In this document: piece by piece, positions 1-43,906 of the stretch | Position numbering within the stretch: position 1 is the first letter of the stretch | Layout of the letters: the number at the start of each line of letters is the position of its first letter | Source: Candidatus Segetimicrobium genomatis | GTDB taxonomy: Bacteria > Sysuimicrobiota > Sysuimicrobiia > Sysuimicrobiales > Kaftiobacteriaceae | Length of the DNA stretch: 43,906 nucleotides | Direction: 5' to 3' | NCBI GenBank assembly: GCA_005882295.1 | Contig: VBAI01000183.1 | Span: forward strand, 1 to 43,906 | Program-made: the position numbers and the translations under genes | The notes under the pieces: model-generated | What the model was told of the DNA's origin: nothing | Database searches by the model: none | Seen by the model: the letters and a program-made list of their open reading frames with translations, nothing else

Positions 1-738
1 ATCAGACGTTTCTTCGTTCCGCACGGATCCATCGCCGGGGGGCAGGTGACATTTCCACCGGATCAGGCCCGGCACCTTGCCACTGTGCTGCGCCTGCATC
101 CTGGCGACCGCGTGACCGTGTTTGACGGCACCGGCCCCGAACACGTTGCCGAGCTGGAAACCGTCGCCCCCACACGGGCGGCGGCGCGGATCGTCGAGAC
201 CCATCCCGGGCGCAGTCCGGCGCTGCACCTCGTGCTGCTCCAGGGAGTGCCCAAGGGCACGAAGATGGATGGCATCGTGCGGATGGGCACCGAGGTTGGC
301 GTGACCGAGTTTATCCCGTTCACCTCCGCACGCACGGTCGCCGCAGGCCGGGGACGCGTGACGCGCTGGCAGCGCATCGCGGTGGAGGCGGCGAAGCAGT
401 GCCGCCGCAGCGACGTGCCTGTGGTGCACGAGCCGGTGCCGCTACTGGAGGCGCTCGATCGGGTCGCAGGATACGACCTGGTCCTCCTGCTCTGGGAAGG
501 CGAGCAGAGCCGCACGATCGGGCAGGCCCTGGCCGCGACGATCCCATCCAGGCAGATCGCCGTGGCGATCGGACCGGAGGGTGGCTTTGCGCCGGAGGAG
601 GTGGCGCAGGCCGCCGCGCGCGGCGCGGTGCCCGTGACGGTGGGACCGCTCATCCTGCGCGCGGAGACCAGCGGCATCGTCGCGCTGGCGATGGTGGTGT
701 ACGAGTTGATCCTGCGGCCGGCGAGGGATCCCCGCTAG
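1..738 (+). CDS. rsmE: 16S rRNA (uracil(1498)-N(3))-methyltransferase RsmE, 5' end outside window
   Basis: Frame is open from base 1 (IRRFFVPHGSIAGGQVTFPPDQARHLATVLRLHPGDRVTVFDG); C-terminal AIGPEGGFAPEEV...LILRAETSGIVAL motif typical of RsmE. Confidence 0.93.
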   Translation: MRRFFVPHGSIAGGQVTFPPDQARHLATVLRLHPGDRVTVFDGTGPEHVAELETVAPTRAAARIVETHPGRSPALHLVLLQGVPKGTKMDGIVRMGTEVGVTEFIPFTSARTVAAGRGRVTRWQRIAVEAAKQCRRSDVPVVHEPVPLLEALDRVAGYDLVLLLWEGEQSRTIGQALAATIPSRQIAVAIGPEGGFAPEEVAQAAARGAVPVTVGPLILRAETSGIVALAMVVYELILRPARDPR

Positions 739-835
739 CAGCGCATTTACCGTGGGTGCCGGCAGGAGTCAGGGCCGGTTCTCAATAATAACCAGGACGA
801 CACGCGCGACCATTAACGGTACCCCGGGAGGGACC

Positions 836-1964
836 ATGGTTGCCAGGATAACGGCTGTCCGCCAGGAGCCCAAGTCCCCGGGCTCTTCTTTTGTGCCCGC
901 CGAACCGGCCGCCCTCGTGCTCGAAGACGGCGTGACGTTCCAGGGAATGCGCATTGGCGCCTCCGGGGACGCGGGCGGCGAAGTCGTCTTCACCACGAGT
1001 ATGACCGGATATCAGGAGGTGGTGAGCGACCCCTCCTACCGCGGACAGATCGTGGTGATGGCCTACCCCCTGATCGGGAACTACGGATTCAGTTCCGGCG
1101 CCTGGGAGGCGCCGGGGCCGCATGTTGCGGGTTTCGTGGTGCGCGAAGCGGCAACGGTGGCCTCGCATTACCTCTCCCGGGAGCCCCTTCACGATTTCCT
1201 GCAGGCGCACGGAGTCACCGGGCTCGCCGGCGTCGATACGCGGGCGCTGGTGCGGCACCTCCGGGTGCACGGTCTCCAACGTGGTGTCATCGTCTCCCGC
1301 GCAGGTCCGGACGCGGCCGGGCGAGCCGCGGTCCTCCCCTCGCTGTCTCAACAAGACCTGGTCGGTCAGGTATCCCGCACTTCGCCTCTGGTGCTGCCGG
1401 GTCCCGGACCGCGCATCGCGCTGGTCGATTGCGGCGTCAAGGCAGGGATCGTCGACGCTCTCCGCCGCCGGGGATGCGAGATCGTGCTGGTGCCGCACTC
1501 GATGGCGGCGGGGGAGATTCACGCGTTCGCGCCGGCTGGCGTGGTGCTCTCGAACGGGCCGGGAGACCCGGCCGTGCTCGGGGACGTCATCGGCACGGTC
1601 CGCTCCCTCCTGGAGGCGTACCCGCTGCTGGGCGTGTGCCTGGGCCACCAGCTCCTGGCACTGGCCTGCGGGGGCCGGACGTACAAGATGAGATTTGGCC
1701 ATCGCGGGAGCAACCAGCCGGTCAGCGAGGTCGCCACCGGCCGCGTGATGATCACCACACAGAACCATGGGTTTGCGGTTGAGCCTGATGTTCCCACTTC
1801 GCTGCAGGTCACGCACGTAAATCTGAACGACGCGACCGTGGAAGGCCTCCGGCACCGGACGCTGCCGGCATTCTCTGTGCAGTTCCATCCCGAGGGACGG
1901 CCTGGCCCCACGGATGCCGAGTTCCTGTACGACCGGTTTCTCGAACTCGTCAGGGAGCACGTGC

Positions 1965-1972
<8 letters not shown>
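836..1972 (+). CDS. carA: Carbamoyl-phosphate synthase small subunit (glutaminase)
   Basis: GMTGYQE-like N-terminus and glutaminase motif LLGVCLGHQLLALACGGRTYKMRFGHRGSNQPV; ATG at 836 preceded by GGGAGG, preferred over ORF-track start 752. Confidence 0.96.
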
Positions 1973-5132
<3,160 letters not shown>

Positions 5133-5140
5133 CCCCGCGG

Positions 5141-5169
5141 TTGCATTTTTATTCACATTTAGGTATTAT
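5141..5169 (+). promoter_or_regulatory. argC promoter: -35 TTGCAT (5141-5146), 17-bp spacer, -10 TATTAT (5164-5169), with overlapping ARG box TGCATTTTTATTCA (5142-5155)
   Basis: Reverse complement TGAATAAAAATGCA matches the ArgR/AhrC ARG-box core; promoter spacing is 17 bp; argR is encoded at the end of the same cluster. Confidence 0.8.
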
Positions 5170-5176
5170 TATCCGC

Positions 5177-6214
5177 ATGTCGATCAGGGCCGCCATTCTG
5201 GGGGCATCGGGCTACGGCGGCGGGGAGCTGGCGCGCCTGCTGGTATCGCATCCCGGAGTCGAGTTGGTGTACCTGGGGGCGGAGAGCCGGCAGGGCGAGG
5301 CCGTGGCGGACCTGTATCCGAACCTGCGGGGGTTTACCTCCGCCAGCACCGGGGCCATCGACCCAGCGCGTGTGGCGCGCGAGGCCGATGTCGTCTTCCT
5401 CGCCCTGCCCACGGGGAAGGCAATGCAGCTGGCACCGGCCCTGATCGATCACGCCCGGGTCGTGGACCTGGGCGCCGACTTCCGATTCAAAGACTCCCAG
5501 GTGTATGAGCAGTGGTATCATACCCCGCACGCGTGCCCGGGCCTGCTGGATGAAGCTGTCTACGGGCTGACTGAATTCCATCGCAGCGGCGTCCGCCAGG
5601 CCCGGGTCGTGGGCAATCCCGGATGCTATCCCACGGCGGCGCTGCTGGCCATCGTGCCGCTGCTGCAGTCCCGGCGGGTGAATCCGGCCGGCGTCGTTAT
5701 CGATGCCAAGTCTGGGGTGTCCGGCGCGGGGCGGGGGCTCTCCCTGTCCACCCATTTCTCTGAAGTGAACGAAAATGTGAAACCGTACGCGGTGGCCGAC
5801 CACCGGCATACCCCGGAGATCGAGCAGGAGCTGGCAGCGGCGCTCGGGCGCCCGGCAACGGTCAGCTTTACGCCGCACCTCGTGCCCATGACGCGCGGCG
5901 TCCTCGTGACCGCATACCTGCCGCTGGCCGGCCGGCTCACCACCGACGAGGCCACGCTGATCCTGGAAGAGGCGTACGCGGGTGAGCCGTTTGCGCGCGT
6001 CCTGGCAGGTGACCTGCCCCAGACCAAGGCGACCAGCGGCTCAAATTTCTGCGACATCGCGGTGCGGGTGGATGGCCGCGCCGGCATCGCCGTCGCCATG
6101 GCGGCGCTCGACAATCTCGTCAAAGGCGCGAGCGGGCAGGCGGTTCAAAACATGAACGTGATGTTCGGGCTGCCCGAGGACACAGGCCTGCGCACTCCCG
6201 GGCTGTATCCTTAG
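5177..6214 (+). CDS. argC: N-acetyl-gamma-glutamyl-phosphate reductase
   Basis: MSIRAAILGASGYGGGELARLL...VVGNPGCYPTAALL catalytic Cys motif; ATG 5177 preferred over ORF-track start 5141, which lies inside the ARG box. Confidence 0.96.
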   Translation: MSIRAAILGASGYGGGELARLLVSHPGVELVYLGAESRQGEAVADLYPNLRGFTSASTGAIDPARVAREADVVFLALPTGKAMQLAPALIDHARVVDLGADFRFKDSQVYEQWYHTPHACPGLLDEAVYGLTEFHRSGVRQARVVGNPGCYPTAALLAIVPLLQSRRVNPAGVVIDAKSGVSGAGRGLSLSTHFSEVNENVKPYAVADHRHTPEIEQELAAALGRPATVSFTPHLVPMTRGVLVTAYLPLAGRLTTDEATLILEEAYAGEPFARVLAGDLPQTKATSGSNFCDIAVRVDGRAGIAVAMAALDNLVKGASGQAVQNMNVMFGLPEDTGLRTPGLYP

Positions 6215-6220
6215 AGATTC

Positions 6221-6304
6221 GTCCATTGCGTCAATTAGGTCCATTGCGTCTAGTGCGTCCCAGAGCAGCAGTAGACGCAAGAGACGCAACAGACGCAATT
6301 AGAC
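6221..6304 (+). repeat. Inverted repeat with 9-nt periodic arms (TTGCGTCTN / NAGACGCAA)
   Basis: Left GTCCATTGCGTCAATTAGGTCCATTGCGTCTAGTGCGTC; right GTAGACGCAAGAGACGCAACAGACGCAATTAGACGCGACAGACG. Confidence 0.85.
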
Positions 6305-6330
6305 GCGACAGACGATGTGGAGGGAATGCG

Positions 6331-7557
6331 ATGGCGACCACCATCTCGCCAGCGGGCGTGGAGATGATTGCGGGCGGTGTGACCTCCCCCAAGGGCTTCC
6401 GTGCGGCTGGCGTGCACTGCGGCGTGAAGGCGGCCAAGAGAGATCTGGCCCTGGTCGCCGCCGACCGCTTGTCCTCCGCGGCGGGACTGTTTACGACAAA
6501 CGCCGTCAAGGCGGCGCCTGTCCTGGTCAGCCAGGAGAAAATCCAATCCGGGGTCGCACAGGCGATCGTCATCAACAGCGGGAACGCCAACGCGTGCACG
6601 GGGGCGCAGGGGCTCGGCGACGCGCGGGATATGGCGGCGCTGGTCGCCTGTCAGCTCGGGGTTGCCGAGGAATTTGTTTTGGTGGCCAGCACAGGAGTAA
6701 TCGGATCTCCGCTGCCGATGGCCGCGATTCGCGCCGGGATTCCTCGTGCGGTTCAGGCGCTGGGGCCGGAGGGAGGGGCGGATGCGGCCAACGCCATTCT
6801 TACCACCGATGCCTACCCGAAGATGGCGGCGGCGCAGCTGGAGGTCGGGGGTGTGCTGGTGACCATCGGCGGCATGGCCAAGGGCGCAGGCATGATTCAC
6901 CCGAACATGGCCACCACGCTGTGCGTCCTGACCACGGACGCGGCGATCCCAGGACCCCAGCTGCGGGAGGCGCTGCGGAAGGCGGTGGACGCATCGTTCA
7001 ACTGCATCTCTGTCGACGGCGACACCAGCACCAACGACACCGTGTTCTGTCTGGCCAATGGCATGTGCGGCAACGCCCCGCTGGTGGACCATGATCGCGC
7101 GTTCGACCAGTTTTCTGGCGCGCTGGCCGGGGTGGCCACGGCCCTGGCCAAGATGGTGGTGCGCGACGGGGAAGGGGCGTCAAGGGTGGCCACCCTGATC
7201 GTGCGCGGAGCGCGCTCCAGCGAGGAGGCGAAGCGAGTGGCCACCGCGGTGATGACATCGCCGCTGGTGAAGACCGCGCTGGGCGGAGGCGAGCCTAACT
7301 GGGGTCGCGTGATGGCCGCGGTGGGGCGGTCGGGCGCCGGCGTACATCCGGAGAGGATCGACATGTGGATCGGCGGCGTGCCGGTCGTCCGCAACGGCAT
7401 CGCCGCGTCGCCCGATCTCGCGGCGGCTGCCGCCGCCATGCGCGGAGCAGAGGTGGAGATGCAGCTGGATCTGCACCTCGGCAGCGGGACGTTTACGGGG
7501 TGGTTTTCGGATTTGACCGAAGCGTATGTCAAGGTAAATGCGGGCTACCTGACATGA
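6331..7557 (+). CDS. argJ: Bifunctional glutamate N-acetyltransferase / amino-acid acetyltransferase ArgJ
   Basis: KGAGMIHPNMATTLCVLTTDA self-cleavage motif; ATG 6331 with GGAGGG upstream, preferred over ORF-track start 6226 which lies in the repeat. Confidence 0.96.
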   Translation: MATTISPAGVEMIAGGVTSPKGFRAAGVHCGVKAAKRDLALVAADRLSSAAGLFTTNAVKAAPVLVSQEKIQSGVAQAIVINSGNANACTGAQGLGDARDMAALVACQLGVAEEFVLVASTGVIGSPLPMAAIRAGIPRAVQALGPEGGADAANAILTTDAYPKMAAAQLEVGGVLVTIGGMAKGAGMIHPNMATTLCVLTTDAAIPGPQLREALRKAVDASFNCISVDGDTSTNDTVFCLANGMCGNAPLVDHDRAFDQFSGALAGVATALAKMVVRDGEGASRVATLIVRGARSSEEAKRVATAVMTSPLVKTALGGGEPNWGRVMAAVGRSGAGVHPERIDMWIGGVPVVRNGIAASPDLAAAAAAMRGAEVEMQLDLHLGSGTFTGWFSDLTEAYVKVNAGYLT

Positions 7558-7599
7558 GGGCAGTGACGGGATCCCCCACGCCGGCTCGGGGCGGAGCGC

Positions 7600-7628
7600 G
7601 GCAACGGGGGAACGCGGGAACGCGAACC
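7600..7628 (+). repeat. Single periodic arm (GGGAACGC-type 8-nt units)
   Basis: GCAACGGGGGAACGCGGGAACGCGAACC between argJ and argB; no obvious complementary arm nearby. Confidence 0.55.
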
Positions 7629-7642
7629 TGAGGCACAGGACC

Positions 7643-8518
7643 ATGGCGGTCGAGACTCGTGCGGCAATCGATCTGGGCGCGTCCCTCGCGCAGGCGCTGC
7701 GCTACGTGAATGCGTGGAAATCCAAGACCGTGGTGGTCAAATACGGCGGCAGCGTGATGACGTCCGGGGTGGGCCGGGCCGATGGGGACACCGTGATCGA
7801 CGACCTGGTGCTCCTCAAGGGCGCGGGCGTGGACCCCGTGCTCGTCCATGGAGGCGGCCCCGAGATCACGCGCATGCTGGAGCGCCTGGGCAAGGCCAGC
7901 AGGTTCATCGACGGGCTCCGGGTCACCGACGAGGAGACGATGGAGGTCGTGGAGATGGTGCTGGCCGGGCGCACCAACAAGCAGCTGGTTTCGTTGATCA
8001 CGGCGGCGGGGGGCGCCGCGGTGGGTATCAGCGGGAAAGACGGCAAGGTGTTTGTGGCCCGTAAGCTGGACGGGCCCGAAGATCTGGGGCAGGTGGGCGA
8101 GGTCGAATCGGTTGATACGACGGTGGTGAGACTCCTCTCGACCCATGGCTTCGTCCCGGTCATTGCCTCCATCGGTATCGGACAGGACGGGGAGAGCTTG
8201 AATCTCAACGCCGATCATGCCGCCGGGGCCCTGGCCGCGGCACTGGGCGCCAGCAAGTTTATTCTGCTCACAGATGTCCCGGGTATCCTCCCAGGTGCGG
8301 TCGGTGGGCAGCCCATTTCCACGCTGCGCGCGGAGGAGGCCAGGCACCTCATCAACGACGGGGTGGTCTCGCAGGGGATGATTCCGAAGGTGGAGGCCTG
8401 TCTGGCGGCGCTGGCGTCGGGTGTCCCCACCGCGCACATCGTCGGCGGCCGCGAGCCGCATGCCCTCCTCGTAGAGCTGTTCACGGAAGAGGGCGTGGGG
8501 ACGATGATCACTCCGTAA
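7643..8518 (+). CDS. argB: Acetylglutamate kinase
   Basis: KTVVVKYGGSVM, VLVHGGGPEITRMLERLG, LNLNADHAAGALAAALGA motifs. Confidence 0.96.
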   Translation: MAVETRAAIDLGASLAQALRYVNAWKSKTVVVKYGGSVMTSGVGRADGDTVIDDLVLLKGAGVDPVLVHGGGPEITRMLERLGKASRFIDGLRVTDEETMEVVEMVLAGRTNKQLVSLITAAGGAAVGISGKDGKVFVARKLDGPEDLGQVGEVESVDTTVVRLLSTHGFVPVIASIGIGQDGESLNLNADHAAGALAAALGASKFILLTDVPGILPGAVGGQPISTLRAEEARHLINDGVVSQGMIPKVEACLAALASGVPTAHIVGGREPHALLVELFTEEGVGTMITP

Positions 8519-8521
8519 AAT

Positions 8522-8640
8522 GCGTCTACTTGGTCTACTTAGTCTACCTGGTCTACTTGGTCTGCAAGATTAACCCTGACTGAGCCGCGCAGTGGCAGGC
8601 AGACGAGGTAGACCAAGAAGACCAAGTAGACTAAGTAGAC
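8522..8640 (+). repeat. Inverted repeat with 9-nt periodic arms (GTCTACTTG / CAAGTAGAC), 42-nt arms
   Basis: Left 8523-8564 GTCTACTTG GTCTACTTA GTCTACCTG GTCTACTTG GTCTGC pairs with 8599-8640 at 36/42 Watson-Crick positions when aligned by eye. Confidence 0.92.
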
Positions 8641-8667
8641 ATCAGTCTGTAGCTCCGAAGGGAGTAT

Positions 8668-9891
8668 GTGATGGATTCGCAGAGTGTCACTGAGATGAGT
8701 GAGCGGTACTTGATGCGGACGTACCGCCGGGCGCCTATCGCGTTCGCCTCGGGGCAGGGGGCGCGGCTGGTGGACCTGGAAGGAAAGACCTACCTCGATT
8801 TCGTCGCCGGCATCGCCGTGACCGTCCTGGGACACAACCACCCCGCGGTGACCGCCGCGATCCGGGGGCAGGCCGCGCGCCTGCTGCACGTCAGCAACCT
8901 CTACCAGATTCCGCAGCAGGCTGAGCTGGCCTGGTGGCTCGTGGACCACACCGGACTGGCCCGCGCGTTTTTCTGCAACAGCGGGGCAGAGGCGAACGAG
9001 GCGGCAATCAAGCTGGCGCGAAAGTGGGGGAGGACCCGCGGCGACGGACGCTTTCAGATTATCGTCGCCGAGCATTCCTTCCATGGACGCACCCTGGGAT
9101 CGCTTGCGGCGACCGCCCAGCCAGCGTATCAGCGAGGATTTGAACCTCTTCCCGCGGGTTTCGTTGCCGTGCCGTTCAACGACCTGGGCGCCTTGCAGGA
9201 TGCCGTCACACCGGATGTCTGCGCGGTGATGCTGGAACCGGTGCAGGGTGAGGGGGGGATCCACGTGGCGTCGGCGGAGTACCTCCGGGGCGTCCGGCGG
9301 GTGTGCACGGACCGTGACCTCCTCCTCATCGTCGACGAGGTGCAGACGGGCATCGGCCGCACAGGCCGGCTGTTTGCGTACGAGCATTTTGGCGTTCTGC
9401 CGGACATCCTCACACTGGCAAAGGGTCTCGGCGGGGGCGTGCCCATTGGCGCGATGCTGGCCGGGGGCGACGCCGCTGAGGTGTTTGTCCCTGGCGATCA
9501 TGGGTCGACATTCGGAGGAAACCCGCTGGCGTGTGCCGCCGCGCTGGCGGTCCTGACCACGATCGAATCGGACGGCCTGGTGCAACGCGCGGCCACGGTC
9601 GGCGCCTACCTACTCGAACGGCTGCGTGCTCTGGCCGCCCGGCATTCGGTGATTGTGAACGTACGCGGGCTGGGGCTGATGGTCGCCGCTGAACTCTCCA
9701 TCGAGGCGGCGCCGGTGGTCGACGCCTGCCGGGCGCGCGGTCTCCTGGTGAACGCGGTCAAGCCCAACACCCTCCGCCTGGTGCCGCCGCTGATTATTAC
9801 GCCGGCCGACGTGGATGAGGCGGTGGAGATCCTCGATGCTGCGCTGGCAGCGGTGACGCAACCAACAGAAGCAACGGTGATTCGTGATTAG
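8668..9891 (+). CDS. argD: Acetylornithine/succinyldiaminopimelate-type aminotransferase
   Basis: Class III PLP aminotransferase: FCNSGAEANEAAIKLARKW, LIVDEVQTGIGRTG, LTLAKGLGGGVPIGAM; position in arg cluster. Start GTG 8668 or ATG 8671. Confidence 0.94.
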   Translation: MMDSQSVTEMSERYLMRTYRRAPIAFASGQGARLVDLEGKTYLDFVAGIAVTVLGHNHPAVTAAIRGQAARLLHVSNLYQIPQQAELAWWLVDHTGLARAFFCNSGAEANEAAIKLARKWGRTRGDGRFQIIVAEHSFHGRTLGSLAATAQPAYQRGFEPLPAGFVAVPFNDLGALQDAVTPDVCAVMLEPVQGEGGIHVASAEYLRGVRRVCTDRDLLLIVDEVQTGIGRTGRLFAYEHFGVLPDILTLAKGLGGGVPIGAMLAGGDAAEVFVPGDHGSTFGGNPLACAAALAVLTTIESDGLVQRAATVGAYLLERLRALAARHSVIVNVRGLGLMVAAELSIEAAPVVDACRARGLLVNAVKPNTLRLVPPLIITPADVDEAVEILDAALAAVTQPTEATVIRD

Positions 9892-9959
9892 TGATTCGTG
9901 ATTCGCCTTTTCTTTGTCTGGCGCAGTTGCGAGTCACGAATCACGAGTCACTAATCACG
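9877..9959 (+). repeat. Inverted repeat with 7-nt periodic arms (GTGATTC / GAATCAC); left arm includes the argD stop codon
   Basis: GTGATTC GTGATTA GTGATTC GTGATTC G versus GAGTCACGAATCACGAGTCACTAATCAC. Confidence 0.9.
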
Positions 9960-9978
9960 TAGTCAAGGAGGAATTCGC

Positions 9979-11214
9979 ATGTCGGCTCCGCGCAAGGTCA
10001 TCCTCGCCTACTCCGGTGGCCTGGACACCTCGGTCATCATCCCGTGGCTGAAGGAGACATACGGCTCTGCGGTGATCGCTGTGATCGCGGACGTGGGACA
10101 GCCCGAAGACTTTGACGCCCTACGCCGCAAGGCCCTGGCCAGCGGCGCGGATGCCGCGCAGGTGGTGGATGCCAAAGCGGAGTTTGCCACCGAGTACCTC
10201 TTTCCAGCGCTGCGGGCCGACGCGGTGTACGAGGGGCAGTATCTCCTCGGCACGGCGCTGGCGCGGCCGCTCATTGCCAGAGTCCAGGTTGAGGTCGCGC
10301 TGGCGGAACGCGCGGACGCCCTCGCGCATGGATGTACCGGCAAGGGGAATGATCAGGTGCGCTTCGAACTTGCCTATCAGGCGCTGGCCCCGCACCTGCG
10401 AGTCATCGCTCCGTGGCGCGAGTGGTCGCTGCGATCTCGCGAAGACGAAATCGAGTACGCGGCGGCGCACGGGATTCCAGTCCCGGCGACCAGAGAGAAG
10501 CCATACAGCGTCGACCAGAATCTCTGGCATCGCAGCGCCGAAGCCGGCGTGCTGGAAGATCCGTGGCAGGAGCCACCGCAGGATGTCTACGCGCTGACAC
10601 GGTCTCCGGGCGCGGCTCCGGACGACCCTGCCTATGTCGAGATCGCGTTCGAGCGCGGCGTACCCACGGCCCTCGATGGGACCGCCACCAATCCCGTGAC
10701 GCTCATTCAGACTCTCAACCGGCTCGGCGGGCAGCATGGGGTGGGGCGGGTGGACATGGTCGAGAATCGCCTGGTGGGGATCAAGGTGCGCGGCGTGTAT
10801 GAAACACCCGGCGGCACCATTCTTGCCCTAGCGCATCGCGATCTGGAATCGATCACCATCGACCGGGACACGCAGCATTACGTGGCGCTGATCGCGCCGC
10901 GCTACGCTGAGCTGGTGTACAACGGGTTGTGGTTCTCTCCGCTGCGGCATGCGTTCGACGCCTTCGTCGATGCCGCTCAGCACACCGTGACGGGCACCGT
11001 GCGGGTCAAACTGTTCAAGGGCACCTGCACGGTGGTGGGGCGCACGTCCCCGCATGCGCTCTACCGGCAGGACCTGGCCACCTTCGGCGAAGATGCCGTC
11101 TATGATCAGCAGGATGCCGGTGGGTTCATCCACCTCTGGGGACTGCCGACACGGGTATTCGCGCAGATGAACCCGCAGCAGATTCGCCGCGGCCTCAGGC
11201 ATCCTGTGAAGTAG
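9979..11214 (+). CDS. argG: Argininosuccinate synthase
   Basis: KVILAYSGGLDTSVIIPWLKE; HGCTGKGNDQVRFE; AAGGAGG upstream. Confidence 0.97.
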   Translation: MSAPRKVILAYSGGLDTSVIIPWLKETYGSAVIAVIADVGQPEDFDALRRKALASGADAAQVVDAKAEFATEYLFPALRADAVYEGQYLLGTALARPLIARVQVEVALAERADALAHGCTGKGNDQVRFELAYQALAPHLRVIAPWREWSLRSREDEIEYAAAHGIPVPATREKPYSVDQNLWHRSAEAGVLEDPWQEPPQDVYALTRSPGAAPDDPAYVEIAFERGVPTALDGTATNPVTLIQTLNRLGGQHGVGRVDMVENRLVGIKVRGVYETPGGTILALAHRDLESITIDRDTQHYVALIAPRYAELVYNGLWFSPLRHAFDAFVDAAQHTVTGTVRVKLFKGTCTVVGRTSPHALYRQDLATFGEDAVYDQQDAGGFIHLWGLPTRVFAQMNPQQIRRGLRHPVK

Positions 11215-11233
11215 GCCACCCCAATCTCAGCCG

Positions 11234-12691
11234 ATGCCCGGCGCGGACACGCCGCATAGGATGTGGGGCGGCCGATTCCGGCAGGCGCCTGACGCCGGCC
11301 TGCTGGAGTTTATCTCGTCCTTCGCCACGGATCACCGGCTCCTGCGCTGGGACATCGTCGCCAGCATCGCACACGTGCAGATGCTTGGCGCCGCCGGGAT
11401 CATTCCGGCCTCTGATGCCGCGGCCATCGCCGACGGACTGCGCGGCATCCTGGCCGACACCCGTGCCGGCCGTGTACGCGTCGAGGGACCCTACGAAGAC
11501 GTGCATTCGTTCATCGAAGCGATCCTGTACCAGCGCATCGGGCCGGTCGCGGGCCGGATGCACACCGCTCGGAGCCGGAACGACCAGGTGGCGACGGCCT
11601 TTCGCCTCTACGTAAAAGAAGCCATCATCCGCCTGGTCACCCACACGGTCGATCTCATGGACGAGACGGTCCGCCGGGCTGCGGGCGCCGTGGAGATCAT
11701 CCTGCCCGGCTTTACCCACCTGCAGCATGCGCAGCCGGTCAGGTTAGCCCACCATCTGCTGGCCTACGTCTGGATGCTCAACCGCGATGTCGACCGCCTG
11801 ATGGACTGCTACCGGCGGAGCAACGTCTTGCCGCTGGGGTCGGGCGCCGTGGCCGGAGTCTCGTATCCGGTCGATCGGCAGCGCGTGGCCGCCGCGCTGG
11901 GGTTTGCGCGGATCAGCGAGAACAGCATCGACGCGACCGGCGACCGCGATTTCGCCGTCGAAGTTGTCGCCGGCGCGGCGCTGCTGATGGTGCACCTCTC
12001 ACGCTGGAGCGAGGAACTGGTCCTGTGGGCCAGCGACGAATTCGGGTTCATCGCTCTGGCGGACGCCGTGACCACCGGGAGCAGCCTGATGCCCCAGAAG
12101 AAGAATCCGGATCCTGTGGAACTCATCCGCGGCCGCGCCGGGCGCGCGATCGGCGCGGTGGCCGCGTTGCTGACGACACTGAAGGGACTGCCGGCCGGGT
12201 ACCAGCGGGACCTGCAGGAGGACAAGGAGATCGTCTTCGACTCGCTGGATCTCGTCACGGCGGCCGTACGCGCGATGCAGAGGTTTCTCACCGGCGTCGA
12301 GTTCTCGGCCACACGGATGGAGGACGCGACCCGCCGCGGCCTGCTGACCGCCACCGAGGTCGCCGACTACCTGGCCCGCAAAGGGATGCCGTTCCGCGAG
12401 GCACACCAGGCCGCCGGGCGCGTCGTGCAGGAAGCGCTGGCCCGCGGGATGCCGCTGTGGGAGTTGCCCCTGGAGGTGTACGCAGGCATCACACCGCTGT
12501 TTGAGCGCGACATCCTGGAGGCCGTCCAACTCGCCGCCGCAGTGGAATCCAAGCGCGCGCCCGGAGGGACGGCCAAGGCGGCCGTGGAAGGCCAGCTCGA
12601 TAGCGCGCGGCTGCAACTGGAGACGCTGCGGGCGTGGGTGCGAGACGCCGACGGCCGGATGGCGGACGTTGCGGCGCTGGCAGAACGATGA
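11234..12691 (+). CDS. argH: Argininosuccinate lyase
   Basis: MWGGRFRQ, HTARSRNDQVATAFRL, GSSLMPQKKNPDPVELIRG signature. Confidence 0.97.
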   Translation: MPGADTPHRMWGGRFRQAPDAGLLEFISSFATDHRLLRWDIVASIAHVQMLGAAGIIPASDAAAIADGLRGILADTRAGRVRVEGPYEDVHSFIEAILYQRIGPVAGRMHTARSRNDQVATAFRLYVKEAIIRLVTHTVDLMDETVRRAAGAVEIILPGFTHLQHAQPVRLAHHLLAYVWMLNRDVDRLMDCYRRSNVLPLGSGAVAGVSYPVDRQRVAAALGFARISENSIDATGDRDFAVEVVAGAALLMVHLSRWSEELVLWASDEFGFIALADAVTTGSSLMPQKKNPDPVELIRGRAGRAIGAVAALLTTLKGLPAGYQRDLQEDKEIVFDSLDLVTAAVRAMQRFLTGVEFSATRMEDATRRGLLTATEVADYLARKGMPFREAHQAAGRVVQEALARGMPLWELPLEVYAGITPLFERDILEAVQLAAAVESKRAPGGTAKAAVEGQLDSARLQLETLRAWVRDADGRMADVAALAER

Positions 12692-13164
12692 CTCCCCGAA
12701 ACGACACTGCCGATCGCACGCGCAGGATCCGAGACATTATCACAGGCCGGGCGGTGCAGACACAGGCCGACCTAGTTGTAGCGCTGCGGCAGCAGCGTGT
12801 TCACGTCACCCAGGCCACGATCAGCCGCGATATCAAGCGGCTGGGCCTCGTGAAAGTGCCGGCGGCGGATGGCCGGTACCGGTACGTGTTGCCGGGCGCC
12901 GCCCGGGAGCCCACCCCAGAGGCGGCCACACGCCTTCGCAGCGTCTTTGAGGAATTTGCCCTCTCTGTCGAGAGAGGGTCGGACCTCGTGCTGGTGAAGA
13001 CGGTGGCCGGCGGAGCCTCGCCAGTGGCAGAGGCGATCGACGATGTGCGCTGGCCGGAGGTAGCCGGCACGGTCGCCGGTGAGAACACGATCATCGTGGT
13101 GCCCCGGTCTCGCTCCGCTATCCGGACGGTTCTGCGGCGGCTCCATGATGTGCTTCCGCGCTAA
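12688..13164 (+). CDS. argR: Arginine repressor
   Basis: N-terminal winged helix (TQADLVVALRQQRVHVTQATISRDIKRLGLVKVP) and C-terminal oligomerisation/Arg-binding region; ATGA overlap with argH. Confidence 0.93.
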   Translation: MTPRNDTADRTRRIRDIITGRAVQTQADLVVALRQQRVHVTQATISRDIKRLGLVKVPAADGRYRYVLPGAAREPTPEAATRLRSVFEEFALSVERGSDLVLVKTVAGGASPVAEAIDDVRWPEVAGTVAGENTIIVVPRSRSAIRTVLRRLHDVLPR

Positions 13165-13186
13165 GGCGTCCTCCACGGCCATCGTC

Positions 13187-13216
13187 GTTTCCCGCTCCTG
13201 CTTCCCGTTTCCCGCC
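13187..13216 (+). repeat. Single periodic arm GTTTCCCGCTCCTGCTTCCCGTTTCCCGCC
   Basis: Resembles the right arm of the element at 35758-35835 (GTTTCCCGTTTCCCGCTTCCG); no obvious partner arm nearby. Confidence 0.55.
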
Positions 13217-13227
13217 GTGGGTTCCGC

Positions 13228-13233
13228 TATAAT
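13228..13233 (+). promoter_or_regulatory. -10 box TATAAT upstream of pgpH
   Basis: Consensus TATAAT ending 8 nt before ATG 13242; no clear -35 and no Shine-Dalgarno. Confidence 0.6.
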
Positions 13234-13241
13234 AGTGGGCG

Positions 13242-15332
13242 ATGTGGCCCCGCCTGCGACGTCCGTGGACCATTGCGCTTGCGCCGTCACGAAAGGTGGC
13301 CATCGGGGCCGCCACCTGTGTCGCTCTCACCCTGGTCACCGGCGCGCAGTACCTTCCCGCTAGGCTACAACTTCGCGAAGGCTGGGTCAGCCCCAGGGAC
13401 GTCACCGCGTCGCGCACCGTTGAGTTCGTCGACCGCGCCCGAACCGAGGCCCTACGCCGAGCCGCGGCCGAGAGCATCCAGCCGGTGTATCGCCGGTCGG
13501 CTGGAGAGATTACCCACGCGCAAGACGTCATTGCCCAGACCGTGGCGGCGGTGGAGCGGGCGCGCCGGGGGGGCGGCCTTTCCTACACCGAGCGCCGCGT
13601 GCTGCTCAGCCGCGAATCGCCAATTCCTCTCGATGATCCTGCCGCCCTTGCGGCGTTGACGGTTGATGCCGCTGCCCTGGCCCTGGCCCGCACGACCGCC
13701 GAGCGGGTGGTGACGGCCAGCATGGACGCCGGGATCAAACCCGAGGAGCTCCCGCGGGCCCAGATGCAGGCGCGGGTCGCCATCCGCGCGCTCCAGCTTT
13801 CCGGCCGGACGATGACGCTGGCGAGCGCGCTTGTGCAGGGGGCGCTGGGACCCAACATCACGATCGATGTGGCTGAAACCCAGCGGCTCCAGCAGCGAGC
13901 GGCGGAGAGCGTTGAACCCGTGACCACTCGCATCCTGCGGGGTGAGATCGTCGTGCGCCGCGGGGAGGTGGTCACCGAAGCCCACATGCAGAAGCTCGCC
14001 GCGCTGGGTCTGGTGCGCGCCCCATTCTCGTGGCAGCGCCCGCTTGGTGTGGCCCTCATTGTGGTACTGGTTGTGGCGATGAGCTTTGCGTATATGCGCC
14101 AGTACCACCCGGACATCTGGGCGGAGGACCGCCTGCTCCTGGTGTGGAGTCTTGCCGTAGTCCTCACCGTGGGGCTGGCCAGGGCGCTGGTGGCTCAGGT
14201 CAATCCGTACGCGATCCCGCTGGCCGCCGGCGCCGTGTTGATCGCCGTGCTGCTGCGGCCCCGGCTGGCATTATACACAGCAGCGGTGATCAGCATGCTG
14301 GTGGCCACCGTCGTAGGCGCCGACATCCGGCTCGGGCTGGTCACGTTTATCGGATCGTCCGTCGGGGTGTACGCGATCAAGCGCATCGTCCACCGCACCG
14401 ACCTGATGCTGGCCGGGGCGTGGGTGGGCGGCGCGAACGCGGTCTGCGTCCTGGCCCTCAACCTCATGGATCAACTGCCGTGGTATCCGGACATCGCCAC
14501 CGACGCGATCTATGGGTCAGCGAACGGGGTCATCGTCGGGGTCATTGCCATCGGCACGCTGCCGTACCTGGAGCAACTCTTTGGGTTGGTGACGCCGATC
14601 AAATTGCTGGAACTCAGCAACCCCAGCCACCCGCTCTTACGGCGGATGCAGGTGGAGGCCGCGGGCACGTACCATCACAGTCTGATCGTCGCCAACCTCG
14701 CCGAGGCGGCCGCTGACGCCATTGGCGCCGACAGCCTGCTCGTGCGCGTGGGGGCTTATTACCATGATGTGGGGAAACTCCGCCGGCCGGTGTTCTTCGT
14801 TGAAAATCAGGCCGGGGTCGAGAATCCTCACGAGAAAATGGCACCCAGTCTCTCCGCCCTGACGCTGCTCTCGCATGTGCGCGATGGGCTCGAGCTGGCG
14901 CGGGAGTATGGACTGCCCTCCGCAGTGGCCGATTTCATCCCGCAGCATCATGGGACTAATCTCATCACGTACTTCTATCACCAGGCGCTGCAGCGCGGAG
15001 ACGCCGTCAGCGAAGAGGGCTTTCGATACGAGGGGCCAAAGCCGCAGAGCCGGGAGGCCGCGGTCGTGATGCTCGCTGATGCCGTTGAAGGAGCCACCCG
15101 CGCGCTCCCGAAGCCGACGCCCGACCGCATCGAACAAACCGCCCGGCGGATCATCCGCGACAAGCTCGACGATGGCCAGCTGAATGAATCCAACCTGAGT
15201 TTTCGTGACCTGGACGTCATCGCCCGGACGTTCTCCCGCCTGCTGGCAACGATGTTCCATCCGCGGATCGAATACCCCGAGCTGGAGCGCGACCTCCGGG
15301 CCGGGCAACGCGACCGTGCTCCCGTGCGGTGA
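13242..15332 (+). CDS. pgpH: 7TMR-HD family membrane HD phosphohydrolase (PgpH/YqfF-like, probable c-di-AMP phosphodiesterase)
   Basis: N-terminal extracellular region, multiple TM helices, HD domain AAGTYHHSLIVANLAEAAADAIGADSLLVRVGAYYHDVGKLRRPVFFVENQ; followed by ybeY and dgkA as in many Gram-positive-type genomes. Confidence 0.9.
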   Translation: MWPRLRRPWTIALAPSRKVAIGAATCVALTLVTGAQYLPARLQLREGWVSPRDVTASRTVEFVDRARTEALRRAAAESIQPVYRRSAGEITHAQDVIAQTVAAVERARRGGGLSYTERRVLLSRESPIPLDDPAALAALTVDAAALALARTTAERVVTASMDAGIKPEELPRAQMQARVAIRALQLSGRTMTLASALVQGALGPNITIDVAETQRLQQRAAESVEPVTTRILRGEIVVRRGEVVTEAHMQKLAALGLVRAPFSWQRPLGVALIVVLVVAMSFAYMRQYHPDIWAEDRLLLVWSLAVVLTVGLARALVAQVNPYAIPLAAGAVLIAVLLRPRLALYTAAVISMLVATVVGADIRLGLVTFIGSSVGVYAIKRIVHRTDLMLAGAWVGGANAVCVLALNLMDQLPWYPDIATDAIYGSANGVIVGVIAIGTLPYLEQLFGLVTPIKLLELSNPSHPLLRRMQVEAAGTYHHSLIVANLAEAAADAIGADSLLVRVGAYYHDVGKLRRPVFFVENQAGVENPHEKMAPSLSALTLLSHVRDGLELAREYGLPSAVADFIPQHHGTNLITYFYHQALQRGDAVSEEGFRYEGPKPQSREAAVVMLADAVEGATRALPKPTPDRIEQTARRIIRDKLDDGQLNESNLSFRDLDVIARTFSRLLATMFHPRIEYPELERDLRAGQRDRAPVR

Positions 15333-15339
15333 CTGCCCG

Positions 15340-15834
15340 ATGCAGGTGTCGGTGGCCCTTTATGTGCGCCGGCCAGGGATCACCGTCCCGCGGCTGCGGC
15401 ACGTCGTTAGGCATGTGCTCCGACGGCAGCGGTGCGCTCCCGACACCGAGGTGGCGCTCGCCCTAGTGTCCGATGCGACCGTCCGGAGACTCAACCGACA
15501 GTTTCTTGGTATCGACCGGCCCACCGATGTCCTGTCTTTTCCGGCGACCCGTGCGCGCGCCCGCGTGGTCAGGAGACGGATCCAGGATCCTGGATCCAAG
15601 ATCCTGGATCGAGAGGTGCGGGGCTATCTGGGCGACGTGGTGATCTCCGTGGATCGCGCCCGCGTGCAGGCCCGCGCCGTCGGCCATCCCCTGCGCACGG
15701 AGATCGCGCTGCTGGCAGTGCACGGGCTCCTGCACCTGCTGGGTTACGACGACCGGCGGCGGACAGACGCCGTCCACATGAGCCGTCGGCAACGCGTCCT
15801 GGCGGCAGAGGCCGGGTTCGAGGTGGCAGGATGA
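15340..15834 (+). CDS. ybeY: Endoribonuclease/rRNA maturation factor YbeY
   Basis: RRLNRQFLGIDRPTDVLSFP ... LGDVVISVDRAR ... VHGLLHLLGYDD; ATG 15340. Confidence 0.92.
   Translation: MQVSVALYVRRPGITVPRLRHVVRHVLRRQRCAPDTEVALALVSDATVRRLNRQFLGIDRPTDVLSFPATRARARVVRRRIQDPGSKILDREVRGYLGDVVISVDRARVQARAVGHPLRTEIALLAVHGLLHLLGYDDRRRTDAVHMSRRQRVLAAEAGFEVAG
15578..15612 (+). repeat. In-frame palindromic repeat inside ybeY (GGATCCAGGATCCTGGATCC plus AAGATCCTGGATCGAG)
   Basis: 15578-15597 is a perfect 20-bp palindrome, followed by a further half-copy; encodes RIQDPGSKILDRE. Confidence 0.88.
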
Positions 15835-16319
15835 CTCGGGCGGGATCGCGCCAGGCGTTGCGGCAGGCGCTGGCGTTCGCCCTTGAAGGCCTTCGCTACG
15901 CCGCGCGCACGCAGCGGGCATTCCGCATCCAGCTGGTGATCACCGCGGTCGTCGGTGTCATACTCCTAGGGCTGAGAATGCCCGCGCTGGAGTCCGCCGT
16001 GACCGTGCTGTCCATTCTGGTGGTGCTGGTCGTGGAACTGATCAATACCGGTGTGGAAGTGGTGGTGGATTTGCTGGTCGAGCGCAACCACCACGCGCTG
16101 GCGAAGGTGGCCAAAGATGTCGCCGCGGCGGCAGTTGTCGTCGCGGCGGCTGGGGCAGCGGTTGTCGGCCTCCTCATCTTGGGTCCGCCGCTTGGATCGG
16201 CGTTGGGTCTCGGCGCCGGCACCGCGGCCCGCTGGTCGCGTATCGGCGCGGTGGTAGCCCTGCTGGCCGGTGCGGGAGCCCTTCTCTGGATCGGAGCGCG
16301 AGGGCGCTCATCCTCTTGA
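15831..16319 (+). CDS. dgkA: Diacylglycerol/undecaprenol kinase family protein
   Basis: ALEGLRYAARTQRAFRIQLVITAVV...VVELINTGVEVVVDLLVERNHHALAKVAKDVAAAAV, the DgkA/UndK signature; ATGA overlap with ybeY. Confidence 0.9.
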   Translation: MTRAGSRQALRQALAFALEGLRYAARTQRAFRIQLVITAVVGVILLGLRMPALESAVTVLSILVVLVVELINTGVEVVVDLLVERNHHALAKVAKDVAAAAVVVAAAGAAVVGLLILGPPLGSALGLGAGTAARWSRIGAVVALLAGAGALLWIGARGRSSS

Positions 16320-16376
16320 ACGCGTGAGAGCGCTGCTGGCGCCAGACCAGCCCCTCAGCTGAGACGTAGACTCTGA

Positions 16377-16440
16377 CCCCCTCACCCTTTGTCCCTCTCC
16401 CTCCTGGGAGAGGGGAATGAGGATGGGCGCTGCCGCGCCC
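16377..16440 (-). repeat. Copy 1 (inverted) of ~64-bp two-hairpin element
   Basis: Reverse complement GGGCGCGGCAGCGCCCATCCTCATTCCCCTCTCCCAGGAGGGAGAGGGACAAAGGGTGAGGGGG aligns with copies at 17551 and 18647. Confidence 0.9.
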
Positions 16441-16539
16441 CCCTTACAGAGGAGCCCGTCCGGAAACGTCGTAACTTCTCAACGTCCCGCAGCGTTGAAA
16501 CGCAATACCCAGAAGGCTCATGCTCCCAGGGGGGTGGGG

Positions 16540-17553
16540 ATGTTGCGTAAAGCCGTCGCCTACGCGCTGACGGTTGCGCTGACTGTGGCCACCGTGTCAT
16601 ACGCGGTGCTGGCGCAGCCGCGCAGCCGCGTGGATACCGTGCGCGCGCGTGGAAAGCTGGTCTGCGGCGTCTCCGGTACGACGCCGGGCTTCTCCTTTCC
16701 GGATCCCGTGTCCGGCCGGTTGGTCGGGTTCGACGCCGACTTCTGCTGGGCCGTAGCCTCATTTCTCGACGTGCCCGACGTGGAATTCGTCAACCTGACG
16801 TCGGCCAGCCGCATTCCCGCCGTGGTCTCCGGCTCCGTGGATGTGGTCTTCCGCACCACGACGCAGACCATCAGCCGCGATGACCAGGTCGACTTCGGGC
16901 CGGTCACGTTCTATGACGGCCAGCGCCTCATGGTCCGTGCAGACTCACGGATCAGCGGATTAGATGATCTCAACGGCGCGCGTATTTGCGTCTTCACCGG
17001 AACAACGAGCGAACGAAACATCACAGATCAGATGCGCCTGCGCAACTTCCGGTTTCAGCAGATCACGTTTGCCGAAGCCAAGCAGGCGTTTGATGGATTG
17101 GCTGCGGGCCGGTGCGATGTTTTCACCACCGACGCCAGCCAGCTCACCGCGTTCCGGGCCACGGCCCCCAACCCGGCGGACTTCAAGATCGTCGGCCGCG
17201 AGTTCAGCGACGAGCCACTGGCGCCAATGTTCCAGGAGAACGACTCCAAGTGGGCGGACGTGGTGGCCTACACGGTGTGGGGGATGATTCTGGCCGAGGA
17301 GTTGGGCATCACCCAGGCGGTGGTCCGAGATCCCGCGCAGCTGGCCGAGGCGACGGCCAAGGACCCCAACGCGAAGAATCTCATGGAGCTGAAGGGCGGC
17401 GCCATCCAGCGCGTGCTTCGGCTGGTCGGCAACTACGGCGAGGTCTATGACCGATACTTCGGGCCGCGCCAGAAGACGGCTATCAGCCGCCCGGGGACGC
17501 GGAATGACCTGGCGAAGCGAGGGGGAGCCCAGACCAGCCGGCCATTCAGGTGA
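16540..17553 (+). CDS. aapJ: Amino-acid ABC transporter substrate-binding protein (AapJ/BztA-like)
   Basis: VDTVRARGKLVCGVSGTTPGFSFPDPVSGRLVGFDADFCWAVASFL; genes for two permeases and an ATPase follow; ATG 16540 precedes a hydrophobic signal sequence. Confidence 0.88.
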   Translation: MLRKAVAYALTVALTVATVSYAVLAQPRSRVDTVRARGKLVCGVSGTTPGFSFPDPVSGRLVGFDADFCWAVASFLDVPDVEFVNLTSASRIPAVVSGSVDVVFRTTTQTISRDDQVDFGPVTFYDGQRLMVRADSRISGLDDLNGARICVFTGTTSERNITDQMRLRNFRFQQITFAEAKQAFDGLAAGRCDVFTTDASQLTAFRATAPNPADFKIVGREFSDEPLAPMFQENDSKWADVVAYTVWGMILAEELGITQAVVRDPAQLAEATAKDPNAKNLMELKGGAIQRVLRLVGNYGEVYDRYFGPRQKTAISRPGTRNDLAKRGGAQTSRPFR

Positions 17554-17612
17554 GGTCGCGGAGCGACCAACCTCATTCCCCTCTCCCGGAGGGAGAGGGA
17601 TAAACGGTGAGG
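17551..17612 (+). repeat. Copy 2 of ~64-bp two-hairpin element
   Basis: GGTCGCGGAGCGACCAACCTCATTCCCCTCTCCCGGAGGGAGAGGGATAAACGGTGAGGGGA; contains the GTG start (17607) of the next gene. Confidence 0.92.
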
Positions 17613-18632
17613 GGAATAGGGTCGGATATCTTGCGGACCAGGTCTCCGTTCTGGCGGGATGCCCGCGCGCTGGCCGTCCTCGCGCAAGTCCTCGTGGTCG
17701 TCATCGTGGCCCTCGCCCTGGCGGGGGCCATGGCCACGTTACGGCGAAGCTTTATCCGCCAGAACATCCACCTGGATTGGAGCGTGCTGCGCCAGCCGGC
17801 GGGATTCGATCTCAGCGCGCTGCAGTGGACGGTGGACCTTGATACCCTGCGCATCAAGCGGTACGAGCCCACCGACAGCAACGCCGAGGCGATCATCGCC
17901 GGCCTGATCAACACCATTCAGGTCGCGGTCATGGGAATCGTCCTGGCGACACTCCTCGGCGTGGTGGCCGGCGTGGCCAGGCTCTCGCAGAACTGGCTTG
18001 TCGGCAGGATGGCGCTGGGCTACGTCGAGGCGCTCCGCAACACCCCGCTGCTCGTGCAACTGTTCTTCTGGTATTTCGGCATCTTTCTGCAGCTGCCGGA
18101 TGGATCGTCCAGCCACCCGCCGTTGCGACTGCTGGGGAGCCTGGTGACCCTCACCAACTCCGGCCTCGCGGTCGGTGGGACGCGTGTTGAGCGCTTCGGG
18201 CGCCTGGTGGCCGAGGGCGGGTACCAGCTGACCCCGGAGCTGGCCGCGCTCGTGATCGGGCTGGCCGTCTACACCTCCGCCTTCATTGCGGAGATCGTGC
18301 GTGGGGGGATCCAGACGGTGTCCCGCGGGCAGATGGAAGCTGCGCGCAGCCTGGGTCTCACGTATCGGCAGGGGCTAAGGCTCATTGTGCTGCCACAGGC
18401 GTTTCGCATCATCATCCCCCCATTGGGCAACCAGTTTCTCAACCTGACCAAGAACAGCAGCCTGGCGCTGGGGATTGGCTACGCTGAGCTGCTGACGGCG
18501 GCCAACACCGTGAGCAGCCAGTCGTTCCGCTCGCTGGAGGCGTTCACCGTCGTCACCGTCGCCTACTTGATGGTATCGCTCGTGATTTCCGCTGGGCTGA
18601 ACCTGATCCGCCGGCGCCTGGCCACATCGTGA
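17607..18632 (+). CDS. aapQ: Amino-acid ABC transporter permease (AapQ-like)
   Basis: HisM-type permease: MALGYVEALRNTPLLVQLFFWYFGIF...EIVRGGIQTVSRGQMEAARSLGLTYRQGLRLIVLPQAFRIIIPPLGNQFLNLTKNSSLALGIGY. Confidence 0.9.
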   Translation: MRGIGSDILRTRSPFWRDARALAVLAQVLVVVIVALALAGAMATLRRSFIRQNIHLDWSVLRQPAGFDLSALQWTVDLDTLRIKRYEPTDSNAEAIIAGLINTIQVAVMGIVLATLLGVVAGVARLSQNWLVGRMALGYVEALRNTPLLVQLFFWYFGIFLQLPDGSSSHPPLRLLGSLVTLTNSGLAVGGTRVERFGRLVAEGGYQLTPELAALVIGLAVYTSAFIAEIVRGGIQTVSRGQMEAARSLGLTYRQGLRLIVLPQAFRIIIPPLGNQFLNLTKNSSLALGIGYAELLTAANTVSSQSFRSLEAFTVVTVAYLMVSLVISAGLNLIRRRLATS

Positions 18633-18646
18633 TGGGGAACACGAGA

Positions 18647-18709
18647 GGGTGCGGCAGCACCCAACCTTGTTCCCCTCTCCCTGGAGGGAGAGGGATAAAG
18701 GGTGAGGGA
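18647..18709 (+). repeat. Copy 3 of ~64-bp two-hairpin element
   Basis: GGGTGCGGCAGCACCCAACCTTGTTCCCCTCTCCCTGGAGGGAGAGGGATAAAGGGTGAGGGAG; contains the GTG start (18702) of the next gene. Confidence 0.92.
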
Positions 18710-19733
18710 GCTTAGAGTGACGGCTCCAGCATACGCGCTCACGCCACCCCAGATCCGTCTGTCCGCGCAGCAATGGGCGCAGCGCAATCTCTTCAACGGT
18801 ACCTGGAACACGCTGCTGACGGTGGCAACCTTCGTCCCGTTGATGCTGGTGGCCACGCGCCTGGCACAGTGGACGGCGCATGCACACTGGGGAGTGATCG
18901 CCGATCATCCGCGCTTCTGGCTGATCGGCCTGATGCCGGTGGGGCTCGCGGCCCGGGCGTACTGGGCGGGTGGGCTCATCGCCGTGATGGTGCCCGTCAC
19001 GGTGCTCCTGGCGCGCGCGCGGGTGCAGCCGGCCGCGCTCGGCGGCGCCTGGGGGGGAATCCTCATCGCGGTCGCCTGGTTCATGTCTCCGGTGCGGCTG
19101 GACCAGATTGGCGGTTTCTACCTGACGGTGCTCCTGGCGACGATCGCGATTGCCGGGTCGTTTCCCATCGGCGTCCTGGTCGGGATCGGCCGGGTGAGCC
19201 AGCTGCCCGTGGTGCGGGTTCTCTCCATGCTGTACATCGAGCTCATCCGCGGTATTCCATTCATCGCTGTGCTGTTGTGGTTTTCTGTCTTCGTCACCTT
19301 GCTCTCGGGGGACGCGCTGAGCCGGGTCGAGCGGGCCATGGTCGCCATGATCATCTTCACCTCCGCCTACGTCGGCGAGATTGTTCGGGCTGGCATCCAG
19401 TCGGTGCCGCGCGGACAGGTGGAGGCGGCGCGGGCCCTCGGTCTGTCGGGGTTGGCGACGATGCGCCACGTTGTGTTGCCGCAGGCGGTGAAGAACATGA
19501 TCCCCGCGCTGGTCGGGCAGTTCATCAGCCTGTTCAAGGATACGTCGCTGGCGGTGATCATCGGGCTGACAGAACTGGTCGGGACCGGTCGGGCCCTGCT
19601 GGCGATGACGCAATACCTCCACGACGTGCGGGAGGTCTATGTCGTCCTCCTCCTTGTTTACTTTGTGTGCTCCTACAGCATGTCGCACGCGAGTCGCACG
19701 CTGGAGCGACGGTTCGGACTTGGAGAGAGGTAA
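18702..19733 (+). CDS. aapM: Amino-acid ABC transporter permease (AapM-like)
   Basis: VLSMLYIELIRGIPFIAVLLWFSVF...EIVRAGIQSVPRGQVEAARALGLSGLATMRHVVLPQAVKNMIPALVGQFISLFKDTSLAVIIGL. Confidence 0.9.
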   Translation: MRELRVTAPAYALTPPQIRLSAQQWAQRNLFNGTWNTLLTVATFVPLMLVATRLAQWTAHAHWGVIADHPRFWLIGLMPVGLAARAYWAGGLIAVMVPVTVLLARARVQPAALGGAWGGILIAVAWFMSPVRLDQIGGFYLTVLLATIAIAGSFPIGVLVGIGRVSQLPVVRVLSMLYIELIRGIPFIAVLLWFSVFVTLLSGDALSRVERAMVAMIIFTSAYVGEIVRAGIQSVPRGQVEAARALGLSGLATMRHVVLPQAVKNMIPALVGQFISLFKDTSLAVIIGLTELVGTGRALLAMTQYLHDVREVYVVLLLVYFVCSYSMSHASRTLERRFGLGER

Positions 19734-19792
19734 CGCGTAGTCGCGATGCCGGGCCTTGAGCCTGCGAAGTATACTTGGAGTGAGGTGAGAGC

Positions 19793-20587
19793 GTGAACGA
19801 GACACCCGTGAGTGCGGGCGCCAACGCGACAACGCGCCAACGCGACAACGGCCCAATCATTTTGCTGGAGGATGTCCATAAGTGGTTCGGCAAGCTGCAC
19901 GTCCTGCGCGGGATCACCGTAAAGGTCTGGCCGGGGGAGGTGGTGGTCGTCGCCGGGCCATCGGGATCGGGGAAGTCCACGATGATCCGATGCATCAACC
20001 GGCTGGAGAGTCACCAACGCGGCCGCATCGTCGTGGACGGGATCGAGCTCACCGACGACGTGCACAACATTGATGCGGTGCGCAGCGAAGTCGGGATGGT
20101 GTTCCAGTCGTTCAACCTGTTCCCTCACCTCACCGCCCTGCAGAATGTCAGCCTGGCGCCGGTGAAAGTCCGGAAATGGCCGAAGCACAAAGCGGAACGC
20201 GTGGCGGTCGAGTTGCTGGATCGCGTCGGCATCCCCGAGAAGGCGCACATCTACCCGGCGCAACTCTCCGGAGGCCAGCAGCAGCGCGTGGCCATCGCGC
20301 GGGCCCTGGCGATGCAGCCCAAGATCATGCTGTTCGACGAGCCCACCTCGGCCCTGGATCCGGAGATGATCCAGGAAGTCCTGGACGTGATGCGGGGGCT
20401 GGCCCGCGATACCGGGATGACGATGATCGTGGTGACCCATGAGATGGGTTTTGCCCGCGAGGTTGCCGACCGCATTCTCTTCATGGATGAGGGAGTGATT
20501 GTCGAGGAAGGCGCACCGGAGCATTTCTTCACCAACCCGACCCATCCCAGAACACAACAATTCCTCTCGAAGATTCTGCACCAATAG
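19793..20587 (+). CDS. aapP: Amino-acid ABC transporter ATP-binding protein (AapP/GlnQ-like)
   Basis: Walker [10 protein letters not shown], signature [35 protein letters not shown]. Confidence 0.95.
19819..19850 (+). repeat. Perfect 16-bp tandem duplication inside aapP 5' end
   Basis: CGCCAACGCGACAACG twice without mismatch, encoding part of [10 protein letters not shown]. Confidence 0.9.
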
Positions 20588-20589
20588 AA

Positions 20590-20677
20590 ACAATTGTGAA
20601 TTGTCGATTGAAAATTGTGGATTGAACGACCCGTAGTTTCAATTCGCAATCCCACAATCTACATTCCGACAATTCCG
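20590..20677 (+). repeat. Inverted repeat with ~7-nt periodic arms (ATTGTGG / CCACAAT type)
   Basis: GTGAATTGTCGATTGAAAATTGTGGATTGAA versus TTCAATTCGCAATCCCACAATCTACATTCCGACAATTC, with small indels. Confidence 0.8.
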
Positions 20678-20681
20678 TGCG

Positions 20682-20690
20682 TGTTATAAT
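20682..20690 (+). promoter_or_regulatory. Extended -10 TGTTATAAT
   Basis: TGN-TATAAT; ends 8 nt before ATG 20699, which opens only a 4-codon ORF (MLRR*). Confidence 0.55.
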
Positions 20691-20733
20691 CAGACGCGAT
20701 GCTGCGGCGATAGAAAGGTCGTGACGGTCCTCT

Positions 20734-22017
20734 TTGCAAGCCCCTAGCAATCCGTACGGCTGGCTCATCCTGGTGCTGCTGTTGCTGCTGTCGGCCTTCT
20801 TCTCGGCCGCGGAGGCCGCCCTGCTGGCCGCGAACAAGCTTCGCCTGCGGCGGCTCCGCGACGACGGGGATCGTCGCGCCCGCCAGCTTAGCCGCCTGCT
20901 CGAGGAGCAACCTGGGCGCGTCCTGACCGCCCTGGCGGTCGGCAACAACATCGTGAACGTGGGCGCCTCGATCCTGGCGGCGGCGCTGTTTGTGCAGTGG
21001 CTGGGTCCCGGCCGGGGCCCCTGGCTGGCGGTGGTGGCGATGACGGTGGCCCTGCTGATTGTGGGTGAGATCACCCCCAAGACGTTTGCCGCCAAGCACG
21101 CCGACCGGCTCGCGCTCTGGGTGGGCCGCCCGGTGGCCTGGGTCGCGGTCCTGCTTTCGCCCGCAATCCGCGTGCTGTCGCTGGTCAGCGACCTGCTGGT
21201 GCGGCCGCTGGGCGGGCGCGTAAACTTCGCCTCGCCGCTGGTTACCGAAGAGGAAATCCGGCTGCTGGTGCGCGTGGGGGAAGAAGAGGGAGTCATCGAG
21301 GCCGATCAGCGGCAGATGATTCACTCCATCTTCGAGTTCGGGGACACCGTCGTCCGGGAGGTGATGGTCCCGCGCATCGACATGGTGTGCGTCGAGGACG
21401 CGACCTCGGTGGACGGCGTGCTGCGCGTTATTTTGGAAGAGGGACACTCACGCGTTCCGGTGTACCACGACACGATCGACCAGATTGTGGGGGTGGTGCA
21501 CGTCAAGGATCTGCTCAGCCATATCAAGGCCGGTCATCACTCCCTCCCGGCGCGGGAGGTGATGCGGCCGGCCTACTTTGTGCCGGAGAGCAAACGGCTG
21601 GATGATCTGTTCCGGGAGATGCGGCGCAAGCGGACGCAGATGGCCATCGTCGTGGACGAGTACGGCGGCACGGCCGGCCTCGTCACCGTGGAGGACCTCC
21701 TGGAGGAGATTGTCGGTCCGATCCTGGACGAGTACGACGTCGAGGAGAAGTTGTTTGAAACGGTCGACGAGCACACGGCGATCGTGGACGGACGGTTGAG
21801 TATCGAAGAGGTCAACGAGCTGATGAATCTGGACCTGCCCACCGGCGAGGTGGATACGATCGGCGGGTTTGTCTACTCGCTGCTCGGCCACGTGCCGGCA
21901 CAGGGGGAAAAGGTCATCTCCGGCGGCGCGGAGATCGTGGTGGAAAAGCTGGAGGGGCATCGGATCGCCAGGGTGCGCATCAGCCGCCTCGTCCCGGCGC
22001 CCCCGCTGCGCTCCTGA
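20734..22017 (+). CDS. CNNM/CorC (HlyC)-family membrane protein with CBS pair and CorC_HlyC domain
   Basis: ILVLLLLLSAFFSAAEAALLAANKLRLRRL ... GVIEADQRQMIHSIFEFGDTVVREVMVPRIDM ... VVDEYGGTAGLVTVEDLLEEIVGPILDEYD; exact start codon uncertain. Confidence 0.92.
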   Translation: MQAPSNPYGWLILVLLLLLSAFFSAAEAALLAANKLRLRRLRDDGDRRARQLSRLLEEQPGRVLTALAVGNNIVNVGASILAAALFVQWLGPGRGPWLAVVAMTVALLIVGEITPKTFAAKHADRLALWVGRPVAWVAVLLSPAIRVLSLVSDLLVRPLGGRVNFASPLVTEEEIRLLVRVGEEEGVIEADQRQMIHSIFEFGDTVVREVMVPRIDMVCVEDATSVDGVLRVILEEGHSRVPVYHDTIDQIVGVVHVKDLLSHIKAGHHSLPAREVMRPAYFVPESKRLDDLFREMRRKRTQMAIVVDEYGGTAGLVTVEDLLEEIVGPILDEYDVEEKLFETVDEHTAIVDGRLSIEEVNELMNLDLPTGEVDTIGGFVYSLLGHVPAQGEKVISGGAEIVVEKLEGHRIARVRISRLVPAPPLRS

Positions 22018-22020
22018 CTC

Positions 22021-22653
22021 ATGCGCGCCCGCCTGCGCCGGTACTTTGTCACCGGGCTCATCGTCTTTCTCCCCATTGCGATCACCATCAGCGTGCTGCT
22101 CTGGCTGTTTCGCGCCTTTGACAGATTCCTGGGATGGCTGTTCACGCTGCTCTTTGGGGAGCCGGTCCCCGGGCTTGGGCTCGTGGCGACAATCGCCCTG
22201 ATCTTCCTGATGGGGGCCTTGACCACGAATGTCCTCGGCCGCCGGCTGGTCGGGTGGTTCGACCGGCTCATGTTGCGGATTCCCCTGGCCCGCAGCATCT
22301 ATTCGGCCACGAAGCAACTCAGCGATAGCGTCTTCCTCCAGCAACGGGCGGCCTTTCAGCGGGCGGTGCTGGTCGAGTGGCCGCGGCAGGGGATGTACAC
22401 GGTGGGGTTTGTCACCGGGGAGACCGGCGGGCGGACCCAGGAGATCGCCGGGAGAAGGGTCCTCAATGTGTTCATCATGAGCACCCCAAATCCGACAACT
22501 GGTTTCCTGGTCCTTGTGCCTGAGGATCAAGTCTATCCGCTGGACATGAGCGTGGAGGACGGAATCAAGCTGATGATGTCCGGGGGGATTGTGTCACCGT
22601 CGCGGACCCAGCGACCGGTGGCCATCGAACCCGGGAGACACGAGGCACCGTGA
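22021..22653 (+). CDS. DUF502-like membrane protein
   Basis: MRARLRRYFVTGLIVFLPIAITISVLLWLFRAFDRFLG ... IPLARSIYSATKQLSDSVF ... VFIMSTPNPTTGFLVLVPEDQVYPLDMSVEDGIKLMMSGGIV. Confidence 0.85.
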   Translation: MRARLRRYFVTGLIVFLPIAITISVLLWLFRAFDRFLGWLFTLLFGEPVPGLGLVATIALIFLMGALTTNVLGRRLVGWFDRLMLRIPLARSIYSATKQLSDSVFLQQRAAFQRAVLVEWPRQGMYTVGFVTGETGGRTQEIAGRRVLNVFIMSTPNPTTGFLVLVPEDQVYPLDMSVEDGIKLMMSGGIVSPSRTQRPVAIEPGRHEAP

Positions 22654-23108
22654 GGCGCCGGAAGGAAAAGCGTCCGCGGCACGACGACGTCGCACCCCTG
22701 GTCGCCGCTGCATCTCGCGCCAGGCTCAACGCCTACGCTCCATACTCGCGTTTCCGTGTCGGCGCGGCGGTGCGGACACACGACGGGGCCGTGTACACCG
22801 GCGCCAACATCGAGAACGCGTCGTATCCTCTCTCGCACTGCGCGGAACGGGTCGCCATCCACAAAGCGGTCTCGGACGGTCACAGGCGGCTGGACACCGT
22901 CGCCATCGTAGCCGACGGGAAGGGGCCGGCCATGCCGTGCGGGGCATGCCGGCAGGTGATGGCCGAGTTCGGCGTCCGGCGGGTCATTGCCGCGACCCCG
23001 GCCGGTCGCAGGCGCGTGCGCACCCTGCGGCATCTGCTCGCAGAGCCCTTTCTGGCGGAGAGACTGCCTGGTAGACGCGGCAACGCGAACCCGCGTGGTC
23101 GAGCGTGA
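22650..23108 (+). CDS. cdd: Cytidine deaminase
   Basis: NAYAPYSRFRVGAAVRTHDGAVYTGANIENASYPLSHCAERVAI ... PCGACRQVMAEF zinc motifs; overlaps neighbours. Confidence 0.93.
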   Translation: MRRRKEKRPRHDDVAPLVAAASRARLNAYAPYSRFRVGAAVRTHDGAVYTGANIENASYPLSHCAERVAIHKAVSDGHRRLDTVAIVADGKGPAMPCGACRQVMAEFGVRRVIAATPAGRRRVRTLRHLLAEPFLAERLPGRRGNANPRGRA

Positions 23109-24040
23109 GCGAGGCGAAAGATCGCATTCCTGCGTTCCCCAGTTCCCCCGTTCCCGGCTTTCGTTCAGGCTTCGCCGTCCTGATCGGTCGCCCCGGGGTG
23201 GGCAAGTCCACGCTGCTCAACCGACTGGTCGGTCAGAAAGTGGCCATCACCGCGGCAGTCCCGCAGATTACGCGGACCCGCCTCTCAGGAATCCTGACGC
23301 TGCCCTACACCCAGATCGTGTTCGTGGATACCCCCGGCCTGCATCGGCCCCGGCACAGACTGGGCGAGTGGATGGTCGAGCAGAGTGTGCGGGCGCTCCG
23401 GGACGCCGACGTGGTGCTGCTCGTTCTTGATGCCGGTGATGGCGTGACACCTGAGGACCGGGCCGCGATCGCCCGCCTCGGCGGCGTACGCGCTCCCGCG
23501 CTGGCGGTGCTGAACAAGATCGACCGGCTCCCGCCCGGCGAGATGGTGGCGCGTTTGGCCGCGGTCGGCGGGCTGCACGCGTTCGCCGGCGTGGTTCCCG
23601 TCTCGGGTCTCACGGGGGCCAACCTCGATGGGCTGGTCCAGGCGATCGCCGGGCTGTTGCCGGAAGGCCCGCAGTACTTCCCCCCGGAGATGGTGACCGA
23701 CCAGCCCGAGCAGGCCCTGGTCCGGGAACTGATCAGGGAGGCCGCCATCAAGTCGACCCGTGAGGAACTGCCCTATGGTATCGCGGTGGAGATCGAGGAG
23801 TTCACGAGGCGCGAGGGCAAGGATCTCCTCTACATCCGGGCCACCCTCCACGTGGAGCGCGACGCGCACAAGAAGATGCTGATCGGGAAGGACGGCCGGA
23901 TGCTGCGGGCCATCGGGCAGCGGGCACGTGGGGACATCGAGACCCTGCTGCACTCCCGCATCTACCTGGACCTCTGGGTCAAGACGTCGAAAGGGTGGCG
24001 AGAACGGGAAGAACTCATTAAGACGTTCTATCCTGAGTGA
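23105..24040 (+). CDS. era: GTPase Era
   Basis: GFAVLIGRPGVGKSTLLNRLVGQKVAITAAVPQITRTRLSGI; C-terminal KH domain HKKMLIGKDGRMLRAIGQRARGDIETLLHSRIYLDLWVK. Confidence 0.95.
   Translation: MSEAKDRIPAFPSSPVPGFRSGFAVLIGRPGVGKSTLLNRLVGQKVAITAAVPQITRTRLSGILTLPYTQIVFVDTPGLHRPRHRLGEWMVEQSVRALRDADVVLLVLDAGDGVTPEDRAAIARLGGVRAPALAVLNKIDRLPPGEMVARLAAVGGLHAFAGVVPVSGLTGANLDGLVQAIAGLLPEGPQYFPPEMVTDQPEQALVRELIREAAIKSTREELPYGIAVEIEEFTRREGKDLLYIRATLHVERDAHKKMLIGKDGRMLRAIGQRARGDIETLLHSRIYLDLWVKTSKGWREREELIKTFYPE
23127..23156 (+). repeat. Periodic arm within era 5' coding region (GTTCCCC/GTTCCCG units)
   Basis: TTCCTGCGTTCCCCAGTTCCCCCGTTCCCGGC encodes IPAFPSSPVPGF; weak complementary arm GCGGCAACGCGAACCCGCG at the cdd 3' end (about 23077-23095). 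Confidence 0.55.
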
Positions 24041-24117
24041 CAAGAAAGAGGGAATCCATCCGCAGGCGTGGAAACCGTGCGCGGCCTGCGACGCCTGCGG
24101 GGGGCAGTGACGCTGCG

Positions 24118-25413
24118 ATGCTCTATCTCAGCCGGCTCATTCATGCGCCAATCGTCGATGCCGATGGCGTCAGGCTGGGCACCGTCGGGGACGTGGCCGT
24201 CGACCTGCGGGATCCGCTGCCGCGGGTAACGGGACTGTGCATGCGTACGGACCGCAGCCGGGTGGCGTTGATCCCCCGGGACGCGGTCGAGAGCCTCGCC
24301 TCCCAGCAGGTCCGCCTCCGGGTCGCCCGCCGCTTCCTGCAACCCCGGCCACTCCAGCCGGACGAGATGCTCCTGGGTGACATCCTCGATACGCAGGTCG
24401 TCGACACCGATGGCCTCAAAGTGGTCCGGGTCAACGACCTGCAACTGTCCCACGCCAACGGTGAGGTGCGGCTGGTGGCGGCCGATGTGGGGACGCTGGG
24501 GCTCCTGCGCCGGTTGAGCCTGGACCGGGTGGTGCAACGGCTGGTGCGGCTGGTCGGCCGGACGCTCCCGGACAAGGTCATCCCCTGGAAGATGGTGGCA
24601 ACGTTCAGCGGCCCGCTCACCCCGGTCAGGCTGAGCATCTCGCGCGAGCGGCTCCGGGAGATCCACCCCGCCGACCTGGGCCAGCTGATGGAAGACCTCG
24701 ATCGCGACGAGCGGGTCGAAGTGATGACGGCGCTGGGTCACGAGGCCGCCGCCGAGACACTCGCGGAGGCGGAGCCGGAGGTCCAGACCGACGTGATGAA
24801 GAGCCTGCCGAGCGACCTCGCCGCGGACATTCTCGAGGAGATGTCCCCCGACGACGCCACCGACGTGCTCACGGACCTTCCCCCGGCCCGCGCGGAGAAG
24901 CTCATCAATTTGATGGCTCCGGAAGAAGCGCAGGATGTGAAAGAGCTGCTCAAATACCCTGAAGGTACGGCCGGGAGTGTCATGACGACCGAATTCGTCG
25001 CCCTGCCTGACGGCCTGACCGCGGAGCAGACCTTGCAGCGGCTGCGGCACCTCGCACCTGGTGCCGAGCAAATCTACTACTTCTACGTGGAAGATGCCGC
25101 CCACCGGCTCGTGGGAGTTCTTCCTCTTCGCGCGCTGATCGTGGCGCCGCCGGACCAGCGCATTGCTGAGATCATGACCCACCGGGTCGTCACCTTGACC
25201 GCCGAGGATGATCTGGAAACGGTGGGCGCCGCGCTGACCAGGTACGATCTGCTGGCACTGCCCGTTGTCGACGCCAACGGCCGGTTGATCGGTGTCGTCA
25301 CGGTTGATGACGTGATGGAGGTAGTCCTCCGCAAGGGCCGGCGACGCGTTCCCCCGCGCTTCCGGCGCCGGGCCAAGCCCCGTACGAGTCGGTCTGAGAG
25401 CGTTGCGCCTTGA
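24118..25413 (+). CDS. Soluble PRC-barrel / MgtE N-terminal / CBS-pair protein
   Basis: N-terminal PRC-barrel-like repeats, MgtE_N-like DLGQLMEDLDRDERVEVMTALGHEAAAETLAEAEPEVQTDVMKSLPSDLAADILEEMSPDDATDVLTDLP, then CBS pair; no TM region. Start ATG 24118 preferred over 24037. Confidence 0.85.
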   Translation: MLYLSRLIHAPIVDADGVRLGTVGDVAVDLRDPLPRVTGLCMRTDRSRVALIPRDAVESLASQQVRLRVARRFLQPRPLQPDEMLLGDILDTQVVDTDGLKVVRVNDLQLSHANGEVRLVAADVGTLGLLRRLSLDRVVQRLVRLVGRTLPDKVIPWKMVATFSGPLTPVRLSISRERLREIHPADLGQLMEDLDRDERVEVMTALGHEAAAETLAEAEPEVQTDVMKSLPSDLAADILEEMSPDDATDVLTDLPPARAEKLINLMAPEEAQDVKELLKYPEGTAGSVMTTEFVALPDGLTAEQTLQRLRHLAPGAEQIYYFYVEDAAHRLVGVLPLRALIVAPPDQRIAEIMTHRVVTLTAEDDLETVGAALTRYDLLALPVVDANGRLIGVVTVDDVMEVVLRKGRRRVPPRFRRRAKPRTSRSESVAP

Positions 25414-25426
25414 GCCCAGCATTGTC

Positions 25427-26674
25427 ATGAAGCGGCTGGGCCCGTGGGTCAGCCAGCGCTGGCTCCGCCTGGCCCTCTTCCTCTCGGTGATGGGTCCGGG
25501 GATCATCACCGGCAACGTCGACAACGACGCGAACGGGATCGCCACCTACTCCATCGCCGGGGCGTCGTTTGGCTACCGGCTCCTGTGGACCCTGTTCCTG
25601 TCCACCTTTGCCCTGGCTGTGATCCAGGAGATGGTCGGACGCATGGGCGCGGTGACAGGGAAGGGGCTCGCTGACCTCATCCGCGAACGGTTCCGTGCCC
25701 GGTTTACGGTCTTCGTGATGATCACACTCGTCATCGCCAACTGGGCCAACACGGTGGGTGACTTCGCCGGCGTGGCCGGGGCGACAGAGATCTTCGGCAT
25801 TACCCGCTACGTGGCGATCCCCGTCGCGGCCCTCCTGGTCCTGGTGCTCGTGGTCCGCGGGAACTACCGGTTTGTGGAACGGGTGTTCCTGGTGGCGACG
25901 TTGATATACGCGACGTATATCCTCTCCGCCATCCTGGCCCGGCCGCCGTGGGGCGAGGTCCTGCGGGCCGTAGTCACTCCGACGTTACACGGCTGGGACG
26001 GTAAGTTTGTGGCGATGACCATCGGCGTAATCGGTACCACGATTGCGCCGTGGATGCAGTTTTACCAGCAGGCGGCGGTGGTAGACAAGGGCCTGACGGC
26101 AGAGGAGTACCGCCTGACACGGCTGGACACCTACCTGGGGATGATCACCACCAATGTGGTAGCATTTTTCATCATCGTGGCCTGCGGAGCGACGCTGTTT
26201 GTGCACGGGATCGAGATTCGCGATGCCAAGGACGCCGCCGTGGCCCTGGCGCCGCTTGCCGGGCGCTACGCGTCCCTGCTGTTTGCCGTCGGCCTGCTCA
26301 ACGCGGCCATTTTCTCGGTGGCGATCATTCCGCTGTCCACGGCCTATGCCGTGTGCGAGGCATTCGGATGGGAGGCTGGGCTCAACCGGACCGTGCGGGA
26401 CGCGCCCGCCTTCTTTGGCATCTTTGCGGTTATGCTGGGAGCCGCCGGGCTGGTCGTCCTCATTCCAGAACTCCCGCTGGTGCGGGTCATGCTGCTCTCG
26501 CAGATCCTCAACGGGATCCTGCTGCCGTTTGTCCTGATCTTCCTGATCCTGCTGACCAATGACACCCGCTTGATGGGAGCGTACAGGAACTCGTGGGTAT
26601 TTAACGCCATCGCCTCGGTGACGGTCATCGTGATGGTTGTGCTGACGGCGGCGCTCATTCGGTTGGGGCTCTAG
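25427..26674 (+). CDS. NRAMP (SLC11)-like divalent metal transporter with altered metal-site motifs
   Basis: VMGPGIITGNVDNDANGIATYSIAGASFGYRLLWTLFLSTFALAVIQEMVGRMGAVTGKGLADLIRERF; TM6 region GVIGTTIAPWMQFYQQAAVVDKG. Confidence 0.85.
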   Translation: MKRLGPWVSQRWLRLALFLSVMGPGIITGNVDNDANGIATYSIAGASFGYRLLWTLFLSTFALAVIQEMVGRMGAVTGKGLADLIRERFRARFTVFVMITLVIANWANTVGDFAGVAGATEIFGITRYVAIPVAALLVLVLVVRGNYRFVERVFLVATLIYATYILSAILARPPWGEVLRAVVTPTLHGWDGKFVAMTIGVIGTTIAPWMQFYQQAAVVDKGLTAEEYRLTRLDTYLGMITTNVVAFFIIVACGATLFVHGIEIRDAKDAAVALAPLAGRYASLLFAVGLLNAAIFSVAIIPLSTAYAVCEAFGWEAGLNRTVRDAPAFFGIFAVMLGAAGLVVLIPELPLVRVMLLSQILNGILLPFVLIFLILLTNDTRLMGAYRNSWVFNAIASVTVIVMVVLTAALIRLGL

Positions 26675-26684
26675 GCCGCGGGCC

Positions 26685-27506
26685 ATGCCGGTCTACAAGG
26701 CCGAGGGAATTGTCATCCGCCGCGCCAATCTAGGCGAGGCGGACCGCCTGGTGACTCTGTTCTGTCTTGACCACGGCAAAGTGACGGTGGCGGCCCGAGG
26801 GGCCCGCAAGATGAAGAGCCGGTTTGTGGGCCGGCTGGAACTCTTCTCACACGTGCGCGCCTTGCTGGCTGTCGGCCGGACGCTCGATGTGGTGTCTCAG
26901 GTGGAAGTGGCCGCCACGTTCTCGATGCTGCGGCAGAATCTGGACCGGCTCGGGTACGCGGCGTTTGCCGTTGAGCTCGTCGACCGTTCCACCGCCGACC
27001 GCGAACCGGCTCCCGACCTCTTCAGGAGCCTGCGTGCGGCGCTGGATCTGATGCAGACCGGCGACCCTCAAGTCATCGGATTGTGGTTTGCGGCGCAGGT
27101 GCTGGTGCACAGCGGCTACGCGCCGACGACCGACGCCTGTCAGGTGTGCGGGAAGCCCGTCCGCAACGGGGCGGCCTTCAGCCACGCGCTCGGCGGAGTG
27201 CTGTGCGAGGCCGACCGGCCGCGGGATCCCGATGCGGTGATGGCGTCTGCGGGCGCGCTGCGGGCGATCGGGTACCTCCTGCACAGCCAGCCTGAGGTGC
27301 TTGCCCGACTGGTCCTGGACCCGCGGCAACGGGCCGAGGTGAGCGGACTCCTGCAGCGATATCTCGAGTACCGGCTGGAGACCAAGTTGAAGAGCCTGCA
27401 GGTCATCAGGAAAATCACGGGAATGCGGGAACAGGGGAACGCGGGAACGCGGAAAATCAACTCAGGACACCTATCGCATCGTGGAGGAGTGGGAGGAACA
27501 GGGTAG
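26685..27506 (+). CDS. recO: DNA repair protein RecO
   Basis: KAEGIVIRRANLGEADRLVTLFCLDHGKVTVAARGARKMKSRFVGRLELFSHV; last ~30 codons come from repeat sequence. Confidence 0.92.
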   Translation: MPVYKAEGIVIRRANLGEADRLVTLFCLDHGKVTVAARGARKMKSRFVGRLELFSHVRALLAVGRTLDVVSQVEVAATFSMLRQNLDRLGYAAFAVELVDRSTADREPAPDLFRSLRAALDLMQTGDPQVIGLWFAAQVLVHSGYAPTTDACQVCGKPVRNGAAFSHALGGVLCEADRPRDPDAVMASAGALRAIGYLLHSQPEVLARLVLDPRQRAEVSGLLQRYLEYRLETKLKSLQVIRKITGMREQGNAGTRKINSGHLSHRGGVGGTG

Positions 27507-27547
27507 GAGCACGTTCACTTGCGTTCCCGTGTTCCCGCGTTCCTGTG
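27419..27547 (+). repeat. Inverted repeat with ~8-nt periodic arms (GGGAACGC / GCGTTCCC), left arm inside recO
   Basis: GGGAATGCGGGAACAGGGGAACGCGGGAACGCGG (27419-27452) versus GTTCACTTGCGTTCCCGTGTTCCCGCGTTCCTGTG (27513-27547). Confidence 0.85.
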
Positions 27548-27575
27548 TGTTATAGTGTAGAAGGCGGAGGTGACT

Positions 27576-27833
27576 GTGTTGGAAATTGATCTGGAGCGGG
27601 CGCGCCACGCGCTGCTGCAGCTGGGGACGGCGTTGGAGGAGGCACGCGGAGTGATCCGGCCGGGCCCCGACGGGTTGATCCGGGTGAAGACGGACGACCG
27701 GGTCGTGGAACTCCCCGTGTCCTGGGCCGTCGCCGGTGCGGTGGCCTTTGCGGTGGCCGCGATCCTTTCCACCGTGCCGATGCCGTCGGTCCGCCGGCGC
27801 GAGCGGAACGAAGAACCGCTCGGAATTGGCTAA
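27576..27833 (+). CDS. Small hypothetical membrane protein
   Basis: ORF after GGCGGAGG Shine-Dalgarno, one TM segment (VSWAVAGAVAFAVAAILSTVP); upstream TGTTATAGT. Confidence 0.6.
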   Translation: MLEIDLERARHALLQLGTALEEARGVIRPGPDGLIRVKTDDRVVELPVSWAVAGAVAFAVAAILSTVPMPSVRRRERNEEPLGIG

Positions 27834-27837
27834 CGAT

Positions 27838-27928
27838 GTTGAAACGTTGGAAAGTTGAATCGTTGAAGCGAAGAGGACGATTTCAATCATACTCCGGTTC
27901 AACGCTCCAACGCTTCAACGTTCCAACG
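27838..27928 (+). repeat. Inverted repeat with 8-nt periodic arms (GTTGAAAC / CGTTCCAA type)
   Basis: GTTGAAAC GTTGGAAA GTTGAATC GTTGAAGC G versus TTCAACGC TCCAACGC TTCAACGT TCCAACG. Confidence 0.9.
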
Positions 27929-27953
27929 TAGTTTTTGCGACAATGATGGAAGA

Positions 27954-27991
27954 AAGGGAGCCCTCGGTCCCCGAGACGGGTGGGCTTTTTT
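27954..27991 (+). terminator. Intrinsic-terminator/attenuator-like hairpin directly before glyQ
   Basis: AAGGGAGCCC...GGGCTTTTTT outer stem, inner CTCGG-TCC-CCGAG hairpin, six Ts; ends 12 nt before ATG 28004. Confidence 0.7.
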
Positions 27992-28003
27992 CATTTTCCT
28001 GAG

Positions 28004-28945
28004 ATGTCTGTCCTGACGTTTCAAGACGTGGTCATGGCCCTGGAGCGGTTCTGGGCCGCACAGGGCTGCGTCATCGAGCAGCCGTACGATCTGGAAGTCG
28101 GAGCCGGGACGATGCACCCGGCCACGTTCCTGCGGGCGCTGGGGCCGGAGCCCTGGCGGGTCGCCTTCGTGCAGCCGTCCCGCCGGCCGGCGGATGGCCG
28201 GTACGGAGAGAATCCCAACCGTCTCTTCAAGCACTACCAGTATCAGGTGGTCCTGAAGCCGTCACCAGACGACATCCAGGACCGGTACCTGCGCAGCCTC
28301 GTCCAGTTAGGCATCCGGCTCCGCGAACACGATGTGCGGTTTCTCGAGGATGACTGGGAGGCGCCGACCCTCGGCGCGTCGGGGCTGGGCTGGCAGGTAT
28401 TTCTTGACGGAGCGGAGATTTCGCAGTTCACATACTTTCAGCAGATGGGCGGGCTGGAGGCCAAGCCCGTGTCGGTCGAGATCACGTACGGTCTTGAGCG
28501 TATCACCATGTTCATCCAGCGCCGCTCCAGCGCGTTCGAGATCGAGTGGGCTCCCGGCATGACGTACGGAGAACTGCGCCTTCAGGACGAGGCCGAGCAG
28601 TCTGCCTACAGCTTTGACCGTGCTGACGTCGAGACACTGCGCGCAGGCTTCGCGGCCGGCGAAGCGGAGGCCAGCCGGCTCCTGGACGCGGGGCTCGTGC
28701 TCCCAGCCTATGATCACGTCCTGAAATGCTCACACCTGTTCAACCTGCTCGACGCCCGCGGGGCGATCGGCGTGGCGGAGCGCACGACGCTCATGGCCCG
28801 CTGCCGGCAACTGGCGCACCGCTGCGCCGAACGTTATGTGGCCAGACGTGAGGAGCTAGGGTTTCCATTGCTGCGCACCGCCGCGAACCGGAGGCCGGGC
28901 AGGGCCCGTCCGGCCGCAGGCAGGGCAGGAGGGGCGCGTGCCTGA
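28004..28945 (+). CDS. glyQ: Glycyl-tRNA synthetase alpha subunit
   Basis: [71 protein letters not shown]. Confidence 0.96.
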
Positions 28946-31070
28946 CCTGCTTCTTGAAATCGGGACTGAGGAGCTTCCTCCCCACGACATTGCGCCGGCG
29001 CTGCAGCAACTTGCCGAGGGGATGCGCGCGGCCCTGGCCGCGCTGCGCATCGACGCCGGGGTCATTCGGACCTACGGCGCTCCCCGCCGGCTGGCCGTGG
29101 TGTGCATGGGTGTGGCTTCGCGCCAGCGTCCGATGGTGCGCGAGGTCCGCGGTCCGGCCGCCCAGGCGGCATTTGATGCCGAGGGCCGTCCCACCCAGGC
29201 CGCGATCGGATTTGCCCGGGCTCAGGGCGTGCCGGTGGAGCGGCTTCAGGCACGCGAGGTGGAGGGCAAACGGTACGCGGTCGCAGTGGTCGAAGAGCGC
29301 CCGAAGCACAGCGCCGAGGTGCTCCCCGGGGCACTCACCGGGGTGGTCACCCGGCTGTCGTTTTCCAAGATGATGCGGTGGGGCGAGGGCGAGGCACGGT
29401 TCGCCAGGCCGATCCGGTGGATGGTGGCGCTCCTGGGGCGAACCGTCCTGCGCGTGGAGGTGGCGGGGGTGCGGGCCGGGCGCACTACCCGAGGTCACCG
29501 CATTCTGGGGAGCGGGCCACGGGCGGTCGCCAGCGCGCAGGCGTACCTGAAGGTTTTGAAGTCTTCCGGTGTGATCGTCGATCAAGATGAACGCAGGCGG
29601 GTGATTGTTCAGCAGACGACCGCGCTGGCCAAGCAGGTGAGCGGCGTCCCGGTGCTGGACCCGGCGTTGCTGGACGAGCTGATCATGAGCACCGAGCACC
29701 CGCAGGCCCTGCGCGGCGCATTCGATCGTGAGTTCCTCACGCTCCCCGGTCCCGTGCTCGTGACCGTGATGCAGCACCATCAGAAGTACTTTGCCATCGA
29801 GGACGCCGGACGACGCCTCCTGCCGTATTTCCTGGCCGTGCGAGACGGCGATGCCCGCCACCTGGCGACGGTCCGCCAGGGCCACGAGTGGGTGTTGCGG
29901 GCGCGGCTGGCCGACGCCCGCTTCTTCGTCCAGGAAGATCGCAAGCACCGGTTGGAGGATTATCTCCCCAAGCTGGACGGCCTCCTGTTCCAGGCTCAAC
30001 TCGGCACGATGGCGGAGAAGACGCGCCGCCTGGTGGCGCTCGCCAGGCACGTGTCAGGGCTCCTGCTGCTCGATGGCCGCACGACGGAGGCGCTCCTCCG
30101 GGCGGCGACGCTGTGCAAGGCGGACCTGGTTACCAAGATGGTCGGCGAGTTCCCGGAGCTGCAGGGTGTGATCGGCCAGATCTATGCGGAGCTGGACGGC
30201 GAGCCCCCGGAGGTGGCGCGGGCGATCGGGGAGCATTACCGGCCGGCGCGGGCGGGAGACGCTGCGCCAAAGACACAGGTCGGCGCACTGCTGGGACTCG
30301 TGGACAAGATTGACACCCTGGTAGGGATCGTCGGCGTAGGGCTGGTGCCGACCGGCTCACAGGACCCGTACGGGCTCCGCCGCGCGGCGCAGGGCATCGT
30401 GGAGATCATTCAGATGCTGCGGCTGCGCATGCCACTGCGCGCGCTCGCGGAGGCGGCTGCGGCGGGATACGGCCGGCGCTGGGGGCCGGAAGTGCTCGAC
30501 CTCGTCGTGGACTTCCTGCGGCAGCGACTGCGGGCCATGTTGATCGACCAGGGCGTCCGGTATGATCTGGTCGATGCCGCCGTGGCCGTCAGCGGGGATG
30601 ACCTGCTGGCCGCCGCGGACCGGGCGCAGGCGCTCAGCGCGTTCGCCGGGCGCCCCGAATTCGCCCGCCTCTATGTTGCATACGATCGCGCCTCCCGGAT
30701 CCTGAGTGCGGAGGCGGCCTCACAGGTGGATCCCGAGAAGTTTGAAGTCCCGGCTGAGCACCGGCTGCATGAGGCGGCGATCCGGGTCTCCTCACGGGTC
30801 CGCACGGCGACTGCCGGTGGCGACTATCTCAACGCGCTGGGCGAGTTGCTGGCGTTGACCGAGCCGGTGGATCGCATCTTCGACGCTGTGCTCATCATGG
30901 CGCCCCAGCCGGCGGTGCGGGCCAACCGCCTGGCGCTGCTGCGTCTGGCGGTCGAGGCCTTCCGCCTTGTGGCGGACTTTTCGAAGGTGGTTGTGGCCTC
31001 GGATCAGCCGAGCACGCCGGACGGGGAACGGCGAGCGAAAACCACGAAGAAGGTACAGGCCGCTCGCTGA
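28938..31070 (+). CDS. glyS: Glycyl-tRNA synthetase beta subunit
   Basis: [28 protein letters not shown] ... [39 protein letters not shown]. Confidence 0.96.
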
Positions 31071-31102
31071 CCGCGAGCACCAGATGACGATGAGGTGAGG
31101 GT

Positions 31103-33898
31103 ATGGCACAGGTACGGAGTAAGAAGGCCACGCGGGTGCCGAAGACACGGGCGACCCGCACCGCCTCCGGGGCAAGCAAGCCGCGGAGCGGCCCTGCACC
31201 ATCCGGCGCAGGGCGGCGCCCTGCACCGTACGGTACAGGGCGGCGCCGATGGACGATGCTCTTTGCAGAGGGCAACGCGACAATGCGCGATCTGCTGGGT
31301 GGGAAGGGCGCCGGCCTGGCCGAGATGAGCCGCATCGGCCTGCCGGTACCGCCTGGGTTTACCATTACCACCGAGGCCTGTCTAGAGTACTACCGCCGGT
31401 CCCGGCAGTTCCCCGCCGGCCTGATGGATGAGGTCAGGCAGAAGATGCGCCTGCTGGAGGAACGGACCGGCAAGCGCTTCGGCGATGCCACCAAACCATT
31501 GCTGGTGTCCGTGCGGTCCGGTGCGAAGTTTAGCATGCCGGGCATGATGGACACCGTCCTCAACCTGGGGCTCAACAAGACGACGGTGGAGGGGCTGGCG
31601 CGGGCATCGGGCGATGCGCGATTTGCCTACGACTCCTACCGCCGGTTCATGCAGATGTTTGGCAACGTGGTGCTGGGGCTGAAGCACGAGCTCTTCGAGG
31701 ACATCCTCCTGGCCGCCAAGCGAGCGCGTGGGGTGACACAGGACACCGAGCTGAGCGCCGGCGACCTCGGAGCGCTGACCGAGGAGTACCGCCGCCTGGT
31801 GCGGGAGCGTGCCGGCCAGGCGTTCCCCGAGGATCCCTGGCAGCAACTGGAGATGGCCATCCACGCCGTCTTCGAATCGTGGAACAACCCCCGGGCCATC
31901 ACCTACCGGAACTTTAACAAGATTCCTCATGATCTGGGCACGGCGGTGAACGTGCAGACCATGGTGTTTGGCAACCTGGGGCCAACCTCCGGCACCGGGG
32001 TGGCGTTTACCCGCGATCCGGCGACGGGCGAGAAAAAGGTGTACGGGGAGTACCTGCTCAACGCGCAGGGGGAAGACGTCGTCGCCGGCATCCGCACGCC
32101 CAAGCCCATCGGCGAGCTGGTCCGGGATCTCCCCCAGGCGTACCGGCAGTTCATGGACGTGTGTGCGCTGTTGGAGAAGCACTACCGCGACGTGCAGGAC
32201 GTCGAGTTCACCATCGAACACGGCACGCTCTACCTGTTGCAGACGCGCAGCGGGAAGCGCACCGGACAGGCCGCGGTCAAGATTGCCGTCGACATGGTGC
32301 ACGAGAAGCTGATCACCAAAGAAGAGGCGCTGTTGCGCGCGGAGCCGGCGTCGCTGGAACAGCTCCTGCATCCGCGGCTCGATCCAGACGCCCCGCGCCG
32401 CGTCGTGGGGAAGGGCCTGGCCGCCAGTCCGGGAGCGGCCTCCGGCGCCATCGTGTTTGACGCCGACGAGGCGGTCAAGCTGGCAACGCAGCGCAAGGTC
32501 ATTCTGGCGCGGCCGGAAACCAACCCCGACGATATTCACGGGTTGGTGGCCGCGCAGGGCGTACTCACCAGCCGCGGCGGGATGACCAGCCACGCCGCGA
32601 TTGTGGCCCGCGGCATGGGGAAACCTGCCGTGGTCGGGGCGGAATCGCTGCGCATCGATGAGGAGGCCGGGCAACTCGCGGCCGGTGATGTGGTCATCCA
32701 TCAGGGGGACGTGATTACGATCGACGGATCCACCGGTGAGGTCATCCTGGGGGAGGTGCCCGTCATCGAGCCGTCGCTGGCGGGGGAAATCGAGGAGCTG
32801 CTGCGGTGGGCCGACCAGGTCCGGACGCTGGGCGTGCGTGCGAATGCCGATTACCCGCGGGACGCACGCAAGGCGCTAGAGTTTGGCGCGGAAGGGATCG
32901 GTCTGTGCCGGACCGAGCATATGTTTATGGAAGCCGAGCGGCTGCCGATCATGCAGCAGATGATCATGGCGGCCACGGAGGGAGAGCGGCGGGCGGCGCT
33001 GGACCGCTTGCTGCTCTTCCAGAAGGAAGACTTCAAAGGGATCTTTCGCGAGATGGGCAACCGGCCCGTGATCATCCGTCTACTGGACCCGCCCTTGCAC
33101 GAGTTCCTGCCGCGGATGGAAGATTTGCTCGTCGAAGTCACCGAGATGCGAGCGCGCGGCGAGACGGACGGGTTGCAGGAGAAAGAAGCGCTGTTGCGCC
33201 GGGTGCAGATGCTGCACGAGTTCAATCCAATGCTGGGCCTGCGCGGGTGCCGGCTGGGTATCCTCTATCCCGAGATCAATGAGATGCAGGTCCGCGCCAT
33301 CCTCCTGGCGGCGGTCGAGGTGAAGCGCGACGAGGGCATCGACGTCATCCCGGAGGTCATGATTCCACTGGTGGGCCATCCCAATGAGTTGCAGTTTGTG
33401 CACCAGCAACTGGTGACCGTCGCGGCGCAGATCGTGAAGGAGGCCGGGGTGTCGGTGCGCTACCTCTTCGGCACCATGATCGAGATCCCGCGCGCCTGCC
33501 TGGTGGCCGATCAGATCGCCGAGATCGCGGAGTTCTTCTCGTTTGGGACGAACGATCTCACGCAGACCATCTTTGGGTTCAGCCGCGACGACGCGCAGGC
33601 GAAGTTCCTCAATCAATACCTGGAAAAGGGCATCCTCACAGACGACCCATTCCAGGTCCTGGACCGTAGCGGGGTCGGTAAGCTGATGGAGATGGGCGCG
33701 AGGCTGGGGAAGAAGGTCCGCGCTGATTTGGAGGTGGGCATCTGTGGTGAGCACGGCGGCGACCCATCCTCGGTCGAGTTCTGCCACCAGATCGGGCTGG
33801 ATTATGTCTCCTGCTCGCCCTTCCGCGTGCCGATCGCCCGGCTCGCTGCGGCGCAGGCACGCCTGAAGGAGAAGACGGCGACAGCGAAAGATATCTAA
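31103..33898 (+). CDS. ppdK: Pyruvate, phosphate dikinase
   Basis: EGNATMRDLLGGKGAGLAEMSRIGLPVPPGFTITTEACLEYY; LTSRGGMTSHAAIVARGMGKPAVVGA phosphohistidine motif; GLDYVSCSPFRVPIARLAAAQ C-terminus. Confidence 0.97.
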   Translation: MAQVRSKKATRVPKTRATRTASGASKPRSGPAPSGAGRRPAPYGTGRRRWTMLFAEGNATMRDLLGGKGAGLAEMSRIGLPVPPGFTITTEACLEYYRRSRQFPAGLMDEVRQKMRLLEERTGKRFGDATKPLLVSVRSGAKFSMPGMMDTVLNLGLNKTTVEGLARASGDARFAYDSYRRFMQMFGNVVLGLKHELFEDILLAAKRARGVTQDTELSAGDLGALTEEYRRLVRERAGQAFPEDPWQQLEMAIHAVFESWNNPRAITYRNFNKIPHDLGTAVNVQTMVFGNLGPTSGTGVAFTRDPATGEKKVYGEYLLNAQGEDVVAGIRTPKPIGELVRDLPQAYRQFMDVCALLEKHYRDVQDVEFTIEHGTLYLLQTRSGKRTGQAAVKIAVDMVHEKLITKEEALLRAEPASLEQLLHPRLDPDAPRRVVGKGLAASPGAASGAIVFDADEAVKLATQRKVILARPETNPDDIHGLVAAQGVLTSRGGMTSHAAIVARGMGKPAVVGAESLRIDEEAGQLAAGDVVIHQGDVITIDGSTGEVILGEVPVIEPSLAGEIEELLRWADQVRTLGVRANADYPRDARKALEFGAEGIGLCRTEHMFMEAERLPIMQQMIMAATEGERRAALDRLLLFQKEDFKGIFREMGNRPVIIRLLDPPLHEFLPRMEDLLVEVTEMRARGETDGLQEKEALLRRVQMLHEFNPMLGLRGCRLGILYPEINEMQVRAILLAAVEVKRDEGIDVIPEVMIPLVGHPNELQFVHQQLVTVAAQIVKEAGVSVRYLFGTMIEIPRACLVADQIAEIAEFFSFGTNDLTQTIFGFSRDDAQAKFLNQYLEKGILTDDPFQVLDRSGVGKLMEMGARLGKKVRADLEVGICGEHGGDPSSVEFCHQIGLDYVSCSPFRVPIARLAAAQARLKEKTATAKDI
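31192..31240 (+). repeat. Two tandem in-frame palindromic units in the ppdK N-terminal extension
   Basis: CCCTGCACCATCCGGCGCAGGG (31192-31213) and CCCTGCACCGTACGGTACAGGG (31219-31240); related to CCCTGTACCATCTGGTACAGGG in secA. Confidence 0.85.
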
Positions 33899-33904
33899 CG
33901 AACT

Positions 33905-34014
33905 GCGTCTACTTGGTCTGCCTGGTCTTCTTGGTCTACTTGGTCTCCTTGCTCCACACCACGCGGGGTTTGCAGACCAAGTAGACTAAGTAGACCGAGG
34001 AGACTAAGGAGACG
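33905..34014 (+). repeat. Inverted repeat with 9-nt periodic arms (GTCTACTTG / CAAGTAGAC)
   Basis: GCGTCTACTTGGTCTGCCTGGTCTTCTTGGTCTACTTGGTCTCCTTGC versus GCAGACCAAGTAGACTAAGTAGACCGAGGAGACTAAGGAGACGG; same word as 8522-8640. Confidence 0.92.
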
Positions 34015-34027
34015 GTTTTCGCTTTGC

Positions 34028-35104
34028 ATGCCAACCCCCCGAGAAATCACCGAAGAGCGGGAGCGCGAGTGGCTCAGTCCTCGCGCTGCCCTGGCGTCCG
34101 CCTCGAAAGGACGCGAGACGGCTGAGCCGCAGGATGACCTGCGCACCTGTTTTCAGCGCGATCGTGATCGCATCATTCACAGCAAGGCCTTCCGCCGGCT
34201 GAAGCATAAGACCCAGGTCTTCCTCGCGCCGGAGGGGGATCACTATCGGACGCGCCTGACCCACACGCTGGAAGTAATGCAGGTGGCCCGCACCGTCGCC
34301 CGCGCGTTGCGGCTCAACGAGGACCTCACCGAAGCCGTCGCCCTCGCGCACGACCTGGGGCATCCGCCGTTCGGGCACGCCGGGGAGGACGCCCTTAACG
34401 AGATGATGCGACCGGTCGGCGGCTTCCGCCATTACGAGCAAAGCCTGCGCGTCGTGCACCTGCTGGAGATCCGGACGCCGGCCGGCGGAACGCCGGTGCG
34501 GGGGCTGAACCTGACATGGGAAGTGCGCGACGGGATCGGGAGTCATTCCAAAGGTCTGGCCGAACTGCCGCCGGCCGCAGACGACCGGCCGGATGGAACA
34601 CTCCCGGCCACGTTCGAGGGACAGGTGGTCCGGCTGGCCGACCGGATTGCCTACGTGCACCATGACACCGATGACGCGATCCGCGCCGGGTTGATCACCG
34701 AGCAGGACGTCCCGGTCCCGGTGCGCGAGGTGCTGGGGGCCGCGCACGGGGGCTGGCTGGGCCGCCTGGTGCGGGATCTGGTGGCGAGCAGCGGAGATCA
34801 GCGCATCATCCGTCCCAGCGAAGACGTCCGCCTGGCCCTGAATGCGCTGGTGGATTTCCTCACCGAGCGAGTGTATCGAGGGCCGTCCGCCGTGGTGGAG
34901 GTGGCCAAAGCGAAGCGCCTCGTGGCGGCCTTGTATGATTACTACCTCGGCCACCCCGACGAGGTCTCGCCGGAGTACCAGGATCTTATGGCGCGGGGGG
35001 AGCCCGTGCGCCGCGTAATCGGAGACTTCCTGGCCGGGATGACCGACCGCTACGCCATCCGCCTGGCCGAATCACTCTTCATCCCCCATGCTTGGTCGCC
35101 CTGA
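34028..35104 (+). CDS. dgt: Deoxyguanosinetriphosphate triphosphohydrolase-like HD protein
   Basis: FQRDRDRIIHSKAFRRLKHKTQVFLAPEGDHYRTRLTHTLEVMQVARTVARALRLNEDLTEAVALAHDLGHPPFGHAGE. Confidence 0.94.
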   Translation: MPTPREITEEREREWLSPRAALASASKGRETAEPQDDLRTCFQRDRDRIIHSKAFRRLKHKTQVFLAPEGDHYRTRLTHTLEVMQVARTVARALRLNEDLTEAVALAHDLGHPPFGHAGEDALNEMMRPVGGFRHYEQSLRVVHLLEIRTPAGGTPVRGLNLTWEVRDGIGSHSKGLAELPPAADDRPDGTLPATFEGQVVRLADRIAYVHHDTDDAIRAGLITEQDVPVPVREVLGAAHGGWLGRLVRDLVASSGDQRIIRPSEDVRLALNALVDFLTERVYRGPSAVVEVAKAKRLVAALYDYYLGHPDEVSPEYQDLMARGEPVRRVIGDFLAGMTDRYAIRLAESLFIPHAWSP

Positions 35105-35129
35105 GACCAAGGGACCAAACAGGCCGGGA

Positions 35130-35166
35130 GAACCTCTATGAGTTGTCGAACCTCTAATGGAGAGGT
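35130..35166 (+). promoter_or_regulatory. Possible Shine-Dalgarno-sequestering hairpin with duplicated anti-SD word before hpf
   Basis: Direct repeat GAACCTCTA at 35130-35138 and 35148-35156; ACCTCT (35150-35155) is complementary to AGAGGT (35161-35166), which overlaps the SD next to ATG 35167. Confidence 0.5.
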
Positions 35167-35757
35167 ATGTTCGTGGCGCGAACCAGGGAGCTCCGACCGC
35201 TTCACGTCATCGTACAGGGCAAGCACATGGATGTCACTCCAGCCCTGCGCGGTTACGCCGAGACAAAGATCGGCAAGATCGCGCGGTACTTCGACCAGGT
35301 ACAGGATGCCCAGGTGGTGCTGAGCGTGGAGCGCCGCGGCGGGCTGGGCAAGGCGCAGGTGGTTGAGATCACGGTGCGGGGGGACGGCGTCGTGTTGCGT
35401 GGAGAGGACGCGTCGTCCGACATGTACGCCTCCATCGACCTGGTGGTGGCGAAACTGAAGAAGCAGATCGAGAAGTACCGCAGCAAGATGATTCTCAAGC
35501 GGCGCATCGAAGAGTCCCGCCGCAAGGCCAGACTCCACAGCTCCGCCGAGGCCGCGCTGCGCGCGGGTCCGCCTGGAGGGGGGATCGTGCGGACCAAGCG
35601 CTTTGCGATGAAGCCGATGACGCAGGAGGATGCCGTGCTGCAGATGGAACTGCTGGGCCATGACTTCTTCGTCTTCCGCAATGGCAGCACGATGGAGGTC
35701 AACGTCGTGTACCGGCGGAACGACGGGGGGTACGGGGTGATCGAGCCGGAACCATGA
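35167..35757 (+). CDS. hpf: Long-form ribosome hibernation promoting factor
   Basis: LHVIVQGKHMDVTPALRGYAETKIGKIARYFDQVQDAQVVLSVER; C-terminal RTKRFAMKPMTQEDAVLQMELLGHDFFVFRNGSTMEVNVVYRRNDGGYGVIEPE. Confidence 0.95.
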   Translation: MFVARTRELRPLHVIVQGKHMDVTPALRGYAETKIGKIARYFDQVQDAQVVLSVERRGGLGKAQVVEITVRGDGVVLRGEDASSDMYASIDLVVAKLKKQIEKYRSKMILKRRIEESRRKARLHSSAEAALRAGPPGGGIVRTKRFAMKPMTQEDAVLQMELLGHDFFVFRNGSTMEVNVVYRRNDGGYGVIEPEP

Positions 35758-35835
35758 GAACGGAAACGGGAAACAGGTAACGGGAAACAGGGCCAGGCGA
35801 CTGAAAGCGGTTGTTTCCCGTTTCCCGCTTCCGTC
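35758..35835 (+). repeat. Inverted repeat with 7-nt periodic arms (GGGAAAC / GTTTCCC)
   Basis: GAACGGAAACGGGAAACAGGTAACGGGAAACAGG versus GTTGTTTCCCGTTTCCCGCTTCCGTC. Confidence 0.9.
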
Positions 35836-35849
35836 AGTTGGGGTGTGGG

Positions 35850-36506
35850 GTGCCAGACGTGCCAGAACAGGGGGGATCGCCGACCGAGGCCGCTGAAGCC
35901 GTGCTGCGCAAGTTGCGCGGCGTGAAAGCGGTGCGGGTGGAGACAGACGACGCCGGGGCGATCCGTCTTGTCCACGTCCTGGGGGGTCCGGACCGCAGTC
36001 CCAAGGTGATTGCCGTGGACGTCGTCTCCGCCCTGGCGGCTGAACTCGGCGTGCAACTGGAGCCGCGGCAGGTGCGGGTCGCCGCGCAGCAGCGCACCGA
36101 GGAGAGCGCCCCCCCGGAGCAGGCGCGCTTGAAGTTTGTTGGGTTGAGCGTCTCCGCCCTCCGCAACGCCGCAGAGGTCAAAGTACAACTGGAGGACGAG
36201 GGGCTGATGTACGAAGGCATCAGCAGCGGCCCCAATGCCACCCGCAACCGCCTGGAACTTGTCGCCGAAGCCACCCTGCGCGCGCTCGAAATCTATCTGC
36301 GGGCCAGCGGTCTCTTCCTGCTTGACGGGGTGATGCTCTCGAGGATTGGGGGCCACGAAGTGGTCGTCGCCGTGGTATCACTGGCCGGCCGCGAGGAGGA
36401 GATACTTGCTGGATCATCCCTCGTGCGTGACGATCCTCGCGGAGCGGTCGTGCGCGCCATCCTCGATGCTACGAATCGGACCGTGTCCTCGCTGCTCGGA
36501 CGCTGA
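35850..36506 (+). CDS. Hypothetical protein, possibly two-domain, unknown function
   Basis: ORF in codon-usage-consistent frame between hpf and secA; probable start GTG 35850. Confidence 0.75.
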   Translation: MPDVPEQGGSPTEAAEAVLRKLRGVKAVRVETDDAGAIRLVHVLGGPDRSPKVIAVDVVSALAAELGVQLEPRQVRVAAQQRTEESAPPEQARLKFVGLSVSALRNAAEVKVQLEDEGLMYEGISSGPNATRNRLELVAEATLRALEIYLRASGLFLLDGVMLSRIGGHEVVVAVVSLAGREEEILAGSSLVRDDPRGAVVRAILDATNRTVSSLLGR

Positions 36507-36507
36507 A

Positions 36508-36542
36508 CGACCTCTTCAACTTTTCAACTCCGGACGAGGTCG
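36508..36542 (+). repeat. Stem-loop CGACCTC...GAGGTCG with TTCAACTTTTCAAC in the loop
   Basis: 7-bp perfect stem immediately after the upstream stop codon and before the secA -10 box. Confidence 0.5.
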
Positions 36543-36554
36543 CTCGCATCAAGA

Positions 36555-36563
36555 TGCTATAAT
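36555..36563 (+). promoter_or_regulatory. Extended -10 promoter TGCTATAAT for secA
   Basis: TGN-TATAAT; ends 9 nt before ATG 36573; no Shine-Dalgarno. Confidence 0.7.
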
Positions 36564-36572
36564 AACTCCGCT

Positions 36573-39248
36573 ATGAGTAGCATTTTGGCGCGGCTGCTGG
36601 GCGATTCCACGGCGCGCGAACTTCAGCGGATCCAGCCACTCCTCCAGATGGCCAACGCGCTGGAGGCGGAGATTTCCGCGCTCTCCGACCAGGCGCTTGC
36701 CGGAAAGACCACCGAGTTCAAGGAGCGGCTCAGCGCGGGGGAGACGCTCGACGATCTCCTCCCCGAGGCGTTCGCGGTGGTGCGCGAGGCGTCGCGGCGC
36801 ACGCTCGGGCAGCGTCACTTCGACGTGCAGTTGCTCGGGGGCATGGTGCTGCACCAGGGCAAGATCGCCGAGATGCGGACCGGGGAGGGGAAAACGCTGG
36901 TCGCCACGCTGCCGGTGTATCTCAACGCCCTGGCCGGCCGCGGGGTCCACCTGGTGACCGTGAACGACTACCTGGCCCGCCGCGACGCGGGCTGGATGGG
37001 GCCCATCTACCACGCTCTGGGGTTGTCTGTGGCAGCCATTGCGCACGAGTTCAGCGGGCTGTACGATCCCGGCTACGCCGATCCGCAAGCGCACGCCGAT
37101 GACCGCCTGAACCACTTCCGGCCGGTGACCCGCCGGGAGGCGTATCAGGCCGATGTCACCTACGGGACGGTGAGCGAGTTCGGGTTCGACTACCTGCGCG
37201 ACAACATGGCGCTGCGGCCCGAGGACCTGGGCCAGCGCGAGCTGGGATACGCCATCGTCGATGAGGTCGATTTCATTCTCATTGATGAGGCACGGACGCC
37301 GCTGATCATCTCCGGCATGGTGGAGGGGTCAACCAAGAAGTACTACGACTTTGCCAGACTGGTCGAGCGCCTGGTCGCTTCCCGCGATTACACCGTGGAC
37401 GAGAAACTCAAGACGGCAACGCTGACCGAGGAGGGGATGACACGCGCCGAGCGAGCGCTGGGTGTCGAGAATCTGGCCGACATCGAGCACGTGGATTTCA
37501 TGCATCACCTCCAGCAGGCGCTGCGGGCGCACGCCTGCTACAAGAAAGATGTAGATTACGTGGTCAAGGACGGCCAGGTGATCATCGTGGACGAGTTCAC
37601 CGGACGGCTCATGCTGGGCCGCCGGTACTCCGACGGGCTGCATCAGGCCATTGAGGCGAAGGAGAACGTCCGTATCGAGCGTGAGAGCCAGACCCTGGCC
37701 TCCATCACCATTCAGAACTACTTCCGCATGTATGCCAAGCTGGCCGGGATGACCGGCACGGCCAAGACAGAGGAAGAAGAGCTCCAGAAAATATACAATC
37801 TCCCCGTCGTGGTCATCCCCACGCACAAGCCGATGATCCGCCAGGACGCGCCCGACCTCATCTACAAAACCGAACGGGCCAAGTTCCGCGCGGTGGTGAC
37901 GGAGATTGAGGAGTGGCACAGACGCGGCCGGCCGGTGCTGGTGGGGACGCGGAGCATCGAAAAGAACGAGCAGCTGAGCGAGATGCTCCGCCGGCGCGGC
38001 GTGCCCCACGAGATCCTCAACGCCAAGCAGCACGAACGCGAGGCGGAGATCATCGCCCAGGCTGGCCGGCTTGGCGCGGTGACGATCGCGACGAACATGG
38101 CCGGGCGGGGCGTGGACATCCTCCTGGGAGGCAACCCGCCGGATCAGGCGGAGGGGGACAAGGTCCGCGCGCTCGGTGGGCTGCATGTCATCGGCACTGA
38201 GCGCCATGAAGCCCGCCGGATCGACAACCAGCTCCGCGGTCGTACCGGCCGGCAGGGCGACTCCGGGTCCTCCCGCTTCTATGTGGGCCTGGACGACGAG
38301 CTGATGCGGCTGTTTGCCGGCCAGCGCGTGGCGGCGATCATGGACCGGCTGGGCATCGACGAGGACACGCCGATCGAGCACGGGCTGGTGACCAGGCAGA
38401 TCGAGAACGCTCAAAAGAAAGTCGAACAATATCACTTCGACGTCCGCAAGCATGTGCTGGAATACGACGACGTCCTCAACGTGCAGCGCAAGGTCATCTA
38501 CGGAGAGCGGCGCAAGGCCCTGTTCGGCGACAACGTACGCGAGAACGTGCTGGACATGTTCGAACGGCTGCTGGGGACCCTGGTGGATGCCCACTGTCCC
38601 GCCGATGCCCGGCCCGAGGAGTGGGATCTGGAGGGGTTGCGGGAGTTCGCGGCGAGGTTGATTCCGGCGCTGGCCGACGTCCCGGTCGCAGAGGATGCCA
38701 GCCGCGAGGACGTCAAGGAGAGGCTGGAGTCCGCGGCGCTGGGAGCGTACGAACGCAAAGAGCAGGAGATCGGCGTAGAACAACTCCGCGAGGTAGAACG
38801 GCTGGTGCTCCTGCAGACCATCGACCGGAAGTGGATCGACCACCTGTATGCCATGGAGGCGTTGCGTGAAGGGATTGGGTTGCGCGCCTATGCCCAGGTC
38901 AGCCCGCTGATCGAGTACCAGCGGGAGGGGTATGACCTGTTCCAGCAAATGCTGACCGAGATTCAGGAGGAGACGGTGCAGGTGCTCCTCCGGCTCCAGG
39001 TAGAACCCGGCGCCTCGCTGGCCCCGCGCCCTGTACCATCTGGTACAGGGCCGCGCCGGCCGGCCGTGATGCCGGGAGCACGCCCTGCCCGCGAGCCGGC
39101 CGCAGTCGCCAGCGCGGCGGGCGGCGGGACGCCACGGCACGCCGCGACAATCGACCCGGCTGCGGACCGGCGGAAGATCGGTCGCAACGACCCGTGCTGG
39201 TGCGGCAGCGGGAAGAAGTACAAGAAGTGCCACGGCAAGGACGAATAA
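36573..39248 (+). CDS. secA: Preprotein translocase subunit SecA
   Basis: [41 protein letters not shown]-terminal SEC-C motif [21 protein letters not shown]. Confidence 0.97.
39029..39050 (+). repeat. In-frame palindrome inside secA C-terminal linker
   Basis: CCCTGTACCATCTGGTACAGGG: perfect 9-bp stem, 4-nt loop; same unit as in ppdK. Confidence 0.85.
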
Positions 39249-41326
39249 TCGAGTCTCCCCGGTCTACCCAGTCTTCCCTGTCTATCGACTCGATTGAATT
39301 TAGACTGGGAAGACTGGGGAGACTGGGGAGACTGGGAAGACCCGCCCTCGCGATTCTCACCGGTTTCTTTTTGATCCTGAGTTTCCCGCCGTTTGATGTT
39401 GGTTGGCTGGCCTGGGTTGCCCTCACACCACTCGTCCTGGCGATTCACGGGCGCCCGATGCGCCAGGTGTTCGGGCTCGGCTATCTGGCCGGGGGCCTGG
39501 CATTCGCGGGTATTCTGGCGTGGATCCGCGTCTTTGGGCTGCTGCCCTGGGTGCTGCTGGCGGCGTACCTCGCCCTGTATCCGGCGGCGTTCGCGGTTGT
39601 CACCCGCTGGGCTGTGGGCGGCCGCCAGACATGGAGGTGGGTCTGGCTGGCCGCCATCGCCTGGACGGGTCTGGAGTACCTGCGATCCGCTGGAGTTCTT
39701 GGATTCCCCTGGGCGCTCTTGGGCCTGACGCAGCATCGGTCTCTCCCAGTATTGCAGGTGGCCCGGTACGCGGGCGTGTACGGCGTGTCGTTTCTGGTGG
39801 CTCTGGCCGGCGTATCGCTGGCAGGCGTGGGGCTGATCAGGCGTCCGGCTCCGATCATATTCCCAGTCCTTGCGCTCATGCTGGCCATCGGGTGGGGCAT
39901 CCGGCAGGTTCACACCGTGCGCGAAGGCCCGGTTGTAATGGCGGCCGTCCAACCGCACGTTCCGCAGGCGCAGAAGTTCGATCCGGCGCTGGCAGCCGAT
40001 CACATGCGCGCGCTGCAGCGGCTTGTGGGAGACGGTGGCCGGCGTGGCGCTGATCTGATCGTCTTGCCGGAGACCGCCCTCCCGCTGAACCTCTTCGGCC
40101 CGGGCGGGGCGCTCGTCGAGGTGGGACGGTGGGCCCACCAGGCACGCGCCACCATCATTGCCAGCAGTCTGGAGAACGGCGCGTCCAACATCGCCGTCGC
40201 GGTGGCACCGTCGGGGACGGCGGTCAGCCGGTACGACAAGGTCCGGCTCGTCGCGTTCGGGGAGACGGGGATTCTGCCCGGCACGAGGTACGAACCGCTG
40301 TGGACTCCGGTGGGGCGGGTGGGTGTGGCGATCTGTTTTGAGTCGATCTTCCCCGATGTGACCCGTGAGCTCGTCCGAAATGGAGCACAGGTGCTCGCCG
40401 TGATGACGAACGATGCGTGGTTTGACGGGACCGCTGGACCCGCGCAACATGCGGTGCACGCGGTGCTGCGCGCGGTGGAGTCAGGGCGCTGGGTCGTCCG
40501 TGCCGCCAACACCGGGCTGTCGATGGTGATCGACCCGGCCGGCCGGGTGCGGGTGACCCTCTCGCCGCGTCAATCCGGCGTACTCATCTCACGCGCCGGA
40601 CTCGTGGATGCGCCGACATTCTACGCCAGCCGGGGTGACGTGCTTGTGGGGGCAGGTCTCGTGGCGCTCCTGGTTGCGGCCGCGCCGGACCTGAGGCGAG
40701 CGCTGGCGCACCACTGGAGGCGGCCGGCCTTTCAGTCTGTCCTCAGCGCCGTAGGGCTCCCGTGGTTTGCGGCGATGATCCTGCTGCGCGCGCGGGCGCC
40801 GTGGTGGGGGCTGCCCGCGGTCCTCTCCGGATTTCTCGGCGCTGCGATGTTGTTTCAACCAGCGCGGGGTCTGGGCCCGCACATGAGAGGACACCGTCCC
40901 CGCGGGCATGGCGCCCCGATACTCTCTGCGCTGGTGGGTGGATCCGTCGCAGTGGTCGCTCTGTGGAGTCTGACGGTAGCCGCCTTCCGCGCGTCGGGCA
41001 TGATGCTGCCCGCTCTGCCACTTCCCGGTGGGTGGCTGGTTGTCGGCGCGCGCCAGCTGTTCGCGGCCGCCGCGATCGAGTTCTGGCTTCGCGGGAGCGC
41101 ATTTGCGCATCTTCTAGAATGGCAGGGGCCCGGTGCCGCCGTCGCCATCACCACAATGCTGGGAATGTCGCTGCAGGCCGGATTGCCACCGGAAGCCTAT
41201 GCGTGGGCGATTGTCACCGGCGCCGCGTTCGGTCTGATCCGCGGAAGAACCGGAGACTACGCAGGGCTCGTGATCCCCCATGCGATCGGCAATATCCTCT
41301 TCTCGGCCATCGCCGCAGTGCGCTAG
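39194..41326 (+). CDS. lnt: Apolipoprotein N-acyltransferase with C-terminal CPBP (CAAX/Abi)-like membrane region; 5' boundary uncertain
   Basis: Lnt catalytic segments [14 protein letters not shown] (Glu), [11 protein letters not shown] (Lys), [11 protein letters not shown] (Cys); C-terminal EFWLRG ... IPHAIGN resembles CPBP motifs. Core begins around [18 protein letters not shown]. Confidence 0.88.
39250..39343 (+). repeat. Inverted repeat with 9-nt periodic arms (AGTCTCCCC / AGACTGGGG)
   Basis: GAGTCTCCCCGGTCTACCCAGTCTTCCCTGTCTATCG versus TTAGACTGGGAAGACTGGGGAGACTGGGGAGACTGGGAAGACCC. Confidence 0.9.
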
Positions 41327-41354
41327 GTGCGTGCGGCGCGGCTCCCCTCGCATC

Positions 41355-41363
41355 TGCTATGAT
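41355..41363 (+). promoter_or_regulatory. Extended -10 promoter TGCTATGAT for prfB
   Basis: TGN-TATGAT; ends 8 nt before ATG 41372; no Shine-Dalgarno. Confidence 0.6.
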
Positions 41364-41371
41364 AGGGTGCG

Positions 41372-42476
41372 ATGACACTCGAAGAGATCAAATCGACGAT
41401 CGACTCGGACCGCACGCGCCTCGAAGAGATCCGGAGGCATCTTTGACGTTTCCGCGAAAGAGGCACGCATCGCCTGGCTCCAGGACCAGATGCAGCGCCC
41501 CGATCTATGGAGCCATCCCGACCAGGCCAAGAAACTCGGTCAAGAGCTGAGCACTCTGCGCGCGCAGGTCGAAGATTTCACGCGCCTGCAGCGTCAGATC
41601 GAAGACCTGGCCGTGCTGGCCCGGCTCGCCCAAGACGACCCCGCGGGCCTTGATCCTGCAGAACTCGCCACCGACGCGCAGCGTGTCCACCAGCAGCTCC
41701 AGCGGCTGGAGTTGATGACGTTGCTTTCGGGCGAGCACGACGCCAGCAACGCCATCGTCTCGGTGCACGCCGGAGCCGGCGGCACCGATTCACAGGACTG
41801 GGCGCAGATGCTCCTGCGCATGTACGCCCGCTGGGCCGAACGCCGCGGCTTTACCACCGAGATCGTCGACCTCTCCCCCGGCGAGGAAGCCGGGATCAAG
41901 AGCGCGACGATGATCATCAACGGTCCATACGCCTACGGCTACCTGAAAGGGGAACGGGGAGTCCATCGCCTGGTCCGCCTGTCGCCGTTCGATGCGGCGC
42001 ACCGCCGCCACACATCGTTCGTCCTTGTCGATGTCATCCCGGATGTGGAAGAGGTCGAGGTCGCGGTGCGCGACGACGAACTGAAGGTAGAAACGTACCG
42101 CGCCGGCGGGGCGGGCGGGCAGAACGTGAACAAGGTGGAGACCGCCGTCCGCATCACGCACCTGCCCACCGGCATCGTGGTGCAGTGCCAGAACGAGCGC
42201 TCCCAACACGCGAACCGCCTCACCGCGATGCGGCTGTTGCGCGCGAAGCTGGCCGAGCTGCAGGCGGCACAACGCCAGCAGCGGCTCGCCGAGTTGCGCG
42301 GGGAATTCAAGGAGGCGGCCTGGGGCAATCAAATCCGCTCCTATGTCCTGCACCCCTACACGCTGGTCAAGGACCACCGCACCGGCGAGGAAACCGGCGA
42401 CGCGGAGTCGGTCATCGACGGCAATTTGGACCGGTTCATTGACGCCTACCTCAGACGCCCCGTCCCAACCCCGTAA
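41372..42476 (+). CDS. prfB: Peptide chain release factor 2 with programmed +1 frameshift at TGA 41444-41446
   Basis: Frame 0 [24 protein letters not shown] then CTT TGA C; SD-like GGAGG 3 nt before CTT; +1 frame [22 protein letters not shown]... with GGQ motif [26 protein letters not shown]. Confidence 0.96.
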
Positions 42477-42480
42477 GTCG

Positions 42481-43906
42481 ATGCCCAGAACCTTGGTCGG
42501 CGCAGTCGGCGCAGGGCTGCTGGCGGCATTCGCCGTGCTCGCGATGCGCGCGTCGGTCGAGTCATCCTCCCGCGATGTCGAGATCGCTTTGGACGGCCCA
42601 GACTGGGAGGCGCTGGCGAGGCGGGAAGGGCAGGACCCGCTCACATTATTTGCGCGGGCCCGCGAGCACGGGGCGACGGCCGTGGCGGTGTATGAACAGA
42701 CGCTTAAGCGTCTCGCCGAGCAGGGTGAGGTTGCCTACGCCACCGGCGGACAGGTGCTGAGCCGCGCGCGGATGGGATCCCTCCCTGGCGCGTTCCGCGA
42801 TCTCGTGGCCGCCGGGGCCGCCCGGCCCGGGAGGCTGTACATTGCCGCGTCACCGGAGCTGCTGGGATTCGTCGGGACCGGTTTCGGCGAGGTGCTGGGC
42901 CCGGCGCAGGTGCGCAGGATCGGTGGGCTGCTCGAGGTCCCCGGGCTGCTCGAAGAGCTGGAAGAAGCGCCGCTGGGCTACATGCCGCGGGATCTTGCAC
43001 CGTACACGCGCCTCGGCCTGCACCCGCTCCTCCGCCTGCGCAATTATCCGGGGATGGCCGCCTCTGGCCTGCGCGCCAAGATGGCTCGGTTGGCGCAGCT
43101 GGGCCGCGGGTATCCGGTCGTGTTCGACAAGACAGAAGTGCTCGGGTATGCCGGTCTCATTCCCCAGACCGCAGCAGCGCTGCAGTCGGCCCAGTTTCCG
43201 TACGGGCGCATCGAGGTGTTCTCGGTCCGGCGTAAGCAGCGGGGGGAAGACCAGCTCGCCGCGCTGATGCGTCCTCATGTCATCCGGCTGTTCAGCCTGA
43301 CCGCCGACGAACTCCTGGCGCTGACACCGGAGTCGGTTCGAGACAAGTTTGTGCTGGCGGCGCGGGAGCGCAACATTCGCATCCTGTACCTGCGACCGAT
43401 CCTCCCCACCGCCGGCAACGTCGGGACCGACGCCAACCTGGTGCTGCTCGATCAGATCACTGGCGACCTGACGCGTTTTGGACTTCGCCCTGGGCCCGCG
43501 CGGGCGTTTCCCGACATCCGGATTCCCCGGGTGCTGATGCTGGGGGTGATCCTGGGCGCGCTGGCGGCCATAGCGCTGGCCCTGATGCCGCTGGGTCGTG
43601 CCGTGGGGATTGCGGTGCCTGAGAAGGTAGCCTGGGCGCTGGTGGGGATCGGAATCGTGGTGAGCTTGCTCACCATGACGGGTGGGTTGTGGGTCCTGTG
43701 GCGGAAGATCCTGGCGTTGGGGACGGCCTCGGCCGTGCCTGTGCTGGCCGTGGCGGTTGCCTTCCCCCGCGCAGGAGTCCGTCCGGGCCTGGCCTCCGTG
43801 GGCGCGCTGTGGGTGGCGTCGCTGATCTCGCTGGTCGGGGGCGTGCTGGTGGCCGCGCTGCTCTCAGGCTGGGAGTTCATGATGGCCGCTGATGTGTTCC
43901 TGGGCG
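42481..43906 (+). CDS. DUF5693-like multi-TM protein, 3' end outside window
   Basis: ATG 42481; frame appears open to the window end: MPRTLVGAVGAGLLAAFAVLAMRASVESSSRDVEIALDGPDWEALARREG...; C-terminal TM helices. Family call from memory. Confidence 0.75.
   Translation, partial: MPRTLVGAVGAGLLAAFAVLAMRASVESSSRDVEIALDGPDWEALARREGQDPLTLFARAREHGATAVAVYEQTLKRLAEQGEVAYATGGQVLSRARMGSLPGAFRDLVAAGAARPGRLYIAASPELLGFVGTGFGEVLGPAQVRRIGGLLEVPGLLEELEEAPLGYMPRDLAPYTRLGLHPLLRLRNYPGMAASGLRAKMARLAQLGRGYPVVFDKTEVLGYAGLIPQTAAALQSAQFPYGRIEVFSVRRKQRGEDQLAALMRPHVIRLFSLTADELLALTPESVRDKFVLAARERNIRILYLRPILPTAGNVGTDANLVLLDQITGDLTRFGLRPGPARAFPDIRIPRVLMLGVILGALAAIALALMPLGRAVGIAVPEKVAWALVGIGIVVSLLTMTGGLWVLWRKILALGTASAVPVLAVAVAFPRAGVRPGLASVGALWVASLISLVGGVLVAALLSGWEFMMAADVFLG

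Follow-up and report, generated by a model that had tools for sequence, protein, structure and literature searches.

Gene-junction hairpins of tandem 7- to 9-nt words in Candidatus Segetimicrobium are probably the ORF-less members of element families that carry PF05635 (IVP/S23) genes

The intervening sequence (IVS) in the 23S rRNA of Coxiella burnetii contains an S23 open reading frame (ORF) and a 28-bp stem with tandem GACAGAT heptamers; it has been termed selfish, and its function is unknown (PMC4990558). Heptamers also occur between genes. Those of Xanthomonas (GGGAATC) are intergenic, come mostly in four units, and form 70–75 convergent (inverted) pairs per genome, and Nostoc has a GGGGA(C/T)T counterpart; both were described as G-quadruplex formers, and the authors saw no link to mobile elements (PMC4692102). 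In Beggiatoaceae, TAACTGA heptamers are found in intergenic regions in two to six copies (PMC4679880). S23 or IVP proteins and rRNA intervening sequences have gone for decades without an assigned function, and the intergenic heptamer repeats of Xanthomonas, Nostoc and other bacteria have long been without an explained origin.

The window, by which we mean the whole 43,906-nt stretch of DNA analysed here, is contig 176 of the 2.86-Mb draft genome (317 contigs) of Candidatus Segetimicrobium genomatis. Its genes are ordinary and include an arginine cluster, recO, glyQS, PPDK and secA. The original prediction described nine gene junctions with two complementary arms of short tandem words, and this layout was seen at all nine. 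An ungapped inverted-repeat scan of the window returned 10 repeats, 8 of which have periodic arms of about four words of 7, 8 or 9 nt (starts at 6225, 8524, 9883, 27416, 27844, 33906, 35760 and 39252), and the element at 20590 is a weaker 7-nt case. All of the elements lie between protein genes and none inside a 23S rRNA gene. RNA folds of five of them gave z-scores of −5 to −8.5, and Rfam had no match to the window.

Comparison of orthologous junctions with two congeneric sister species (G001 and G002; the window's genome is G000) revealed that the word family was swapped at several junctions and kept at others. The argC/argJ element (6220..6314; no strand is assigned to this or the following features) is made of 9-nt ATTGCGTCN words, and AGAACGC words occupy this junction in the sister species. 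At argB/argD (8524..8640), 9-nt GTCTACTTG words flank a 33-nt loop (RNA fold z −8.5); here G001 has GTCTACNNN words and G002 has GTGATTC words. Different families were likewise found in the three genomes at the weak element between an ABC ATPase gene and a CNNM-CorC gene (20592..20675; 7-nt ATTGTGN words, 8-nt GACCAAGG in both sisters) and after the S30AE gene (35760..35834; 7-nt GGGAAAC words, 8-nt GCGGTCAG words in the sisters). Family identity is retained across all three at the recO end (27416..27548; 8-nt GGGAACGC words, 78 nt between the arms), upstream of glyQ (27838..27931; 8-nt GTTGRANC words, one arm partly deleted in G001) and after secA (secA/lnt, 39252..39341; 9-nt AGTCTNCCC words). 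Between PPDK and the HD gene (33906..34014) the words are 9-nt GTCTACTTG, with GTCTNCNNN in the sister species; the argD/argG element (9877..9959), of 7-nt GTGATTC words, starts at the argD stop codon; and a probable half element between argJ and argB (7593..7624) is a single arm of GGGAACGC words. Other genera, the only source of empty sites, have no element between secA and lnt, and no target-site duplication is obvious at this position.

Genome-wide counts were obtained from about one third of G000 (934 kb, 18 kb of those masked N), and gene calls for the large samples came from a simple in-house codon model rather than a published caller. As originally predicted, the elements share a layout and not a sequence, and they are not random: 140 of 167 strong inverted repeats were periodic, 134 of these 140 were intergenic even though coding sequence makes up 87% of the sample, and dinucleotide shuffles yielded 0 such elements. 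The periodic share was 80 of 93 in 353 kb that consisted mostly of contigs chosen for GTCTACTTG matches, and 9 of 12 in 167 kb chosen irrespective of GTCTACTTG. Because much of the sample was picked for containing GTCTACTTG, density is better taken from its unbiased part, which holds about 5 elements per 100 kb; the values for G001 and G002 are 12 and 22. Some related genomes of the window's family have no such elements at all. An exact scan with GTCTACTTGGTCTACTTRGTCTAC returned two records, one of them from Terrabacteria group bacterium ANGP1 (Candidatus Segetimicrobium, Sysuimicrobiota) and bearing such an element. A Paenibacillus match to the GTCTACTTG word was set aside, as it resembles a coding repeat and no inverted partner was seen.

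The proposal that the words differ by locus does not hold; they group into about a dozen multi-copy families. Arms measure 28, 33 and 41 nt at periods of 7, 8 and 9, so that the constant is the word count (about 4 to 4.7) and not arm length. The commonest family in the G000 sample, GTCTNCYTR, has 44 elements, with conservation by position of G100 T100 C99 T98 N C98 Y T92 R. An inverted partner accompanies about 90% of intergenic word arrays. Matching between arms at the N position hardly exceeded expectation (85 observed vs 81 expected), there was some excess at the Y position, and partners in the GGGACT[R] family matched below chance (9 vs 19.8); because free positions barely covary between arms, it is the word that is conserved rather than the pairing. 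Different families also have outer ends in common, AACTGC or AACTAC preceding the first arm and the complement following the second, and copies of the commonest family have the inner end ATGC/GCAT in common. The ends outside the 3′ arm vary, and GTAG is just one of these variants. Arms are alike within a family, and loops are unrelated between copies, with nothing alike beyond leftover words.

In a GTCTACTTG element on contig C37 of G000, the loop extends to about 455 nt and holds a gene of PF05635 (23S_rRNA_IVP, S23), a four-helix-bundle protein family. The short window elements are without a PF05635/S23 ORF, which their full-length counterparts on C37, C94 and C297 possess. The arms around these three genes are built of GTCTACTTG, GGGACTG and GTCTTCCCA, respectively, each of which is also the word of dispersed short elements, and the outer AACTGC and inner ATGC ends are common to short and IVP-bearing forms. 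A search for PF05635 gave matches in 8 of 21 genomes, all from the window's family, in which 19 of the 21 copies scoring at least 71 bits are flanked by word arms, each lineage having its own word. The two exceptions are a locus on G000 contig C289, with a right arm alone of AGAACGC-like words, and one on G001 contig C66, with a weak pair of 9-nt arms. By comparison, a comparable repeat spanned only 1 of 175 ordinary G000 genes of 90–200 aa, and its arms were again GTCTACTTG. A divergent IVP clade, at a conserved locus, is armless, and for some word families, GGGAACGC foremost, no IVP was found in the sampled genomes.

The association extends well beyond this lineage. Periodic arms were present at 14 of 23 plasmid IVP loci from four other phyla (hosts Nostoc, Anabaena, Calothrix, Geminocystis, Pseudanabaena, Leptolyngbya, Oscillatoria, Tolypothrix, Riemerella, Gemmatirosa and Azospirillum), the remaining 9 being without clear paired arms, and word arms flanked 8 of 10 distinct IVP loci in viral contigs. 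A single query of INPHARED phages for IVP gave no match. The recurrence of PF05635 genes within the same layout in several phyla suggests a selfish element with dispersed families. To our knowledge, PF05635 has no known catalytic activity, and we identified no partner enzyme. A reverse transcriptase partner, as in diversity-generating retroelements, was considered and rejected, as five of the six genomes that have short elements yielded no RVT_1.

The word follows the IVP lineage. Word period changed 6 times on the IVP tree vs 11.0 times after shuffling (0 of 200 shuffles as low), and a Mantel test over 38 loci gave r = 0.286 (a value reached in none of 2000 permutations). One clade (support 98/90) unites five [GA]TCT nine-mers from two genera, another a GTTGGA pair, also from two genera (100/99), and GGGACTG groups with GGGATAG (95/85) and GGGAAAA with GGGAACA (100/96). 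Species differ in a corresponding manner: GTGATTC words in G000 face GTGACTG in G001, where the IVP arms are likewise GTGACTG, and YTR follows GTCTNC in 78% of words in G000, 0% in G001 and 13% in G002, the sister samples being small (19 and 38 words, respectively). Several IVP loci are orthologous across species and even genera; for example, C37 of G000 corresponds to C252 of G002, and the GTTGGA locus of G001 to that of G005. Part of the word–protein match thus reflects plain inheritance of a locus, and movement of the gene-bearing form seems to be rare. The solved structures of PF05635 members, 2gsc and 2rld, each contain five chains, and this chain count fits a pentamer.

Taking together the observed layout, word families, common ends, IVP association in several phyla, lineage–word match and junction turnover, we consider it probable that the junction hairpins are ORF-less members of IVS-like selfish families, each word family with its own IVP. 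The full-length form would consist of about four tandem 7- to 9-nt words, a PF05635 gene and an inverted array of the same words. The IVP, probably a pentamer, may bind the tandem words in the element's DNA or RNA, perhaps with one word per subunit, and might act in trans so that short copies persist or multiply, as has been proposed for RAYT and its REPINs. Insertion would be tolerated just behind stop codons, which would give rise to the gene-end distribution.

That distribution also bears on a host function. If the hairpins were terminators or mRNA 3′-end stabilisers, selection would act on the hairpin at gene ends, and the words would be a by-product of how hairpins originate. Of the intergenic regions, 13 of 20 convergent, 102 of 275 co-directional and 6 of 58 divergent ones contain an element, and the median distance from the stop codon is 5 nt. 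This agrees with such a role and with the original placement of the elements at gene ends; their RNA folds are very stable, and a hairpin is kept at orthologous junctions while its word family changes. Tolerated insertion, however, predicts gene-end placement equally well. A U-tract accompanies only 6 of 112 co-directional elements, in agreement with the earlier view that these are not ordinary terminators. The further suggestion of selection on long hairpins is backed only in part: the positions fit gene ends, but G-U over A-C on the sense strand shows no clear excess (154 vs 130), and the arms show little covariation at free word positions, with below-chance matching in GGGACT[R]. Moreover, relatives in the same family do without any such elements. 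We therefore regard a host terminator or stabiliser origin as unlikely, and terminator or 3′-end stabiliser use of some copies as a possible second role.

The original prediction also suggested generation in place, by slippage or templated inversion among other routes. In this rival, taken here as slippage with hairpin-templated correction, IVP genes would be later cargo that landed by chance in such hairpins. A layout common to many loci in the absence of one common sequence, the predominance of geneless hairpins and the existence of an armless IVP clade would all fit. Such a process is hard to reconcile with the presence of a single degenerate word, its fixed and free positions unchanged, in dozens of unlinked copies at unrelated loci; with a tightly limited number of words; with arms that differ from each other at free positions; and with arms and outer (AACTGC/AACTAC) and inner (ATGC/GCAT) motifs that recur while loops do not. 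Nor does it explain why PF05635 genes of five phyla lie within this arrangement and why the word tracks the protein lineage, and we consider this origin improbable.

Least probable of all, and very much so, is that these are REP/REPIN elements moved by RAYT (Y1) transposases: the elements are REPIN-like in size, inverted layout and gene-end position (PMC3733652, PMC3116915), and within the family PF01797 is present in all six genomes that carry short elements and in 0 of the 4 others, but close genera are non-independent points, no elements occur in 40 kb of G011 although this genome has RAYT genes, the RAYT genes are not flanked by word elements (several have short classic palindromes instead, e.g., GGTGCCAGGCACC or GGGGACAGTCCCC), and it is the IVP genes that carry the words.

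IVS-like families with their own IVPs thus remain our preferred reading, and the present data connect S23/IVP proteins, rRNA intervening sequences and intergenic heptamer repeats through a protein lineage, a word and a hairpin layout that occur together. In a limited search of the open-access literature, no paper linked PF05635 to intergenic word hairpins. Whether the families amount to a separate class of selfish element, in which a small, probably pentameric four-helix-bundle protein reads tandem 7-, 8- or 9-nt words according to lineage and thereby keeps up word-hairpin populations across many phyla, with rRNA intervening sequences and heptamer repeats as special cases, is in our judgement evenly balanced. 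If so, this would be a widespread kind of element with many protein–word pairs, several within one genome, which would make the recognition code directly testable; it would also provide a home for many genes annotated as ‘four helix bundle protein’ and for unexplained intergenic repeats.

The elements resemble several known systems in part. Like intrinsic terminators they stand behind stop codons, and unlike them they generally have no U-tract after the stem. Drosophila foldback elements, which are eukaryotic and of kilobase scale, have inverted arms of short tandem repeats that flank an unrelated middle, and the likeness is one of architecture only. As in MITEs, the short copies have words and outer and inner end motifs in common with a longer form, here IVP-bearing; unlike in MITEs, loops are unrelated between copies and no transposase was identified. 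With REP/REPIN sequences and RAYT they have in common that short, inverted, many-copy elements at gene ends are apparently served by a gene inherited at a fixed place (PMC3116915, PMC3733652). The arms, however, are tandem words and not a 20–40-nt palindrome tagged GTAG or CGTC, the partner is an IVP without a Y1 domain, and there are many families per genome. The Beggiatoaceae heptamers differ in being direct repeats immediately upstream of start codons that are almost never inverted (PMC4679880). As in the 23S rRNA IVS, a PF05635/S23-type ORF lies between complementary, stem-forming ends in the full-length elements, and the complementary ends of the window elements form a stem of short tandem repeats; the present elements are distinguished by intergenic location, periods of 7, 8 and 9, many families per genome and numerous short ORF-less copies. 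With the Xanthomonas and Nostoc heptamers, for which a single word was reported per genome studied and the IVP connection was never drawn, they share intergenic location, about four units, fixed and free positions, inverted pairs and scarcity between divergent genes. The 7-nt families described here match the bacterial intergenic heptamer repeats, and the 8- and 9-nt families widen that description.

Further short tandem arrays lie in the window, composed of CGTTTCC (13186-13214), GGATCCA (15578-15610), GCGACAAC (19818-19850) and GTTCCCCA (23134-23155), which are possibly single arms or decayed elements. Upstream of secA, CTCTTCAACTTTTCAACTC is located directly ahead of a TATAAT box (36506-36572). 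At the matching site, the congeneric sister-species genome G001 has a complete GTTGGA element, and CTCTTCAACTTTTCAACTC looks like a remnant of such an element. In the GGGACT[R] family of the window's own genome, the seventh (free) position matches its partner in 9 versus 19.8 expected, i.e., below chance, a pattern that would fit the retention of a regular mismatch.

Y1 transposase (PF01797) genes of the RAYT-like type, a rival partner considered for the hairpins, are present in the same genomes as the word elements (L195-L213). Short palindromes (GGTGCCAGGCACC, GGGGACAGTCCCC and GGTACCTGGTACC) are found close to several of these genes and show no relation to the hairpin words.

Word arms are absent from a divergent clade of PF05635 (IVP)-like genes, comprising L243 (G000:C174), L242 (G001:C46) and L236 (G002:C2), with L222 and L228 related. 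The first three, from three congeneric genomes, share one orthologous locus; the clade is perhaps a domesticated IVP.

On a Nostoc sp. C052 plasmid (L281), short hairpins of GCAGAGGA words (18015-18104 and 20916-20987) lie close to an IVP gene bearing the identical word, indicating that cyanobacterial IVPs are also accompanied by short copies. On Nostoc sp. ATCC 53789 plasmid pNsp_b (L246), an IVP gene is broken up into two pieces that are annotated separately, and GGGAAAG-type short repeats adjoin or fall within it. CRISPR-Cas operons harbour IVP genes on plasmids of Anabaena sp. 90 (L247), Pseudanabaena galeata (L253) and Picosynechococcus PCC 7003 (L250), where the neighbours are cas6 and cas4, or cas10 and a cmr3-like gene.
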